In this document: positions 1 through 64,000 of the stretch, piece after piece
Layout of the letters: every line of letters begins with the position of its first letter
How positions within the stretch are numbered: position 1 is the first letter of the stretch
Origin: Bacteroides cellulosilyticus DSM 14838
GTDB lineage: Bacteria; Bacteroidota; Bacteroidia; Bacteroidales; Bacteroidaceae
NCBI RefSeq assembly: GCF_000158035.1
Contig: NZ_EQ973490.1
Coordinates: 1,657,626-1,721,625 of the forward strand
Length of the DNA: 64,000 nt
Reading direction: 5' to 3'
Program-made: the position numbers and the translations under genes
The notes under the pieces: generated by a model
The model's input: the letters and a program-made list of their open reading frames with translations, nothing else
Told to the model about the DNA's origin: nothing
Database searches by the model: none

Positions 1-1912
1 CAAATCCCAGTGAGTTACCGCTTACACCATAGCCTATGCGGAATTTCAGGTCATCAAACACTTTCTGATTCTTCATGAAATTTTCTTCTGTAATGCGCCA
101 TGCCAATGATACGGAAGGGAATGTACCCCAGCGGTTGTTCTTGCCGAAAGCGGAAGAACCATCGCGTCGTATGGTAGCTTGGAACAGGTACTTGCTGTTA
201 AAACTGTAGTTTACGCGGCCATAGAATGAAATCATGCGCAGAGTGGAAAGTTTGTTGTCGCTATTAATACCGTCAATATCCATATTGTTGGCCAATCCCA
301 TATTGTAATATTTCAGGTAATCGTCGTAAAAGTTGTATACAGTTAAGCCGAAGCCATCATTATCATCGTTCTGCTCCCAAGAGTAACCGGCCATCAAACC
401 CAGTTTGTGTTTGTCGGCAAATACATGGTCATAATTGACGTAAGTTTCCATCTGCTTCTTGATGTTTTCCTTGGTGCTGCGTGAAGCCTGACCGTGGCGG
501 GAAGAGATGTTGGGAAGTTGTGACTGTGTAGTATTGTAGTTACTGTAAATATACTGTTCGTTTTGATAAGAAAGATTCAGATTCCAATCTAGTCCGTCAA
601 TGATGTGAAGGGTTGCTTTGGCAATACCTTGCAACATTTTCTCTTTTGTTTTGTACTGATCTTCATAGACCATTGACAGCGGGTTATAACTTTGTGAGAT
701 ACTTGTATTAGCGTACCAGGAACCGTCTGCATTCTTTACAGGAACCAGCGGATTGTAATAGTACATGGCATCCAGTACACTCCGTCCCTGATTTTCGGTT
801 GAGGCCGTTTGTTTGTTGGTTATGCTTGCATTTACACTAACCGACAAATCCAGATGATCTTTCAGAGTTTTGGTTTGCAAGAAAGAACGGGCTGTGATGC
901 GATCCATTGAAGTTCCTCTCACAACACCTTCTCGGTCGATGTAGTTGAGAGATGCACTATAGGTGGTTTTTTCATTGCCACCGTTGATGGAGATATTATG
1001 ATTGTGGCTGAAACCGGAACGCAATACTTCATCCTGCCAATTGGTGTCGGCCGGGTTGTTTACATCGTAGTAGGGGGAAAGGTCGACATTATTTGCGTTG
1101 GCATAGGCCAGAAGTTCGCTGGCATTCATCATGTCCAGAGTTTTCAAAGTATTATCTATAGCTACATAACCACTGTAGTTTACATTGGTTTTACCATTCT
1201 TGCTACCTTTCTTGGTGGTGACAATGATTACACCATTAGCGGCTTTTGAACCATAGATGGCTGTGGCACTGGCATCACGAAGAACATCGATGCTCTCAAT
1301 GTCTTCCGGAGCAATAAGCGACAGGCTGACGCCCGGGACGCCATCGATTACGTAGTATGGTTCCATGGCTGCACCCTCGCGTAAAGAAGATGTACCACGC
1401 AGAGAGATAGATGCCGAGCCATTAGGGTCACTGGTATTGGCAATGGTCAATCCCGGAACTTTTCCTTGTAGCAGTTGCGCCGGATTAGTGTAGACACCTA
1501 CGTTCAAATCATCTGCTTTCACTGTTGTGATAGAGCTGGTAACATCCTTACGCGTCATGCTACCATATCCCACTACTACTACTTCATCTAATGTTTGGGA
1601 ATCTTCCTCCATTACTACATTAATAGCGCTTTGGTTCACTTGAACCTCTTTTTTAGTAAAGCCAATGAAAGTAAATATGAGGGTTTGCCCTCTTTTCACT
1701 TCTATAGAGTATTTACCGTCAAGATCGGTGATACAACCATTGGTGGTGCCTTTTTCTAATACATTGACGCCTGCCAATGGCTCACCGGATTTGTCTGTAA
1801 CAGTACCGGTAACCTTGTTCTGGGCAAATGCTAAGGTACTACTTAGCAAGAACACTACAAAGAGCACGCTTTGCGCAAATGTCCTTTTTCTTTTTAATTG
1901 TACATTCAGCAT
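1..1912 (-). CDS. SusC/RagA-type TonB-dependent outer-membrane receptor (partial, C-terminus off the window)
   Basis: This is an outer-membrane TonB-dependent transporter that imports oligosaccharides with a SusD-like partner. Reading the minus strand from ATG at 1912 gives an open frame to the window edge (about 637 residues), so roughly the last third of the barrel is missing. Visible parts are a signal peptide ending near AFAQ (about residue 24), a carboxypeptidase-regulatory-like domain (about 27-112), the plug start with LDEVVVVGYG, then plug and barrel segments including the motif SATAIYGSKAANGVI. The partner SusD gene should lie off the left edge. A good Bacteroides -7 box lies 67 bp upstream. 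The family is certain; the substrate cannot be read. Confidence 0.93.
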   Translation of the reverse strand, partial: MLNVQLKRKRTFAQSVLFVVFLLSSTLAFAQNKVTGTVTDKSGEPLAGVNVLEKGTTNGCITDLDGKYSIEVKRGQTLIFTFIGFTKKEVQVNQSAINVVMEEDSQTLDEVVVVGYGSMTRKDVTSSITTVKADDLNVGVYTNPAQLLQGKVPGLTIANTSDPNGSASISLRGTSSLREGAAMEPYYVIDGVPGVSLSLIAPEDIESIDVLRDASATAIYGSKAANGVIIVTTKKGSKNGKTNVNYSGYVAIDNTLKTLDMMNASELLAYANANNVDLSPYYDVNNPADTNWQDEVLRSGFSHNHNISINGGNEKTTYSASLNYIDREGVVRGTSMDRITARSFLQTKTLKDHLDLSVSVNASITNKQTASTENQGRSVLDAMYYYNPLVPVKNADGSWYANTSISQSYNPLSMVYEDQYKTKEKMLQGIAKATLHIIDGLDWNLNLSYQNEQYIYSNYNTTQSQLPNISSRHGQASRSTKENIKKQMETYVNYDHVFADKHKLGLMAGYSWEQNDDNDGFGLTVYNFYDDYLKYYNMGLANNMDIDGINSDNKLSTLRMISFYGRVNYSFNSKYLFQATIRRDGSSAFGKNNRWGTFPSVSLAWRITEENFMKNQKVFDDLKFRIGYGVSGNSLGF

Positions 1913-1978
1913 AAAATAAAGTTTTAGTTATAAATTATGTTCTCTTCTTCTGTATATTTATAAATATTATTCTGGCTG

Positions 1979-1986
1979 CAAAAGTA
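1979..1986 (-). promoter_or_regulatory. Bacteroides -7 box for the left-edge susC gene
   Basis: The minus strand reads TACTTTTG followed by CAGCC, matching TAnnTTTG. A TTTG sits at 2015-2012 but about 5 bp farther than the usual -33 spacing. The implied leader is about 60 nt. The match is by eye. Confidence 0.5.
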
Positions 1987-2309
1987 GGATGTACTTATTA
2001 CAGATATATTTCAAATGTATTACAAGATTATTGTAATATTTTGATATACAATTAATTGAGATGAATGGGAGACAAAAGGATATTTGCTTTATATTACTAT
2101 CTTTGGATAGATGTAATGTAAAGAATAAAGGCGGTCGTTCCATGTTGTCCTTTATTATAAGTGACAACTTTGGGAAAAAACGGGATAATGTCTTTGCCTC
2201 CATAGTATTTTAGATTTTGATTACTGCAAATCTAAGCCAATGAAGTTATAGTTAGGGAGAAAATGATGCAAATTAGGGGGAAAATAGTGAACTATTGTTT
2301 TTTTCTGGA
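1987..2309. other. AT-rich intergenic region, no gene supported
   Basis: This stretch separates the susC promoter from the end of the yifB gene. Apart from the TTTG mentioned with the promoter, nothing recognisable was seen. A 78-codon minus-strand frame (1967-2203) covers it, but it overlaps the susC promoter, has no signal or motif and is AT-rich, so it is not called. Confidence 0.5.
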
Positions 2310-3848
2310 TTATCCCGCCCAGTCTTCTCTATCCAGATTCCTGTATCCGATGGCTTCTGCCAAATGTGAGGGCTGTATCAGGTCACTGTTTTCAAGGTCG
2401 GCAATGGTACGTGCCACTTTTAGTATACGGTCATAGGCACGGGCGGAAAGATTAAGCCTGTTCATCGCATTTTTCAGTAAGGCAAGACCTTTGTCATCCG
2501 GACGAGCATATAGGGAAAGTAGTTTGCTGCTCATTTGTGCATTACAGTAAACGCCCGGAATATCTGCATATCTGTTTTCCTGAATTTGTCGGGCGGAGAT
2601 TACACGCTCCCGTATGATGGAACTTGCTTCTCCCGGATGTGCATCGGACATTTTCTCAAAAGGTACAGGAACTACTTCAATTTGTAGGTCGATGCGGTCA
2701 AGTAGAGGACCAGAGATACGATTCAGGTATTTTTGTACTTGTCCCGGACTGCATACACAAGCTTTTGTCGGATGATTGTAATATCCGCAAGGACATGGGT
2801 TCATAGAGGCTACCAGCATAAAACTGGCAGGGTATTCCACATTGCTTCTCACACGGGAAATGGTGATCTTTCGGTCTTCCAGCGGTTGGCGGAGGACTTC
2901 CAGTACGCTGCGATTGAATTCTGGCAACTCGTCCAGAAATAAAATACCATTATGGGCAAGGCTGATTTCCCCTGGTTGTGGATAACTGCCTCCACCCGTC
3001 ATGGCCACTGTGGAAATGGTGTGATGCGGATCGCGGAACGGGCGTTTTGAAATAAGCCCCGTATTGTTTTGCAGTCTTCCTGCCACAGAATGTATTTTTG
3101 TAGTTTCAAGGCTCTCTCCCAGGGACAGCGGGGGAAGAATGGATGGTAATCTTTTGGCAAGCATGGATTTTCCGCTTCCCGGGGCACCAATCAGAATAAT
3201 ATTATGTCCCCCTGCCGCTGCCACTTCCAGTGCACGTTTTACGTTTTCCTGTCCTTTTACATCTGCGAAGTCCAGATCAAAGCTACTTTGTTGTGCATAA
3301 AACTCTTCGCGGGTGTTGACGATGGTAGGAGTGAGTTCCTGCTTCCCATTGAAGAATTCTATTACCTCTTTGATGTTTTCAACTCCATATACTTGAATCT
3401 GATTGACTACAGCCGCTTCAAGAGCGTTCTGTCTGGGTACTATGATTCCCTCGAATCCTAATTCACGTGCTTTGATGGCAATGGGCAGAGCTCCCTTGAT
3501 GGGTTGCAGGCTACCGTCAAGGCTCAGTTCGCCCATCATCAGGTAGCGGTTCAGCTTATCCGGTTGGATTACTTCTCCGGCGGCAAGCATACCAATGGCA
3601 AGTGGGAGGTCATAGGCGGAACCTTCTTTGCGGATATCAGCCGGTGCCATATTGATGATGATATTGCTGGTAGGTATCCGGTATCCATTCACTTGTAGCG
3701 CGGAAATGATACGTTGGTGGCTTTCTTTGACGGCCGAATCCGGTAGTCCGACAAGATAGAACATACAACCTCTTGAACTATTTACTTCAATGGTGATGAG
3801 AGTTGCGTCGATGCCTTGCACAGCCGCTCCGAAAACTTTGATTAGCAC
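2310..3848 (-). CDS. YifB/ComM family Mg-chelatase-like AAA+ ATPase
   Basis: This is a cytoplasmic AAA+ ATPase of the YifB/ComM family; ComM is a helicase that promotes branch migration during natural transformation, while the role in Bacteroides is not established. The N-terminal part is the Lon-S5-like ChlI domain (about 1-170). Then come the chelatase AAA domain with Walker A GAPGSGKSML and Walker B ILFLDELPEF, a Cys cluster in NPCPCGYYNHPTKACVC, and the C-terminal helical domain. The frame stays open to an ATG at 3899, but that would overlap the upstream gene by 44 nt. A GTG at 3848 begins the conserved VLIKVFGAAVQGIDA segment and gives 512 aa, the usual length, so it was chosen. The gene follows the TlpA-like gene by 7 nt and is probably co-transcribed with it. 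Confidence 0.9.
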   Translation of the reverse strand: MLIKVFGAAVQGIDATLITIEVNSSRGCMFYLVGLPDSAVKESHQRIISALQVNGYRIPTSNIIINMAPADIRKEGSAYDLPLAIGMLAAGEVIQPDKLNRYLMMGELSLDGSLQPIKGALPIAIKARELGFEGIIVPRQNALEAAVVNQIQVYGVENIKEVIEFFNGKQELTPTIVNTREEFYAQQSSFDLDFADVKGQENVKRALEVAAAGGHNIILIGAPGSGKSMLAKRLPSILPPLSLGESLETTKIHSVAGRLQNNTGLISKRPFRDPHHTISTVAMTGGGSYPQPGEISLAHNGILFLDELPEFNRSVLEVLRQPLEDRKITISRVRSNVEYPASFMLVASMNPCPCGYYNHPTKACVCSPGQVQKYLNRISGPLLDRIDLQIEVVPVPFEKMSDAHPGEASSIIRERVISARQIQENRYADIPGVYCNAQMSSKLLSLYARPDDKGLALLKNAMNRLNLSARAYDRILKVARTIADLENSDLIQPSHLAEAIGYRNLDREDWAG

Positions 3849-3855
3849 GTGTTTA

Positions 3856-4908
3856 TTAGTGATTAGTGGTGAGTGATTTCTCCTTTTCTTTTTCAGCAAT
3901 CTCTTTTAGCTTGTTCTCAATTGCTTTTTCATCCAGATTTTTACCTTCTATTCTTCCCGTAGGACTGAGAAGTATATTGGTAGGAAGCGTCTGTATGGCA
4001 AATTGTTTGATAATCTCTCCGCTCCAGCCGGAGAAATCACAGACTTGTTCCCATTTCAGCGTATCTGCTTTGATGGTTTCCTGCCATTTCTTTTTATTAA
4101 GATCGAGAGAAACGCCCAGCAACGCGAAGTTCTTATTCTTCTGCTCTTTCTTATAAATACGGCGGAACATGGCATTGTTTGCACGGCTGACCGTATCCCA
4201 CGAAGCCCAGAACTGTATGAGCAGGTACTGATCTTTAAAGTTGGAGCGACTTATATCTTTTTCTTCCGCATTGCGTAGTCGGAAGTAGGGCGCCGATTTC
4301 CCTACAGCTACCTTTTCTTCTTCTTCAATCCGCTTCAGCAATGCATCCATAAAGGGACGGTCCTTCAGTTCTCCGGTCATCCGGTCGGCCAGTTTCTGGA
4401 TTTGTGTCAAATCGGGTTGAGGGTTTTGCACAAAGTATTTATCAAGCAGATAGATACTGACTAATGAAGCAGGATGTTCAGTAATGAAATTCTCTGCTTT
4501 TTCTTCCAAAGCTTTTCCGGACGGGGTACCCAAGCCTTTCAGGTCCTGGTTGAAGTCTGTTAATTCTTTATTAGGGGCATTGCCGCTGATTTGTAAAGAG
4601 GATAGTTCGGCCATGGAGCCTTTTATTTGTATTTTATCTCCTTTATTCAGGAAAAGTGGGTACTCCGTTCCATCACTGAATAATAAGATTGTGGTGACTA
4701 ACGTATCAGCAGAAAGTGTCGCGGAGAATTTATCTTTTTCGGCAATCAGTGTATCCATGCGGTCATGCATTCTGTCCGCACCATATAAATAGATGGTATC
4801 ATTCCCCAATCCTTTGATTTCTCCACTGAGGCTGATACTATCGGTCTTCTTTCCACCACAGGCAGAGAGGCCGATTAATAGAAGATATAATAGACAGACG
4901 TTCTTCAT
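3856..4908 (-). CDS. TlpA-like thioredoxin-fold lipoprotein with DUF4369-type N-terminus, redox cysteines absent
   Basis: This is a predicted lipoprotein: MKNVCLLYLLLIGLSACGG carries a lipobox (LSAC). An upstream ATG at 4977 exists, but the stretch between lies over the promoter and a terminator, so 4908 is chosen. Residues about 25-120 resemble the DUF4369 beta domain common in Bacteroidota; residues about 205-335 form an AhpC/TlpA-like thioredoxin fold with YLLIQFWASW and a cis-Pro region TLPTNILL. Where active members have WCxxC, this protein has WDTVS, so it cannot act as a dithiol oxidoreductase. Its role is unknown; a binding or scaffold role is possible. It ends in a Lys/Glu-rich tail just before yifB. 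Confidence 0.85.
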   Translation of the reverse strand: MKNVCLLYLLLIGLSACGGKKTDSISLSGEIKGLGNDTIYLYGADRMHDRMDTLIAEKDKFSATLSADTLVTTILLFSDGTEYPLFLNKGDKIQIKGSMAELSSLQISGNAPNKELTDFNQDLKGLGTPSGKALEEKAENFITEHPASLVSIYLLDKYFVQNPQPDLTQIQKLADRMTGELKDRPFMDALLKRIEEEEKVAVGKSAPYFRLRNAEEKDISRSNFKDQYLLIQFWASWDTVSRANNAMFRRIYKKEQKNKNFALLGVSLDLNKKKWQETIKADTLKWEQVCDFSGWSGEIIKQFAIQTLPTNILLSPTGRIEGKNLDEKAIENKLKEIAEKEKEKSLTTNH

Positions 4909-4925
4909 CTCTAAATACTTTTTTG

Positions 4926-4933
4926 CGAAAGTA
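4926..4933 (-). promoter_or_regulatory. Near-consensus -7 box for the TlpA-like gene
   Basis: The minus strand reads TACTTTCG, one base off TAnnTTTG, 17 bp before the chosen ATG and directly downstream of the terminator of the preceding gene. No clear -33 TTTG was seen. Confidence 0.4.
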
Positions 4934-4950
4934 CGGCTTTTGCAGATAAT

Positions 4951-4988
4951 AAAAAAGAAATGCCCGACATTTCTCAACGCCGGGCATT
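4951..4988 (-). terminator. Rho-independent terminator after the TPR/OmpA-like lipoprotein gene
   Basis: An 8-bp perfect stem pairs 4959-4966 (AATGCCCG) with 4981-4988 (CGGGCATT) around a 14-nt loop. On the minus strand it is followed by a T-rich run TTTCTTTTTT. It lies 60 nt downstream of the stop at 5048. Confidence 0.8.
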
Positions 4989-5047
4989 CTACAGATATTT
5001 ATTTATTTACTACTTAAAATCACTAATCGTAATTAGTGAAGAGCTTC

Positions 5048-6739
5048 TTACTGAATGATGCTCATGAAATCTGCATTCGTGAAGTACTTAGCAAATTCCA
5101 GATCAGAAGCTGCTTTCTTAGCTAATGAAGAATCTTTAGCTACAGCGCTCTTCAAGCTGCTGGTAACCATAGAAGAATTGTTAGTTCTTGCACCTAATAC
5201 AGCCATCAGGTACTCAGTATAAGCGTCTGGCTTTTCTACACTTGCCAAAGTATTTTTAGCTTTGTTGTAGTCCTTAGCCAGGATCTGAGCCAAAGCGGCA
5301 CTGTTAGATTTCGTGTTGCCGAATGCGCTTACAGCTCTGTCATATTGACCTTGAGCGATGTACAGGTTACCCAGAGCTTCGTTCAGTTCTTTTGCACCGG
5401 AAGCTTTGCTCAGGTAAGTTTCAGCAGCGGCTTTATCACCTTTTGTCAAAGCGATCAAACCAAGGTTCATGTTAACTTCAGGAGCATCCTTGATAGAAGC
5501 TGCTTTCTTGAAGTAGCTTTCAGCCTTGTCAAGGTTACCTGACTGGTAAGCCAGTTTACCTAAGTTATTGTAAGCACGATAGTCGTTCGGATAAATCTGA
5601 GTAGCTTTAGTGAAGATTACTTCTTGTTTAGCCGGATCGTTAGTCAGAGTAGCTGCGTACAGCAATTCTTCCAGACTCAGCTGCTTAGCATCTGTGTTAG
5701 CCAGATTAGCGATTTCATCATCAGACTTACCAATGATTTCATAATTCAAAGTCAGACGAGAACGACGCAATTGCGGCAAGATTTCGTCAGCTAAGTTCTT
5801 GTAAACAGAAGAAATGTTCTTGATTTCCTGCTCTCTTTGTTCAGGATCAGAATACATAGACAGAACGCGAAGGATCAGTTCTTTATCTTGGATATTAGAT
5901 TTAGATACCAATTCCTGGAAACCTTCCCAGTCCTGAGCAGTATATTTTGTATCGATTGCAGCGTCAATTTTTGCTTTCTTCAAGTTCTGGTTGATAACCT
6001 TTGCAGTGTTGTCCTGACGGTTTTCGGCCAACTTAGTGTTCAGGCTTACACCGCCATCAGGAGATGCATAAGCAGAAACTTCGATGTTGCTGATCTTCTT
6101 GTTAACAGCACCGTCTACGTTCTTCACTTCTTCGTTGAATTCCTTAGCGGTCTTCAATTCACCGGCACGGACGTTAGCTTGCTGAATCAAGAACATGATG
6201 TTAGCATCGTGTTTCTCCTTGATGATACGTTGGAAAGCGTCGTCACCGTTGGCAGGAGTAGCGCTGCTCAGCGTCTGCTCAACCATTTCAGAGGTAGAAA
6301 TCACACCATCAGCTACTTTCACAGCAGGAATAGTTACTGTTTTGTTACCGATTGTGGCTTTAAATTCCAGATATAACTCTGATTTTGCCATTTCGGGAAC
6401 ATAATCGAAAGAAGTCTTCATAGTGTAGTTACCACCCATCTTGTATGAGATGGTCTGGTCGTTACCTTCTACTTTTTCTCCTTGGAATACGGCTGACTGT
6501 CCTTTAGCTTCTCCACCGTTCCATTTCAGAACCGGAGTTACTTCTACTACAGCTTTCTTGTTAAAATACTTTTCAGGGAATTTTCCGTTGATAGTGGCGG
6601 GAACTTTGCCACCAACAGCTTCAAGAACCTGAGGGGTCACGGTGAAATAATCAGAAGATAATTCACCCATTTTGCTGCTACAAGATGAAAGTGCAACAAC
6701 CAGTGCCATTAACAAAGGCAGATACAATCTCTTAGTCAT
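5048..6739 (-). CDS. TPR lipoprotein with central OmpA-like segment
   Basis: This is a 563-aa predicted lipoprotein (MTKRLYLPLLMALVVALSSCSS, lipobox LSSC). Residues about 30-150 are beta-rich. The segment about 215-255 (NIEVSAYASPDGG, then AENRQDNTAKVI) resembles the OmpA peptidoglycan-binding fold. About 375-480 are TPR repeats (for example YRAYNNLGKLAYQSGNLDKAESYFKKA). Such a layout suggests an envelope protein near the peptidoglycan, but the exact function is unknown. It is monocistronic, with its own -7 box upstream and a strong terminator downstream. Confidence 0.85.
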   Translation of the reverse strand: MTKRLYLPLLMALVVALSSCSSKMGELSSDYFTVTPQVLEAVGGKVPATINGKFPEKYFNKKAVVEVTPVLKWNGGEAKGQSAVFQGEKVEGNDQTISYKMGGNYTMKTSFDYVPEMAKSELYLEFKATIGNKTVTIPAVKVADGVISTSEMVEQTLSSATPANGDDAFQRIIKEKHDANIMFLIQQANVRAGELKTAKEFNEEVKNVDGAVNKKISNIEVSAYASPDGGVSLNTKLAENRQDNTAKVINQNLKKAKIDAAIDTKYTAQDWEGFQELVSKSNIQDKELILRVLSMYSDPEQREQEIKNISSVYKNLADEILPQLRRSRLTLNYEIIGKSDDEIANLANTDAKQLSLEELLYAATLTNDPAKQEVIFTKATQIYPNDYRAYNNLGKLAYQSGNLDKAESYFKKAASIKDAPEVNMNLGLIALTKGDKAAAETYLSKASGAKELNEALGNLYIAQGQYDRAVSAFGNTKSNSAALAQILAKDYNKAKNTLASVEKPDAYTEYLMAVLGARTNNSSMVTSSLKSAVAKDSSLAKKAASDLEFAKYFTNADFMSIIQ

Positions 6740-6821
6740 TTTAGGTATAAATTAATTGTTTGTAATTGAAATTAGTCTATTGGTTTCTCTTAGTGCCTAT
6801 TACCACATGATAATAGCCTCG

Positions 6822-6829
6822 CAAAGATA
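6822..6829 (-). promoter_or_regulatory. Bacteroides -7 box for the TPR/OmpA-like lipoprotein gene
   Basis: The minus strand reads TATCTTTG, a full TAnnTTTG match, giving a leader of about 75 nt. The -33 element is not clear. Confidence 0.55.
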
Positions 6830-6877
6830 TTAAATCTCCCGGCACAATCTGAAAGGAATAGCCAATTTTATTATAAT

Positions 6878-7828
6878 TTAATGAAATCCTGTCTCTTTTC
6901 TGTACTTGATGTTCCTTGGATGGTGTTCAATGATCTCACTCCGCAACATATTCCGGTCGATATGGGTATAAATTTCGGTTGTTGCGATGGATTCGTGTCC
7001 CAGCATACATTGTATGGCACGCAGGTTCGCGCCTCCTTCCAGCAAGTGGGTAGCGAAGGAATGACGGAAGGTGTGCGGGCTGATATTTTTGGTGATACCG
7101 GCTTTCTCCGCCAACTCCTTTATCAGGTGAAAAACCATGATGCGGGAGATACTGTTTCCCCAGCGGGCAAGGAATACATAATCTTCAAATCCTTTTTTTA
7201 TTTTACCAAGATTACGGTCGAGCAACCAGTATTTTATTTCTTTGATGGCACGGGGGGAAATGGGGACTAATCGCTGTTTGCTGCCTTTTCCTTCTACCTT
7301 AATAAAACCTTCATCGAAATAGAGCTCGGACAGCTTCAGATTACAAAGTTCCGAGACGCGCAGTCCGCAGCTGTATAGAGTTTCCAGAATGGCCCGGTTG
7401 CGCTGGCCTTCCTTTTTACTCATGTCTACAGTAGCTATGATGGTGTCTATTTCTTCTACGGTCAGTACTTCCGGTAGTTTAAAACCTATTTTAGGACCTT
7501 CGAGCAGTTCACTGGGATCATCTTCCCGATAGTCTGCCATAATCAGGAAGTGGAAGAATGATTTTATTCCGGACATGATGCGTGCCTGGGAGCGGGGATG
7601 AATGCCGATGTCATGCAAGCCGGCGGCGAAACGTTGCAAGTCGTCCAGAGTGACTGACAGCATATCAATATTCTCTGCTTTCAAAAAACGCAGCAATTTA
7701 TCAAGATCGGTCAGATAGGCATCAAGCGTATTGGCAGAAAGTGCTTTTTCTAACTTTAGATACTGCTGATACTTCCTGATAATCAGTGCTTCTTTCTCCT
7801 TATTTATTGTTTTTTCGTCTAATTTCAT
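6878..7828 (-). CDS. xerD: XerD-type site-specific tyrosine recombinase
   Basis: This is a tyrosine recombinase of the XerC/XerD kind, which resolves chromosome dimers at dif near FtsK. At 316 aa it is close to the usual 300. The N-terminal SAM-like core-binding domain (about 15-105) contains LSANTLDAYLTDLDKLLRFL. The catalytic domain has the first Arg in SCGLRVSELCNL, the Lys in GKGSKQRLVPI, HTFRHSFATHLLEGG (HxxR), LGHESIATTEIYTHID (second His and nucleophilic Tyr). It sits among housekeeping genes with no att-like flanks, so a chromosomal Xer role is likelier than a mobile integrase. It is divergent from aroQ. Confidence 0.9.
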   Translation of the reverse strand: MKLDEKTINKEKEALIIRKYQQYLKLEKALSANTLDAYLTDLDKLLRFLKAENIDMLSVTLDDLQRFAAGLHDIGIHPRSQARIMSGIKSFFHFLIMADYREDDPSELLEGPKIGFKLPEVLTVEEIDTIIATVDMSKKEGQRNRAILETLYSCGLRVSELCNLKLSELYFDEGFIKVEGKGSKQRLVPISPRAIKEIKYWLLDRNLGKIKKGFEDYVFLARWGNSISRIMVFHLIKELAEKAGITKNISPHTFRHSFATHLLEGGANLRAIQCMLGHESIATTEIYTHIDRNMLRSEIIEHHPRNIKYRKETGFH

Positions 7829-7838
7829 TTCTTTTTTC

Positions 7839-7846
7839 TACCTTTG
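7839..7846 (+). promoter_or_regulatory. Plus-strand -7 box reading toward aroQ across the repeat array
   Basis: TACCTTTG matches TAnnTTTG and starts only 10 bp upstream of the xerD start codon, pointing away from xerD. If used, the aroQ mRNA would carry a leader of about 185 nt containing the whole repeat array. The block 7839-7850 is a perfect 12-bp inverted copy of 8013-8024. No -33 was found. Confidence 0.45.
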
Positions 7847-7865
7847 TTCCCTGAATTTGAATGTT

Positions 7866-8017
7866 TTCCGGAACGTATCCGATCCGTATCTGCCCCGTAT
7901 CTGCTCCGTGTCTATAGGCTTGGACTTACTACGGACCTGATACGGAGCTGCTACGGACTTACTACGGAGCAGGTACGGACTTCTTACGGAGTTGCTGCGG
8001 AGCTATAGTTCCGGAAC
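7866..8017. repeat. Inverted array of 11-bp tandem repeats between xerD and aroQ
   Basis: The right part (7930-8006) holds seven back-to-back 11-bp units of form TACGGASNNNN (the last reads TGCGGAG), with a degenerate eighth at 7919-7929. The left part (7878-7910) holds three units in inverted orientation. Palindromes TTCCGGAA flank the array (7866-7873 and 8009-8016). The RNA could fold into alternative hairpins. It is not CRISPR, because units are far too short and without spacers. Confidence 0.85.
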
Positions 8018-8024
8018 AAAGGTA
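8017..8024 (-). promoter_or_regulatory. Minus-strand -7 box reading toward xerD across the repeat array
   Basis: The minus strand reads TACCTTTG, 14 bp upstream of the aroQ start. A TTTG lies at 8051-8048, 23 bp before it and somewhat farther than ideal. The xerD leader would be about 180 nt and largely antisense to the predicted aroQ leader. Confidence 0.45.
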
Positions 8025-8038
8025 TAAAAAATTGTGTT

Positions 8039-8461
8039 ATGAGGATACAAATTATTAATGGCCCGAATATCAATCTGCTGGGCAAACGTGAACCTTCCAT
8101 TTACGGCAGTGTTACTTTTGAAGATTACCTTGTCGAACTTCGTAAGAAGTATACTGATATACAAATAGACTATTTCCAGTCGAACATCGAGGGAGAGCTG
8201 ATAGACAAGATTCAGCAAACCGGTTTTGATGTAGACGGAATTATCCTGAATGCAGGTGCTTACACCCATACTTCCATTGCTTTGCAGGATGCTATCCGTT
8301 CAGTGACTTCTCCGGTTATCGAGGTACATATTTCTAATGTGCATGCTCGTGAGGCTTTCCGTCATGTATCTATGATAGCTTGCGCCTGTAAAGGCGTTAT
8401 CTGCGGTTTCGGATTGAACTCTTACCGCCTGGCGCTCGAAGCCTTGACCGGCAACGAGTAA
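8039..8461 (+). CDS. aroQ: Type II 3-dehydroquinate dehydratase
   Basis: This enzyme dehydrates 3-dehydroquinate to 3-dehydroshikimate in the shikimate pathway. The 140-aa length is typical of the type II dodecameric enzyme. The N-terminus IQIINGPNINLLGKREPSIYG carries the conserved Asn, Arg and Tyr lid region. QSNIEGELIDKIQ holds the conserved Glu, ILNAGAYTHTSIALQDAI the substrate-binding Asn and the Ser/Thr residues, and VEVHISNVHARE-like VIEVHISNVHAREAFR the catalytic His. Pyruvate kinase follows 45 bp downstream, so co-transcription is possible. Confidence 0.95.
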   Translation: MRIQIINGPNINLLGKREPSIYGSVTFEDYLVELRKKYTDIQIDYFQSNIEGELIDKIQQTGFDVDGIILNAGAYTHTSIALQDAIRSVTSPVIEVHISNVHAREAFRHVSMIACACKGVICGFGLNSYRLALEALTGNE

Positions 8462-8506
8462 TTCGTAATTCATGATTTGTAATTAAACAAAAATAGGTAT
8501 AAGATT

Positions 8507-9964
8507 ATGTTATTGAAACAGACAAAAATCGTTGCAACCATTTCTGATAAGCGTTGCGATGTTGATTTTATAAAAGGCTTGTTTGAAGCCGGTATGAATG
8601 TGGTGCGTATGAACACGGCACATCTCGGCCGCGAAGGTTCGGAGATGCTGATAAATAATGTGCGTGCGGTGTCCAACCGTATAGCTATCCTGATGGATAC
8701 TAAAGGTCCGGAGGTGCGTACTACCATCTGTGCCGATCCTATCGCTTACAAAGTCGGTGACAGAGTGAAAGTCGTAGGTGATCCAGATCTGGAAACTACC
8801 CGTGAATGTATTTCCGTTTCCTACCCTAACTTTGTGCACGATGTTGCCATTGGCATACACATCCTTATTGATGATGGTGATCTGGAAATGATTGTTGTGG
8901 ATAAAACGGAAGATTATTTGGTATGTGAGATACAGAATGATGCTACTTTGGGAAGTCGTAAGAGCGTAAATGTGCCGGGAGTACGCATCAATCTTCCTTC
9001 TCTGACGGAAAAGGACCGTACCAATATTCTTTATGCTATTGAGAAAGATATCGACTTTATTGCTCATTCTTTTGTGCGTAATAAACAGGATGTTCTGGAT
9101 ATAAAGGAAATTCTGGATGCTCATAACAGTGATATCCGTATCGTGGCCAAGATAGAGAATCAGGAAGGCGTTGATAACATTGATGAAATCCTGGAAGTGG
9201 CTGACGGTGTGATGGTGGCTCGTGGTGACCTTGGTATCGAAGTCCCCCAAGAGCGTATTCCGGGTATTCAGCGTTTGCTGATTCGTAAATGTATCCTGGC
9301 AAAGAAACCGGTAATTGTGGCTACGCAGATGCTTCATACAATGATTACCAATCCGCGTCCTACCCGTGCAGAGGTAACAGATATTGCGAATGCTATTTAT
9401 TACCGTACGGATGCTTTGATGCTGAGCGGTGAAACGGCGTATGGTAAATATCCGTTGGATGCCGTGAAGACTATGACAAAGGTGGCTGCACAGGCAGAAA
9501 AAGATAAATTGGCTGATAACGATATCCGTATTCCACTGGATGAGAACAGCAACGATGTGACTGCCTTCCTGGCGAAACAAGCTGTAAAGGCTACTTCGAA
9601 GTTGAAGATACGTGCGATCATCACTGATAGTTACAGTGGACGTACTGCCCGCAACCTTGCTGCATTCCGTGGTAAATATCCGGTGCTGGCCATCTGTTAT
9701 AAGGAAAAGACAATGCGCCATCTGGCACTTTCTTACGGTGTGGAAGCTATTTACATGCCGGAACTTGCTAACGGTCAGGAATATTATTTCGCAGCTCTGC
9801 GTCGTCTGCTGAAAGAAGGCCGTTTATCAGAATCTGATATGGTGGGTTATTTGAGTAGCGGTAAAGCCGGAACACATACTTCTTTCCTCGAAATTAATGT
9901 AGTGGGAGATGCTCTGAAGTATGCGGAAGAAAGTGTATTACCCAATAAAAACAGATACCTTTAA
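8507..9964 (+). CDS. pyk: Pyruvate kinase
   Basis: This enzyme makes ATP and pyruvate from phosphoenolpyruvate and ADP in glycolysis. The 485 aa contain the start of the TIM barrel KIVATISDKRCDVDFIKGLFEAG with MNTAH, ILMDTKGPEVRT, then the beta-barrel B domain (about 75-165), the barrel motifs VAKIENQEGVDNIDEI and VMVARGDLGIEVP, and the PK signature ATQMLHTMITNPRPTRAEVTDIANAI, with the C-terminal domain from about 360. The order and length are ordinary. A minus-strand frame of 403 codons inside the gene is a shadow. Confidence 0.95.
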   Translation: MLLKQTKIVATISDKRCDVDFIKGLFEAGMNVVRMNTAHLGREGSEMLINNVRAVSNRIAILMDTKGPEVRTTICADPIAYKVGDRVKVVGDPDLETTRECISVSYPNFVHDVAIGIHILIDDGDLEMIVVDKTEDYLVCEIQNDATLGSRKSVNVPGVRINLPSLTEKDRTNILYAIEKDIDFIAHSFVRNKQDVLDIKEILDAHNSDIRIVAKIENQEGVDNIDEILEVADGVMVARGDLGIEVPQERIPGIQRLLIRKCILAKKPVIVATQMLHTMITNPRPTRAEVTDIANAIYYRTDALMLSGETAYGKYPLDAVKTMTKVAAQAEKDKLADNDIRIPLDENSNDVTAFLAKQAVKATSKLKIRAIITDSYSGRTARNLAAFRGKYPVLAICYKEKTMRHLALSYGVEAIYMPELANGQEYYFAALRRLLKEGRLSESDMVGYLSSGKAGTHTSFLEINVVGDALKYAEESVLPNKNRYL

Positions 9965-9979
9965 TAAATAATAAATTAA

Positions 9980-10043
9980 AAATGAAGAATGAAGAATTTT
10001 TGTGCAGTATAGCCTGATTCTTCATTCTTCATTCTTCATTTCT
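9980..10043 (+). terminator. Long AT-rich hairpin between pyk and the methyltransferase gene (possible terminator)
   Basis: Two GAAGAAT-type repeats at 9980-9997 are followed by TTTTT, and three inverse copies (ATTCTTC repeats) occur at 10017-10043, so arms of 15-18 bp can pair in more than one register. A terminator or RNA-stability element is possible. The downstream methyltransferase start lies immediately after. Confidence 0.45.
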
Positions 10044-10673
10044 ATGACCATAGACGAATATATCTTGCAGCATATTGACGATGAAGGAGATTATCTGAAG
10101 GCCCTTTATCGGGACACACACCTTAAATTGCTTTATCCGCGTATGGCATCGGGCCATTTACAGGGGCGGATGCTAAAGATGTTTGTTAAAATGATACGTC
10201 CCCATCGTATTCTGGAGATAGGGACATATAGCGGTTATTCTGCTCTTTGTCTTGCCGAAGGCTTACCGGAAGACGGCATGTTGTACACGTTTGAGATCAA
10301 TGATGAGCAGGAAGACTTTACCCGTCCGTGGTTGGAAGGTTCTGAGTATGCGAATAAAATAAAACTCTACATTGGTGATGCGTTGCAATTAGTGCCGCAG
10401 TTGGGCATAACGTTCGATTTGGCTTTTATCGATGGAGATAAGCGGAAATATGTTGATTATTACGAGATGGTGCTTTCCAATCTTTCTGACGGAGGTTATA
10501 TTATCGCCGATAATACCCTGTGGGATAACCATGTGCTGGAAGAACACCCCCGCAATAATGACTTGCAAACCATTGGCATCAAGGCTTTCAATGAACATGT
10601 AGCACATGATACACGCGTAGAAAAAGTAATCCTTCCCCTGCGGGACGGATTAACAATTATCCATAAGAAGTAA
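10044..10673 (+). CDS. SAM-dependent O-methyltransferase, caffeoyl-CoA OMT-like
   Basis: This is a class I SAM-dependent methyltransferase of the O-methyltransferase 3 (catechol/caffeoyl-CoA) group. The SAM-binding loop is ILEIGTYSGYSALCLAEGL; YTFEIN is the acidic residue binding the ribose; FDLAFIDGDKRKYVDYYE supplies the metal-binding Asp, and GYIIADNTLWDNHV the next metal ligands. The earlier ATG at 10002 would lie in the hairpin region; MTIDEYILQHI starting at 10044 fits the family and gives 209 aa. The natural acceptor is not known. It ends one base from the convergent kinase gene. Confidence 0.88.
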   Translation: MTIDEYILQHIDDEGDYLKALYRDTHLKLLYPRMASGHLQGRMLKMFVKMIRPHRILEIGTYSGYSALCLAEGLPEDGMLYTFEINDEQEDFTRPWLEGSEYANKIKLYIGDALQLVPQLGITFDLAFIDGDKRKYVDYYEMVLSNLSDGGYIIADNTLWDNHVLEEHPRNNDLQTIGIKAFNEHVAHDTRVEKVILPLRDGLTIIHKK

Positions 10674-10674
10674 T

Positions 10675-12618
10675 TCAGGATATCGGATATGTGATAGAGA
10701 CAATCTTTTCCTCTCCCTTTTCTTCTACTTGATAACTCCCCTTGAACGTTTCCACATAGAGGCGGTTGATATTATGCAGGATATGTTGTTCCTGTTCGTC
10801 CTCCCAACACTGATAAAGAGGACTTCGCAGGATGATTATTTTCAGGTATTTGTCTTCCTGGCTTAAAGTATATTCCACTTCGCGTTTCTCTCCCTTATAT
10901 TCTTGAGGGACTGATAAGAGTGAAGTAAGTAATTTCAGGAACCATTTACTGTCAGCCTTTATCTGCAACATTTCCAATTCTGTATTGAAGGTTGATTTCA
11001 CAATGCCGGGAGTCTCCATATCCACAATCATTCTGGTTTCCCGACATAGTTGAACGGCATCGCATTCTTGAACGGTGAAGCGCATCATTCCTGCTTCAAG
11101 GCGTGATAAGTCGAGGATATTGTTTATGAGTTTTAGTAGTTTCGTTGAGTTGCTTTTTACAGCAATTGAATACTCTTCTATTTCTTCATCCGTTAAGTCA
11201 TTTTCTGAAGATAGTAATTCAGAAAAACCGACTACAGTGTTCAAGGGTATACGTATCTCATAGGTGATGTTATGGAGGAAGCGTTCTTTCATCTTGTCAG
11301 CGGCTTCCATTCTTTCGAAGGCTTTTCGGGTTTCCTTCTCTGCATGCCGTAACTGACAGCGAATATGATAGGCACGTATAATGACAAAAACTAATATTAG
11401 TAATATAATTGTACCTGCACCTACCTGTATATAACGATATCGTTTGGTCAGTTCTTCTTTTTCAAGTAAAGCTCTTCGGATTTTATAGTTGGCTTGATGG
11501 GCTTCTTTGTGCCGTTGTAGCATGTCCTGATTGAGAGAATCCCCTTTTATGGCTACCATTTTATACAGGTTGGCAGCATCTTTATAACGTCCGGTTTCCA
11601 GCAAGGCGTCTGCTTTTGATTTGAGTAAGTCGTTTTCGTTGAAAGGATCCGTTCCCCTACAGGCGGCCAATGCCAGGTCAAGCTCCCGGAAGCATTTGTC
11701 CCACTCTTTAGTGAGCTTATAATAAAATCCCCATAGGCTATGGTAGTTTATATAGGCACCGAGATACACATTATCACTATAATATTCTTCTGCCTTTTTC
11801 AGGTGCTGGATTAGTTTTTCCTGGTCTTTAGTAATCATATAGATTTTGCAAAACGATGTTTCTATTTCCAGAAATATTGTTTTGAATGTGTCTGATAGGG
11901 GAAGTCCTTTGGACACTTTTGTGAGAACATCCAGTTGCTTCTGATATTCACTGAGGGCTTGCGGATATTTTTCCTGTTTTTTATAAAGTTTAGCCAGATT
12001 TCCGTGTATTATTAATAGTCCATTTTCATTGGCCGTAGGATTATTCTCCAAAGCCTGTTTGTATATTTCGATGGCCTCGTCATACCGTCCGGCAAAATCA
12101 TAGGCCTGTGCCAATGCAAGAGCCGCGATGAAGTTGCCTTTTTTATAATTGAGGCGGGTGGACTCATCTCTCATCTCTTGGGCTTGCATAATGGCATATT
12201 CGGTATCTCCCAGCGCACATCGTGCCTGAAGTACGGAAAGCCACATGGTATAGTAAAATGCATAATCCTTATACTGGTAGCTGGCCTCTTTCAGTATTAA
12301 AAGCCTTTTTTGCTGATTGAAAATATCTGCAAGATATTCATATTGGCGGCAATAGTCAAAAAGTGCCCATAACTCTTCTCCGTGTATTTGCTTCCGGCGG
12401 GCAAGCACAATTGCAGAATCCAGATATTCGGTAGCCGATTCCTGACCAATGTATTGCTGGAATGCATTTCTCAGAAATATGCAGCGGATGGAATCATTGG
12501 GTATGGTAGCGGCTGTCTGGAATATGCTGTCGCGCGCTTGCTGCTTCGTAGATGCATGTGTTTCTGTCAGGAAGGGTATGTCTGCCAGAAGCAGAATAAA
12601 GAGAATTATTTTTTTCAT
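10675..12618 (-). CDS. TPR sensor protein with degenerate histidine-kinase domain (probable pseudokinase)
   Basis: This 647-aa protein has a signal peptide (1-22), about 350 residues of periplasmic TPR-like helices, a membrane segment near 395-418 (IILLILVFVIIRAY), a coiled coil and a HisKA-like region. In the H-box, canonical SHEIRTPLN reads TYEIRIPLN, so the phosphoacceptor His is Tyr. The ATP-binding part lacks recognisable N, G1 and G2 boxes. It is therefore unlikely to phosphorylate itself. Its ATG overlaps the stop of the upstream canonical kinase (ATGA), which suggests translational coupling and a shared complex. No response regulator is adjacent. The reading of domains is solid; a pseudokinase partner role is inference. 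Confidence 0.82.
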   Translation of the reverse strand: MKKIILFILLLADIPFLTETHASTKQQARDSIFQTAATIPNDSIRCIFLRNAFQQYIGQESATEYLDSAIVLARRKQIHGEELWALFDYCRQYEYLADIFNQQKRLLILKEASYQYKDYAFYYTMWLSVLQARCALGDTEYAIMQAQEMRDESTRLNYKKGNFIAALALAQAYDFAGRYDEAIEIYKQALENNPTANENGLLIIHGNLAKLYKKQEKYPQALSEYQKQLDVLTKVSKGLPLSDTFKTIFLEIETSFCKIYMITKDQEKLIQHLKKAEEYYSDNVYLGAYINYHSLWGFYYKLTKEWDKCFRELDLALAACRGTDPFNENDLLKSKADALLETGRYKDAANLYKMVAIKGDSLNQDMLQRHKEAHQANYKIRRALLEKEELTKRYRYIQVGAGTIILLILVFVIIRAYHIRCQLRHAEKETRKAFERMEAADKMKERFLHNITYEIRIPLNTVVGFSELLSSENDLTDEEIEEYSIAVKSNSTKLLKLINNILDLSRLEAGMMRFTVQECDAVQLCRETRMIVDMETPGIVKSTFNTELEMLQIKADSKWFLKLLTSLLSVPQEYKGEKREVEYTLSQEDKYLKIIILRSPLYQCWEDEQEQHILHNINRLYVETFKGSYQVEEKGEEKIVSITYPIS

Positions 12619-13688
12619 GCTTTGCCTGCTTGTTTTAATGGGTGAGTGAAGATGAAACGTGAACCGTTCGTATATTCCGGGTCTATCCAGATATTTCCAC
12701 CAAGTTGGTCAATAATAAACTGGCAGATAGATAAACCGATACCTGTTCCCTGGGATTTCTCGTCTACCCGTTCGAAGCGGTTGAATATTGTAGGCTGTTT
12801 TTCCAATGGAATGCCACAACCGGTGTCTGTAACTGAGAATTGCGCCATACCCTCTTCATTTTGCTCTAACCGCAGGATAATACTGCCTTCTTTGGTGAAT
12901 TTGGTGGCGTTGACTAAAATGTTGATCAGTACCTGGGGTAGGCGGAATATGTCTGTTTCTATTTCCAAAGAAGGCAGTGTTGTTTCGAAAGATAATGCAG
13001 CTTGTGTTTGCTTAATCCCTTCTACGGTTTGAATGATTCCTTCGCAAAGAGGGACAGCGTCGCATACCTTTAGGTCGAACTTCATGTTCTTTACGTCTAG
13101 GCAGGAAATATCCACTACATCGTTGAGCAGATTGATCAGTAGGCGGGAATTTAACTGAATGATTTCATAACATTGTTTCCGGGTATCTTCATCAATACCG
13201 GGGGTGGTCAGTACTTCAGAGAAACCGGACAAGGCATTTAAGGGGGTGCGGATTTCATGACTCATGTTCGAAATGAACAGGCTTTTATTTCGCGTGGATT
13301 TCTCTACTTCCTCTTGTGCCTGCTGAAGCTTCAGTTGCGATTGTATTAGCTTTCTACGTTGTTTTCTTAAATATACAACGCAGCCTATGGCAATGGCAAT
13401 AAAAAACGGAAGGATGATGAGAGCTAATGAGAGCAAACGGTTCTGTTGCTGGCTGTTGGCAAGTTCCAGCTCATCGATTGAGTAGATTTTCCGCATATCC
13501 TTTACTCCACGGGAATTGATCTCCTCATAAACGGTATCTGATTTATGACTTAATTCTTTATACAATTTTGCAGCTTCTTCATACTGCTGTTCCTGCATTT
13601 TTTCATCTGCATCTTTCCAGCGGATATCCTCTTCTGCATAGGCAATGGATGAGAAAAATAGTAGTATTATCCAAACGTGTACTTTCAT
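12615..13688 (-). CDS. Membrane histidine kinase with intact catalytic motifs
   Basis: This is a 357-aa sensor kinase. MKVHVWIILLFFSSIAYA is a signal segment, followed by a short periplasmic part (about 60 residues, perhaps one TPR), a membrane segment (about 85-105), a coiled coil, and HisKA with NMSHEIRTPLNALSGFSE. The ATPase has the N-box ILVNATKFTKEG, DTGCGI, FNRFERV and GTGIGLSIC. It lacks a receiver. An ATG at 13718 is also in frame but lies inside the -7 box, so 13688 is chosen. It overlaps the downstream degenerate kinase by 4 nt. The output regulator must lie elsewhere. Confidence 0.88.
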   Translation of the reverse strand: MKVHVWIILLFFSSIAYAEEDIRWKDADEKMQEQQYEEAAKLYKELSHKSDTVYEEINSRGVKDMRKIYSIDELELANSQQQNRLLSLALIILPFFIAIAIGCVVYLRKQRRKLIQSQLKLQQAQEEVEKSTRNKSLFISNMSHEIRTPLNALSGFSEVLTTPGIDEDTRKQCYEIIQLNSRLLINLLNDVVDISCLDVKNMKFDLKVCDAVPLCEGIIQTVEGIKQTQAALSFETTLPSLEIETDIFRLPQVLINILVNATKFTKEGSIILRLEQNEEGMAQFSVTDTGCGIPLEKQPTIFNRFERVDEKSQGTGIGLSICQFIIDQLGGNIWIDPEYTNGSRFIFTHPLKQAGKA

Positions 13689-13715
13689 AAAGTAAGCTAT
13701 TTTGTGATGTTGTTG

Positions 13716-13723
13716 CAAATGTA
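13716..13723 (-). promoter_or_regulatory. Bacteroides -7 box for the kinase/pseudokinase pair
   Basis: The minus strand reads TACATTTG followed by CAACAAC, a full TAnnTTTG match 27 bp upstream of the chosen ATG. No clear -33 was seen. Confidence 0.5.
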
Positions 13724-13796
13724 GTTTTTAATTAATGAAAAGCTACGTTTTGGTGCTAAAAAAAGTATAAATCATGAGTCTAACGAGATATTTGCG

Positions 13797-13804
13797 TAAC
13801 TTTG
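13797..13804 (+). promoter_or_regulatory. Bacteroides -7 box for rbfA
   Basis: TAACTTTG matches TAnnTTTG and is followed by CC, giving a leader of about 20 nt before rbfA. The -33 element is not evident. Confidence 0.5.
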
Positions 13805-13828
13805 CCTTTAAATATAGATAATTGATTT

Positions 13829-14161
13829 ATGGAAACAACTCGTCAGAATAAAATAGCCCGTTTGCTTCAGAAGGAATTGAGTGACATTTTCCTGTTGCAA
13901 ACTAAATCCATGCCGGGAGTACTGATCTCTGTCAGTGCTGTGCGTATCAGCCCGGACTTGAGTGTCGCACGTGCTTATCTGAGTATCTTCCCTTCGGAAA
14001 AGGCGGAAGAGATAATAAAGAATGTCAATGATAATATGAAGTCTATCCGTTATGAGTTGGGGACCCGTGTGCGTCATCAGCTTCGCATCATTCCGGAACT
14101 GAAGTTCTTTGTGGATGATTCACTGGATTATCTTGAAAAAATAGATGAATTATTGAAGTGA
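13829..14161 (+). CDS. rbfA: Ribosome-binding factor A
   Basis: RbfA binds the 30S precursor and assists 16S rRNA 5'-end maturation. The 110-aa length is typical. METTRQNKIARLLQKELSDIF is the first helix; VLISVSAVRISPDLSVARAYLSIFP is the KH-like strand region; IRYELGTRVRHQLRIIPELKFFVDDSLD carries the RbfA signature (R..l..R..P.l.F..D.s). It overlaps the following permease gene by 4 nt. Confidence 0.93.
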   Translation: METTRQNKIARLLQKELSDIFLLQTKSMPGVLISVSAVRISPDLSVARAYLSIFPSEKAEEIIKNVNDNMKSIRYELGTRVRHQLRIIPELKFFVDDSLDYLEKIDELLK

Positions 14162-15390
14162 ACCTTCCCTTCTACATAGCTCGGCGTTATCTCTTCTCCA
14201 AGAAGAAACACAATGCTATCAATATCATTTCCGGCATTTCGGTGTGCGGAGTGGCATTGGCTACGTTGGCGCTGGTCTGTACACTGTCCGTATTCAATGG
14301 TTTTCAGGATATGGTAGCAGGGTTCTTTACAGCCTTTGATCCGGAATTGAAAATTACGATTCGTGAGGGAAAAGTCTTTGAACCGCAGGGGGCAGCATTT
14401 CAGGAAGTGCGCTCTTTGCCAGAAATTGGTGTCTGGACAGAGACGCTGGAGGAGAATGCCATGGTGCAATATAAGGACCGTCAGGCTATGGCTATTATTA
14501 AAGGGGTGGAAGATAACTTCGAGGAGCTTACGTCTATTGATAGTTTGCTGTACGGTGCAGGTGAGTTTATCCTGCATGACTCTATCGTAGATTATGGCGT
14601 ATTGGGTGTGGAATTGATATCTGAGTTGGGAACAGGACTTCAGTTTGTTGATCCCCTTCAGGTGTATGCTCCCAAACGGAATGTGCGCGTGAATATGGCT
14701 AATCCTTCCGCTTCTTTCAATCGTGATTACCTTTTTTCTCCCGGTGTAGTGTTTGTTGTCAATCAGCAGAAGTATGATGCACGCTACATTCTTACTTCTC
14801 TTAGCTTTGCTCGTAATCTTTTTAATTATGACACGGAGGTGTCGGCTGTTGAATTGAAGTTGAAGCCGGGGGCAGATGTTACGGCTGTGCAGAGAAAGAT
14901 TGCCCGTATCCTAGGTGACGAATTTGTTGTACTAGACCGTTATGAGCAGCAGGCTGATGTGTTCCGTATTATGGAGATAGAGAAATTCATATCTTATCTT
15001 TTTCTCACATTTATTCTTGCGATAGCCTGTTTCAATGTGATTGGTTCTCTTTCCATGTTGATCCTAGATAAACGCGAAGACGTGGAGACTCTGCGTAATC
15101 TTGGAGCTGATGACCGCTTGATAGCCCGTATATTTTTGTTTGAAGGTCGGCTTATTTCCCTGTTCGGTGCACTTTCCGGTATTGTTCTTGGTCTGTTGCT
15201 TTGCTATATCCAGCAGCGTTTCGGCATTATTTCCTTAGGTGGTGGTAATGGCAGCTTTATTGTGGATGCTTATCCTGTTAGTGTGCATGTAACGGATGTA
15301 GTACTGATATTTATTACGGTGATTACTGTCGGATTCCTTTCGGTGTGGTATCCGGTGCACTATTTGACGCGGCGGTTACTGAAGAAATAA
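14158..15390 (+). CDS. LolC/LolE-type ABC transporter permease (FtsX family)
   Basis: This is a 410-aa inner-membrane permease of the type that extracts lipoproteins for transfer to the outer membrane. The first membrane helix follows ARRYLFSKKKHNAINIISGISVCGVALATLALV. A large periplasmic domain spans about 45-270. The FtsX part has three further helices (about 275-300, 325-350 and 375-400), with the conserved LDKREDVETLRNLGAD loop. It starts at GTG overlapping the rbfA stop (GTGA), so the two are translationally coupled. The cognate ATPase is not adjacent. Confidence 0.85.
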   Translation: MNLPFYIARRYLFSKKKHNAINIISGISVCGVALATLALVCTLSVFNGFQDMVAGFFTAFDPELKITIREGKVFEPQGAAFQEVRSLPEIGVWTETLEENAMVQYKDRQAMAIIKGVEDNFEELTSIDSLLYGAGEFILHDSIVDYGVLGVELISELGTGLQFVDPLQVYAPKRNVRVNMANPSASFNRDYLFSPGVVFVVNQQKYDARYILTSLSFARNLFNYDTEVSAVELKLKPGADVTAVQRKIARILGDEFVVLDRYEQQADVFRIMEIEKFISYLFLTFILAIACFNVIGSLSMLILDKREDVETLRNLGADDRLIARIFLFEGRLISLFGALSGIVLGLLLCYIQQRFGIISLGGGNGSFIVDAYPVSVHVTDVVLIFITVITVGFLSVWYPVHYLTRRLLKK

Positions 15391-15519
15391 TGTCTGTTGA
15401 CGCAAGTGTCGAACCACTGGTTTTGTACTCAATCTAGCCATTAGTGTATTCATTTTGTATTTTGTGGGTTTAGATATCATTCTGGCAAGAACACATATAT
15501 GTATCTGTTGTTGAGTTCC

Positions 15520-15560
15520 TATATTTGCATGTAGAGACAATTTGAGAATTGTTTTCAATA
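15520..15560 (+). promoter_or_regulatory. -7 box and shared leader element upstream of the GH106 gene
   Basis: TATATTTG (15520-15527) matches the -7 consensus. The following CATGTAGAGACAA and, 11 bases later, GTTTTCAATA recur almost exactly upstream of susC at 23553-23591. Two genes in one PUL sharing -7 box and initial leader suggests common control. Nothing else notable was seen in 15391-15652. Confidence 0.65.
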
Positions 15561-15652
15561 TGGAATGTGGCAAAGGGAATTAAAAGGTTTTGTTCTCTTT
15601 GCTGCAAAGAAATGCAATGATTAATAGAATTCACCTAAAAATCTTTTTATTT

Positions 15653-18600
15653 ATGGAACGACGCACCTTTCTTAAAATTTTGTCATCAGCAGGTATCGTT
15701 AGCTTGGTTAGTCCGACTTTTGCTATGGAAGTTTGTAAAAACAAGGTGTCTAAATCTTCTTCAGCTCTTCTCGAATCAGCTTTTCGTAATCCGCCTTTCT
15801 CTTCCGGAGTTTATACATGGTGGCATTGGATGAATGGTAATATAACTAAAGATGGTATAACCCGTGATCTTGAAGCCATGAAGGCAAATGGTATTGCGGG
15901 GTATCAATTGTTTGAAGCAGGAAGTGGCATCCCTATTGGTCCGGTAGAATCGCTTAGTGATGAATGGGTAGATCTTATTCTGCATACGCTCAAAGAATCA
16001 GAAAGGTTGGGTTTGGAGTTTGCAATGCACAACTGCCCCGGTTGGTCATCCAGTGGTGGTCCGTGGATCACTCCAGATAAAGCTATGCAAATAATAACGT
16101 GGAGCGAAACTAAAATAACGGGTGGAAAACAAGTCAGGATTCAGTTACCCACTCCCAAACATATGTTTGATTATTACATAGATACATATTGTTTGGCTAT
16201 TCCGGCAAATATGAAAGTAATACCTAGGTTGTCAATTCTTGAATTATCAAATAGGCTTGATAAGGATGGTGTTTTAACTTGGGATGTTCCTACTGGTGAG
16301 TGGCTGATTATGCGTTTTGGACAAACAGCCAAAGATCAGAAGAATAAGTCAGCCCCCTCTAAATCAACCGGATTAGATTGTGACAAATTCAGTACAGAAG
16401 CACTGGATTATCATTTGAATTGTATGTTTAAAAGGCTGATGCCTGCAATGGAGAAAATAGCCAAACATTCTAAGATCGGTTTGCTAATAGATAGTTATGA
16501 AACGGGTGACCAGGATTGGACTTCCGACATGCCTGCCTATTTTGAACAAAGTCATGGGTATGAACTGTATCCATTTTTACCCGTATTAGCCAATAAAATA
16601 GTTGAGAGCGAGGAAAGTACAAAGCGTTTCCTGTTTGACTTTCGTCGAGTTAGAGCTGATATGTTTGCTGAACGTTACTATGGTCATTTTCAAAAGCGAT
16701 GTAAAGAGAAGGGTATAATAACTTATACTGAGCCTTATGGAGGCAATATGATGGAAGAATTACAGGTGGCACAACAGCTTGACATTAATATGGGGGAATT
16801 CTGGTGTGGTCAGACTGTACTTTGGGCAAATTATAAGTATAATCGTACCGTCAAACAAGTAGCTTCAATAGCACATACGCTTGGTGGAAAGGTAGTTGGT
16901 GCCGAGGCTTTTACTTCTGAACCGGATGCGGATAAATGGTTGCAGTATCCATATGCTCTAAAGTCATTAGGTGATTATATGTTTACCCGAGGGCTTAGTA
17001 GAATTTATTTTCATAGATTTGCCCACCAACCACACCCTACTGCTGCTCCGGGAATGACGATGGGGGCGTGGGGGCTACACTTTGACCGTACCAATACATG
17101 GTGGAAACCGGGAAAAGCATGGATTGAGTATTTGAACCGTTGCCAGTACATTTTCCAGAGTTCAACTTTCTATGGTGATATTCTTTATCATAATGGTGAT
17201 GATAGTTTTGGTAGCACTATTGAACCGGAACAAACCCTACTGGCCCCTCCGGAAGGATATGATTATGATATGGTAAATACTGAAATGCTGGACAAAGCAC
17301 ATATCAAGGATGGAAAGATTCTTTTTCCCGCTACACGTTTTGATGGCTATAAGCTCTTAGTGTTGCTTAAATCGGAAACAATGTCATTACACACGTTGCG
17401 GATACTGGCCCGATTGGTAGGTGAGGGAATGGTATTGGTTGGGCAAAGGCCACTGCATACCTTAGGTTTGTGTGATGGAGAGAAAGAGAATGAGTTTGCT
17501 GCACTGGTGCAAAGAGTCTGGCAGCACCCGAACGTGCATGAAGGAAAAGATTTGCAAACCATTTTTAACCGGTTAGGTGTGTCTCCCGACTTTGTTTATC
17601 ATTCTGAAGCAGGAAATTCATCTGTTCATGCTATCCATTATCAACAAGAAGGAGCCGAGATATACTTTGTTGCAAATCGTAAGCGAGCGCATGAGAAAGG
17701 AACGGCTCATTTCCGGATAAAAGGTTATATTCCGGAGTTATGGGATCCTTATACAACTGAAATTCTACAGTGCCCGGTCTATCGCACTGATAACGAGGGC
17801 GTAGAAATACCTCTTAATCTAACTCCTGCAGGATCCATGTTTGTTGTTTTTCGTAAAGTTGAGAAACAACGGAAGTACACAGATGTGAAATACAATGGTG
17901 TTTCTTTGTTTCCGACTATTGGAAATGTAGTGAAACAGGATTCTTTGTCTGCAAATTTTAGTATTACTTGTTGGATAAAGCCTGAGGTGGATATAGCCAT
18001 GACGGAAGAACAGGAACTCGGTGATATGCGTGCCCGTTTTTTTGCTATTTATCCTTTGGAAGGAGAGCGGCGGCATGGAAAAGGACATAGTTCCCTTGGG
18101 TTGTCAGTAGGTCGGAATGGAGTCGTTGTCTATGAACGGACTATACATAATAAGGCTGTATACCGAAATCCCAGACCATTATCGGGATGGACCCATTTTG
18201 CTTTAGTTTATCAGGATAACACACCGCATCTTTGGATAAATGGAGTATATGCCGGAGCAGGAACAACTTCAGACACAATCGTGCATCTTGAAACATCTCA
18301 TTCGGATTTGTTGTGTAAAGCGGATGCTTATGAAGGAGGACTCTGCAATCTGTGTATCTATCCTTCCAGTATTGACAAAACAGAAATCACAAACCTTTAT
18401 CAAAAGGGGATACCTGCTCCGTTTCATCCAAGTGAGCAGGTACTTTCATGGTTACCCAGTCATCGGTTTGTTGCATGGCAGGCTGGTGTTTATGAGTTTA
18501 TTGCAGAGCATACAAGTATCCGTAAGCATGTTGATACTCTTCCTACATGTATTCCGTTAAAAGGCCCTTGGACTGTTCGGTTTCCTCAAAATATGGGAGC

Positions 18601-19156
18601 ATCTGAGGAAATAACTTTAGCCAGATTGCATTCATTACATTTAGAAGAGGATTTTGGGGTTCGTCATTTTTCGGGAACGATGACTTATCTCTATTCGTTA
18701 TCTATAAATAATATCTATTTGCAGGACGATATTTGTTTGCGCTTGGATCTAGGTCGAGTAGAAGTACTTGCTGAAGTGTTGGTGAATGGAAAACGTGCTA
18801 GTATTTGTTGGGCACCTCCTTATGCCATTGATATGCAGCAGCTATTGCACGAAGGAGATAATCTGATAGAAATTCGTGTAACAAATTTATGGGTTAACCG
18901 ATTGATTGGTGATGAGTATCTGCCTGAAGAGAATGTTTATAATTATCAGGATATTCCAAATAAATATTCTACATTGCGCAACGGTGGTATCAAGAAACTT
19001 CCTGAATGGTATCTACAGGGTAAACCAAAGCCTGCAGGAGGTAGAATTGCATTTACAACTTGGAAACATTATGATAAGACTTCACCTCTTGTTGAATCTG
19101 GTTTATTAGGACCAGTCACCTTAACAGTTGGGAAAATAGAGAGTCTGAATATATGA
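15653..19156 (+). CDS. GH106-like alpha-L-rhamnosidase with an inserted LamG-like domain
   Basis: This predicted exported glycosidase would release alpha-L-rhamnose. MERRTFLKILSSAGIVSLVSP resembles a twin-arginine type signal; an ATG at 15590 is also in frame, but 15653 starts the signal. GH106 hallmarks are GVYTWWHWMNGNITKDGITRDLEAMKANGI near the N-terminus, LEFAMHNCPGWSSSGGPWI, and TYTEPYGG-like and AEAFTSEPDADKW segments farther on. Around residues 745-900 a LamG/concanavalin-like fold is visible (FSITCWIKPE, GWTHFALVYQDNTPHLWINGV). The C-terminal portion (about 985-1150) is a galactose-binding-like sandwich. At 1167 aa it fits the family plus insert. Its leader matches that of susC. Confidence 0.82.
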   Translation: MERRTFLKILSSAGIVSLVSPTFAMEVCKNKVSKSSSALLESAFRNPPFSSGVYTWWHWMNGNITKDGITRDLEAMKANGIAGYQLFEAGSGIPIGPVESLSDEWVDLILHTLKESERLGLEFAMHNCPGWSSSGGPWITPDKAMQIITWSETKITGGKQVRIQLPTPKHMFDYYIDTYCLAIPANMKVIPRLSILELSNRLDKDGVLTWDVPTGEWLIMRFGQTAKDQKNKSAPSKSTGLDCDKFSTEALDYHLNCMFKRLMPAMEKIAKHSKIGLLIDSYETGDQDWTSDMPAYFEQSHGYELYPFLPVLANKIVESEESTKRFLFDFRRVRADMFAERYYGHFQKRCKEKGIITYTEPYGGNMMEELQVAQQLDINMGEFWCGQTVLWANYKYNRTVKQVASIAHTLGGKVVGAEAFTSEPDADKWLQYPYALKSLGDYMFTRGLSRIYFHRFAHQPHPTAAPGMTMGAWGLHFDRTNTWWKPGKAWIEYLNRCQYIFQSSTFYGDILYHNGDDSFGSTIEPEQTLLAPPEGYDYDMVNTEMLDKAHIKDGKILFPATRFDGYKLLVLLKSETMSLHTLRILARLVGEGMVLVGQRPLHTLGLCDGEKENEFAALVQRVWQHPNVHEGKDLQTIFNRLGVSPDFVYHSEAGNSSVHAIHYQQEGAEIYFVANRKRAHEKGTAHFRIKGYIPELWDPYTTEILQCPVYRTDNEGVEIPLNLTPAGSMFVVFRKVEKQRKYTDVKYNGVSLFPTIGNVVKQDSLSANFSITCWIKPEVDIAMTEEQELGDMRARFFAIYPLEGERRHGKGHSSLGLSVGRNGVVVYERTIHNKAVYRNPRPLSGWTHFALVYQDNTPHLWINGVYAGAGTTSDTIVHLETSHSDLLCKADAYEGGLCNLCIYPSSIDKTEITNLYQKGIPAPFHPSEQVLSWLPSHRFVAWQAGVYEFIAEHTSIRKHVDTLPTCIPLKGPWTVRFPQNMGASEEITLARLHSLHLEEDFGVRHFSGTMTYLYSLSINNIYLQDDICLRLDLGRVEVLAEVLVNGKRASICWAPPYAIDMQQLLHEGDNLIEIRVTNLWVNRLIGDEYLPEENVYNYQDIPNKYSTLRNGGIKKLPEWYLQGKPKPAGGRIAFTTWKHYDKTSPLVESGLLGPVTLTVGKIESLNI

Positions 19157-19178
19157 GGTGCTCACTGAATATAAATTT

Positions 19179-19218
19179 GAGGCAAGAATGAATATTATTT
19201 TCATTCCTGCCTTAAGTT
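19179..19218. terminator. Terminator-like hairpin between convergent GH106 and HTCS genes
   Basis: Arms 19181-19192 (GGCAAGAATGAA) and 19200-19211 (TTCATTCCTGCC) pair with one mismatch and a short loop, followed on the plus strand by TTAAGTTTTT. It could serve both converging transcripts. Confidence 0.6.
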
Positions 19219-19241
19219 TTTGGTGTATATACAGGCTCTTT

Positions 19242-22200
19242 TTAGTTGAGAGAATCGTCTTTATATTTATTGCTCTCTCTGTATTCCTTGGGAGTTTGAT
19301 TGTATCGTTTGCCAAACTCTTTATAGAAATGTGACCGATTTGTGAAAGCTGTCCGATACATGATTTCCTGTATAGTCAATGTTGTAGTTAATAGTAATTT
19401 GGCAGCATAATTTATTCTTTGTTCTTTGATGAAATCTTTAGGGGGGAGTTGATCCAGATTCTTAAACTTGCGATATAAATTTCTGCTGCTGGTTTGCATG
19501 GCTTCTGCAAGTTCTTCCGGACCAAATTCAGTGTTGTCCATATTTTCATTGATTAGTTCAACAGCAGTTTCCATGAATTTTTTGTCTTCCTGTTGTAACA
19601 ACTGTCCACCACTAAATTCAAAGGCACTTGCTGAAGAGTTGTAGTATTGCTTTAATTCTTCCTGCTTTTTTAATAGTTGTTTGATGATACTCCTAAGATA
19701 TTGAGTATTGAATGGTTTGGGGATGTAAGCGTCTGCTCCAGATTCTATACCCTCAATTTTTTCATCGGTTGTATTTTTTGCAGAGAGGATAATTAATGGA
19801 ATATGCATTGTATGTTTGTTGCTTTTGAGTTGTTTGATTAAGGTGATTCCATCTATTTTGGGCATCATAATGTCTGTAATGATAAGATCCGGTGTCTTTT
19901 GTTTTAATAAAACAAGCCCTTCTTCACCATTTTCTGCCGTTAAAATGGAATATTCATCGGATAGTATATCTTTTAGCATCCACAGTAACTCTTTGTTGTC
20001 ATCTATCATCAGAATGGTTGTTTCTGGTTGGTTGAATTCCTTTTCGTAATCACCTCTTTCAGCTGTTTCAATATTCGTATTGTTGCTTAGAGGTTCGGAT
20101 TTAGGAGTTTCATTCAATACATGTTCGGCTTCTTCTGTTACTTCAAGCTGTGGTAGGTTCACTATGAACTGAGCATATTGGTCTATTTCGCTTTTTACTT
20201 CAATAGTACCTTGCAGTAGTTCTACCATACTTTGACAAATGGCAAGTCCTAAACCATTTCTGGAAGAAAGTCCTTTAATGCTATTCTCCTGAATGTTATC
20301 AAGTACACTGTACCGGTTAAATATAAGTGGAATATTCTCTTTACAAATTCCTTTTCCTGTATTATAGACTTGAATATTTAGTTTATCTACCTCTATTTTT
20401 ATGGATATACGTATTGTTCCATTTTCGGGGCTATATTTAAATGCATTCGAAATAAGATTATTTAGAATCTTAGTAAATCCGCTATAATCACTCTTCCATA
20501 TAATATCTGGACTGATATTTGTTTCCAGATGGATTTGATTTTGTTCTGCCAACTCACCAAATGAATCTATAATGTCTTTTGCTAATTTGCTGATATTCAG
20601 TTCTTGTATATGGCATATTTGATTGCCGGTTTCCATGCGACGGAAGTCTATTACTTCTTGTATCAGGCTATTGAGACGCTCTGTATTTGATTTTATAATC
20701 TGGGCATATTTTTTAATGAAAACATCACTGTTCTCATGCTGCAGAATTCTTTCGCATGGACCATAAATCAGGGTAAGTGGTGTACAGAATTCATGTGTGA
20801 TGTTGGTAAAGAAACGTAGTTTACCTTCATACATTTCTTCCTTATATTTTTCATTTAACTTTTTGGACATGGCGGCTTTTCTTCGTTCGTATTTCCGCCG
20901 GATATAATGCCAAAATCCCAATCCTACCCCAATAATCAATAATACATATATTATCTGGGCTGTAATACTCTGATACCAAGGGGGAAGAATGATGATACGG
21001 ATACTTTTGATTAAATTGTCATTGCTATTTCCTCCATCATTGTATTTTACTTTCAATGTATAATCTCCGGGAGGGATATTTGTAAATTGCGCTTCATTAG
21101 AGCGTGTATCCATCCATACATTATTGAAATTTTCAAGTTTATAAGAATATCTGCAGTTCTCGCCATTAATAAAGTCTGTGGCTACAAAAGAGACTGCAAA
21201 GAAATTCTGATTATGGTTCAACACGATATTTTGAGAATTACTATCTTTTTTCTCAAACTCATGAATGTTATATTCCTTATTGAATATTCTTACTTTTGTA
21301 AAGTGAATATCAGGCACAAAGTTGTTTTTCTTTTTTTTCTCTTTTTTTATCCAGACTACGCCATTTACTCCTCCAAAAAAGTATCTGTTGTTTATTTTGT
21401 CTTGAAAATATGCATTATCACTAAATTCTGTTATATCTAAGCCCGTTCTATGATTAAAGTTCCTGAACGTATTCTTTTGGGAATCAAATAATATAATGCC
21501 GGTATTGCTGCTTAACCATAGATGTCCTTCTTTGTCTTCAATAATTCCGTGTATTGTATTATTGGGTAAACCTTCATTCTCATTAAAATTCTTATAGTCA
21601 TAATTACCATTAGATGAGATTTTCAGTTTGGTTAATCCATAACTTGTACCTAACCATATATCTTCATGTTGGTCTTGATATATGCATAATATATCACTCA
21701 TGGGGGCTATACCATTTCTATCAAAAGAAATGAAAGAATAATTTTCAGTGCGAGAATTTAATCTGATGACCCCATTACCACGCATTCCAATACAAATAAT
21801 GGAGTCATTTTCTGGATATATAGAATATATTTGATTGTTTTTCTGTTTATGAGGAACATCAAAATTGAATGCTTGAATCTTTTTAGCTTCAAGGCCTTGT
21901 TTCTGTTGTTGAATGTTTATTTTTAATAAAGTATTTCCTGCACCTACCCACAATAGTGAGTCGTTTGTTTCACACATGGAATGTACATGGGAGATATCTT
22001 GATTAGTATTGTTAGCTAATGAGTGAATTTTATTGTCTGAAAAAGAGTAGTAATTTAATCCAGGTCCATTTGAACCGATCCATAAAATTGGATATACATT
22101 ACTTGGTGCAAATGCAAAAACTTCATTATTCGTAAGTCCTTCTTGTGTTGTAAGGTGTATGACATTATCATTTGAATACTCTTTTGAAGTATCATAATGG

Positions 22201-23291
22201 TTGATCTTTATTATACCATTGTCTTTGGTTCCTAACCATAGAGTATTATATTTATCAGTGTAAACAGCGCGGATCGGCCTTTTCTTGCTGATCGGAAGTT
22301 CATTGAGCAATATATTAGTAAATGTATATTCGTCTTTTGTCCAGGCATATACCCCCTGCCCATCTGTACCAATCCAAATAATATCTTGTTGTTTATCTTT
22401 CCATAAAGAGAATATACCACAATTAATGTTGAACTTCTCTGCTTGGTAATTTTGTTCAGCCATAAGTCGTATAAGACCATTTGTCTCAAATCCGATAAGA
22501 ACATCGTTGTCGTCAAAAATAATGGCTCCAATTTTACCACTTTCCTGAATCAATTGCTTTAGCTTTCTGATAAAATGTAGTTTTCCTTTTTCTTTGTAAA
22601 ATATGTTTCCTTCAGAATCCACCATAATTATTTTCTCGTCACTGTAAAAGGCATATTTTATAAGGTGGGGATGTGTAAAGTCCGGATGTCTGACAATTTG
22701 AGGATTATTTGTTTTTTTCCCGGATATGGTATACCTTTCCATTATACCTTTATGATTAATCCATATCGTATCTTGAGAATCAACAATAAAACTTGATACA
22801 TTGTCTAATTCTTTCTCTTTATAGATAGGGAAGTTTATAAATTTATTGTCTAAGTTCGAATATAGAGATAATGTATTTGGTCTATTGAATACATATAAAT
22901 AGTCTTGATTGTCTTTGGCAATATATGAATTTTCACCAAATTCATTATAATATTCCTCTATTGCATTACTTTTTTGCGATAGTTTGTTTAATCCCCATTT
23001 AGTGCTAATCCATAGGTAGTTATCTGTTTCTATGATTTTTCTGATGACATTGCTTGAAAGGCTATTTTGATTATTGATATCTGGCTTATAGACATATATT
23101 TTTTGACTATCATACATGTTGAGTCCATCATAAGTACCAATCCATAGGAATCGTTTCTCATCTTGAAATAAGCAAGTTACGGAACTGTTTGATAGACCGT
23201 CACGATTACTAATTTGCCTAAGGTTATGTGAACTGATATTTTGTATAGAACAAAATAGTAGCAACAAAGATATTTGAATATAATATTTCAT
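19242..23291 (-). CDS. Hybrid two-component system regulator (HTCS) of PUL 1
   Basis: This one-protein sensor and transcription factor detects a glycan fragment in the periplasm and activates its PUL. Its 1349 aa hold a signal peptide (1-20), two-component-regulator propeller repeats (about 25-690, such as FLWIGTYDGLNMYD), a Y_Y_Y domain (about 695-765), a membrane helix (near 784), HisKA with TNITHEFCTPL (His about 832), HATPase (NLISNAFKYS, NTGKGI, NGLGLAIC), a receiver with intact DLIITDIMMPKIDG (Asp about 1139) and a C-terminal AraC HTH. An earlier ATG at 23363 overlaps the promoter, so MKYYIQISLLLLF at 23291 is preferred. It lies between the GH106 gene and susCD. Confidence 0.95.
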   Translation of the reverse strand: MKYYIQISLLLLFCSIQNISSHNLRQISNRDGLSNSSVTCLFQDEKRFLWIGTYDGLNMYDSQKIYVYKPDINNQNSLSSNVIRKIIETDNYLWISTKWGLNKLSQKSNAIEEYYNEFGENSYIAKDNQDYLYVFNRPNTLSLYSNLDNKFINFPIYKEKELDNVSSFIVDSQDTIWINHKGIMERYTISGKKTNNPQIVRHPDFTHPHLIKYAFYSDEKIIMVDSEGNIFYKEKGKLHFIRKLKQLIQESGKIGAIIFDDNDVLIGFETNGLIRLMAEQNYQAEKFNINCGIFSLWKDKQQDIIWIGTDGQGVYAWTKDEYTFTNILLNELPISKKRPIRAVYTDKYNTLWLGTKDNGIIKINHYDTSKEYSNDNVIHLTTQEGLTNNEVFAFAPSNVYPILWIGSNGPGLNYYSFSDNKIHSLANNTNQDISHVHSMCETNDSLLWVGAGNTLLKINIQQQKQGLEAKKIQAFNFDVPHKQKNNQIYSIYPENDSIICIGMRGNGVIRLNSRTENYSFISFDRNGIAPMSDILCIYQDQHEDIWLGTSYGLTKLKISSNGNYDYKNFNENEGLPNNTIHGIIEDKEGHLWLSSNTGIILFDSQKNTFRNFNHRTGLDITEFSDNAYFQDKINNRYFFGGVNGVVWIKKEKKKKNNFVPDIHFTKVRIFNKEYNIHEFEKKDSNSQNIVLNHNQNFFAVSFVATDFINGENCRYSYKLENFNNVWMDTRSNEAQFTNIPPGDYTLKVKYNDGGNSNDNLIKSIRIIILPPWYQSITAQIIYVLLIIGVGLGFWHYIRRKYERRKAAMSKKLNEKYKEEMYEGKLRFFTNITHEFCTPLTLIYGPCERILQHENSDVFIKKYAQIIKSNTERLNSLIQEVIDFRRMETGNQICHIQELNISKLAKDIIDSFGELAEQNQIHLETNISPDIIWKSDYSGFTKILNNLISNAFKYSPENGTIRISIKIEVDKLNIQVYNTGKGICKENIPLIFNRYSVLDNIQENSIKGLSSRNGLGLAICQSMVELLQGTIEVKSEIDQYAQFIVNLPQLEVTEEAEHVLNETPKSEPLSNNTNIETAERGDYEKEFNQPETTILMIDDNKELLWMLKDILSDEYSILTAENGEEGLVLLKQKTPDLIITDIMMPKIDGITLIKQLKSNKHTMHIPLIILSAKNTTDEKIEGIESGADAYIPKPFNTQYLRSIIKQLLKKQEELKQYYNSSASAFEFSGGQLLQQEDKKFMETAVELINENMDNTEFGPEELAEAMQTSSRNLYRKFKNLDQLPPKDFIKEQRINYAAKLLLTTTLTIQEIMYRTAFTNRSHFYKEFGKRYNQTPKEYRESNKYKDDSLN

Positions 23292-23332
23292 GAGTAGTAG
23301 TCTTCTTGGCATTAATAACTTTAACTGGTCAA

Positions 23333-23364
23333 CAAAGATAGTGCTCTGATCGAGTTTTCCCAAA
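23333..23364 (-). promoter_or_regulatory. Promoter of the PUL 1 HTCS gene
   Basis: The minus strand has TTTG (23364-23361), 20 bp, then TATCTTTG (23340-23333), a good match to the Bacteroides -33/-7 pair. The leader would be about 35 nt. Confidence 0.65.
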
Positions 23365-23552
23365 TTCTATTTGGTTGAATTTCTATTTTAATAAGATGAG
23401 ATTTAGTTAAAACTTAAGTTTTATGATTGAGGGGATAACTCCCGTTAAAAGGCAGTTGTATTCGATTTCGCCATAAATGTATTCTCTTTGCGCATTGCGG
23501 ATATAAGCATGATATTGGCGAGATCTTGTATATATGCGTATCGCTTATGCGC
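23365..23552. promoter_or_regulatory. Regulatory region upstream of PUL 1 susC with palindromic GCGCAT/ATGCGC motifs
   Basis: GCGCAT at 23490-23495 and ATGCGC at 23547-23552 form inverted arms. An imperfect palindrome GCGTAT-N5-ATGCGC (23536-23552) ends directly before the susC -7 box. ATAAGC at 23503-23508 also has an inverse, GCTTAT, at 23543-23548. This is where an HTCS AraC domain could bind, but no tested site is known to me. Confidence 0.35.
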
Positions 23553-23591
23553 TAATTTTGCATGTAGAAACAACATTAAACGTTTTCAATA
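23553..23591 (+). promoter_or_regulatory. -7 box and shared leader element upstream of PUL 1 susC
   Basis: TAATTTTG (23553-23560) fits TAnnTTTG. CATGTAGAAACAA and then GTTTTCAATA follow, as upstream of the GH106 gene at 15520-15560. The leader to the susC ATG is about 260 nt, very AT-rich, and contains a 25-codon frame at 23656-23733. Confidence 0.65.
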
Positions 23592-23825
23592 GTGTATTAG
23601 TTTTTTTTATGGGTATTGAGAAAAGATACTATATTATTAATTTCTAAAAATAACGATGAATATGGAAAAACACTCTTTAATTTTTGGAGGTATTGCTAAA
23701 AAAATATCATTAGAATACTTTTTGATAATTTGAGTTTTGGTGAATTATGTATACTGATACTTTAATGGTATTTATCTTTTTAATAAATGCTTTTTAAAAA
23801 CAGAACCAATTTAAAATATATTAAT

Positions 23826-26800
23826 ATGAAAAACATTTTTATGCTAACAAACAAAAGTGAACGAAAAATAGGAGGAAAAAGGTTTTCTGTAATCCTACTA
23901 TTGTTGTGTTTATCTCTGTTTACTGTTTATGGTCAGGGAAAGAAAAATATTAAAGGATTAGTCACTGATGAGAAGAATGAACCGTTAATAGGAGTCAGTG
24001 TAGTGGAAGTTGGTACTTCTAATGGTACAATAACAGATGTAGATGGAAAGTTTGAAATAAATGTTTCATCAAATTCGACTTTAAAGTTTAGCTATATTGG
24101 TTACAATGTTCTTGAGAAAAAGATTGGTACGCAAACGGTGATGAATGTTGTTTTAACTGAGGCTGCCTCAGAATTGGATGAGGTTGTAGTTGTAGGCTAT
24201 GGAACTGTAAAAAAGCGTGATTTGACAGGCTCTGTTACTTCTGTTGATTCTGAAAAACTCTTGCAGAGTCCGGCATTATCTGCAGCGGAGGCTATTCAGG
24301 GTAAAGTTCCGGGTGTATTGATACAGAACACAAGCTGGACTCCGGGAGCTACTCCGTCTATTCTTATTCGTGGTACACGTTCTATCAAAGCAGGCAATGA
24401 TCCGTTGTATGTTGTGGATGGTATTCCTATTTCAACAGCTCCTAATTTGTTTGCACCTGGTGATATAGAATCAATAGAGGTGCTTAAGGATGCCTCAGCT
24501 ACTGCTATTTATGGATCCAGAGGTGCTAATGGAGTTATCATAATCTCAACGAAGAAAGGTAAGAAAGGGAAAGTGCAGGTTGACTATAATGGCTATTATG
24601 GTATTCAGACCATTCAAAACAAGTTGGAATTAATGGATGGAGCAGAATATGCGGAGTATGTGCGTGAAGCTTATAGAGCAGCTGGACAATACGATTCAGC
24701 ACTGCCTAATATGGAACTGGATAAAACATTACCCTCGTTTACTGGTGATGATTATACTTGGCAATCTATTGCAATGGCTTATGATGAAAACGGTAATTAT
24801 GATTCCAGCAAAGTACGTTCCGGTGCTTTGTGGTGGAACGAAGTAGAACGTACAGGTATAGTGACTGATCACCAACTCGGCATTAGAGGAGGAGGTGATA
24901 AAATGCAGTTTGCTTTTAATACTACATACTTCAAGAATGAAGGTATTTATAAGAATCAAGATTACTCACGCTATACAGTAAAGTTGAGTGTTGATGCAGA
25001 AGTAACTAATTGGTTGAAGATAGGCGGACAGTCGCACTTCAGTCATTCATTACAGAATAGAGGTTCTAACTTCCAGGATTGTTGGCGTGTGAATCCACTT
25101 GGACGATTGTATGATGATGATGGAGTTCCTACATTGATGACTTCAGGAGGTGATTCTCAATGGTGGAATCCTCTTCAATACTTAGAACCTAACGCAGTGG
25201 TTAATCCTTTGAAAATTAACCGTTTCTTAGGTAGTTATTATGGGGAAATCAAGCTTCCATTAGATGGACTTAAGTATCGTGCAAATATTGGAATTGATTT
25301 TCATTCTCGTCAGGATTATTCCTTCTTATCTTCAAATGCAAGACAGGGCAATCCTAATCAGGCAAAAAATGCTACTCAACAAACTTATGCTTATACCTTT
25401 GAAAATCTGTTATTTTACGATAAGCAGTTTGGAAAACACTCTATCGGAGTTACTTTATTGCAATCTATTCAGCGTAATAGAACCGAAAGTTTAAGTGCTA
25501 CTGTTCAGGATTTACCTTCGGATGATCTGCTTTTTAATGATATTGCATCAGCATTGGATATAACAGGGTATGATAGTAATAATCAAGTATGGAGCCTTGC
25601 TTCTTTCATGGGACGCTTGAATTATAATTATAAAAGCAGGTATTATGCTACATTCTCAATGCGTTATGATGGCTCTTCGCGTCTAGCTGATGGACACAAA
25701 TGGGTTTCTTTCCCTGCTTTTTCGTTAGCATGGAGAGTAAATGAGGAAAACTTTCTTAAGAATTTTGATAAACTTGATAATTTGAAATTGCGTTTTGGAT
25801 ATGGTGTAACTGCCAACACTTCTATTAATCCTTATCAAACAAAAGGATTGTTATCAAAGAAGTACTATAATTATGGAGAAAATATGGTTATTGGTTACAC
25901 TTCCTCTAGTTTACCGGATAAAACATTGACTTGGGAAACTACCGGGCAATGGAATGTAGGGGTTGATTTCAGTTTTTTCCGTGGACGTTTGAGTGGAACA
26001 GTTGATGCTTATCTGCAAAATACACATGATTTGCTGCTTGACCGTCAGTTACCTGCTGTCTCTGGCTATACGAGTGTACTTACTAATGTTGGTAAAACAA
26101 GAAATAAAGGTATTGAGGTTAGTTTGTCTACGGTAAATATACAAAATAAAGATTTCACATGGTCTACAGACTTTATGTATTCAACTAATAAGGAAGAAAT
26201 TGTAGAATTGTATAATGGAAAAGTAGATGATATAGGTAATAGCTGGTTTATAGGTGAAGCGCTTGGAGTATATTATGATTATAAGAAAATAGGCATCTGG
26301 CAGGATTCTCCGGAGGATCTTGCTGAAATTGAAAAATATAATAAGAATGGTCACAAATTTGCACCAGGAATGATTAAATTGTTGGATATCGATGGAGATC
26401 ATAAAATTACCGCAGACAATGATCGTATGATCCTTGGACAAAAACGTCCCAAACATATTTTTAATCTTAGCAATACATTTGTTTATAAAGGCTTTGATCT
26501 GAATATTGTTCTTTATGGAACCTTAGGCGGAATGTTGAGAAATGCAGTTCGCGTGAATCATCAGTCCTATCGTAATAATAGTGTGAAATTTGATTATTGG
26601 ACTCCAAACAATCCGACTAATGCTTATCCTCGCCCTAACAGACTGTATGATAATATAGAGTATGAGTCCTCATTGTATTATGAAAAATCGGATTTTTTAC
26701 GTGTAAAAACGATAACATTAGGGTATACATTGCCTAAGAATCTGGTTAATAAAGCAACTTTATCTAATTGCCGATTATATGTTACTGCCCAGAATCCTCT

Positions 26801-26900
26801 TGTATTTACAAACTATACAGGAGTCGATCCGGAAGGAGCAGCAACCTATGCTTCACCGAGTGTAAGCAGTTGGATATTTGGTGTGAATGTTTCTTTTTAA
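23826..26900 (+). CDS. SusC-type TonB-dependent receptor of PUL 1
   Basis: This outer-membrane transporter would import oligosaccharides of the PUL 1 glycan with the SusD partner next to it. From ATG 23826 (an upstream ATG at 23787 is also in frame) it is 1024 aa: signal region with FSVILLLLCLSLFTVYGQ, carboxypeptidase-regulatory-like domain (about 38-115, IKGLVTDEKNEPLIGVSVVE), plug from LDEVVVVGYGTVKKRDLTGSV, then DASATAIYGSRGANGVIIIST, and a 22-strand-type barrel ending with the terminal Phe typical of outer-membrane proteins (SWIFGVNVSF). No defect was seen. Confidence 0.95.
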   Translation: MKNIFMLTNKSERKIGGKRFSVILLLLCLSLFTVYGQGKKNIKGLVTDEKNEPLIGVSVVEVGTSNGTITDVDGKFEINVSSNSTLKFSYIGYNVLEKKIGTQTVMNVVLTEAASELDEVVVVGYGTVKKRDLTGSVTSVDSEKLLQSPALSAAEAIQGKVPGVLIQNTSWTPGATPSILIRGTRSIKAGNDPLYVVDGIPISTAPNLFAPGDIESIEVLKDASATAIYGSRGANGVIIISTKKGKKGKVQVDYNGYYGIQTIQNKLELMDGAEYAEYVREAYRAAGQYDSALPNMELDKTLPSFTGDDYTWQSIAMAYDENGNYDSSKVRSGALWWNEVERTGIVTDHQLGIRGGGDKMQFAFNTTYFKNEGIYKNQDYSRYTVKLSVDAEVTNWLKIGGQSHFSHSLQNRGSNFQDCWRVNPLGRLYDDDGVPTLMTSGGDSQWWNPLQYLEPNAVVNPLKINRFLGSYYGEIKLPLDGLKYRANIGIDFHSRQDYSFLSSNARQGNPNQAKNATQQTYAYTFENLLFYDKQFGKHSIGVTLLQSIQRNRTESLSATVQDLPSDDLLFNDIASALDITGYDSNNQVWSLASFMGRLNYNYKSRYYATFSMRYDGSSRLADGHKWVSFPAFSLAWRVNEENFLKNFDKLDNLKLRFGYGVTANTSINPYQTKGLLSKKYYNYGENMVIGYTSSSLPDKTLTWETTGQWNVGVDFSFFRGRLSGTVDAYLQNTHDLLLDRQLPAVSGYTSVLTNVGKTRNKGIEVSLSTVNIQNKDFTWSTDFMYSTNKEEIVELYNGKVDDIGNSWFIGEALGVYYDYKKIGIWQDSPEDLAEIEKYNKNGHKFAPGMIKLLDIDGDHKITADNDRMILGQKRPKHIFNLSNTFVYKGFDLNIVLYGTLGGMLRNAVRVNHQSYRNNSVKFDYWTPNNPTNAYPRPNRLYDNIEYESSLYYEKSDFLRVKTITLGYTLPKNLVNKATLSNCRLYVTAQNPLVFTNYTGVDPEGAATYASPSVSSWIFGVNVSF

Positions 26901-26920
26901 ACTAATAAAATAAGAATAAA

Positions 26921-28531
26921 ATGAAAGCTGTAAAATATAGAAAAAGTATCGGCATAATTCTTACGATAGCTTGCGGGTTTACCTCCCTAACAAATACTGG
27001 TTGTGATGATTTTCTCTCTGAGAAAGAAGTTCCCCGTATCACAAGTGATTTTTATAAAACAGAACAAGGCATACTGGCTGCTGTTGATGCTACATATGCT
27101 TATATGCGTTTTGGAGTTGGTGGGGAGTTCTCTAATGTTCTTACAGAGTTAGGTACTGACCTGATAACAGGTGCAGAGGGAGCATTAAGTTATCCGTATA
27201 ACTTATATAGTGCAACTTTGTCACCAACAGAATCGAAATTGTATAGTTTGTGGGAAAATCATTATAAAGCTATCGGAGTGACAAATCTTGTCTTAGACGC
27301 ACTGCCGGAAGCAAGTATATCGGAGGCTGAGAAAGAGAGCTATGGTGCTGAAATGAATTTCTTTCGTGCATACTTTTATTTCGATTTAGTTCAGCAATTT
27401 GGTAAGATACCTTTGGTCACTGAAGCAATACAAGAACCTCAGACAGACTTTAAACGTTCTTCTGTTGCAGATGTTTATAAGCTAATTGTTAGCGATTTAA
27501 GATATGCAGCAGAACATCTCAGGGAATCAGCTACAGGTACGGATCAAAGTAAGGCTACTAAATATGCCGCTGCTCATCTATTATCTAAAGTTTATCTTAC
27601 ACGTGGTAGTGCAATAACTGATCAGCGTGGGCAATTGTCAACTGATATGGATAGTGCTTATTACTATGCTAGAAGAGTGATAGATAGTTCTAAATATACT
27701 CTGTTAAATAACTATTCAGATTTGTGGGATGTTAACAATATGGGGAATAGTGAGGTTATCTTTTCTATTCAGTTTACTCTTGATCCGATATATAATGGAG
27801 ATGGGAACAAATCTCATTTATATTGGGGGTCATGGTATGAAGATCAACCTGGTATGATGCGTGATATAGCTAATGGTCGTCCTTATCGTTTTCATCGTGC
27901 TACCAATAAAACGATGTTTGAGTTGTTTGACCGCAAAAATGATTCCCGTTTTTATAAGAGTTTTAAATGGACCTATTATTGTAATAAAGCGACTTCTTCC
28001 TTGGCTATAGGAGATACTGCAATCTATTATAGCTTAAATGCTCCCAAAAATAGAACATATAAGTATAAATATTTTCAATGGAATAAGAATGATCCAAGTA
28101 AAAATAACAGATATTATCCTATTTTGCTGAAATACGAGGATCCATTAAGAGAAACAGCAAATGAACAAAAAGGTGTACGTGAATGGGTACGTATGCGTCT
28201 TGGCGAGACTTATTTGATTGCTGCGGAAGCGGCAGGTCGTAAGGGGGACTATAATTTAGCTGCTGATTTGATTAATATTATTCGTGAACGTGCTTCCTGG
28301 AAAGCTGGCGAGAAAAAGGTACCTCAATATTGGCTAGAAGAAGGTGGTGAGATGGAAAATACAGAATCTACTTATGAAAATATAAAAGTGACGGCAGATG
28401 ACCTGAAGATGAATTTTGTAGATTTTATGTTGGATGAAAGAGGGCGTGAGCTTTTAGGTGAATATACAAGATGGGAGGATCTGGTGCGTTGTGAGAAATT
28501 AATTGAGTATGTAAAAAAAATGGAATCCTGA
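26921..28531 (+). CDS. SusD-like glycan-binding lipoprotein, C-terminus broken by a frameshift
   Basis: This surface lipoprotein binds glycan and caps the SusC pore. The 536-aa frame has a signal with a lipobox-like TNTGC, the typical start DDFLSEKEVPRITSDFYKTEQG, the SusD helices (NFFRAYFYFDLVQQFGKIPLVTEAI) and RMRLGETYLIAAEAAGRKGDY. It ends abnormally as VKKMES after an A8 tract (28513-28520). The next 41 codons in the +1 frame encode a perfect SusD tail that ends at 28646. One A fewer would give a normal 577-aa-class protein. Either a natural mutation, slippage that restores the frame or a base-call error explains it. Confidence 0.9.
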   Translation: MKAVKYRKSIGIILTIACGFTSLTNTGCDDFLSEKEVPRITSDFYKTEQGILAAVDATYAYMRFGVGGEFSNVLTELGTDLITGAEGALSYPYNLYSATLSPTESKLYSLWENHYKAIGVTNLVLDALPEASISEAEKESYGAEMNFFRAYFYFDLVQQFGKIPLVTEAIQEPQTDFKRSSVADVYKLIVSDLRYAAEHLRESATGTDQSKATKYAAAHLLSKVYLTRGSAITDQRGQLSTDMDSAYYYARRVIDSSKYTLLNNYSDLWDVNNMGNSEVIFSIQFTLDPIYNGDGNKSHLYWGSWYEDQPGMMRDIANGRPYRFHRATNKTMFELFDRKNDSRFYKSFKWTYYCNKATSSLAIGDTAIYYSLNAPKNRTYKYKYFQWNKNDPSKNNRYYPILLKYEDPLRETANEQKGVREWVRMRLGETYLIAAEAAGRKGDYNLAADLINIIRERASWKAGEKKVPQYWLEEGGEMENTESTYENIKVTADDLKMNFVDFMLDERGRELLGEYTRWEDLVRCEKLIEYVKKMES

Positions 28532-28646
28532 TGCAATGAAGAATATTCAAGAGTATCACAAATTGCGTCCAATTCCTCAAAAGCATATTGACCGACTGAA
28601 TCCTCGTGGTTCTGATGAGGAAGAACAGAATCCTGGATATTTCTAA
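28513..28646 (+). pseudogene. Out-of-frame SusD C-terminal tail after the A8 tract
   Basis: Starting at TGG 28521, this frame reads WNPDAMKNIQEYHKLRPIP, then QKHIDRLNP and a final QNPGYF before TAA at 28644-28646. These are the conserved closing motifs of SusD proteins (RPIP..QI...N...QNPGY). It has no start of its own and is clearly the lost end of the preceding gene. Confidence 0.9.
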
Positions 28647-28671
28647 TTATAACTAAATAGTTATGCAATGT

Positions 28672-28703
28672 AAGGAGTTAGTTCATTATTGAACTAACTT
28701 CTT
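28672..28703 (+). terminator. Strong hairpin between susD and the downstream enzyme genes (attenuator or stability element)
   Basis: Arms 28672-28685 and 28690-28703 pair at 13 of 14 positions around a TTAT loop. A T-rich stretch comes about 10 nt later and not immediately after, so partial termination or protection of the susCD mRNA 3' end is more likely than full termination. Confidence 0.6.
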
Positions 28704-28722
28704 ATTAAAGAGATTTTTATTT

Positions 28723-31386
28723 TTGAAAATTAAAAAACTAACATTTAATGCCGTGAACTTGACTAAATTTTTGAAAGGAAGTGCAATTCTTTTATTGTTT
28801 TCCTCTTTTGTTATTTCCTGTCATGATAATGATGTGATTGAAAAAGAAGAAGATAATCAGGACCCTGATACGGAAGAATCTATCAATTTGGCTTTAGGAA
28901 AGACCGTCGAAACCAGAATTAATAGCATAACTGGCTCAGGCTCTAATACTGAAAAAGCTAATTTAATGACTGATGGTGATTTAACAACATATTGGGAATC
29001 TGCGGACTCATATAAACATTCTATTCTAATTGATTTAGGGAGCGTACAAGAAGTATCAAAAATAGTAGTGCATTGGATTGATGAACGTGGATGTAATGCG
29101 TATAGCCTCAATTTTGGAAAAGAAAAAGATAAAATAGTAAGTGTTATATCCAGGAATGATGTAGAAGAAAAAGCAGTTAGTACATTTGAGGGTTTTAAGG
29201 AAGAAGCTCGCTACGTGGAATTGGTCTTACGTGGGAGATTAGGCTATACTGGCGGGTATAGAATATCCGAGATCGAAATTTACAATGAGGATAATATAGA
29301 GTATACCAATACACCTGAGGAACAAAAAGCTCTTGATACAATTACAGAGCGATTGATTGCTAGTTACTTGAGTGATATACCAGATGATAAGAATATTGAA
29401 AGCTTCTCAAAGTCAATGCAGGCAGATGGTTCATGGACGGATATTGACTATAATGATCAAATATCTGCTGATGGCTGGAAACCGAATGGTCATCTTAACA
29501 GATTAAAAGCTATGGCATTAAACTACAAGCATCCTGAAAGCAAATTTTTCAATAATGCTACATTGTTACAACAAATAGAAAAGGGGTTGTTATGTTTTAA
29601 GAAAAAGGCACCTTCCTGTTCGGATAATTGGTGGTATAATGATATCGGTGCCCCTCAAGCTTATATGATACCACTTCTGTTATTGAAGGGACATATTTCA
29701 CATGAAAATATGCTTGTGGCAGCAGCATATTTGAAAGATAAGATTGAAAGTTATATAGGAGGTGGTAAGAATTTATCGTGGATTGCTGAAATCGCAATGC
29801 ACAAAGGGTGTGCTGAGGATAATTATTCAACAGTACAACATGCTTTTAAGGCGATTGCTTCCACATTGTCAATTGTTTCAGAACAAGGGAAAGAGGGGAT
29901 TAAAATAGATGGCAGTTTCCATCAACATCATGCCCAGATTTATTCGGGAGGATATGGAATGTCGCTGACCGATGACGTTTCAAAATTTATGGAAATGTCT
30001 GTTGATACTCAGTTTGCAAATGAATTTACTCTTGAAAAGAAAGAAATATTTCAGAAACTACTTTTAGAGGGACATCTTTTACTTAGTTTCCGAAACTCTA
30101 TCGATTTTGGAACTAGAGGGCGAAATATATCACGTCCTACGTCTGAGTATACTACAGTTCCTGTGGATGTCTTGGAAAGGGCGGTCGTTGGCGATCCTGC
30201 CAATGCCGGGATTTATAGAGCATGGATAAATCATATAAATAGTGGAACCGCTTTTCCTAAAGCAAATGTGAACAAACATTTCTGGAAATCAGATATGATG
30301 ACACAACATGGTGAGAATTTCTATATGTCCGCAAAAATAATATCAAAGCGTACTTATGGAACAGAATCCTTGAATAATGAAAACATAAAGGGGTATAATC
30401 TTCCTTTAGGAGCTACGAATATAATGACAACAGGTAAGGAGTATGATAATATATATCCGGTCTGGGATTGGACTCGTATTCCTGGTACAACTGCTATTGG
30501 TAATCAGGATAAGACGTCTTTAGAAGGTTATCAGATTGGTAATAACGAGTTTGGTGGAGGCGTTAGTGATGGTGTAAATGGAATTATTGCTTATAAGGGT
30601 AAATACAATGAATTGCAAGCTAATAAAGCATATTTTTTCTTTGATAATATGATGTTCTGTATAGGCAGTGATATTTCCTATGTTCAGAATGATAATGTTC
30701 TGACTTCTGTAGAACAGAATTTATTGAATGGTGAGGTTATTTATAATGATGGGCAAGAAAAGCAACTGTCATCAAACAGTAATATGCAATTGAAGCAATT
30801 GAAATGGGTATATCATAATAACACAGGGTATATTTTTAGAGGAACAGATAATGTTACTATACAAAATATGCCTCAAGCAGGTTCTTGGAAAGATATCAAT
30901 GCTACAGGAGAATCGGGGCTTATAGATAAGAATGTTTTTAGTGTCTGGATAAATCACGGACTTAATCCGGAGAATGCCAGTTATCAATATATTGTTGTAC
31001 CAGATAAGTCTATAGATGCATTTCGGGATTTAGCTGAGCAAATAGATCTTTATATTGCACAAAATGATGGTTCGGTTCAGGCTATACGTGAAGGCAATAA
31101 GTATGGATTTGTTTTTTATAAAAGCGCCAGTACAAAGATGGACGATGGTTTAGTAATATCATCTGATAAACCTTCTATTGTCTTTATAGAAAAAAAAGGT
31201 AACACTTATACTATTGCTGTGTCAGATCCTACATATACACAAGCAAATGTAACGTTAACTCTAAATAAAAAGATGATAGAGAAGAGCGGGGTTACCATAA
31301 CAGAACAAGGTAGCAATATTATTTTTACTTTGCCTGTGGGCGATTATGTAGGAAGTAGTGTTGTAGATGTTTTTACCGAAAAATAA
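28723..31386 (+). CDS. PL8-type polysaccharide lyase lipoprotein with F5/8-type carbohydrate-binding domain
   Basis: This is an 887-aa predicted surface lyase that would cleave 4-O-linked uronic acid by beta-elimination. It begins at TTG (a GTG lies at 28753; no ATG is available before the signal) and has a lipobox FVISC. Residues about 50-190 form a discoidin-like domain (LALGKTVET, IDLGSVQEVSKIVVHW). The lyase follows: NWWYNDIGAPQAYMIPLLLL, QHHAQIYSGGYGMS (His and Tyr), RGRNISRP (Arg) and TESLNNENIKG (Glu), so the family's catalytic set is intact. The central and C-terminal sandwich domains follow. It differs from chondroitin lyases in context, with no sulfatases nearby. Confidence 0.85.
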   Translation: MKIKKLTFNAVNLTKFLKGSAILLLFSSFVISCHDNDVIEKEEDNQDPDTEESINLALGKTVETRINSITGSGSNTEKANLMTDGDLTTYWESADSYKHSILIDLGSVQEVSKIVVHWIDERGCNAYSLNFGKEKDKIVSVISRNDVEEKAVSTFEGFKEEARYVELVLRGRLGYTGGYRISEIEIYNEDNIEYTNTPEEQKALDTITERLIASYLSDIPDDKNIESFSKSMQADGSWTDIDYNDQISADGWKPNGHLNRLKAMALNYKHPESKFFNNATLLQQIEKGLLCFKKKAPSCSDNWWYNDIGAPQAYMIPLLLLKGHISHENMLVAAAYLKDKIESYIGGGKNLSWIAEIAMHKGCAEDNYSTVQHAFKAIASTLSIVSEQGKEGIKIDGSFHQHHAQIYSGGYGMSLTDDVSKFMEMSVDTQFANEFTLEKKEIFQKLLLEGHLLLSFRNSIDFGTRGRNISRPTSEYTTVPVDVLERAVVGDPANAGIYRAWINHINSGTAFPKANVNKHFWKSDMMTQHGENFYMSAKIISKRTYGTESLNNENIKGYNLPLGATNIMTTGKEYDNIYPVWDWTRIPGTTAIGNQDKTSLEGYQIGNNEFGGGVSDGVNGIIAYKGKYNELQANKAYFFFDNMMFCIGSDISYVQNDNVLTSVEQNLLNGEVIYNDGQEKQLSSNSNMQLKQLKWVYHNNTGYIFRGTDNVTIQNMPQAGSWKDINATGESGLIDKNVFSVWINHGLNPENASYQYIVVPDKSIDAFRDLAEQIDLYIAQNDGSVQAIREGNKYGFVFYKSASTKMDDGLVISSDKPSIVFIEKKGNTYTIAVSDPTYTQANVTLTLNKKMIEKSGVTITEQGSNIIFTLPVGDYVGSSVVDVFTEK

Positions 31387-31401
31387 TAAAATTATAGATA
31401 T

Positions 31402-32808
31402 ATGAAGAAGTTGCACTTCATTATAGTTGTACTCCTTTTTATCCGAACACCTGTTGTATTGGGGCTGGATATAAAAGGTGAAAAAGAAGTACCTGTTACT
31501 GTTACTGTACTTTCCGATTATCGGTTACATACCATCATACCTTCTGACTTTTTGGGATTTAGCTATGAAATGTCTCAGTTGACCGATAACTCCCGTTATC
31601 TGCATCCTGATAATCTTGTATTGATTCAAATGATGAAGAATTTAGGAAATGGCGTTTTACGATTAGGAGGAAATAGCAGTGATAAGATTTCATGGACAGG
31701 TATGCCACGCATTGATTATATGAGGAAGGATTCTTTAACTACTACAGATGTAGATACTTTTTCAAAATTTGTAGATTTAACTGGATGGAAGGTTATCTGG
31801 GGACTGAATCTGGGAGAGAATAATCCTGAGAAAAACTCGGATGAAGCTGTATATGTAGCAAAACGATTAAAGAATGCTCTTTATGCTCTTCAGATAGGTA
31901 ATGAACCTGATTTATATTACAAACATCTGCGTCCTGTAAATTATGCAATAAGCGATTATGAAAAAGAATGGTTTCTACATTATACGAAGATAAAAGAGAG
32001 ATTACCTGACATTACTATAGCAGGGCCAGCAGTTGCTGGGGATATCCGTTGGTTTGAGTCTTTCTTGAACAGTTACTCTTCCAGAATAAGTTTGATGACC
32101 GGACATCATTACAATTCACCAGGTAAGAATGCTACAGTAAATTGGAAAACTATATTGGAACCGGATAATCATTTATCAGGTTATTTGCAAGTATTGAATT
32201 TTTTATGTCAAAAACACGGAATTACTTATCGTATGGCAGAATGTAATACAGTCTCTCAAGGTGGAAAAATAGGAGTGAGCAATGTTTTTGCTTCTGCTTT
32301 ATGGGCGTTAGACTATATGTGGAGTGTGGCTTTGAATAATGGGGTGGGAGTAAATTTTCATGGTGGTAGTGTTAGTAAGTATGCACCTATTGTAGTGGAT
32401 GAGAAAGGAATTCCTACTCCTCGTCCTATCTATTATGCAATGCTTGCTTTTAAATATGGAAGTGAAGGTGGTAATATTGTTCCTTCTGTGATTTCACCTT
32501 CTGTTCCTAACAGCAGCGTATATGCTTGTGTCAATGGCAAAACATTGAAAGTTACACTTTTAAATAAAAGTGAAGATGATATTTCCTTCACAGTTCGGCT
32601 GAATGACACCCCTGCTTCGGTTCAGTTGCTTAGACTTACAGCACCGTCTCCGATTTCTTCATCTGGAATACGTTTTGCCGATGCCGAAGTAGAAGCTGAT
32701 GGAAGTTTTCAACTAAATATGAGAGAGAAATATCAACCACAAAATGAATATGTTAAAGTCTCCGTTCCGGCAATGAGCGCAGCGGTGATGATTATAGATA
32801 AAGAATGA
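31402..32808 (+). CDS. GH79-like beta-glucuronidase
   Basis: This is a 468-aa predicted exported glycosidase, probably a beta-glucuronidase. MKKLHFIIVVLLFIRTPVVLG is the signal. GH79-type features are FLGFSYEMSQL, VLRLGGNSSDKISWTG, the acid/base Glu in LQIGNEPDLYY (about residue 167) and the nucleophile Glu in YRMAECNTVSQGG (about 280), followed by GVNFHGG and a C-terminal beta domain. It overlaps the next PL8 gene by 4 nt (ATGA), so the two are translationally coupled. A lyase plus glucuronidase pair implies glucuronic acid in the substrate. Confidence 0.82.
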   Translation: MKKLHFIIVVLLFIRTPVVLGLDIKGEKEVPVTVTVLSDYRLHTIIPSDFLGFSYEMSQLTDNSRYLHPDNLVLIQMMKNLGNGVLRLGGNSSDKISWTGMPRIDYMRKDSLTTTDVDTFSKFVDLTGWKVIWGLNLGENNPEKNSDEAVYVAKRLKNALYALQIGNEPDLYYKHLRPVNYAISDYEKEWFLHYTKIKERLPDITIAGPAVAGDIRWFESFLNSYSSRISLMTGHHYNSPGKNATVNWKTILEPDNHLSGYLQVLNFLCQKHGITYRMAECNTVSQGGKIGVSNVFASALWALDYMWSVALNNGVGVNFHGGSVSKYAPIVVDEKGIPTPRPIYYAMLAFKYGSEGGNIVPSVISPSVPNSSVYACVNGKTLKVTLLNKSEDDISFTVRLNDTPASVQLLRLTAPSPISSSGIRFADAEVEADGSFQLNMREKYQPQNEYVKVSVPAMSAAVMIIDKE

Positions 32809-34886
32809 TTATGAAAAGGTTACTACTTATATGTCTGGTGCTATGCTTTTGGGGAGAATACGGCTATGCTGTAGAGAAACAGAAAGATATAGAGATTTTA
32901 TATAATAGATTGTTGGAAGAATATTTGTCGGATTCGGTAGACGTTTCTCAAGCAGAAAAGGATTTGGCTGTTATGCAAACTGATGGTAGCTGGAAAGATA
33001 TTGATTATAAGACAGTGACTTTCTATTTCGATGCAGAGCGTCATCTCAAGAGATTAAAGAACATGGCATTGGCTTATAGTAAACCCGGAAATAAATTATT
33101 TCATGAGCAGGAATTGCGAAAGAAAATAATTCTTGGGTTAGATTATTTCCGGATAGCTAATCCAGATTCTGGAAATTGGTGGTACCGGGACATCGGTGCT
33201 CCTTCCCAATATATGATTCCTCTTCTTTTGCTGAAGAAAGAGTTGAAAAGAGAAGATGTGACGAGACTTTCTTCTTATCTGGTTGATAAGACAGATAATA
33301 TGGCCCATAAAGGAAAGAATAGAACATGGGTATCTGCAGTCTTGATACATAAAGGCTGTATAGAAGATGATTATGAGTTAATTGCCAAAGGATTTTCTTC
33401 CATTGCTTCTACCATATATGTAGAAGAGAAAGATGATGAAGGAATGAAAAGAGATAATAGTATTCATCAGCACCGTCCTCAGCTTTATTCGGGTGGATAT
33501 GGAATGTCACTACTGTCCGACTTGGCAGAGTATATTACTTTAGCTAATAAAACATCTTTTATGAAGTTCTTCACTTCGGATAAGATTAAGTTGGTATCAG
33601 ATGTTTTTCTGAAAGGGACACAGATGTTCGGATATAGAATGGCATATGATTTTGGAACGATTGGGCGGGGGATATGTCGCCCGAATTGCTTGAGCAATAT
33701 GTCCACGCATACATTAGATTTAATGAAAGAAGTTGATCCCGTTCATGCGGAAAATTATGAGGCATGGAAGCGGCATATTGGTGGCGAAGCCTTCCCGGTA
33801 CCAGGAAATACACATTTTTGGAAATCAAACATTATGACCCATCATGGTTCTGATTATTATATGTCTGCCAAAGTCATATCCGTACGAACAAATGGTACGG
33901 AAATGCTGAACGGGCAGAATTTGAAAGGCTATTATCTACCATTAGGAGCAACTAACATAATGACTACCGGTCATGAATATGATGATGCCTTTGTTGTTTG
34001 GGATTGGACACGGGTACCGGGAACAACGGCGGTTGCTAATCAGTCGACTGCCGATCTCCGCTGGTATTTGTTTGGTTCGAATCAATTTGGTGGAGGCGTT
34101 AGCAATGCTCATAATGGTGTAATGGCTTATGAACATGCTTATCAAGGCGTGGAAGCTCGGAAAGCTTACTTTTTTATGGGAGATGCTATGGTATGCATGG
34201 GAAGTGGCATTAAGGCGGCTCGTACTCAGGAAGTTCGTACTTCAGTAAATCAATGTTTGGCAAATGGTGAAGTTACATATGGCTTATCAGGACATACATA
34301 CCGGTTAACGAATAACTTGTCCGACAAAAATATTGATTGGGCTTACCATGATAATGTAGGGTATATTTTCCCGCAAAATGAGAGTGTAACGTTGAGAAAA
34401 GCCAAGCAAACCGGTGCTTGGAGAGAACTTGAAGTAACAGCAAGTGATAAACCAGTAACAAAAGAGATTTTTAGCTTATGGGTTTCGCATGGTACTACTC
34501 CGCAGCATGAGGATTACTGTTATATTATAATGCCTGATAAACCTCTTTCTTATTTTACAGATAAGAAGTTTGAGAATGAAATTAAGATTATAGTTAACTC
34601 TGAACAGATACAAGCGATTTCCAATGAGAATAAGAGACAGTATGCTGCCGTCTTTTATGAGCCGGGTGAAATACGGTTTGCAGAGGATTTAGTGGTAGCA
34701 GTCAATAAGAAAGTTATAATATACATTGAGAAGAAAGACAAACAATATGAAATAGCTGTAGCCGATCCTCTATATAAAGAGCAGTCTCTCCAATTAAGTA
34801 TGAATGGAGAACAAATAAATATAGTATTCCCTTCTGGTGATTATTCCGGTAGTTCAGTAATAAAACATATTACAGAAAAACATTAA
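32805..34886 (+). CDS. PL8-type polysaccharide lyase
   Basis: This 693-aa predicted exported lyase is the second PL8 paralogue. The signal is MKRLLLICLVLCFWGEYGYA (ATG 32805 or 32811). Helical barrel motifs are NWWYRDIGAPSQYMIPLLLLK, KGKNRTWVSAVLIHKGC, QHRPQLYSGGYGMS (His, Tyr), FGTIGRGICRP (Arg) and RTNGTEMLNGQNLKGYYLP (Glu). The C-terminal sandwich ends with DYSGSSVIKHITEK, very like the other two lyases. It lacks the F5/8 domain and any fusion. Confidence 0.85.
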   Translation: MIMKRLLLICLVLCFWGEYGYAVEKQKDIEILYNRLLEEYLSDSVDVSQAEKDLAVMQTDGSWKDIDYKTVTFYFDAERHLKRLKNMALAYSKPGNKLFHEQELRKKIILGLDYFRIANPDSGNWWYRDIGAPSQYMIPLLLLKKELKREDVTRLSSYLVDKTDNMAHKGKNRTWVSAVLIHKGCIEDDYELIAKGFSSIASTIYVEEKDDEGMKRDNSIHQHRPQLYSGGYGMSLLSDLAEYITLANKTSFMKFFTSDKIKLVSDVFLKGTQMFGYRMAYDFGTIGRGICRPNCLSNMSTHTLDLMKEVDPVHAENYEAWKRHIGGEAFPVPGNTHFWKSNIMTHHGSDYYMSAKVISVRTNGTEMLNGQNLKGYYLPLGATNIMTTGHEYDDAFVVWDWTRVPGTTAVANQSTADLRWYLFGSNQFGGGVSNAHNGVMAYEHAYQGVEARKAYFFMGDAMVCMGSGIKAARTQEVRTSVNQCLANGEVTYGLSGHTYRLTNNLSDKNIDWAYHDNVGYIFPQNESVTLRKAKQTGAWRELEVTASDKPVTKEIFSLWVSHGTTPQHEDYCYIIMPDKPLSYFTDKKFENEIKIIVNSEQIQAISNENKRQYAAVFYEPGEIRFAEDLVVAVNKKVIIYIEKKDKQYEIAVADPLYKEQSLQLSMNGEQINIVFPSGDYSGSSVIKHITEKH

Positions 34887-34897
34887 TAAGGACGTTC

Positions 34898-37597
34898 ATG
34901 AATAAGTTATCCATTTTTTTGCTTCTATTTTTATCTGTCGCATATTCCGTACAGAGCAGTAATACAAACTATGCAAGAACAACCGATAGAATTTGGTTGG
35001 ACTCGAATGAAATGCATCAGGGAGAATATAGCTGGAAGATGATGAAAGTAAGTGACGTGAAAGCATCTGCTGAGGAAGTTTCGTCGCTTGGATATAATAC
35101 GAGTGACTGGTTGTCAGCTATTGTTCCGGGAACTGTGCTTAATTCTCTTGTATATAATAAGAAGTATCCTGAACCCTATTATGGACTGAACAATAAAATA
35201 GAGTCCAATAAAATACCGGATATATCAAAAGTAGGTCGTGAGTTTTATACTTATTGGTTCCGTACGGAATTTGAGGTTCCGGCTTCTTTCTCAGGAAAAA
35301 ATATATGGTTGCAGCCTGATGGCATCAACTATCGGGCTGAAGTATGGGTGAATGGTAATTTATTGAGTACGATCAATGGAATGTTTGTTAATGACTACAT
35401 TAATATAACAGATTTTGTAAAAGTAGGCAATAAGAATGTTCTTGCTGTCAAAGTCTATCCGGTAGATGTGCCGGGGACTACTATGCCAAAGTCTTGGGGA
35501 GCTGTAGGTGAATATCATAATGGGGGTAATGGAAACATCGGTTTGAATACTACTATGCTTATGAGTATTGGATGGGATTTTACCTTTATGGATGGTATTC
35601 GTGACCGCAATACGGGTATTTGGAAAAGTATATCTATATATAGCACAGGGATATTGGCATTGCGTCATCCATTTGTGAAGTCAGAACTACAGAAGCCGGG
35701 GTATGATGTCGCTCGTGAAACCATATCCGTTGAAATTATTGATCCGTTTCATTCGATGGATACGATTAGCGGAGTGGTCAGAGGAGAAATAGTGGGAGAA
35801 AATATTGTTGTAGAAAAGCCTTTCAGCATATTACGTGGTGAGGAAAAAAATGTGACTTTCACTCCGGAAGAATTCCCTCAACTTACTATCCGTAACCCAC
35901 GCTTGTGGTGGCCGGTCAATAAAGGTCCTCAGAACTTGTATGAACTGAAACTGACAGTAAGCGTAAAAGGCGCTGTCTGTGACTCTGTTAAAACCCGGTT
36001 TGGTATTCGTGATATAACTTCTGATACAAATACTCCCGATAAATCACGTGTATTCTATGTGAACGGTAAACGTATTTTTATCCGTGGTACAAACTGGATT
36101 CCTGAGGGAATGTTACGAACTTCGGATGAACGTACCTATGCTGAGTTGAGATACACCCGGCAGGCAGGTATCAACTTGATCCGCCTTTGGGGGGGCGGTA
36201 TAGCTGAATCTGATTACTTTTACCAGCTTTGTGACGAACTGGGGTTATTGATTTGGCAAGAATTCTGGATGACGGGAGATACACGCCATCCACAGGATAA
36301 GAGTGTGTACCTAAACAACGTGGCTTCTACTGTGAAACGTATCCGCAATCATCCGGCTCTGGCTTATTATGTAGCGTCGAATGAGAGTTCTGAAGTTAGC
36401 GGTACGCCTGAACTGCTGAAACTACTTGATGGGACACGTGGCTATCAGATGCAATCGGAATGTGCAGGTGTACATGATGGAAGTCCATATAAACAGGTGA
36501 ATCCGATGCAACATTATGAAAACACGGCTTCTGCGAGAGGTAGCCGTGTGGATGGTTTTAATCCCGAATATGGTGCTCCGACACTTCCTACGGTAGAAAT
36601 TCTCCGGGAAATGATGGACGAAAAAGATTTGTGGCCTATTAATAAAGAGGTTTGGGATTATCTGGATGGGAATGGATTCCATCTGATGTCTACCATGTAT
36701 GCTGACTTGGTTAATAATTATGGGCAATCTTCTTCTATTGATGAGTTTGCACAGAAGGGGCAGTTTGTGGGTGCCATGAACTCAAAAAGTATTTGGGAAG
36801 TATGGAATTATAATAAACTTGATTATGGTGACCGTTTCTGTTCCGGTTTACTTTTCTGGTATCATAATTGCCCGGTTCGTCAGGTCTGTGCCCGTATGTG
36901 GGATTGGTCGTTGGAACCAACAGCTTCACTTTATCATACAGCTAATGCTTTGGAACCTTTGCATGCACAATTTGATTATCTGAAGAATACGGTATCGGTG
37001 GTGAATGATTATTATCAGGAATTTGAAGGTTATACGGTTGTGGCTCAGGTTTATGATATCAATAGTAAAAAGGTATTCGAAAAGTCAGTAAAGGTTGACC
37101 TTCCTTTGGATGGTGTGGCAAATGATGTATTGACCATTCGCTTTCCAGAAGATATTTCACAGGTACATTTTATTAAGTTGAGATTGAAAGATGAGAAAGG
37201 CAAGGAAGTCTCATCCAATTTTTACTGGCGTTCCAATGATAAGTATGAAGGTAAGGAAACGTTGACCGGACCTACTTCTTCAGGTTTTGAAACATTGTCT
37301 CAATTGAAAAAAGCCAAATTGAAGTCTACTTATAAGATAAGAAAGAGCGAAGGTAAGTATTTCGTGGATGTTACAGTGAAAAATGTGTCCGGTTCTATCG
37401 CCTTTTTCAACCAGTTGCAATTCCTCAATCAGGATTTGAAACCTATTCGCCCTTCTTTTTATACAGATAATTTCTTTTCTTTGATGCCGGGTGAGAGTAA
37501 ATTTGTAGTTATCGAAACGAATGCAGAAAAGATAATTGAAAAACCGGTGATAGTGGTGAAAGGATGGAATGTAGACCGTAAACAAATAAACAAATGA
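34898..37597 (+). CDS. GH2 family glycosidase (mannosidase or exo-glucosaminidase-like)
   Basis: This 899-aa exported enzyme has the GH2 order: jelly-roll (YWFRTEFEVPASFSGKNIWLQPDGINYRAEVWVNG), immunoglobulin-like domain, and TIM barrel with FIRGTNWIPEGMLR and LIRLWGGGIAESDYFYQLCDELGLLIWQEFW. The acid/base Glu is in ASNESSE (about 494) and the likely nucleophile in NPEYGAP (about 555). Extra C-terminal sandwich domains follow. The layout resembles the endo-beta-mannosidase and exo-glucosaminidase branch. The substrate is uncertain. An AAGGA precedes its ATG, and it overlaps the next GH2 gene by 4 nt. Confidence 0.8.
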   Translation: MNKLSIFLLLFLSVAYSVQSSNTNYARTTDRIWLDSNEMHQGEYSWKMMKVSDVKASAEEVSSLGYNTSDWLSAIVPGTVLNSLVYNKKYPEPYYGLNNKIESNKIPDISKVGREFYTYWFRTEFEVPASFSGKNIWLQPDGINYRAEVWVNGNLLSTINGMFVNDYINITDFVKVGNKNVLAVKVYPVDVPGTTMPKSWGAVGEYHNGGNGNIGLNTTMLMSIGWDFTFMDGIRDRNTGIWKSISIYSTGILALRHPFVKSELQKPGYDVARETISVEIIDPFHSMDTISGVVRGEIVGENIVVEKPFSILRGEEKNVTFTPEEFPQLTIRNPRLWWPVNKGPQNLYELKLTVSVKGAVCDSVKTRFGIRDITSDTNTPDKSRVFYVNGKRIFIRGTNWIPEGMLRTSDERTYAELRYTRQAGINLIRLWGGGIAESDYFYQLCDELGLLIWQEFWMTGDTRHPQDKSVYLNNVASTVKRIRNHPALAYYVASNESSEVSGTPELLKLLDGTRGYQMQSECAGVHDGSPYKQVNPMQHYENTASARGSRVDGFNPEYGAPTLPTVEILREMMDEKDLWPINKEVWDYLDGNGFHLMSTMYADLVNNYGQSSSIDEFAQKGQFVGAMNSKSIWEVWNYNKLDYGDRFCSGLLFWYHNCPVRQVCARMWDWSLEPTASLYHTANALEPLHAQFDYLKNTVSVVNDYYQEFEGYTVVAQVYDINSKKVFEKSVKVDLPLDGVANDVLTIRFPEDISQVHFIKLRLKDEKGKEVSSNFYWRSNDKYEGKETLTGPTSSGFETLSQLKKAKLKSTYKIRKSEGKYFVDVTVKNVSGSIAFFNQLQFLNQDLKPIRPSFYTDNFFSLMPGESKFVVIETNAEKIIEKPVIVVKGWNVDRKQINK

Positions 37598-40191
37598 ATA
37601 CAAAAGTAAAGACAAGAACTTGGATAGCCTTATTGAATCTGCTCTTTCTGTTTACAGCAATCAATGCGCAGCCTGTTCGTCAGCACTTGCATGAAGGATG
37701 GAATTTTCGGCAGGCGAGGGGTACTAACTGGTATGAAGCCACTGTTCCTGGAACAGTTCATACAGACTTGATGGATAACAAACTGATAGATGATCCTTTT
37801 TACAGGCTCAATGAGCGCGGTGTGCAGTGGGTGGATAAAGAAGACTGGATTTACCGGACGACGTTTGATGTAACCCCTGAGTTGCTGGCAAAGAAGAATA
37901 TTGTGCTGCATTTTGAGGGATTGGATACTTATGCTGATGTAACATTGAACGGAAAGAAGATTCTTTCTGCTGATAATATGTTTTGTGAATGGCAGGTGGA
38001 TGTCCGTTCTCTCTTAAAAGAGCATGGTAATGAATTGCAGGTTTATTTGCATTCTCCTATTAAGATAGCTATGCCGAAATGGGAAGCTGTTCCTTTCCAG
38101 TATCGCAGTTCGAATGACCAGTCTGAGAATGGAGGTTTGCTCAACCGCAAGATCGGAGTGTTTGTTCGTAAAGCGGGTTATCATTTTGGTTGGGACTGGG
38201 GACCTCGTTTGGTTACTTCGGGTATCTGGAGGACCGTTAGTCTGGAAGCATGGGATGAGGCTCGTATAAATGATGTTTTTTATAACCAGCAGTCGGTGAC
38301 AGCCCAACGGGCCATAGTGAATGTCACGGTGGAAGTATTGGCAGATAAGGAGACAGAAGCAAAGGTAGCTGTGATTAATCGTACGGATAAGCGTACCGAG
38401 TGCCGGAAATTGATTCGTTTGAATAAAGGTTTGAATAAAATTCCGGTATCTTTTACCATGAAGAAGCCACGGTTATGGTGGACTAATGGTTTGGGCGAAC
38501 CTTTCTTATACGACTTTGCAGCAACACTGGAACTGAATGGTAAGCAAGTAGATGTAACAGAGAAGAAACTGGGTATCCGCTCATTGAAAGTGGTAACGAC
38601 TCCTGACGAATATGGTGAAAGCTTTTATTTTGAACTAAATGGAAAACCCTTGTTTGCCAAAGGTGCGAATTATATTCCTTGTGATAACTTTCTGACTCGT
38701 GTTACCGACTCCATTTATGAAAAAACGATCCGGGATGCAGTCAGTGCAAATATGAATATGCTACGAGTGTGGGGTGGTGGAGTTTATGAGAAAGATATCT
38801 TTTATGATTTGTGTGATAAATACGGCATTTTAATCTGGCAGGACTTTATGTTTGCGTGCAGTGTATTTCCTGCTGAAGGCGAATTGCTGGAAAACATTCG
38901 CAGGGAAGCCATTGATAATGTACGACGCTTGCGTAACCATAGTTGTATAGCCCTTTGGTGTGGGAATAATGAATGTTTGGATGCTTGGTTCAACTGGAAT
39001 TGGAAAAAGACATATGACAAACAGAATCCTGCTTATTCGGATATTATATGGAAACAGTTCAAGAATCAGTATTTTGTGACGTTGCCGGCTGTGGTAGAAG
39101 AATTCCATCCGGGTGCTTGTTACCGTAAATCATCTCCTTATTCTGATGACAAAGGGACGCGCAATCATACGGTGGGCGATATGCACTATTGGGCAGTTTG
39201 GCAAGGGCTGAAACCCCTTTCCGAATTTAATCATGAGCGAAGCCGTTTTTTCAGTGAGTATGGTTTTCAGTCATTCCCGGAATTCGAGTCGATCAAACGG
39301 TATGCACCTTTATCAGAGGATTGGAATCTGACTTCGGAGGTAATGATGTCGCATCAGCGAGGGGGAACAGCGGCTAATAAGCGTATCAATGATTTCCTTT
39401 TGTCGGAATATCGTCAGCCGAAAGATTTCCGTTCGTTTACCTATATGAGCCAGCTTTTGCAGGCTGATGCTATGAAAATGGCTATGGAGGCACATCGGAG
39501 GGATATGCCCTATTGTATGGGATCGTTGGTATGGCAGCATAATGACTGCTGGCCGGTGGCATCCTGGTCTAGTCGCGACTATTACGGACGTTGGAAGGCG
39601 CAGCATTATTTTACGGTAAAGTCTTTCGCTGATTTATTGGTATCGCCAATAGAAAAGGAAAACACGTTGCAGATATATATGGTATCAGACAGGCTAAAGA
39701 GTACTTCTGGTAAATTAACAGTCTGTGTGCTCAGATTGGATGGTAACGGAGTGGTGAAAGAATTCAAGAAACAGATAACTGTTCCGGCTAATACAAGTAC
39801 AGTTATATGGAAGGAAGCTGTGGATGGGTTATTGAATGGAGAGAAAAAAGAAGACGTCGTCGTACACGTTCTTTATGAGGATAAAACAGGAAAAAAGTAT
39901 ACTAATAATTATTTTTTGGCGAAGCAAAAAGATATGCGTTATGCGGCAGCTCGGATTAATAAAGACTTTGTACCGACTGAAGGAGGGTATGAGGTAACTC
40001 TGTCTTGTGATGTGTTTGCAAGAGGCGTTTTCTTGTCACTCCAAGGGGATATTGACAATTTCATATCCGACAATTATATGGATATTTTGCCTGGTGAAAC
40101 GGTTACGGTTAAAGTGACTACTGAACTACCTTCGTTGCAGTTTGCCGAAAGGCTACAGGTCGTTTCTTTCTCGGATGCAGTGAAACAATAG
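37594..40191 (+). CDS. GH2 beta-mannosidase
   Basis: This 865-aa predicted exo-beta-mannosidase has a signal (WIALLNLLFLFTAINAQ), the jelly-roll with LHEGWNFRQARGTNWYEATVPGTVH and FEGLDTYADVTLNG, and NMLRVWGGGVYEKDIFYDLCDKYGILIWQDFMFAC in the barrel. The acid/base Glu is in LWCGNNE (about 458) and the nucleophile in FFSEYGFQSFPE (about 555). SLVWQHNDCWPVASWSS is another mannosidase signature. Length and order match characterised Bacteroides beta-mannosidases. Its ATG lies in the stop of the previous gene (ATGA). Confidence 0.87.
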   Translation: MNTKVKTRTWIALLNLLFLFTAINAQPVRQHLHEGWNFRQARGTNWYEATVPGTVHTDLMDNKLIDDPFYRLNERGVQWVDKEDWIYRTTFDVTPELLAKKNIVLHFEGLDTYADVTLNGKKILSADNMFCEWQVDVRSLLKEHGNELQVYLHSPIKIAMPKWEAVPFQYRSSNDQSENGGLLNRKIGVFVRKAGYHFGWDWGPRLVTSGIWRTVSLEAWDEARINDVFYNQQSVTAQRAIVNVTVEVLADKETEAKVAVINRTDKRTECRKLIRLNKGLNKIPVSFTMKKPRLWWTNGLGEPFLYDFAATLELNGKQVDVTEKKLGIRSLKVVTTPDEYGESFYFELNGKPLFAKGANYIPCDNFLTRVTDSIYEKTIRDAVSANMNMLRVWGGGVYEKDIFYDLCDKYGILIWQDFMFACSVFPAEGELLENIRREAIDNVRRLRNHSCIALWCGNNECLDAWFNWNWKKTYDKQNPAYSDIIWKQFKNQYFVTLPAVVEEFHPGACYRKSSPYSDDKGTRNHTVGDMHYWAVWQGLKPLSEFNHERSRFFSEYGFQSFPEFESIKRYAPLSEDWNLTSEVMMSHQRGGTAANKRINDFLLSEYRQPKDFRSFTYMSQLLQADAMKMAMEAHRRDMPYCMGSLVWQHNDCWPVASWSSRDYYGRWKAQHYFTVKSFADLLVSPIEKENTLQIYMVSDRLKSTSGKLTVCVLRLDGNGVVKEFKKQITVPANTSTVIWKEAVDGLLNGEKKEDVVVHVLYEDKTGKKYTNNYFLAKQKDMRYAAARINKDFVPTEGGYEVTLSCDVFARGVFLSLQGDIDNFISDNYMDILPGETVTVKVTTELPSLQFAERLQVVSFSDAVKQ

Positions 40192-40213
40192 AATATAAAT
40201 TTAAGATATAACC

Positions 40214-41404
40214 ATGAAAAAGAGTACATTATTGTTTGTTACTATTCTAATTAGTTTTTTTCCCTTCGGTGACTTATTCGCCAAGGGTAAGGTAAAAGTT
40301 GATAAAGCGTTAGAGCATGCTGCTCGTCAGTATCTCTATATGAGGAGCGAGTTGCAAGGAAGTAACCAGTTTCCTAAAACGTATGACAAACATATGCAAC
40401 GCCTGAAAACCAGCAACTCAGAATGGTGGTGCAGCGGCTTTTATCCCGGAACTTTGTTCTATTTGTACGAGGATACAGGAGACAAGGAGCTATATGCTGA
40501 AGGAGTGCGTATGTTGAAGCTGCTGGAACCGGAACAATACAACGTGAATACGCATGATGTCGGTTTTATGATGTATTGCAGTTATGGCAATGCAAACCGC
40601 ATTGCTCCGAAACCTGAGTATAAAGATATTATGGTGAACAGCGCCCGTTCGTTGATTTCCCGTTTCAGCCCGGTGGTAGGCTGCATTAAATCCCATAATC
40701 GCAAACCGGATGATTATGTTGTTATCATTGATAATATGATGAATCTGGAATTGCTTTTCTGGGCTACTCAGGCCACAGGAGACAGCACATTCTATGATAT
40801 TGCTGTGAAACATGCCGATACAACTTTGAAGAATCATTTCCGGGCAGACAATAGTCTTTATCATGGACTGAATTATAACCCGGAAACCGGTGAAATAAAG
40901 CACTACCAAGGTGGACAGGGCTTTTCCGAAAAGTCAGCTTGGGCTCGTGGACAAGCCTGGGGATTATATGGCTATACACTGATGTACCGTTTTACGAAAG
41001 AGCGGAAATACCTTGAGCAAGCCATAAAGATAGCAGAATTTACGCTGAATCATCCTAATATGCCGAAAGACCTGATTCCTTACTGGGACTATAATGCTCC
41101 CGGTATACCGGATGCTTTGCGTGATGCTTCTGCAGCAGCTATCAACTGTTCGGGATTATTGGAACTATCTCAGTATGTATCCGAAGAACGGGCTAAGAAA
41201 TATTATAAGGCAGCCGAGAAAATGCTCCAGACATTATCCTCACCGGCATATACGGCAGAGGAAGGTACTAACGGAGGATTTATTCTGAAACATTCGGTAG
41301 GTAATATTCCTTCCGGTACAGAAGTAGATATGCCTTTGACCTATGCTGATTATTACTATGTAGAGGCGTTGTGCCGATACAAATCCTTAAATGATAAACC
41401 CTAA
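40214..41404 (+). CDS. GH88 unsaturated glucuronyl hydrolase
   Basis: This 396-aa exported enzyme would remove the unsaturated 4,5-uronyl residue that PL8 lyases leave. The signal is MKKSTLLFVTILISFFPFGDLFA. GH88 motifs are SEWWCSGFYPGTLFYLYEDTGD, THDVGFMMYCSYGNA (catalytic-region Asp about 114), VIIDNMMNLELLFWA (Asp about 171), HGLNYNPETGEIKHYQGGQG and RGQAWGLYGYTLMYR. All are intact. Its presence next to three lyases strongly supports a lyase-then-hydrolase pathway. The next gene starts within a few bases of its stop. Confidence 0.93.
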   Translation: MKKSTLLFVTILISFFPFGDLFAKGKVKVDKALEHAARQYLYMRSELQGSNQFPKTYDKHMQRLKTSNSEWWCSGFYPGTLFYLYEDTGDKELYAEGVRMLKLLEPEQYNVNTHDVGFMMYCSYGNANRIAPKPEYKDIMVNSARSLISRFSPVVGCIKSHNRKPDDYVVIIDNMMNLELLFWATQATGDSTFYDIAVKHADTTLKNHFRADNSLYHGLNYNPETGEIKHYQGGQGFSEKSAWARGQAWGLYGYTLMYRFTKERKYLEQAIKIAEFTLNHPNMPKDLIPYWDYNAPGIPDALRDASAAAINCSGLLELSQYVSEERAKKYYKAAEKMLQTLSSPAYTAEEGTNGGFILKHSVGNIPSGTEVDMPLTYADYYYVEALCRYKSLNDKP

Positions 41405-41417
41405 AATTAATGATGCC

Positions 41418-42881
41418 ATGATGAATAGATGTAATATAGTCTTGTTTGCAATATCTTTGCTATTTTCCTCTTCCCTTATAGCCGGAACAATTGATGTGAC
41501 TAAGCGTGGAGCTAAAGGAGATGGGGTAACGGATAATACAATCATTATACAGAAAGCCGTAGATGAATGTTCGAAGAAAGGAGGCGGAACCGTTTTGATA
41601 CCATCCGGATCTTATTTGATACGTCCCATTGAACTGAAATCAAATGTGAACCTTCATCTGGATTTTGGCACTTTATTGTTGGGAAGTACACGTTTGTCGG
41701 ATTATGATAATGCCTTTCCCTTTAAGGATGGTAGTATGAATCAGTCTTCCGGACTTTTGTTTGCACGTGGACAAAAGAATATTTCGATTACCGGATTCGG
41801 AACGATTGACGGACAAGGTGGAAATAAAACTTTTCAATTTGGCAATGATGCGGACGGTGGACCGAAACGTCCTAAGATAATTTATTTTGTAGAGTGCAAG
41901 GGCATTGTTGTGACCGATGTCACTCTCCGTAATTCTGCCTATTGGGTGCAGCATTATGAAAAATGTGAAGATGTCACTATCCGTGGTTTAAAGGTATTCA
42001 GCCATTGTAATTATAATAATGACGGGCTTGATATTGATGCCAAGAATGCGACTATATCTGATTGCTACATTGATGTGGAAGATGACGCCATTTGTTTCAA
42101 GAGTGACCATCCGGAATTTTGCGAGAACATAACGGTTACGAATTGTGTCACAGCAAGCAATTGTAATGCAATCAAATTCGGTACAGCTTCTCATGGAGGA
42201 TACCGGAATATTGCGGTTTCCAATTGTGTCGTTCGTCGGGCAGCGGAAGATAATATTCGTCATTGGAGTAAACAGCTTGAACATATTTCGGCCGATGTTA
42301 CCGTTATTTCGGGTGTTGCCATAGAAATGGTTGATGGAGGCATTATTGATGGCATCACCGTTTCCAATATTTCTATGCGCGATGTCCAGACTCCCATATT
42401 CATCCGTTTGGGAGACAGACACCGCACTTACCGGAAAGAGGGTGGTGGATTGAAGAATATAAATATCAGCAACATTGTAGCAACCGCAGAAAGCCTGATA
42501 GCCTGTTCAATAACTGGTGTGGAGACAAGCTATGTAGAAAATGTTTCGATCAATAACGTGCAAATCAGCTATCCGGGGGGCGGAACCTCGGACATGGTTA
42601 GTAAACCTGTTCCGGAAATGACTAAAAGCTATCCTGAGAATCGAATGTTTGGTAATACATTACCGGCCGCCGGTTTCTATGTACGTCATGCCAGAAATGT
42701 GAGATTTAATAATGTACGTTTTGATGCGATGAAGCCTGATGTACGTCCGTTATTCTTTTTGGATGATGTTGTCGGGGCAGAACTGAATCAATGTAAAGGT
42801 GCCGCTCCTGCTGATGCGAAATTTATTCGTACAGTGCATAGCTCAGGGATAGTAGCTGATGGTAAGTACCTGGATAAATAG
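41418..42881 (+). CDS. GH28-like parallel beta-helix glycosidase
   Basis: This exported protein of about 487 aa belongs to the pectinase-fold GH28 group. ATG 41418 (or 41421) begins the signal MMNRCNIVLFAISLLFSSSLIAG; an ATG at 41391 would overlap the GH88 gene. The fold signature is VTKRGAKGDGVTDNTIIIQKAVDECSKKGGG. Catalytic-site candidates are the Asp residues in NNDGLDID (about 200) and EDDAICFKSD (about 221). The GHG and RIK motifs of classical polygalacturonases are not visible, so the linkage cut may differ; a galacturonidase or other uronidase or rhamnosidase role is possible. Confidence 0.8.
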   Translation: MMNRCNIVLFAISLLFSSSLIAGTIDVTKRGAKGDGVTDNTIIIQKAVDECSKKGGGTVLIPSGSYLIRPIELKSNVNLHLDFGTLLLGSTRLSDYDNAFPFKDGSMNQSSGLLFARGQKNISITGFGTIDGQGGNKTFQFGNDADGGPKRPKIIYFVECKGIVVTDVTLRNSAYWVQHYEKCEDVTIRGLKVFSHCNYNNDGLDIDAKNATISDCYIDVEDDAICFKSDHPEFCENITVTNCVTASNCNAIKFGTASHGGYRNIAVSNCVVRRAAEDNIRHWSKQLEHISADVTVISGVAIEMVDGGIIDGITVSNISMRDVQTPIFIRLGDRHRTYRKEGGGLKNINISNIVATAESLIACSITGVETSYVENVSINNVQISYPGGGTSDMVSKPVPEMTKSYPENRMFGNTLPAAGFYVRHARNVRFNNVRFDAMKPDVRPLFFLDDVVGAELNQCKGAAPADAKFIRTVHSSGIVADGKYLDK

Positions 42882-42884
42882 GAG
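42880..42884 (+). promoter_or_regulatory. Shine-Dalgarno AGGAG deciding the PL8-GH78 start
   Basis: AGGAG ends 7 nt before ATG 42892 and only 1 nt before ATG 42886, so 42892 is favoured. Such strong Shine-Dalgarno sites are uncommon in Bacteroides. Confidence 0.5.
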
Positions 42885-42891
42885 TATGTTT

Positions 42892-45800
42892 ATGAAATGC
42901 TTGAAACTAATATTCTGTTTGCTTTATTTTTGTTGCTCTTTGGCTGAGGCTAAAGAGGTGCAAGTAGATGCGCAAAAAGAAGTGGACGAAATGACCGGAC
43001 GACTGGTCGCTTCCTATTTGGAAGCGAAAGTAGATGAGGACATAATAGCGGGTTATGCGAGTGCGTTACGTTCGGATGGAAGTTTTCCGGACCTGGATTA
43101 TGTAACTGTGCATGAAGGTTCGTCTTATCCGGCCGGCTCTCATTTGAAACGCTTGAAATTAATGGCTATTGCATATCGGAAACCTGGAAATAAGTATTAT
43201 AATTCAGGAAGACTGTTGAAACAAATAGTTGCAGGTATCGATTATTGGTATAGAGTACGTCCTAAATCCGGAAACTGGTGGTTCGGTGATATTGGTGCTC
43301 CCCAAGACTACATGGTTCCGTTGATTCTGCTGAAAGGTAAAATTAGTGATAAGAAGTTATTGCATTATTCTTCTTATCTACAAGATTTGACTGGGAATAA
43401 AGGTCATAAAGGCAAAAACCGTACATGGGTATCTGCCGTTACCATTCATAAAGGATGTATTGAAAATAATATTGAGCTGATACGAATCGGAATCAAGTCC
43501 ATAGCTTCTACTATTAAGATTGTTTCGGAACAAGGTGACGAAGGTATTAAGGTGGATGGTAGTTTCCATCAGCATCGTCCGCAATTATATTCCGGCGGGT
43601 ATGGTTTATCGTATGTAGATGATATTGCATATTATTTACAATTGGTGAAAGGAACTGCCTTTGAGCCTTATTTTACACAAGAGAAAAAAGATATATTTAT
43701 CAATCTTCTGATGGGTGGTCATCGGTTGTTGGGCTATCGGGAAACGTTTGATTTTGGTGCAATCGGTCGTAATATATCACGTCCCGAAGGACTTAGCAAT
43801 ATTTCTCCTGTCACGCTGGAATACATGGAGCAGAATGATTCTGATCGTGCTGCTGATTACTCGGCTTGGAAGAAACATCTTTCCGGTGCTCCTTTTCCTG
43901 CTCCCGGTAATAAGTATTTCTGGAAATCGGACATTATGGTCCAGCATGGTACCGGCTATTATCTCTCTGCTAAGGTGATTTCTACACGGACTAATGGAAC
44001 CGAAATGCTTAATAATGAGAACCTCAAAGGTTATAACCTGCCGCTTGGTGCTACGAATATCCTTACTTCCGGGAAAGAATATGAAGGTATCTTCCCTGTA
44101 TGGAACTGGAATAAAATACCGGGGACTACGGCTGTTCAACATCAGGACTCTACTCGTCTTGAAGGATATCTGTTCGGAAAAAATCGGTTTGGAGGTGGGG
44201 TAAGTAACGGCAAGAATGGGGTCATTGCTTATGAGCATTGCTATAAGGGAGTAAAAGCCAGGAAGTCTTACTTTTTTATGAATGATGTACTTTTGTGCTT
44301 AGGGACAGATATTGCATCAGATGCTCCCGAGGAAGTAGTTACAACTGTTAATCAGTGCCTTTTTAAAGGCGAAATGGTAGTTGGCGAAGAGGAAGGAACT
44401 ACATCTGTTTACAGAGAAAATGTATCTGTAAAGAATCCGGCTTGGGTATATCATGATAAAGTTGGTTATTTATTTCCTTCAGGAGGAGATGTAATTGTTA
44501 GCAATCCGAAACAAACCGGAGCTTGGAAGGATATTAATATCAGTGGGAGTGGAAAAAAGATTTCTGCTGACATCTTTAATCTCTGGATTAGTCATGGTGT
44601 AAAGGCTAAGGAAGGGAAATATGCATATATGGTTGTTCCTGACAAATCTTTAGAGGAGTTCCGGACATTTACGGCTACCCAGAATTATAAGATTATTCAA
44701 AATAGTTCTGTGGTGCAGGCTGTTAAGTTGAATCAGCAGTATGCTATTGTTTTTTATCATCCGGGAACAATTGATTTAGGGGAGGGACTTACACTGGCTA
44801 CTGATAAACAAGTGATTGTCTATCTTGAGCAGAAGGGAACAGGTTACGATATCTGGGTTGCAGATCCGCTTTATAGTCAGAGGGAGGTTTGTCTGGCTCT
44901 TAATGGTAGAGAAGTGCAGATCGCTTTTCCGGAGGGTGAACTGACTGGCAGTACGGCTTTCACGAATATTGCCACTCTCCAACCTTTTGATTTGCAATGT
45001 GAATATCTTAGTAATCCTTTAGGTGTTGACATACCGCAACCTCGTTTGAGTTGGAAAATGGGAGCTACTACCTCGGCACGCGGGCGGAAGCAGACTGCTT
45101 ATCAGATTCTTGTAGCAAGCTCCCGGGATTTACTTGATGCAGACCGTGGAGATCTTTGGGATAGCGGTCGTGTTAATTCTGCTGAGTCGGTGAATATTGT
45201 TTATGGAGGAGTACCTTTGTCTGCCGGGCAAAGATGTTTCTGGAAAGTCCGTTTCTCCGATGAGCATAATCGTTGGTCGGCATGGAGTAATCCTGCAAAT
45301 TGGCGTATGGGGCTGTTTGCTGCTGATTGGGCGGCACAATGGATAGGCAGTGCAGAGATGGAATCTCAGAGTGTGGGAGGTAAGAAGGTTAATAATGTAA
45401 TGGCAGATCCCTGGTTCCGTAAAACATTTAATATGTCGGATATTCCACAGGATGCTGTTATTTATGTAGCTTCCATAGGTTATCATGAACTGTATGTCAA
45501 TGGGCGGAAAGTGGGGGATGCTGTCCTTTCACCTTCGGTTACGGATCATAAATCACGTGCCCGTTACATGACATATGATATCAAAGGCTATCTGAAAACA
45601 GGTACTAATGTTATAGCTTTGTGGCTGGGTACTTCCTGGGCTGTTTTTCCGGCCTATCAGCAGAAGAATAGACCGGCTATTCCGATGGCATTGGTTCAGG
45701 CTGAGATTGCATTATCTTCCGGAAAGAAATTACGAATTGTTTCGGATAATACCTGGAAGACCCATGCAAGTCCCAATACCTTGTTAGGTTACTGGGAGGC

Positions 45801-47652
45801 ACATCACTTTGAAGGAGAATGTTATGATGCAGCTTTGGAAAAAGATGGGTGGAATACTCCGGATTTTGATGATTCCGGTTGGGCTATGGCAAAGGTTTAT
45901 TCTACTGACGTTATAGTATCATCTGACCGTACAGAACCTAATCGGTTACTTGGTGAAATTAAACCACTTTCTGTTCAGGAAGTTAGTCCCGGAGTCTATA
46001 GAGTTGATATGGGAATCAATTATGCCGGTTGGTTTGAGATGCAGCTCCAAGGCCAACCCGGTGATTCAATTGTATTCCAATTTTCTGAAAGGGAAAAGGA
46101 TGCTTGCAGCTATGGTATACATAGCATTTATAAAGTTGGCTCCAAACGGAAAGGAGTCTTTTGTAACCGTTTTAATTATATGACCGGACGCTGGGTACAA
46201 ATTACCGGCCTTCGGTATAAACCGGAATTAGACCAGATACGTGGTTGGATGATTCGTCCGGATTATCGCCGGAGCGGTGGATTTGAATGTGATCTTCCTT
46301 TGTTGAATGACATTTATCGTACTACCTTGTGGACGTTTGAAAATCTCAGTCTGGGTAACTATGTGGTCGATTGTCCTCATCGTGAACGTTGTGGATACGG
46401 GGGAGATGCATTGGCCACTACGCGCACAGCTTTGGGAAACTATCAATTGGGGGCTTTCTATAGCAAATGGATGGAAGATTGGCGTGATGTGCAAGATCCC
46501 GAAGGGAATGTTCCCTATACCGCTCCTACCCGCATTGGCGGGGGGGGACCATCCTGGAGTGGTTTCTGCATTACCTTGCCTTGGGAGCTTTATCGTCAGT
46601 ATGGAGATGTACGTATTCTTTCGGAAAGTTTTCCCACTATTCAGCGCTGGCTTTCTTTTGTAGAAACGAAGTCGCAGGATGACATGCTGGTACGTTGGGG
46701 AGGTAAATGGAGTTTCCTGGGTGACTGGCTTTGGCCGGATGCATGGTCGGAAAGGTCGGCTATGGAGAAACAGGGAAAAGCACTTGGAGATACTCGGGAA
46801 ACTTTATTCTTTAATAATTGTCACTGGATTTACAGTCTTGAAACTGCTGCACAGATTGCCGATGTGTTGGGAAATAGAGCAGCAGCTTCCGCTTATCGGA
46901 ACCGGGCATCCAAAGTGCGTAAGGCGGTGCATGCTACTTTCTTCAATTCGAACGATAATAGCTACGTGAATGGCTATCCTTCTTATCTTGCTATTGCACT
47001 GATGGTTGATTTACCCCCGAAGCATTTGCAGGCAAAAGTCTGGAAACGTCTTGAGCAGGAAGTGCTGGTAAAGCGTAAAGGGCATTTCTGGGGAGGTATT
47101 ACTGCCGGTTCGTTCCTGTTGCATACTTTATTAGATAATCATCGTAATGATTTGATTTTTGAGATGGCTACTAAAGAAGATTTTCCCGGCTGGGGAGATA
47201 TGTTGAAGCATGGCAACGGTACGTTCTTTGAAGATTGGCAATGTCGTGGTTCGGGTTTGCATAGTTCCTATTTGTATATCGGTAGTTGGTTTATTGAGGC
47301 TTTAGGAGGTATCCGCCGTCCGGAGGCTGGTTATAAGGAGTTTTCCATTGAGCCTTGGATTACAAAAGGCGGTCCAAAGCAAGTACGTTCATACTACAAC
47401 TCGCTGTATGGGAAAATAGTCTCTGACTGGACGTTGGAAGCCGGTGTGCTGAAAATGGAAATCACCATACCGGCTAATACTACTGCTGTCCTGAAATTAT
47501 CCGGCATTCATCCTGCTACTTTAAAGGAAGGAGAAACTTCATGGAAAGAGGCGGAAGGAGTCAGCCTGTATTCACAAAAAAGGAATGCTCTATCACTTGC
47601 ATTGCAGTCAGGTACTTATAGATTCTCGGTGGTGATGGATGAAGGCAGGTAA
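42892..47652 (+). CDS. Bifunctional PL8 lyase - GH78 alpha-L-rhamnosidase fusion
   Basis: This 1586-aa protein joins two enzymes. After the signal MKCLKLIFCLLYFCCSLAEA, residues about 25-690 are a complete PL8 lyase: NWWFGDIGAPQDYMVPLILLK, QHRPQLYSGGYG (His about 226, Tyr about 236), GRNISRP (about 293) and TEMLNNENLKG (about 370). From about 696 (FDLQCEYLSNPLG) comes a full GH78 rhamnosidase with N-terminal fibronectin-like and sandwich domains, the barrel motif VDCPHRERCGYGGDA (about 1160-1173) with the general acid region, WSFLGDWLWPDAW and a C-terminal beta domain. A single chain would let lyase cutting and rhamnose removal act together on neighbouring sugars. A G8 tract lies at 46540-46547. 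Confidence 0.88.
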   Translation: MKCLKLIFCLLYFCCSLAEAKEVQVDAQKEVDEMTGRLVASYLEAKVDEDIIAGYASALRSDGSFPDLDYVTVHEGSSYPAGSHLKRLKLMAIAYRKPGNKYYNSGRLLKQIVAGIDYWYRVRPKSGNWWFGDIGAPQDYMVPLILLKGKISDKKLLHYSSYLQDLTGNKGHKGKNRTWVSAVTIHKGCIENNIELIRIGIKSIASTIKIVSEQGDEGIKVDGSFHQHRPQLYSGGYGLSYVDDIAYYLQLVKGTAFEPYFTQEKKDIFINLLMGGHRLLGYRETFDFGAIGRNISRPEGLSNISPVTLEYMEQNDSDRAADYSAWKKHLSGAPFPAPGNKYFWKSDIMVQHGTGYYLSAKVISTRTNGTEMLNNENLKGYNLPLGATNILTSGKEYEGIFPVWNWNKIPGTTAVQHQDSTRLEGYLFGKNRFGGGVSNGKNGVIAYEHCYKGVKARKSYFFMNDVLLCLGTDIASDAPEEVVTTVNQCLFKGEMVVGEEEGTTSVYRENVSVKNPAWVYHDKVGYLFPSGGDVIVSNPKQTGAWKDINISGSGKKISADIFNLWISHGVKAKEGKYAYMVVPDKSLEEFRTFTATQNYKIIQNSSVVQAVKLNQQYAIVFYHPGTIDLGEGLTLATDKQVIVYLEQKGTGYDIWVADPLYSQREVCLALNGREVQIAFPEGELTGSTAFTNIATLQPFDLQCEYLSNPLGVDIPQPRLSWKMGATTSARGRKQTAYQILVASSRDLLDADRGDLWDSGRVNSAESVNIVYGGVPLSAGQRCFWKVRFSDEHNRWSAWSNPANWRMGLFAADWAAQWIGSAEMESQSVGGKKVNNVMADPWFRKTFNMSDIPQDAVIYVASIGYHELYVNGRKVGDAVLSPSVTDHKSRARYMTYDIKGYLKTGTNVIALWLGTSWAVFPAYQQKNRPAIPMALVQAEIALSSGKKLRIVSDNTWKTHASPNTLLGYWEAHHFEGECYDAALEKDGWNTPDFDDSGWAMAKVYSTDVIVSSDRTEPNRLLGEIKPLSVQEVSPGVYRVDMGINYAGWFEMQLQGQPGDSIVFQFSEREKDACSYGIHSIYKVGSKRKGVFCNRFNYMTGRWVQITGLRYKPELDQIRGWMIRPDYRRSGGFECDLPLLNDIYRTTLWTFENLSLGNYVVDCPHRERCGYGGDALATTRTALGNYQLGAFYSKWMEDWRDVQDPEGNVPYTAPTRIGGGGPSWSGFCITLPWELYRQYGDVRILSESFPTIQRWLSFVETKSQDDMLVRWGGKWSFLGDWLWPDAWSERSAMEKQGKALGDTRETLFFNNCHWIYSLETAAQIADVLGNRAAASAYRNRASKVRKAVHATFFNSNDNSYVNGYPSYLAIALMVDLPPKHLQAKVWKRLEQEVLVKRKGHFWGGITAGSFLLHTLLDNHRNDLIFEMATKEDFPGWGDMLKHGNGTFFEDWQCRGSGLHSSYLYIGSWFIEALGGIRRPEAGYKEFSIEPWITKGGPKQVRSYYNSLYGKIVSDWTLEAGVLKMEITIPANTTAVLKLSGIHPATLKEGETSWKEAEGVSLYSQKRNALSLALQSGTYRFSVVMDEGR

Positions 47653-47659
47653 TTACACT

Positions 47660-47691
47660 TGCACTTCATCCTTCAATTTCTGCACTTCATC
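47660..47691 (+). promoter_or_regulatory. Candidate LytTR operator upstream of the LytTR regulator gene
   Basis: The 11-mer TGCACTTCATC occurs twice, at 47660-47670 and 47681-47691, exactly 21 bp apart (two helical turns), as LytTR-family direct-repeat sites do. It lies about 80-110 bp before the regulator gene. A weaker copy precedes 49679. Confidence 0.6.
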
Positions 47692-47768
47692 GGAAATACA
47701 TCATTTCATAACCGGATATGGATGATAATCTGTAATTTTACGGCAGATTCCTATAAATTGAGTGCCGG

Positions 47769-48527
47769 ATGATGAAATACCTGTTAGTAGAAGACGAACG
47801 TTTCGCTTACGAAGAGATGAAGCGGATGATGGAGAAGTTACGCCCCGATTATCAGTTGGAGGCATGGACAGCCACTGTGGAGCAGACCGTACAATTTCTG
47901 AAACATCATCCGGTAGATCTGATGTTGCTGGATATCCGGTTGACGGATGGAAACAGTTTCGACATTTTTGAGCAGATACAGGTCACGACGCCTGTTATTT
48001 TTACTACTGCCTATGATGAGCATGCCATACAGGCATTCAAGGTGAATAGTGTGGACTATCTGCTGAAGCCTGTAGAGGAAGATGATTTGCTGGCGGCATT
48101 GAGAAAATTTGAACAGTTCAGGGTTGTGCAATCTCCCGTTACCGATTACAGGAAACTGGAAGAAGCATTGATGAGTAATTGTAAAAAGAACCGTTTCCTT
48201 ATCCAGAAAGGGGATGCGTATCATTATGTGGAGACTTCAGATATCGCTTTCTTCTACAGTGAAGAAAAAGTAGTCTTTCTGCACACCTTTTCAGATAAAC
48301 GCTATATTGTGGACTATACTTTGGAACAGATAGAGCAACTGCTGGATGAAAGGACTTTCTTCCGTGTTTCCCGCAATTGCATTGCTAATATCAACTCTAT
48401 CCGTAAGATATCCAAGTACTTCAACAGTCGGTTGAAGTTGAGCTTCCAGCCTGAATGCCCGCACGAGGTTTTAATCAGTCGTGTGCGGGTTCCTGATTTT
48501 CTGAAGTGGGTGGATGGTGTGCTTTAA
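47769..48527 (+). CDS. LytTR-family response regulator
   Basis: This 252-aa DNA-binding response regulator has a receiver domain (1-120) with VEDE near the start, phosphoacceptor Asp in DLMLLDIRLTDGNSFDIFE, Thr in VIFTTAYDEHA and Lys in VDYLLKPVEED. The LytTR domain (about 140-250) has FLIQKGDAYHYVETSDIAFFYSEEKVVFLHT and FFRVSRNCIANINSIRKI. It forms a pair with the sensor kinase that follows 13 nt after its stop. An overlapping ATG at 47762 in another frame is a shadow. Its likely operator lies upstream. Confidence 0.92.
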   Translation: MMKYLLVEDERFAYEEMKRMMEKLRPDYQLEAWTATVEQTVQFLKHHPVDLMLLDIRLTDGNSFDIFEQIQVTTPVIFTTAYDEHAIQAFKVNSVDYLLKPVEEDDLLAALRKFEQFRVVQSPVTDYRKLEEALMSNCKKNRFLIQKGDAYHYVETSDIAFFYSEEKVVFLHTFSDKRYIVDYTLEQIEQLLDERTFFRVSRNCIANINSIRKISKYFNSRLKLSFQPECPHEVLISRVRVPDFLKWVDGVL

Positions 48528-48540
48528 AATACATTTGGGG

Positions 48541-49545
48541 ATGAAGAATAAATGGTATATCCTGCTTTTTATAGTGCTCATTGCAATTTCTTTATTTGCA
48601 TTCCAGTATGTGGCGGAGCTTCTTTCTGACGCTCCCCGGAGCTTAAGTTTGGAAACACAGTATCTGCTCAATTTACCTGCCTGCATCTTTGTGGGGATTG
48701 TTGACTTTCTCATCATTGTTATTGTCCATAAGAGGCTGGACAACATTAACAATACAATGAGAATCTTTATCGATTTATTGTTGGCATCCGTATGGGTGAG
48801 TTGCTTCGGCATAGCGGCAAATTATATCCTGTCCATTATTCTGGAGGAACCTTGGCCGGAAGATTATGCTCTGCTGAAAATGTCTCTGCCGGTAGTACTT
48901 TGGAATAGCATGATTGTTCTTCTGATTGAGATATTCTTTTATCAGCAAAGCCAAATGGAAGCAGAGAAGAAACTGGCTATTATAGAGAAAGAGAAGATTC
49001 AGTATCAGTATGAAACCTTGAAAGCCCAGATAAACCCGCATTTCCTGTTCAATAGTCTGAATGTGCTATCTTCACTGGCCTATAGTGATGCGGAAAAGAC
49101 CAATCTGTTTGCTAAAAAGCTGTCAGGTGTCTACCGTTATCTGTTGTTGACAAACAATCGTCCGATGGTTACTTTGAAGGAAGAACTGGCTTTTCTGGAA
49201 AGTTATGTATTTCTGGAGAAGATTCGCTTTGAAGATACATTGTTCATCGAGATAGACGAATATGATTTGTATGGAACCAGATTGATCATTCCCGTCAGCT
49301 TGCAACTGCTGGTAGAAAATGCGATTAAGCATAATATAGCTACTTTAAAGAATCCGCTTATTATTCGGATAGGCTTTACCGATGAGGGGATCATGGTTTC
49401 CAATAATCTGCAATTGCGGAGTTCAGTAGATAGAGGTGGTGTAGGATTAGGGAACCTGGAAAAACAATACGCCTTGTATGATAAAGCAATTGATATCGTG
49501 GAAAGTACTACAGAATTTGTAGTGAGAGTACCTTTCCTCGAATAA
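48541..49545 (+). CDS. LytS/YehU-type sensor histidine kinase
   Basis: This 334-aa membrane kinase partners the LytTR regulator. About four membrane helices lie in residues 5-145 (YILLFIVLIAISLFAFQYVAELL, LPACIFVGIVDFLIIVIV, and others). A coiled coil follows (QSQMEAEKKLAIIEKEKIQ), then the His-kinase motif ETLKAQINPHFLFNSLNVLSSL with the phosphoacceptor His, and an ATPase N-box LQLLVENAIKHN and RGGVGLGNLEKQY. ATG 48541 is preferred over 48514, which overlaps the regulator gene. Confidence 0.92.
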   Translation: MKNKWYILLFIVLIAISLFAFQYVAELLSDAPRSLSLETQYLLNLPACIFVGIVDFLIIVIVHKRLDNINNTMRIFIDLLLASVWVSCFGIAANYILSIILEEPWPEDYALLKMSLPVVLWNSMIVLLIEIFFYQQSQMEAEKKLAIIEKEKIQYQYETLKAQINPHFLFNSLNVLSSLAYSDAEKTNLFAKKLSGVYRYLLLTNNRPMVTLKEELAFLESYVFLEKIRFEDTLFIEIDEYDLYGTRLIIPVSLQLLVENAIKHNIATLKNPLIIRIGFTDEGIMVSNNLQLRSSVDRGGVGLGNLEKQYALYDKAIDIVESTTEFVVRVPFLE

Positions 49546-49580
49546 TCTTCTTTTTTCCTTTTGTTCCATCTTTGGGATAA

Positions 49581-49612
49581 TGAAATTCAACAGGTCTTTC
49601 GTGCAGTTCGTC
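49581..49612 (+). promoter_or_regulatory. Candidate LytTR operator upstream of the outer-membrane protein gene
   Basis: TGAAATTCAAC (49581-49591) and TGCAGTTCGTC (49602-49612) are 21 bp apart and match 8 and 9 of 11 positions of the perfect repeat at 47660. The bases after the second copy (GGAAA) also match. This places the gene at 49679 in the LytTR regulon, as a hypothesis. Confidence 0.55.
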
Positions 49613-49678
49613 GGAAAAGACTTATACCGGACAAGCTAATCTCTTTTCTTTGCAATAAAATAATCTAATTTATTAGCA

Positions 49679-50581
49679 ATGAGACGATTCTCTTATCTTT
49701 TATTTCTGTTGCTCTTGGTGGCAGCAATCGATGGTTTTGCACAAGGAGTTATTAAAACGGAGTATATGCCTGCCTCTTCTTTCAGAGATGAAGCGGGGAA
49801 TAAATTGGGTTCGGGTGATTTATTGAAATTCACCGGAGCATACACGCTACCCTTTTCGCTGAAGCAGAATGCATCGGGACAGCCTATCATGTGGTCGGCA
49901 TCGGCAAGAGGAACTTACGCGATACTTAATAATCGACATATGGTCTTGGATATACATCCGGATGAGGTGTTAAGTGGCAGTCTCAATCTGACGCATGTAC
50001 GGCCCTTGTCGAAAAAGTGGTACATGATAGCCAGTTTGGGAGCAGGTATTTATTCGGCACCGGATGCAATTACCTGGCAGAGTGTATTGGTGAATGGGGG
50101 AGTGATTTTTGTGTATAAATGTAGGAAAAATCTGGATATAGGTGTTGGGGCTGGATTGACGAATTCATTTGGAGTACCTATTGCCATGCCGATGTTCTTT
50201 CTTAACTGGCAACTTTCCGGTAATTATGAGGTTAATGTGAATCTCTCTTCCGGTGTTGAAGTGTCCGGGGCAGTACGTTTGGGAGATCGGTTTAAGCTGA
50301 GGCTCGTGGCAATGGAAATGGATGGAATATCTTCCGTGATGGATGTAGAGGGAAAGTCGATGATATATGCTTCAGTTATGATGCGATCCTATCTCTGTCC
50401 GGAATACAGGATAGGTAAGAAGTCGTGCCTGTATTTGGGGATAGGAGGCAATTGGCTCCGGTCTGGCGATCTGACTAAACGTACGCTTAAAGGGTTTGTA
50501 GACAATATGTTCAGTGATAAAGATGATCCGTATTTCAATCCGACGGTTTACTTTTCTGCCGGAGTGAAATGTGGGTTTTAA
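49679..50581 (+). CDS. Predicted outer-membrane beta-barrel protein (DUF6268-like)
   Basis: This 300-aa protein has a signal peptide (RFSYLLFLLLLVAAIDGFAQ) and alternating strands such as YMIASLGAGIYS, NLDIGVGAGLTNSFGVP and SCLYLGIGGNWLRSGD, ending in a terminal Phe (SAGVKCGF) typical of outer-membrane barrels. It resembles the DUF6268 group; no function is known. A candidate LytTR operator lies upstream, so it may be the envelope target of the adjacent LytTR/LytS pair. Confidence 0.75.
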   Translation: MRRFSYLLFLLLLVAAIDGFAQGVIKTEYMPASSFRDEAGNKLGSGDLLKFTGAYTLPFSLKQNASGQPIMWSASARGTYAILNNRHMVLDIHPDEVLSGSLNLTHVRPLSKKWYMIASLGAGIYSAPDAITWQSVLVNGGVIFVYKCRKNLDIGVGAGLTNSFGVPIAMPMFFLNWQLSGNYEVNVNLSSGVEVSGAVRLGDRFKLRLVAMEMDGISSVMDVEGKSMIYASVMMRSYLCPEYRIGKKSCLYLGIGGNWLRSGDLTKRTLKGFVDNMFSDKDDPYFNPTVYFSAGVKCGF

Positions 50582-50620
50582 ACGGAACTCACCTGCCTGT
50601 TCAATAAAAAGTTGGATCAA

Positions 50621-50725
50621 GTTACTCTCACTACCCTCACTTTTAGTGTGATTCGTTGATAGTTAGGGTATTAAATGTGGTGGTAGTAAAAAATCCGGTG
50701 TGAGGGTAAGTGGGTTACTCTCACT
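50621..50725. repeat. Direct and inverted copies of ACTCTCACT-type repeats
   Basis: GTTACTCTCACT occurs at 50621-50632 and again at 50714-50725; TACCCTCAC at 50632-50640 is inverted as GTGAGGGTA at 50700-50708. No gene lies here. The role is unknown; the arms could fold. Confidence 0.65.
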
Positions 50726-50830
50726 TTCTCACTCAACCCATATCCGGATGAGGCATTTATTTATCTCGTATCAGGTGTTATTCTGTTGAAAACAAGGGAT
50801 ATATCTATTCACCCTTAGGAATTGTCGGGT

Positions 50831-50912
50831 GTTGACCTTGGTTAACAGGCCTATCAACCTTGGTTAACGAGCCGATTAACCTTGGTCGACAGGCTTGTTA
50901 ACCAAGGTCAAC
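50831..50912. repeat. 16-bp perfect inverted repeat enclosing three 22-bp tandem repeats
   Basis: GTTGACCTTGGTTAAC (50831-50846) is the exact inverse of 50897-50912. Between and including them are three 22-bp units with core ACCTTGGT (50834-50855, 50856-50877, 50878-50899). It lies between two transcription units. It could be a terminator-like hairpin, a protein-binding array or a mobile repeat family. It is too short and without spacers for CRISPR. Confidence 0.8.
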
Positions 50913-51030
50913 GCCTAATAATGCTTACTGTGGAGGTGCAAAACGGAGGATGAGTATCCCTCATTTGGCTATTCCGTCGACAAAACCTTCCCTTTCGTAG
51001 ATTTTATTTTCAGCTCTTCTTTCTCTCCCT

Positions 51031-51038
51031 TACATTTG
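51031..51038 (+). promoter_or_regulatory. Bacteroides -7 box for the Spy-like gene
   Basis: TACATTTG followed by CATCG matches TAnnTTTG, 25 bp before ATG 51064. The remaining 50913-51030 shows nothing recognisable. Confidence 0.5.
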
Positions 51039-51063
51039 CATCGTAATAAAAAACTGACGCAAA

Positions 51064-51600
51064 ATGAAAAGTACCGGAAGATTATGGTTATTAGCTGTAT
51101 GTCTGTTGTGTGGGCTGGTTTGTACACAAGCACAGGAGCAGGAGAAGAAACAATTGCCCCGTGAAGTTCCTTCACCGGAGAAAGCTGCCCGGAAAATGAC
51201 GGACCGGATGAAAGAAGAACTGCAACTGACAGACAAGCAGTACGATAAACTATATAAACTGAACCTGAAAGAACAACAAGAACATTTTGCGACTATGACT
51301 GAAAGAGAAAATGGTCAGCGTCCTTTGATGGGAAGTCGTCCCGGAAGGGACGGTGGTCGTCCGCCGATGGAAGGTGGAATGGGACCCGGTATGGGAGGCG
51401 GTCGTCCGCCTATGGGAGCTCCGGGTGAACGTCCTGCAATGGAAAAGGACAATGTGGAGAAGATGCAAAAAGCTGCTGCCAAGAAGGAAAAGAAGATCAG
51501 GAAAATCCTGACGACAGAGCAATACGCCAAATGGCAGGAAATGCGTCAACCACAAGAACCACCTCACCCACAGGATCATCCTCACAAACCAAATCTGTAG
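51064..51600 (+). CDS. Small periplasmic Spy/DUF4890-like protein with Gly-Pro-rich middle
   Basis: This is a 178-aa exported protein (signal MKSTGRLWLLAVCLLCGLVCTQAQ). Two helical, charged segments carry LTxxQ-like motifs (LQLTDKQYDKLYKLNLKEQQEHF; ILTTEQYAKWQEMR), as in Spy/CpxP-type chaperones. Between them (about 85-125) is a Gly/Pro/Arg/Met-rich stretch (GGMGPGMGGGRPPMG). The tail is rich in His and Pro (PPHPQDHPHKP), so metal binding is possible. The function is unknown; a periplasmic stress role is inference. Confidence 0.75.
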   Translation: MKSTGRLWLLAVCLLCGLVCTQAQEQEKKQLPREVPSPEKAARKMTDRMKEELQLTDKQYDKLYKLNLKEQQEHFATMTERENGQRPLMGSRPGRDGGRPPMEGGMGPGMGGGRPPMGAPGERPAMEKDNVEKMQKAAAKKEKKIRKILTTEQYAKWQEMRQPQEPPHPQDHPHKPNL

Positions 51601-51642
51601 AGACTCTCTCTAAATAGCGTTTTTTCATGTATTATTGACTGT

Positions 51643-51683
51643 ACCGTTCCACCCCCGTGAGGGGAGGGAACGGTTTTCTTTTT
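51643..51683 (+). terminator. Rho-independent terminator after the Spy-like gene
   Basis: ACCGTTCC (51643-51650) pairs with GGAACGGT (51667-51674), with inner C-run/G-run pairing around GTGA, followed by TTCTTTTT. It is a strong plus-strand terminator. Confidence 0.85.
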
Positions 51684-51749
51684 AATAGGATCATCCATCC
51701 TTATCATGAAATTAAGTATGAAAGCACTTCGATATTGAAATAATATAAA

Positions 51750-51757
51750 TATATTTG
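51750..51757 (+). promoter_or_regulatory. -7 box of the PUL 2 HTCS gene
   Basis: TATATTTG followed by TCT matches TAnnTTTG. A TTG codon inside it (51755) is in frame with the HTCS but cannot be the start if this box is used. A similar TATATTTGTCT is at 55924. Confidence 0.5.
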
Positions 51758-51781
51758 TCTTTTCGAAAAACACTGCGTAAT

Positions 51782-54700
51782 ATGATGAAAGCACTATTCT
51801 GCCATATATTATTTCTGCTTTTTATGCTTCCGATGTGGAGTCAGAGTAACATAATAGAGAATTATATACATATCAGTAAAAAAGAAGGCATATCCCATAA
51901 TAATATATCGACTATTCATGATGATTGCTATGGAGCAATCTGGATCGGTACTTTCAATGGGCTGGATGTTTATGACAGTAAGAAACTGACGCATATCGAC
52001 AGGTTTTCCGGTATGCCGATAAACTCTTTGTTCGATACGGGAAAGGAGATGTTTGTAGCTGCGGAAATGTTTTTGGAGGTATACGACTATGAAGCCGGTC
52101 GGTTTTCCCGCATAACGTACAATGGCAATGAACTTATGTATGCAGTCTCTATCTTTCGTTACGAGAACGATGTTATCATATTGAGTAATGGTAATATATA
52201 TAAGTATAAAGATAAAGAAGTGACTCTCATTAAGAGCAGTGTACCATTCCTGAGGCTTGTTTGTGATAAATATGGCGTATTGTGGGGACTGAATGGTGAC
52301 AAGGTATATAAGGTGGATAAGACTTTTGAAATCCTGAAAACATATAATCTGAAAGGTGCGGACCGCTCTCCTGCAAAAGGATTGTGTATTTATGCTGATT
52401 CACGGAGTATTATATGGATAGGAACCATCAAAGACGGACTGTTCAAGTATAACCGGACTTATGATGATTTTCATAAAGAAACCATTGTTTCGGAATACAA
52501 GGTCAACGATCTGGAAGATATTGCAAGTATCGCAGAAGATGAGTATAACCGGCTATGGATTGGATATAATTATGGTTTGGCGATATATGATTATAATGAT
52601 CATTTGTTTAGGAATTATGCCTTTGAGACGAACCATAACAGTCTGCAAAATGTAGCTATAACCAGTATATATCGGACTAAATCCCATAACATGGTTATCG
52701 GTTCTTATTTCTCCGGACTGTTCTATATAAAAGAACTGAACTCTACAAAGAAATTTTATACTCTTACCGATGCTAAAGATAATATAGGAGGCGTCACTTC
52801 CAATGGTATCGTGAGAGATCGGCTGTCGAGGCTTTGGGTTGCTACTAATTGTCGGGGAGTGAGCATATTGGATGAGAATGGAAAATTCATCAAGCGGCTG
52901 GATCATACGAATTCAGTCATCAGCAATAATATTATTTGCCTGGAAATGGGGCTGGACGGAAATGTCTGGGCGGGAGGTCTGTCTTCGGGATTATATAAGA
53001 TAGCGCCGGACGAACGTATCACCCATTATATGCCTTCATCCGTTGATACGACTTCTCTTTCCGGAAGTTTTGTACAGACTTTGTGTGCTCTCAATGAAGA
53101 CAGTTTGTTGGTGGCTACCAATAAAGGAATTGATATTTATTTGCATAAAGTGGGGACTTTCTCAAGAATCCTGACAAGCCAGGGCAGAAGCGACTATAAC
53201 TTTTTTGATTGTATGGTTTGTCATGATAAGGTATATCTGATAAACTCAATGTCCCTTTTTGGTTACGACCGTCTGACCAAGGAAATAAAAGAATATGTGT
53301 TGGCGGATGATCCTACTACTGCTTTTCAATGTGGATATGCCGATAAGAACGGTCACCTATGGTTGGGTACCAGAAGGGGCGAATTATTTTCGTTTGAGAA
53401 CGGAGAGTTCCAACTCTATATCAAACATAAGGCAATCAATACGATTGCCGGAATAGAAGGGGATGCAGAAGGAAACTTATGGCTTTCATCCGGAAATAAC
53501 TTGTTTCGTGTGACGCCTCAAAAAGAAGTCAGACAGTTTAATCTGGACTGGGGGCTGGATGGGAAAGAATTTAATGTGCGTTCCAGCTATACCGATAAAG
53601 AAGGGTGTATCTATTTTGGTGCTACCGAAAAACTTCTGAAGTTTGATCCGCAACGAATGGTAGAGCGAAAGCATATACAGCCTGTGCTGTATATATCGGC
53701 ACTCAAATTGTTTAATGTACCTGTTGAATCCGGATCGTCCATTCTGAAAAATCATATAGACAACACCGACCGTATAGTACTTGACAATGACCAGAACTTT
53801 GTTTCTTTTGCAGTGGTAAGTATAGATTATAATTCAGATCAACCGCTCTCTCCCTATAAGATTGTCTATCAACTGGAAAATTATGATAATCATTGGTATG
53901 ATGTGAATGCAGCTTCGAATGAGATATCATTTACGGGACTTTCTACCGGCAACTACGTATTGCATATCCAACTGAAAGCTGATAATGGAGATGTGCTTGC
54001 CGATAAAAAGATAGAAATAAAAGTACTCCCGCCGCTTTGGCTGAGTCCTTATATGATAGTGCTGTATATTCTGTTGCTTGGAATTGTAATTTATGCCATA
54101 CGTTCCTTTATCGTGAAACAGCGGAGAGCTAAAGAACTGGTGGCGCAATCTAAGAGGGAACAGGCTGAAATGGAAAAATTGAATACTCTGAAACTGGATT
54201 TCTTCACGAGTCTGTCCCATGAGTTCCAGCGGCCTCTTGCCATTATATCTACTTTGCAGAATGATCTGCTACCTGATGACAGTGAGCAGGATAGCGAGAC
54301 TAATATTTTTAAGCGTAACGTGAAACGTTTGCAATATCTTATCGACCAGTTGATGGATTTCAGAAATATCGAGTCGCAGCATGCGAAGGTCAAAATGGAT
54401 AAATATGACATTGTCTGTTTCTTGAATGATATCTATGAAGCCTTTACTCCATTGTTCAGGCACAAGGAGATATCCCACGAGTTTATATCTGATACGACCT
54501 CTCTGCCTATTCTGTTTGATTCCGATAAACTGGAAATATTGATTGGTAATTTACTAAGCAATGCGTTTAAGCATACACGACAGGGAGGAAAGTGTTATTT
54601 GAAGATAGCTCATAAGGAAGAAGTGGTGACGGTGGATGTTTTCAATAGTGGCCCGTGCCTGACTGAGGAACAGAAGACTGCCATTTTTCAGCCTTATAAC

Positions 54701-55711
54701 AGTATACAAATAGCTGATATGCGTTCTAACGGGGGAATCGGACTGTCCATTGCCAACAGTATTGTTAAATTGTTGAATATACACCTGTCTGTTATATCTG
54801 TCGAAAACGAAGGGAATATTTTCAGAATAGAGATGCCGTTGCATAAAGATGACAATCTCGAACTCATCAGTCCCCGGATTAAGGTTGTCAATCAGATTAT
54901 TGATAATACCATCTATGTGGAAGAGCAGGCTCAGTCTTCAAATGAAGATATGGATGAAAGGAATCTCTTCCAGGTGTTGATTGTGGAGGATGATGCGGAT
55001 ACGAAGAAAATATTGAAGAAGAAGTTACAGAAGAACTTCCATGTGTTGTTAGCTTCAGATTCTGATGAGGCTTTATTGGTACTGAAATCTCAGAATGTGG
55101 ATATGGTGATCAGTAATATGGCTCCTCAGGTCGATGGACTGGGGTTGTGCAAGACCATTAAAGATAATGAAAAGACCAATCGCATACTTGTATTACTGAT
55201 TTCTTCGGATTTATCGCCCGAAAGTAAAATTGCGGCATTCCAGGCGGGAACCGATGCGTTTATGCAGAAACCGATCCATATACAGGAATTGCTTCTTCGT
55301 ATGAATAATATGTTGAAGAATAAAAATGCACTTCGGTCTTACTATTCTAATTTCGATCAGGCAAACGTTACGGAGCAGAATATGAACAATGCGGATGAAG
55401 TCTTTCTGAAGAATCTGACAGATTTTGTTCTCCAGCACTTGAGTGATCCTGAAATGTCGGTCAACCTCATCACTAAACATTTTAATATCAGCCGTACCCT
55501 GCTATACATGAATGTTAAGCGAATCACGGACCAAACTCCTTCAAACTTCATCCTTAATATAAAAATGTCTCAGGCTAAAAAGATGTTATTGACTACCAGT
55601 ATGACCTCTTCCGAAATTGCGGATCAGTTAGGCTATTGCAACTCCAATCATTTCAGCCGTCAGTTTAAAGAATACTATAATACTACGCCGGGTAAATTCC
55701 GTAAACAGTAA
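51782..55711 (+). CDS. Hybrid two-component system regulator (HTCS) of PUL 2 with atypical receiver
   Basis: This 1309-aa sensor and regulator probably controls the GH97-susCD locus. It has a signal peptide (MMKALFCHILFLLFMLPMWSQ), propeller repeats to about 660 (GAIWIGTFNGLDVYD), a Y_Y_Y-like domain, a membrane helix (about 755-777), HisKA with SLSHEFQRPLAIIST (His about 812), HATPase (NLLSNAFKH, GGIGLSIANSI), a receiver and an AraC HTH ending the protein. The receiver reads DMVISNMAPQVDG where canonical ones read D..I.D.MMP..DG: the phosphoacceptor Asp is Asn (about 1112) and one residue is missing. Phosphotransfer is therefore doubtful. ATG 51782 is preferred over the TTG at 51755. Confidence 0.92.
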   Translation: MMKALFCHILFLLFMLPMWSQSNIIENYIHISKKEGISHNNISTIHDDCYGAIWIGTFNGLDVYDSKKLTHIDRFSGMPINSLFDTGKEMFVAAEMFLEVYDYEAGRFSRITYNGNELMYAVSIFRYENDVIILSNGNIYKYKDKEVTLIKSSVPFLRLVCDKYGVLWGLNGDKVYKVDKTFEILKTYNLKGADRSPAKGLCIYADSRSIIWIGTIKDGLFKYNRTYDDFHKETIVSEYKVNDLEDIASIAEDEYNRLWIGYNYGLAIYDYNDHLFRNYAFETNHNSLQNVAITSIYRTKSHNMVIGSYFSGLFYIKELNSTKKFYTLTDAKDNIGGVTSNGIVRDRLSRLWVATNCRGVSILDENGKFIKRLDHTNSVISNNIICLEMGLDGNVWAGGLSSGLYKIAPDERITHYMPSSVDTTSLSGSFVQTLCALNEDSLLVATNKGIDIYLHKVGTFSRILTSQGRSDYNFFDCMVCHDKVYLINSMSLFGYDRLTKEIKEYVLADDPTTAFQCGYADKNGHLWLGTRRGELFSFENGEFQLYIKHKAINTIAGIEGDAEGNLWLSSGNNLFRVTPQKEVRQFNLDWGLDGKEFNVRSSYTDKEGCIYFGATEKLLKFDPQRMVERKHIQPVLYISALKLFNVPVESGSSILKNHIDNTDRIVLDNDQNFVSFAVVSIDYNSDQPLSPYKIVYQLENYDNHWYDVNAASNEISFTGLSTGNYVLHIQLKADNGDVLADKKIEIKVLPPLWLSPYMIVLYILLLGIVIYAIRSFIVKQRRAKELVAQSKREQAEMEKLNTLKLDFFTSLSHEFQRPLAIISTLQNDLLPDDSEQDSETNIFKRNVKRLQYLIDQLMDFRNIESQHAKVKMDKYDIVCFLNDIYEAFTPLFRHKEISHEFISDTTSLPILFDSDKLEILIGNLLSNAFKHTRQGGKCYLKIAHKEEVVTVDVFNSGPCLTEEQKTAIFQPYNSIQIADMRSNGGIGLSIANSIVKLLNIHLSVISVENEGNIFRIEMPLHKDDNLELISPRIKVVNQIIDNTIYVEEQAQSSNEDMDERNLFQVLIVEDDADTKKILKKKLQKNFHVLLASDSDEALLVLKSQNVDMVISNMAPQVDGLGLCKTIKDNEKTNRILVLLISSDLSPESKIAAFQAGTDAFMQKPIHIQELLLRMNNMLKNKNALRSYYSNFDQANVTEQNMNNADEVFLKNLTDFVLQHLSDPEMSVNLITKHFNISRTLLYMNVKRITDQTPSNFILNIKMSQAKKMLLTTSMTSSEIADQLGYCNSNHFSRQFKEYYNTTPGKFRKQ

Positions 55712-55775
55712 TTAAGAACGTTGTAAAAACGAACTCGATTTCATTCCTCTTCAACGTATTATATATGTTGGTAAG

Positions 55776-55818
55776 ACAAATATGCACTTTTTGCAGGGGA
55801 ATAATTGTGCATATTTGT
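55776..55818. promoter_or_regulatory. 12-bp perfect inverted repeat between HTCS and GH97 genes (candidate operator)
   Basis: ACAAATATGCAC (55776-55787) and GTGCATATTTGT (55807-55818) are exact inverses with a 19-bp spacer (31 bp center to center, about three turns). No T-run follows, so a binding site for the adjacent HTCS is likelier than a terminator. The rest of 55712-55923 is AT-rich with nothing else seen. Confidence 0.5.
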
Positions 55819-55923
55819 TCAGAACCTATATACATATATTCATTTCTTCCATTTACATTTTTACCTAATCTACAATGCACCATTTCTAAACGAATAGATA
55901 AAATGCGTGATGCATTATCCCTA

Positions 55924-55931
55924 TATATTTG
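55924..55931 (+). promoter_or_regulatory. -7 box for the GH97-susCD operon
   Basis: TATATTTG followed by TCT matches the consensus and gives a leader of about 85-90 nt to ATG 56023. No -33 was seen, as expected for an activated promoter. Confidence 0.5.
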
Positions 55932-56022
55932 TCTCGGGGAAAACGAGAAATCATAGACTGAATAAGCAGGTTTTCTCTTTGATACAGACTAAAAAGTAAT
56001 GTGTAATATATATAGTAAAACA

Positions 56023-58029
56023 ATGGATAGAATGAAACATGTAACTCGGATAGCTTTCGCCTTGTTAATGGCAACTTGTACGGCGCCGGTTTTTTCACAA
56101 AAAACATTTGTGCTATGTTCGCCCGATGAGAAATTTCAATCGGAAATAAAAATAAGCACGACGGATATTAAATATAATATCAAGCACGATGGTGATCTGA
56201 TACTCGATTTCTCGCGCATTCATATGAGTCTGGATAAGGGACGGGCTTTCGGCATAAATCCGAAACTGTCCGGAACAAAGACTAAGACTGTAGACCGGAT
56301 ATTGAATGCGGATATATATAAGAAGAAAGAAGTAAGGGATAACTTCAATGAGTTGACACTGAAATTTAAAGGGAATTACCGGATTGTTTTCAGAGCATAC
56401 AATGAAGGTATAGCATATCGTTTTGAATCGGATATTAAGGGGGATATCATTGTTGAAAATGAATTGTCGGAGTTTAACTTCCTTCATGATGCTAAAGCAT
56501 ATATACCTTATGTAAGGGATAATGTTGCTACACTGGAAAGCCAGTTCGGTAATCCTTTTGAGAACATTTATAAATATGAGAATATATCTCAATGGGATAC
56601 ATCACGTATAGCATTTCTTCCGTTGCTGGTTGAGGGGAGAAATGGAAAGAAACTCTGCATCCTGGAGGCTGATTTATTAAATTATCCGGGTATGTATCTG
56701 TATAATGGTGACGGGAGTAACACGTTGAAGAGTGTTTTTGCACCTTATCCTAAGGAGGTAGAGCAAGGCGGCTATTTGAATTTGCAGGGATTAGTGAAGT
56801 CTCGTGAGCCATATATAGCGAAAGTCAGCGGTGTAACCTCATTTCCCTGGCGTATCATGGTCGTTTCTGAAAATGATAAGGAACTGGCGGATAATGATAT
56901 GGTGTTTAAACTGGCTACCCGACCACAGGGTGACTTTTCATGGGTGAAACCAGGAAAAGCGGCATGGGAGTGGTGGCATGCATGGAACCTGCTGGGAGTT
57001 GATTTTAAAACAGGTATTAATAATGAGACTTACAAATGCTACATTGATTTCGCATCCCGGTATGGTGTAGAGTATATCCTTCTGGACGATGGCTGGTCTC
57101 CTAAAAATGAGGCGGATTTGTTTAAGGTTGTTCCAGAACTTGATCTGCCGGAACTTGTCAGATATGGAAAAGAACGGAATGTGGGACTTATTCTTTGGGC
57201 AGGCTACTATCCTTTCGATCGGGATATGGAAAGTGTATGCAAGTATTATTCTGAAATGGGAATCAAAGGTTTTAAGGTGGATTATATGGAAAGGGATGAC
57301 CAACTGATGGTGGACTTTCATCATAGAGCTGCTGAAGTTGCCGCAAAATATAAACTGCTGCTTGATCTTCATGGAACATATAAGCCTACCGGATTACAGT
57401 GTACTTACCCTAATGTGGTAAATATAGAGGGGGTACACGGATTGGAACAGATGAAGTTTCCGACTGCATTTATTGATCAGGTGACGTATGATGTGACGAT
57501 GCCCTTTATCCGCATGATGGCCGGTCCGGTCGATTATACGCAAGGAGCTATGCATAATGCTTCGCGGGAGAACTTCAGGGCCATTCATGACGAACCGATG
57601 AGTCAAGGTACACGCTGTCGTCAACTGGCGGAGTATATTGTTTTCGATTCACCGCTGAATATGCTTTGTGACAGTCCTTCGAGTTATGAACGTGAACATG
57701 AATGTACAAGTTTTATTGCCGGTATACCCACTGTGTGGGATCATACAACCGTCCTTTGCGGGAAAGTCTCGGAATATATAGCGACAGCCCGTCAGAAGGG
57801 GAATATATGGTATGTCGGTGCTATGACTAACTGGGAGGAATGTACCATCGAAATCGATCTTTCTTTTCTGGGTGCGGGAGACTTTAAAGCTGAAATATTC
57901 CGTGACGGAGTGAATGCCTACCGGTATGCCCGTGACTATAAGAAAGAGCTTATCGAGATTCCGGCTGACAGGAAACTGAAGGTTCGGATGGCACCCGGTG
58001 GAGGATTTGCCGCCAGAATTTATCAATAA
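56023..58029 (+). CDS. GH97 glycosidase of the retaining (alpha-galactosidase-like) type
   Basis: This 668-aa exported enzyme has the GH97 layout: N-terminal beta-super-sandwich (SPDEKFQSEIKISTTDIKYNI), TIM barrel with ILLDDGWSPKNEADLFK and GLILWAGYYPFDRDME, and a C-terminal beta domain. The GFKVDYMERDDQ stretch puts Asp (about 419) where retaining members have the nucleophile; GVHGLEQ (Glu about 470) fits the acid/base. Inverting SusB-type alpha-glucosidases use Glu residues elsewhere. I therefore favour alpha-galactosidase-like activity, but substrate is uncertain. Other in-frame ATGs are at 55999 and 56032. Its gene opens the susCD operon. Confidence 0.85.
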   Translation: MDRMKHVTRIAFALLMATCTAPVFSQKTFVLCSPDEKFQSEIKISTTDIKYNIKHDGDLILDFSRIHMSLDKGRAFGINPKLSGTKTKTVDRILNADIYKKKEVRDNFNELTLKFKGNYRIVFRAYNEGIAYRFESDIKGDIIVENELSEFNFLHDAKAYIPYVRDNVATLESQFGNPFENIYKYENISQWDTSRIAFLPLLVEGRNGKKLCILEADLLNYPGMYLYNGDGSNTLKSVFAPYPKEVEQGGYLNLQGLVKSREPYIAKVSGVTSFPWRIMVVSENDKELADNDMVFKLATRPQGDFSWVKPGKAAWEWWHAWNLLGVDFKTGINNETYKCYIDFASRYGVEYILLDDGWSPKNEADLFKVVPELDLPELVRYGKERNVGLILWAGYYPFDRDMESVCKYYSEMGIKGFKVDYMERDDQLMVDFHHRAAEVAAKYKLLLDLHGTYKPTGLQCTYPNVVNIEGVHGLEQMKFPTAFIDQVTYDVTMPFIRMMAGPVDYTQGAMHNASRENFRAIHDEPMSQGTRCRQLAEYIVFDSPLNMLCDSPSSYEREHECTSFIAGIPTVWDHTTVLCGKVSEYIATARQKGNIWYVGAMTNWEECTIEIDLSFLGAGDFKAEIFRDGVNAYRYARDYKKELIEIPADRKLKVRMAPGGGFAARIYQ

Positions 58030-58103
58030 TGTTTATATTAGGAGTTAATGAACAACCCTTTTAAAATAAATAATTTAATAATAACCTTTTAATTAATGCA
58101 CTT

Positions 58104-61100
58104 ATGATGAAAGATCACAATTTCTGGAAAAGAAAAGGAGTTTTTTCCGTTTTGCTGGTTTGCCTCTTAGGAAGCACGAATGCAGGCTATGCATCTGATC
58201 CGGAACATGCTATGACAAGTGGCGGAACCACCGGAACGATGGGAGTAAATCTGCAACAACAGCAACAAAGGATCACTATCCGTGGAAATATCATGGATAC
58301 TAAGTCGGAACCGCTGGCGGGTGTACATGTTATACTGAAAGGAGACAACAGTGTGGCTACCGTATCAGATCTCAATGGAGACTATACCATACAGGTACCG
58401 TCGAAGAATGTGTCACTGGAATTTATATACATGGGAATGGCTACTCAGGAACAAAGGGTAGGCTCGCGCCAGATTATCAATGTTATCATGCAGGAAGATG
58501 AAAACCTGTTGGAAGAAGTGGTAGTGGTAGGATTCGGTACACAGAAGAAAGAGTCGGTAGTGGGATCTATCTCGACCATCAGACCGGCGAGTTTGCAGAA
58601 AGGTACTTCGCGTTCGCTCAGTAACAATCTGATAGGGCAACTCTCGGGTGTTATCGGAAGCCAACGTTCAGGTGAGCCGGGATATGATGGAGCTTCATTT
58701 TTTATTCGAGGTATCTCTACATTCAATGGCAACAACAATCCTCTGATATTGGTAGATGGTGTGGAAAGAAGTCTGGATAATATCGATCCGGCAGAAATAG
58801 AATCATTCTCTATCCTGAAAGATGCTGCGGCGAGTGCGGTATATGGTGTGAGGGGGGCTAACGGTGTGATTCTTATCAATACCAAAAGAGGAAAGATTGG
58901 AAAACCATCTGTCGATATCCGTTTTGAACAGGGTATCACATTTCTTGGTAAGACACCCGACTATATCGGTGCTTATGATTATGCAAGTCTTGTGAACGCC
59001 ATTGCGAAGGAAGAGGGAAACCAGATTCCTTACTCGCAGGAGGATCTGGAAAAATATCGTACGGGTTCAGATCCTGACCTGTATCCGGATGTGAACTGGA
59101 TTGACGCTATTACAAAGAAATTCGGAACAAATTCAAGAGTGAATCTGGATGTAACGGGAGGTAGTGATATTCTGAGATATAGTCTTGTTGGATCATACTA
59201 CAACACAAGAGGTATTATGGATCGTGACAAGAGTTATGAATGGGACAACTCGGATCGGTTGAACCGCTTCAGCCTGCGTTCCAACGTGGATGTCAATATT
59301 ACGCCTACTACTTTACTGCGCGTCAATATCGGTGGATTCTTGCAGGATCATACCTTGTCCGCAGGTAAGAAGTCAACGGATGGTAATTATGCTTCGCTCG
59401 ATGAAATCTTCCAGACAGCTTTTACCACATCGCCTATTGCTCACCCTACACGCTATTCCACTGGCGAAATTCCTGTGGTTGCCAACCGGGCTAATCCTTG
59501 GGCATGGCTGACACAGACCGGATATCAGACAAGAAAGGAGAGTAGCCTTGAGACGCTGTTCTCCATAGAGCAAGATCTGAGTATGCTGGTTAAAGGACTG
59601 AAAATAAAAGGACTCTTCTCTTTCGACCGTTATTCGGCAAGTGGTGTGCGCAGATCGAAAAATCCGACATATTACCAGCCAGCCAACGGCAGGAACCCGG
59701 ATGGAACATTGAACTTGCATATGCTGGGTAATGGAGATGAGTACCTGGATTATTCTTCGTATGGAGAATACGGTACAAACAGCACCTATACAGAGTTTTC
59801 GGCAAACTATGCCAATACGTTTGGCAAGCATGGTGTGCAGGGTATGTTTATGTACGATATGCGTAACCTCGACACTGGTGACAAGCAACCTTTCCGCTTC
59901 ATGGGTATTGCAGGACGTTTCTCGTATACATTTGATAACCGTTATGTGACTGAATTTAATTTCGGTTACAATGGCTCGGAGAATTTCGCTAAGGGCAAGC
60001 GCTACGGTTTCTTTCCGTCGGTGGCTCTGGGATGGATTGTATCCGAAGAAAAATTCATGGAACCGGTACGTAATGTATTGAGTAAATTAAAATTGCGTGG
60101 GTCTTATGGTCTGGTTGGTAACGATTGTATCGGTGCAACCCGTGGAGCTGTCCGTTTTCCTTATATCACTACTATCGATGAAGTGTCGGGATATACTTTT
60201 GGTATGGATGGCAATGTATACATTGGCGGTATGCAGGAAGGCTTGGCCGGTTCTCCTGATCTGACTTGGGAAAAGGTGAAGAAACTGAATATCGGAGTCG
60301 AGGTAGGCATTTTGAATACGATAAATTTGACGGTGGATTTCTTCCAGGATAAACGTTATGACATCTTTATGCAACGCGTCAATGTGCCTTCATCAACCGG
60401 TTTCACCAATAATCCGTATGCCAATTATGGTAAGACTACGAATAAGGGTGTGGAGCTGTCTCTTGAAATGAACAAGCGTTTTAGCAAGGATTTTGAAGTA
60501 ATGGCGCAGGCTACTATGACTTATGCTAAAAGCCGGATTGATGAGATAGACGAACCTGTTACCGTCATTGGTACAAATCGTGCAAGAACGGGACGCCCCA
60601 TCGGACAGATATACGGTTACATAGACGAAGGTCTGTTCACGGAGGATGATTTTGCAGATGTGGCAAATGGCATCCTGAAAGAAGGTATTCCGGTTCCGCA
60701 GTTCTCAAATAATATCCGTCCGGGTGATATTAAATATAAGGATGTCAACAATGATGGTATCATCAATGCTCTGGATCAGTCGCCCATCGGTGGTACCTGG
60801 GATCCAATGCTGGTTTACGGTTTCGGATTGAATATGAGATATAAGAATATTGATTTTGGTTTCTTCCTGCAAGGTAATGGCAAGACTTACCGCATCATCG
60901 GTTCGGGTGTGAAAACCTTTATCCCCGGTACGGGTGCCAATACTAAGGAGGGAAATATCTATAGCAACTATCAAGACCGTTGGACACCTGAAAACCCGAG
61001 TCAAAATGTATTTTGGCCACGTTTGTCCAGTACTATCAATGAAAATAATACCCAACCGTCAACCTGGTGGGTACGCAACATGAGTATGCTGAGGGTGAAG

Positions 61101-61298
61101 AGCATTGAATTAGGCTATAGTTTTTCCAAGAAGTCCCTTTTGCCACACTTCATCAGTAATGCCCGTCTTTTTGTAGCCTGTTCCAATCCGTTTGAATTCT
61201 CTAAGTTCAAAATGTGGGACCCAGAGCTTGATACCAGTACGGGAGCTAAATATCCAATCCCGAGAGTCGTATCTTTCGGATTTAATCTGTCTTTCTAA
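58104..61298 (+). CDS. SusC-type TonB-dependent receptor of PUL 2
   Basis: This 1064-aa outer-membrane receptor has a signal region (VFSVLLVCLLGSTNAGYA), an unusual Gly/Thr/Gln spacer (about 35-55, ending QQQQQ), the carboxypeptidase-regulatory-like domain (ITIRGNIMDTKSEPLAGVHV), plug with LLEEVVVVGFGTQKKESVVGS and DAAASAVYGVRGANGVILI, and a barrel ending in terminal Phe (VVSFGFNLSF). It is intact. The SusD partner follows 48 nt downstream. Confidence 0.95.
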   Translation: MMKDHNFWKRKGVFSVLLVCLLGSTNAGYASDPEHAMTSGGTTGTMGVNLQQQQQRITIRGNIMDTKSEPLAGVHVILKGDNSVATVSDLNGDYTIQVPSKNVSLEFIYMGMATQEQRVGSRQIINVIMQEDENLLEEVVVVGFGTQKKESVVGSISTIRPASLQKGTSRSLSNNLIGQLSGVIGSQRSGEPGYDGASFFIRGISTFNGNNNPLILVDGVERSLDNIDPAEIESFSILKDAAASAVYGVRGANGVILINTKRGKIGKPSVDIRFEQGITFLGKTPDYIGAYDYASLVNAIAKEEGNQIPYSQEDLEKYRTGSDPDLYPDVNWIDAITKKFGTNSRVNLDVTGGSDILRYSLVGSYYNTRGIMDRDKSYEWDNSDRLNRFSLRSNVDVNITPTTLLRVNIGGFLQDHTLSAGKKSTDGNYASLDEIFQTAFTTSPIAHPTRYSTGEIPVVANRANPWAWLTQTGYQTRKESSLETLFSIEQDLSMLVKGLKIKGLFSFDRYSASGVRRSKNPTYYQPANGRNPDGTLNLHMLGNGDEYLDYSSYGEYGTNSTYTEFSANYANTFGKHGVQGMFMYDMRNLDTGDKQPFRFMGIAGRFSYTFDNRYVTEFNFGYNGSENFAKGKRYGFFPSVALGWIVSEEKFMEPVRNVLSKLKLRGSYGLVGNDCIGATRGAVRFPYITTIDEVSGYTFGMDGNVYIGGMQEGLAGSPDLTWEKVKKLNIGVEVGILNTINLTVDFFQDKRYDIFMQRVNVPSSTGFTNNPYANYGKTTNKGVELSLEMNKRFSKDFEVMAQATMTYAKSRIDEIDEPVTVIGTNRARTGRPIGQIYGYIDEGLFTEDDFADVANGILKEGIPVPQFSNNIRPGDIKYKDVNNDGIINALDQSPIGGTWDPMLVYGFGLNMRYKNIDFGFFLQGNGKTYRIIGSGVKTFIPGTGANTKEGNIYSNYQDRWTPENPSQNVFWPRLSSTINENNTQPSTWWVRNMSMLRVKSIELGYSFSKKSLLPHFISNARLFVACSNPFEFSKFKMWDPELDTSTGAKYPIPRVVSFGFNLSF

Positions 61299-61346
61299 AG
61301 AAGACCTGGAGTTTGGATTATAAAACAATTAAAACAGAAAAAGAAT

Positions 61347-63260
61347 ATGAAATACATCACATTTTTATTTATCGCTATGTTGACGTTCAGTTCCTGTACG
61401 GATTTCCTTGATAAGGAACCGGATGATATGCTGACGTTGGAAAAGGTGTTCAATAATAGACAGAATACGTTGGAATGGCTTTCTGCAATCTATTCAAGTG
61501 TCCCGAATACGTTTATCAATTACCATCAGGAAGGACCTCTGAGCGATGATATGGCACCGCATGCCGAGTGGACAGGCTGGTTCGCTTATGACATCGTGGG
61601 TAAGCAAATGGGTAACTGGAATCCAAGTTCGGAAGATAATAATGATTATTGGAGAGTACTACCTAAGAAAATACGTCAGGCACAGATCTTTATACAGAAC
61701 GTGAAACCTATTGAGAACCAGAATCTGACAGTCGAGGAAGCGGAGCGTATGAAATTGGAAGCAAGATTCCTGATTGCCTATTATTATGCATTGTTGGTAG
61801 AGTTCTATGGAGCCGTACCGTTTACAGCTGAACCGATTGATCTGGATGCTCCGTATGATGTACTTATGATGCAGCAGGTACCTGTACACCAGGTTATAGA
61901 CTGGATAGATAACGAGTTACTGGAAGTGTCGAAAGGTTTGCCGGCAAGTTATACAAATCCTACTTTGTATGGCAGAGCTACCTCACTGATGTGTCTGGCA
62001 GTGCGTTCACGCCTTCTCTTGTTGTCTGCGTCTCCCTTACTGAATGGAAACAAGGACTACATGAATCATAAAAATCCCAATGGTGAAGAACTCTTTTATT
62101 CTGAATATGATGTCAATCGTTGGCAACGTGCAGCCAATGCGGCTAAGGAATTGATTGATGCTGCCCATGCCGCCGGTAAGAAGTTGTATACGGTCTACAA
62201 TCCGGACGGAACGGTAGATCCTTTCCTCTCATGCCGGGGTATTCTGATGACAAAGGAATCGGCAGGAAATACGGAAATACTTTTTGCAAACCCCAATCCG
62301 GGCGATTACGGAGCCATCGACCGTTGGAGTATTCCTCGCAGTGTACCCGGTGCAGGTTCTTACGGAGTAACACAATCCTTGGTGGATGCCTTTTTCATGG
62401 AAAACGGATTGTCGCCTATCCTGGGTTATGAAAATAATGACTATTCAAAACCGATCATTAACCCGGCATCCGGCTATACTGAAACCGGATTCTCAACAGA
62501 GCCTGAAGTAAGGAATACCGGGTGGCAGGAGTGTCAGGGAAATGTAAATCCAGGGCAGGTCACCATGGCGGGTGCTTACAATATGTATTGTCACAGGGAA
62601 GCACGTTTCTATATTGCCGTACTTTATAATCGTGCCTGGTTCAGTAAGACGGCCGAAGGAGGTCGTCAGACCATGTTCCTGAAGGGAGAACAGGATGGAG
62701 GTATCTCTATGGATGCACCAAGAAATGGCTATTTGCAGAATAAATTGGCGCATCCGGACAGGGATAATGTGAACGTCACGTTTCCTTATCGTCCAGCTGT
62801 AAATTATCGTTTGGCGGAAGCCTATCTGAATTATGCTGAGGCTTTGAACGAATGTGATCCCGGCAATCCGGATATAATGAAATACGTCAATCTTATCCGT
62901 GTGCGTGCCGGTATTCCGGAATATGGTACTGGAGCCGGTATGATAACCGAACCCCAGGGACAGGAAGAAGTGCGTCAGTCCATTTATAAGGAACGTCGTG
63001 TGGAATTGTGTTGTGAATCCAGTATCCGTTATATGGATATCCGTCGCTTGAAAATAGGTGAAGAAATACTTAACAGAGACTTCTACGGAATGAATTATTT
63101 CGGTTCCAAGTTGAGCGATGACAAGAATGATCCGGATGCTTATTTTGTGCGTACCAGATACCAGACCCGTTCGTTCCAGAAAAAGAACTATTGGTTCCCG
63201 GTGCCGCAGTCGGAAATGGATATCAATCCTAATTTGGTGCAGAATCCGTTCTGGAAATAA
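61347..63260 (+). CDS. SusD-like glycan-binding lipoprotein of PUL 2
   Basis: This 637-aa lipoprotein (lipobox TFSSC; MKYITFLFIAMLTFSSCTDFLDKEPDD) has the SusD order: helical TPR-like frame (EAERMKLEARFLIAYYYALLVEFYGAVPFT), central binding region and closing motif PVNYRLAEAYLNYAEALNE, then IYKERRVELCCESSIRYMDIRRL. It ends with FPVPQSEMDINPNLVQNPFWK, the normal SusD end. It works with the upstream SusC at the cell surface. Confidence 0.95.
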   Translation: MKYITFLFIAMLTFSSCTDFLDKEPDDMLTLEKVFNNRQNTLEWLSAIYSSVPNTFINYHQEGPLSDDMAPHAEWTGWFAYDIVGKQMGNWNPSSEDNNDYWRVLPKKIRQAQIFIQNVKPIENQNLTVEEAERMKLEARFLIAYYYALLVEFYGAVPFTAEPIDLDAPYDVLMMQQVPVHQVIDWIDNELLEVSKGLPASYTNPTLYGRATSLMCLAVRSRLLLLSASPLLNGNKDYMNHKNPNGEELFYSEYDVNRWQRAANAAKELIDAAHAAGKKLYTVYNPDGTVDPFLSCRGILMTKESAGNTEILFANPNPGDYGAIDRWSIPRSVPGAGSYGVTQSLVDAFFMENGLSPILGYENNDYSKPIINPASGYTETGFSTEPEVRNTGWQECQGNVNPGQVTMAGAYNMYCHREARFYIAVLYNRAWFSKTAEGGRQTMFLKGEQDGGISMDAPRNGYLQNKLAHPDRDNVNVTFPYRPAVNYRLAEAYLNYAEALNECDPGNPDIMKYVNLIRVRAGIPEYGTGAGMITEPQGQEEVRQSIYKERRVELCCESSIRYMDIRRLKIGEEILNRDFYGMNYFGSKLSDDKNDPDAYFVRTRYQTRSFQKKNYWFPVPQSEMDINPNLVQNPFWK

Positions 63261-63320
63261 TAAATCTGTGATGAATCCTTATACATCATGTAGTTTTTAA
63301 TTTATAACTTAAATAATCCA

Positions 63321-64000
63321 ATGAAATTATTCAGTACCATTATAGTACTTTCCTTTGTATTTATCCTGACCGCTTGTGCCGCTTGCACCGATCCGGATAT
63401 CCCTGGGACGCTGCCCCCACAGCCCTCTCAGGAGAAGTATACAGTGAAAGTCAGAAAAGTAGGGAACAGTCAGGAATGGCAGGCGCTCCAAGTCAAAACC
63501 GCCACCGTGGATAAGCATAATGTACGTACCAGTTACTTTGTACAGTTCGATATGACCTCCGCAATGGAAGTGATGGTGACTTATGGAGAAAAGTCTATAC
63601 GGAAAGTAAACATCCGGCCGACCGATAAGAATATAGCATATACTCAGGAAGGAAACAGTATTTATTTCAATCTGGATAATCCTGCTTACCTGAGCATTGA
63701 ATTCAATGACGACCGATTTGGTAACCTGCAACTTTTTGCGGACAAGGCAGCGGAGGAACAAGTCTTTCCGGATACTGAAGGAGTCATGTATTTGGGTCCC
63801 GGTGAATATGGTAATTCCAACGATGATATTGTCTGGATACCCGGTAACACTACTGTCTATTTAGACAAGGATGCTATCCTGACTTATAGTCTTAAAATTG
63901 CCAATGTGGAAAATGTACGTGTCATAGGCCGTGGGCAAATCAGGCAGCCGAAGAATCATGCCATCATCGTTGAGAACTCAAAACATGTTGAGATTGACGG
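63321..64000 (+). CDS. Lipoprotein with possible beta-helix glycosidase domain (partial, cut by the right edge)
   Basis: The frame opens at ATG 63321 and runs to the window end (about 226 codons visible). MKLFSTIIVLSFVFILTACAACTD is a lipoprotein signal. The middle resembles the N-terminal domain of GH49/dextranase-like or other pectinase-fold enzymes; the last part (VWIPGNTTVYLDKDAILTY, VENVRVIGRGQI, HAIIVENSKHVEI) shows beginning beta-helix turns. The enzyme type cannot be settled from this piece. It belongs to PUL 2. Confidence 0.6.
   Translation, partial: MKLFSTIIVLSFVFILTACAACTDPDIPGTLPPQPSQEKYTVKVRKVGNSQEWQALQVKTATVDKHNVRTSYFVQFDMTSAMEVMVTYGEKSIRKVNIRPTDKNIAYTQEGNSIYFNLDNPAYLSIEFNDDRFGNLQLFADKAAEEQVFPDTEGVMYLGPGEYGNSNDDIVWIPGNTTVYLDKDAILTYSLKIANVENVRVIGRGQIRQPKNHAIIVENSKHVEID

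Follow-up and report, generated by a model that had tools for sequence, protein, structure and literature searches.

A PUL built around a separate clade of PL8 lyases

We analyzed a 64,000-nucleotide stretch of the Bacteroides cellulosilyticus DSM 14838 genome (here called the window) and found that it contains a PUL of known architecture whose three PL8 proteins fall in a clade of their own. This clade, with its conserved partners, is uncharacterized in the literature searched. Judged from gene content, the PUL probably targets an unsulfated acidic heteroglycan containing 4-substituted GlcA, GalA, likely beta-mannose, and often rhamnose; a glycosaminoglycan or xanthan is an unlikely target. 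More tentatively, we propose that the clade is a distinct branch with a putative new specificity, acting not on glycosaminoglycan, xanthan, or polymannuronate but on a heteroglycan of GlcA, GalA, beta-mannose, and often rhamnose whose breakdown is undescribed, and that two domain fusions found among these loci are shortcuts of one pathway. The observations drawn from sequence are the family content, the gene run, the PL8 catalytic residues, the separate clade, and the recurring partners.

PL8 genes in gut genomes are easily taken for degraders of cartilage sugars or hyaluronan. If the clade acts on a different polymer, annotation of this kind misjudges diet and the use of host glycans, and the lyase would be a new tool for cutting a polymer for which none exists today. 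Given the sharp boundary of the clade, three proteins suffice to test the question directly.

Organization of the locus

Pfam searches of the open reading frames (ORFs) in the window confirmed a SusC/SusD-type PUL, with SusC adjacent to SusD and CAZymes co-located in a gene run with a hybrid sensor. The genes are given in order, by window position and strand:

15590..19156, +, GH106 alpha-L-rhamnosidase family protein (Pfam Glyco_hydro_106, 590 bits); the probable start is an internal ATG at 15653
19242..23363, -, hybrid two-component sensor/regulator (Pfam Reg_prop, Y_Y_Y, HisKA, HATPase, receiver, and AraC-type HTH)
23787..26900, +, SusC-like TonB-dependent transporter (Pfam)
26921..28531, +, SusD-like glycan-binding lipoprotein (Pfam)
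28723..31386, +, PL8a, a PL8 lyase that has an F5/8-type domain at its N terminus and a lipobox with an acidic stretch after it
31402..32808, +, GH79-type beta-glucuronidase (224 bits to the solved GH79 beta-glucuronidase 5g0m)
32805..34886, +, PL8b lyase with a signal-like N terminus, predicted to be periplasmic (Pfam, tree)
34898..37597, +, GH2a, a GH2 of the exo-glucosaminidase/mannosidase branch (Pfam, solved-structure matches, alignment)
37594..40191, +, GH2b, beta-mannosidase (717 bits to 2je8)
40214..41404, +, GH88 unsaturated glucuronyl hydrolase (Pfam, 46.8 bits; 3wiw, 329 bits; 1vd5, 170 bits)
41391..42881, +, GH28; the nearest curated model is rhamnogalacturonidase BT4146, below its cut-off
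42859..47652, +, PL8c-GH78 fusion, with PL8 at residues 1 to about 700 and alpha-L-rhamnosidase at about 710-1597 (Pfam)
47769..49545, +, LytTR response regulator plus histidine kinase, directly downstream; PUL membership uncertain

The ten genes from SusC to PL8c-GH78 form a co-directional run with intergenic gaps of -23 to +22 bases, save for 191 bases after SusD. This tight run, together with the recurrence of much of the set in other species and genera, argues that the grouping is not due to chance. The original prediction named three PL8 lyases alongside GH78, GH106, GH79, GH88, GH28, and two GH2 enzymes. All were found by Pfam or structure match, except that the third PL8 and the GH78 are a single protein of 1597 residues. 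Sulfatases were noted as missing, and indeed none of the 19 ORFs scanned (15590 to 61298) matched a sulfatase family in Pfam. Further downstream, DUF6268 and DUF4890 proteins (49679-51600) lie between this PUL and a separate second one (51755-63999), which comprises a hybrid sensor, GH97, SusC, SusD, and the start of an uncharacterized lipoprotein-like ORF cut by the window end.

The GH28, GH78, GH106, GH79, and GH2 families each include several specificities. The closest solved chain to the GH106 protein is 6q2f (442 bits), the GH79 protein scores just under the Pfam cut-off (79C, 26.9 bits versus 27), and GH88 resembles 3wiw and solved unsaturated glucuronyl hydrolases. Between the two GH2 proteins, sequence comparison makes a predicted beta-mannosidase clear only for GH2b. 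Its match to beta-mannosidase 2je8 is near full length, and the alignment covers both the WCGNNE motif and the nucleophile region. The closest match to GH2a is the exo-beta-glucosaminidase CsxA (241 bits), but at the position of the CsxA acid/base Asp (presumably D469) GH2a has the Glu of an SNE motif. An alignment of four rows, one of them a Verrucomicrobiia protein, shows no variation at this Glu, and we therefore rejected the name exo-beta-glucosaminidase for GH2a. Predicted "glucuronidases" and "mannosidases" thus correspond to GH79 and GH2b, with one GH79 only and a GH2a that is not clearly a beta-mannosidase. GH2a is also found in loci where no PL8 was seen nearby. A second locus of the same genome (G000:C62, about 826000-853000; L061-L063) carries a 78% identical GH2a paralogue, and its B. 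oleiciplenus counterpart (L050, L051) holds two GH88/GH105, GH130, GH115, GH31, an FAD oxidoreductase, and a sulfatase.

The PL8 proteins retain catalytic residues of chondroitinase AC

Lyase_8_N, Lyase_8, and Lyase_8_C each score above the Pfam cut-off in PL8a, PL8b, and PL8c (Lyase_8, 241-257 bits), and the three proteins share 44-50% identity. Among solved structures, chondroitinase AC 1cb8 is closest to PL8a (270 bits), followed by xanthan lyase (130 bits). We compared the three with chondroitinase AC at N175, H225, Y234, R288, R292, E371, N374, and W427 (numbering of that enzyme). In our alignment, equivalents of the first seven, among them the catalytic Asn, His, Tyr, Arg, and Glu, are retained in all three PL8s, and tryptophans 126/127 are also conserved. 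The W427 position is occupied by E, R, and E in PL8a, PL8b, and PL8c, respectively. Scores against the chondroitinase-AC equivalog NF043001 were 346.5, 376.1, and 377.4 bits versus a cut-off of 1000. An AlphaFold model of PL8b built from 8 sequences had low confidence (mean pLDDT, 69; pTM, 0.50).

A lipobox followed by an acidic stretch is the pattern of Bacteroides surface lipoproteins, and PL8a, which has both, is predicted to be one. The remaining enzymes have just a hydrophobic signal-like segment.

The PL8s belong to a narrowly distributed clade

In a maximum-likelihood tree of 58 PL8 rows, all three window PL8s fall in one 14-row clade (two rows identical) from 8 genomes, with support of 100/100 and a stem of 0.93; the deep order of this tree is weak and the program warned of long branches. 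No row was removed as short, and long rows were trimmed to the PL8 region. Chondroitinase AC 1cb8, xanthan lyase 1j0m, Arthrobacter chondroitinase AC 1rwa, and 41 other Bacteroidales rows all lie apart from the clade, so the PL8s of the window do not belong to the chondroitinase or xanthan lyase branches known so far. The 41 rows include the two other PL8s of the same genome; its two other PL8 loci (L094, L095) have GH2 and GH88 or GH97 neighbors and PL8s outside the clade.

A model of the clade scored 14 proteins from 8 genomes at 924-1194 bits among 158 genomes of the genus; the next best protein reached 478. With two candidates scored per genome, clade members were found in just 2 of 393 genomes of the order, and within the family a close GH78 (67-68%) and a close PL8 (at least 40%) were confined to the same 3 of 301 genomes. 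Altogether, 12 genomes carry a clade PL8, 8 placed by the tree and 4 by score (G745, G708, G707, and G819); B. fluxus PL8a was likewise placed by score only.

GH28 and GH88/GH105 are the constant partners of the clade

We compared the 15 kb around PL8 in the 12 clade genomes (window included) with 38 stretches containing other PL8s, which remained from 40 after L113 (Coprobacter) was moved to the clade set and L112 was dropped as a duplicate. GH28 was present in 12/12 clade genomes versus 1/38 comparison stretches and GH88/GH105 in 12/12 versus 7/38, some of the 38 being shorter than 20 kb and the clade genomes often having more sequence examined. Other partners were less regular: GH78 (5/12 versus 1/38), GH2a (5/12 versus 1/38), GH2b (5/12 versus 0/38), GH106 (2/12 versus 0/38), and GH79 (2/12 versus 0/38). 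Within the same distance, neither GH130/GH26 (1/12 versus 0/38) nor the lack of sulfatases (0/12 versus 9/38; P = 0.09) differed significantly. Because the genomes are related and the sequence examined is unequal, Fisher P values from this comparison are too small.

The four Bacteroides genomes first found by PL8 score alone show the same core. GH88 and GH28 lie beside the clade PL8 in all four (in G745, on two contigs), with GH2b in three and GH2a in two. These are also the four of eight searched clade-PL8 genomes from which the clade GH78 is absent, which indicates that rhamnose removal is frequent rather than fixed. Counting loci more than 15 kb away, some of them on other contigs, 10 of the 12 genomes have beta-mannoside enzymes, either GH2b or GH130 with GH26; the stretches around the clade PL8 of G819 and of the Parabacteroides MAG showed none. 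GH28 and GH88/GH105 are thus the constant partners of the clade, rhamnosidases are optional, and beta-mannoside enzymes recur.

These counts bear on the composition of the polymer foreseen in the original prediction. Uronic acid is supported, and so is beta-mannose, by GH2b here and by GH130/GH26 in sister loci. A rhamnose-rich character was not supported as the defining trait: the PL8/GH28/GH88 core persists in four Bacteroides genomes that lack the clade GH78, and GH106 orthologues occur in just 2 of 12 related genomes. The gene content does not discriminate among the polymers named as examples, an exopolysaccharide, a plant gum, and glucuronomannan. GH28, which had been listed correctly, turned out to be the most constant partner, a role that it had not been given.

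Related loci rearrange the same set

A scan with the GH78 part, applying two peptide patterns to the contigs of 84,980 species, each represented by a single genome, found at least 11 loci, a lower bound given that two patterns were used. Identity of the GH78 was 95% in B. oleiciplenus, 80% in B. fluxus, 74% in B. salyersiae and a Parabacteroides MAG, 73% in Coprobacter secundus, 62-70% in four Bacteroidaceae or Dysgonomonas MAGs, 59% in a Verrucomicrobiia MAG, and 51% in a Sumerlaeota MAG. Seven of these 11 genomes also have a clade PL8; none was found in those of B. salyersiae, Dysgonomonas, Sumerlaeota, and Verrucomicrobiia. The PL8c-GH78 fusion is retained in B. oleiciplenus, B. fluxus, and SI.A95, and GH78 is a separate gene in the Parabacteroides MAG, B. 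salyersiae, Coprobacter, and others. In the Parabacteroides MAG, GH79 is broken into two frames (L139:7445-8887).

In the B. oleiciplenus locus, shared operon proteins are 93-97% identical to those of the window, with SusC at 97%, and the sensor is 74% identical; genes downstream of the PUL are 80-88% identical. Across related loci, orthologues of the hybrid sensor are 54-74% identical. B. fluxus has the set at three sites. At the first, SusC/D is accompanied by PL8a, GH106, and a second GH78; the next has the fusion together with a sensor, GH88, and GH28; and the last has GH2a/GH2b, a sensor, another SusC/D, and another GH28. This arrangement supports GH106 and PL8a as parts of the system in that species.

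GH106 orthologues (68-69%), found in B. fluxus and SI.A95, are on a contig with a clade PL8, as the next gene in B. fluxus and about 5 kb away in SI.A95; none was found in B. oleiciplenus at an E value of 1e-100. PL8a was not found in B. oleiciplenus or in SI.A95, where the clade members are of PL8b and PL8c type only, suggesting that a surface-lyase step is not general. SI.A95 has GH106 without a detected PL8a. These absences from B. oleiciplenus and SI.A95 count against GH106 and PL8a as parts of the system.

Coprobacter encodes a GH88/GH105-F5/8-PL8 chain (L059:1835-6766) and a second such fusion (L113:7519-11370). In SI.A95, B. salyersiae, Coprobacter, and two MAGs, the neighbors of GH78 include GH130 together with either GH26 or a cellobiose-2-epimerase-like gene. 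The PL8 of the Verrucomicrobiia MAG (L134/L135) is genuine but more distant, at 119 bits against the model of the clade, and has a PATR repeat; within about 15 kb there are also two GH78 genes, a GH28 broken into two frames, and a gene resembling GH2a. A weak GH79-like match in this MAG lacks Pfam support. No SusC/D was found within the 35 kb examined. This cluster is a partly parallel set in another phylum.

Proposed pathway and alternative substrates

We infer localization, order of steps, linkages, and regulation as follows. PL8a would cleave the polymer at the cell surface by beta-elimination at 4-substituted GlcA, quite possibly at a Man-beta-1,4-GlcA linkage, and SusC/SusD would import the fragments. 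In the periplasm, PL8b and PL8c would cleave further. GH88 would then take off unsaturated GlcA, GH79 saturated terminal GlcA, GH78 and GH106 alpha-rhamnose, GH28 GalA, and GH2b, perhaps with GH2a, beta-mannose. Arrival of a breakdown product would turn on the operon through the hybrid sensor. The two fusions, PL8-GH78 in the window and GH88/GH105-F5/8-PL8 in Coprobacter, tie steps of this pathway together.

A rhamnogalacturonan-type plant gum or mucilage, with an RG-I-like backbone bearing GlcA, is a less probable substrate. The GH28 and GH106 would then act as in the RG-I locus of B. thetaiotaomicron, and the PL8s would clear GlcA branches. The nearest models to GH28 and GH106 are indeed BT4146 (292 bits) and BT4145 (209 bits), but both scores are far under the equivalog cut-offs of 500 and 1300. 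GH28 beside the clade PL8 in every genome fits a gum of this kind, as does the replacement of GH88 by a GH105-type gene in Coprobacter and two MAGs, where the label of GH105 versus GH88 is based on similarity to one MAG protein and its closest solved structures. The GH105 of MAG L047, however, is closer to 5noa (242 bits) and the ulvan enzyme 4ce7 (147 bits) than to YteR (64 bits), which points to unsaturated GlcA, possibly next to rhamnose. Further, Pfam identified no pectin-type lyase family in the PUL, and plain RG-I has no place for a beta-mannosidase.

A rhamnose-containing polymer of bacterial origin, either an exopolysaccharide or a capsule resembling xanthan or gellan, is an unlikely substrate. 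PL8 includes xanthan lyases that remove mannose from GlcA, as described in the available text of PMC10881899; GH88, beta-mannosidase, and rhamnosidase are compatible with such repeats, and part of the gene set recurs in the Verrucomicrobiia MAG. The clade nevertheless lies apart from xanthan lyase 1j0m, and the PUL has neither an endo-xanthanase nor the GH38/GH92 alpha-mannosidases that the same portions of PMC10881899 name in gut xanthan loci. We set aside the xanthan reading on these grounds; GH28, too, would be left unexplained by an exopolysaccharide.

It is rather improbable that the locus is a composite, with enzymes for two polymers (for example, a GlcA polymer and a mannan or pectin fragment) in one operon. 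In favor of this reading, B. fluxus, SI.A95, and Coprobacter have the components scattered over two or three loci that involve more than one SusC/D lineage, and GH78 and GH106 are variably present. Against this, clade PL8, GH28, and GH88/GH105 are near one another in all 12 genomes (on two contigs in G745), PL8 is fused to GH78 here and to a GH88/GH105 domain elsewhere, and the window holds a single gene run.

To our knowledge, no glycosaminoglycan is a substrate of rhamnosidase, GH28, or mannosidase. A variant hyaluronan/chondroitin PUL is very improbable and was set aside, given scores of 346-377 bits versus the 1000-bit chondroitinase-AC cut-off, the separate clade, and the lack of sulfatases in the stretches of the 12 genomes, even though 1cb8 is the closest solved PL8 to PL8a and GH88 belongs to the chondroitin PUL in the portions available of PMC9067506.

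Comparison with known systems

The original prediction knew of no described locus with this exact set, and we likewise found none joining PL8, GH28, GH79, and rhamnosidases in the available texts of the literature searched. Terms for these families were unmatched in the main text of the McNulty B. cellulosilyticus paper (PMC3747994), and the accessible parts of PMC7785962 and PMC13260240 name the families in genome inventories only.

Several described loci share part of the set. The CE15-encoding PULs of B. intestinalis and Alistipes shahii resemble ours in having PL8, GH88, and GH2 and an uncertain target but are set apart by description, as they carry CE15 and GH3; in the portions available, that paper names rhamnosidase and GH28 for other PULs only (PMC10807430). 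Similarly, the R.UCG13 xanthan locus has PL8 and GH88, but the xanthan loci also have GH5, GH38, and GH94, plus GH92 and GH3 in B. intestinalis, and the passages available name no rhamnosidase or GH28 for them (PMC10881899). The B. thetaiotaomicron chondroitin sulfate PUL BT3324-BT3350 is like the window PUL in its SusC/D, hybrid sensor, GH88, and PL8s, of which it has two that are not in our 58-row tree by name. It differs in having its own sulfatases and other lyase families, and the excerpts available do not name rhamnosidase, GH28, GH79, or mannosidase for it (PMC9067506).

The RG-I enzymes BT4145 and BT4146 of B. thetaiotaomicron are relatives of the window GH106 and GH28 by NCBIfam models, with scores under the cut-offs and, unlike in RG-I breakdown, no accompanying pectin-type lyase. 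Finally, the window PL8s share with chondroitinase AC 1cb8 the PL8 family domains and the catalytic residues, but differ from it in their separate clade, in the E/R/E at the W427 position, and in scores far below the equivalog cut-off.
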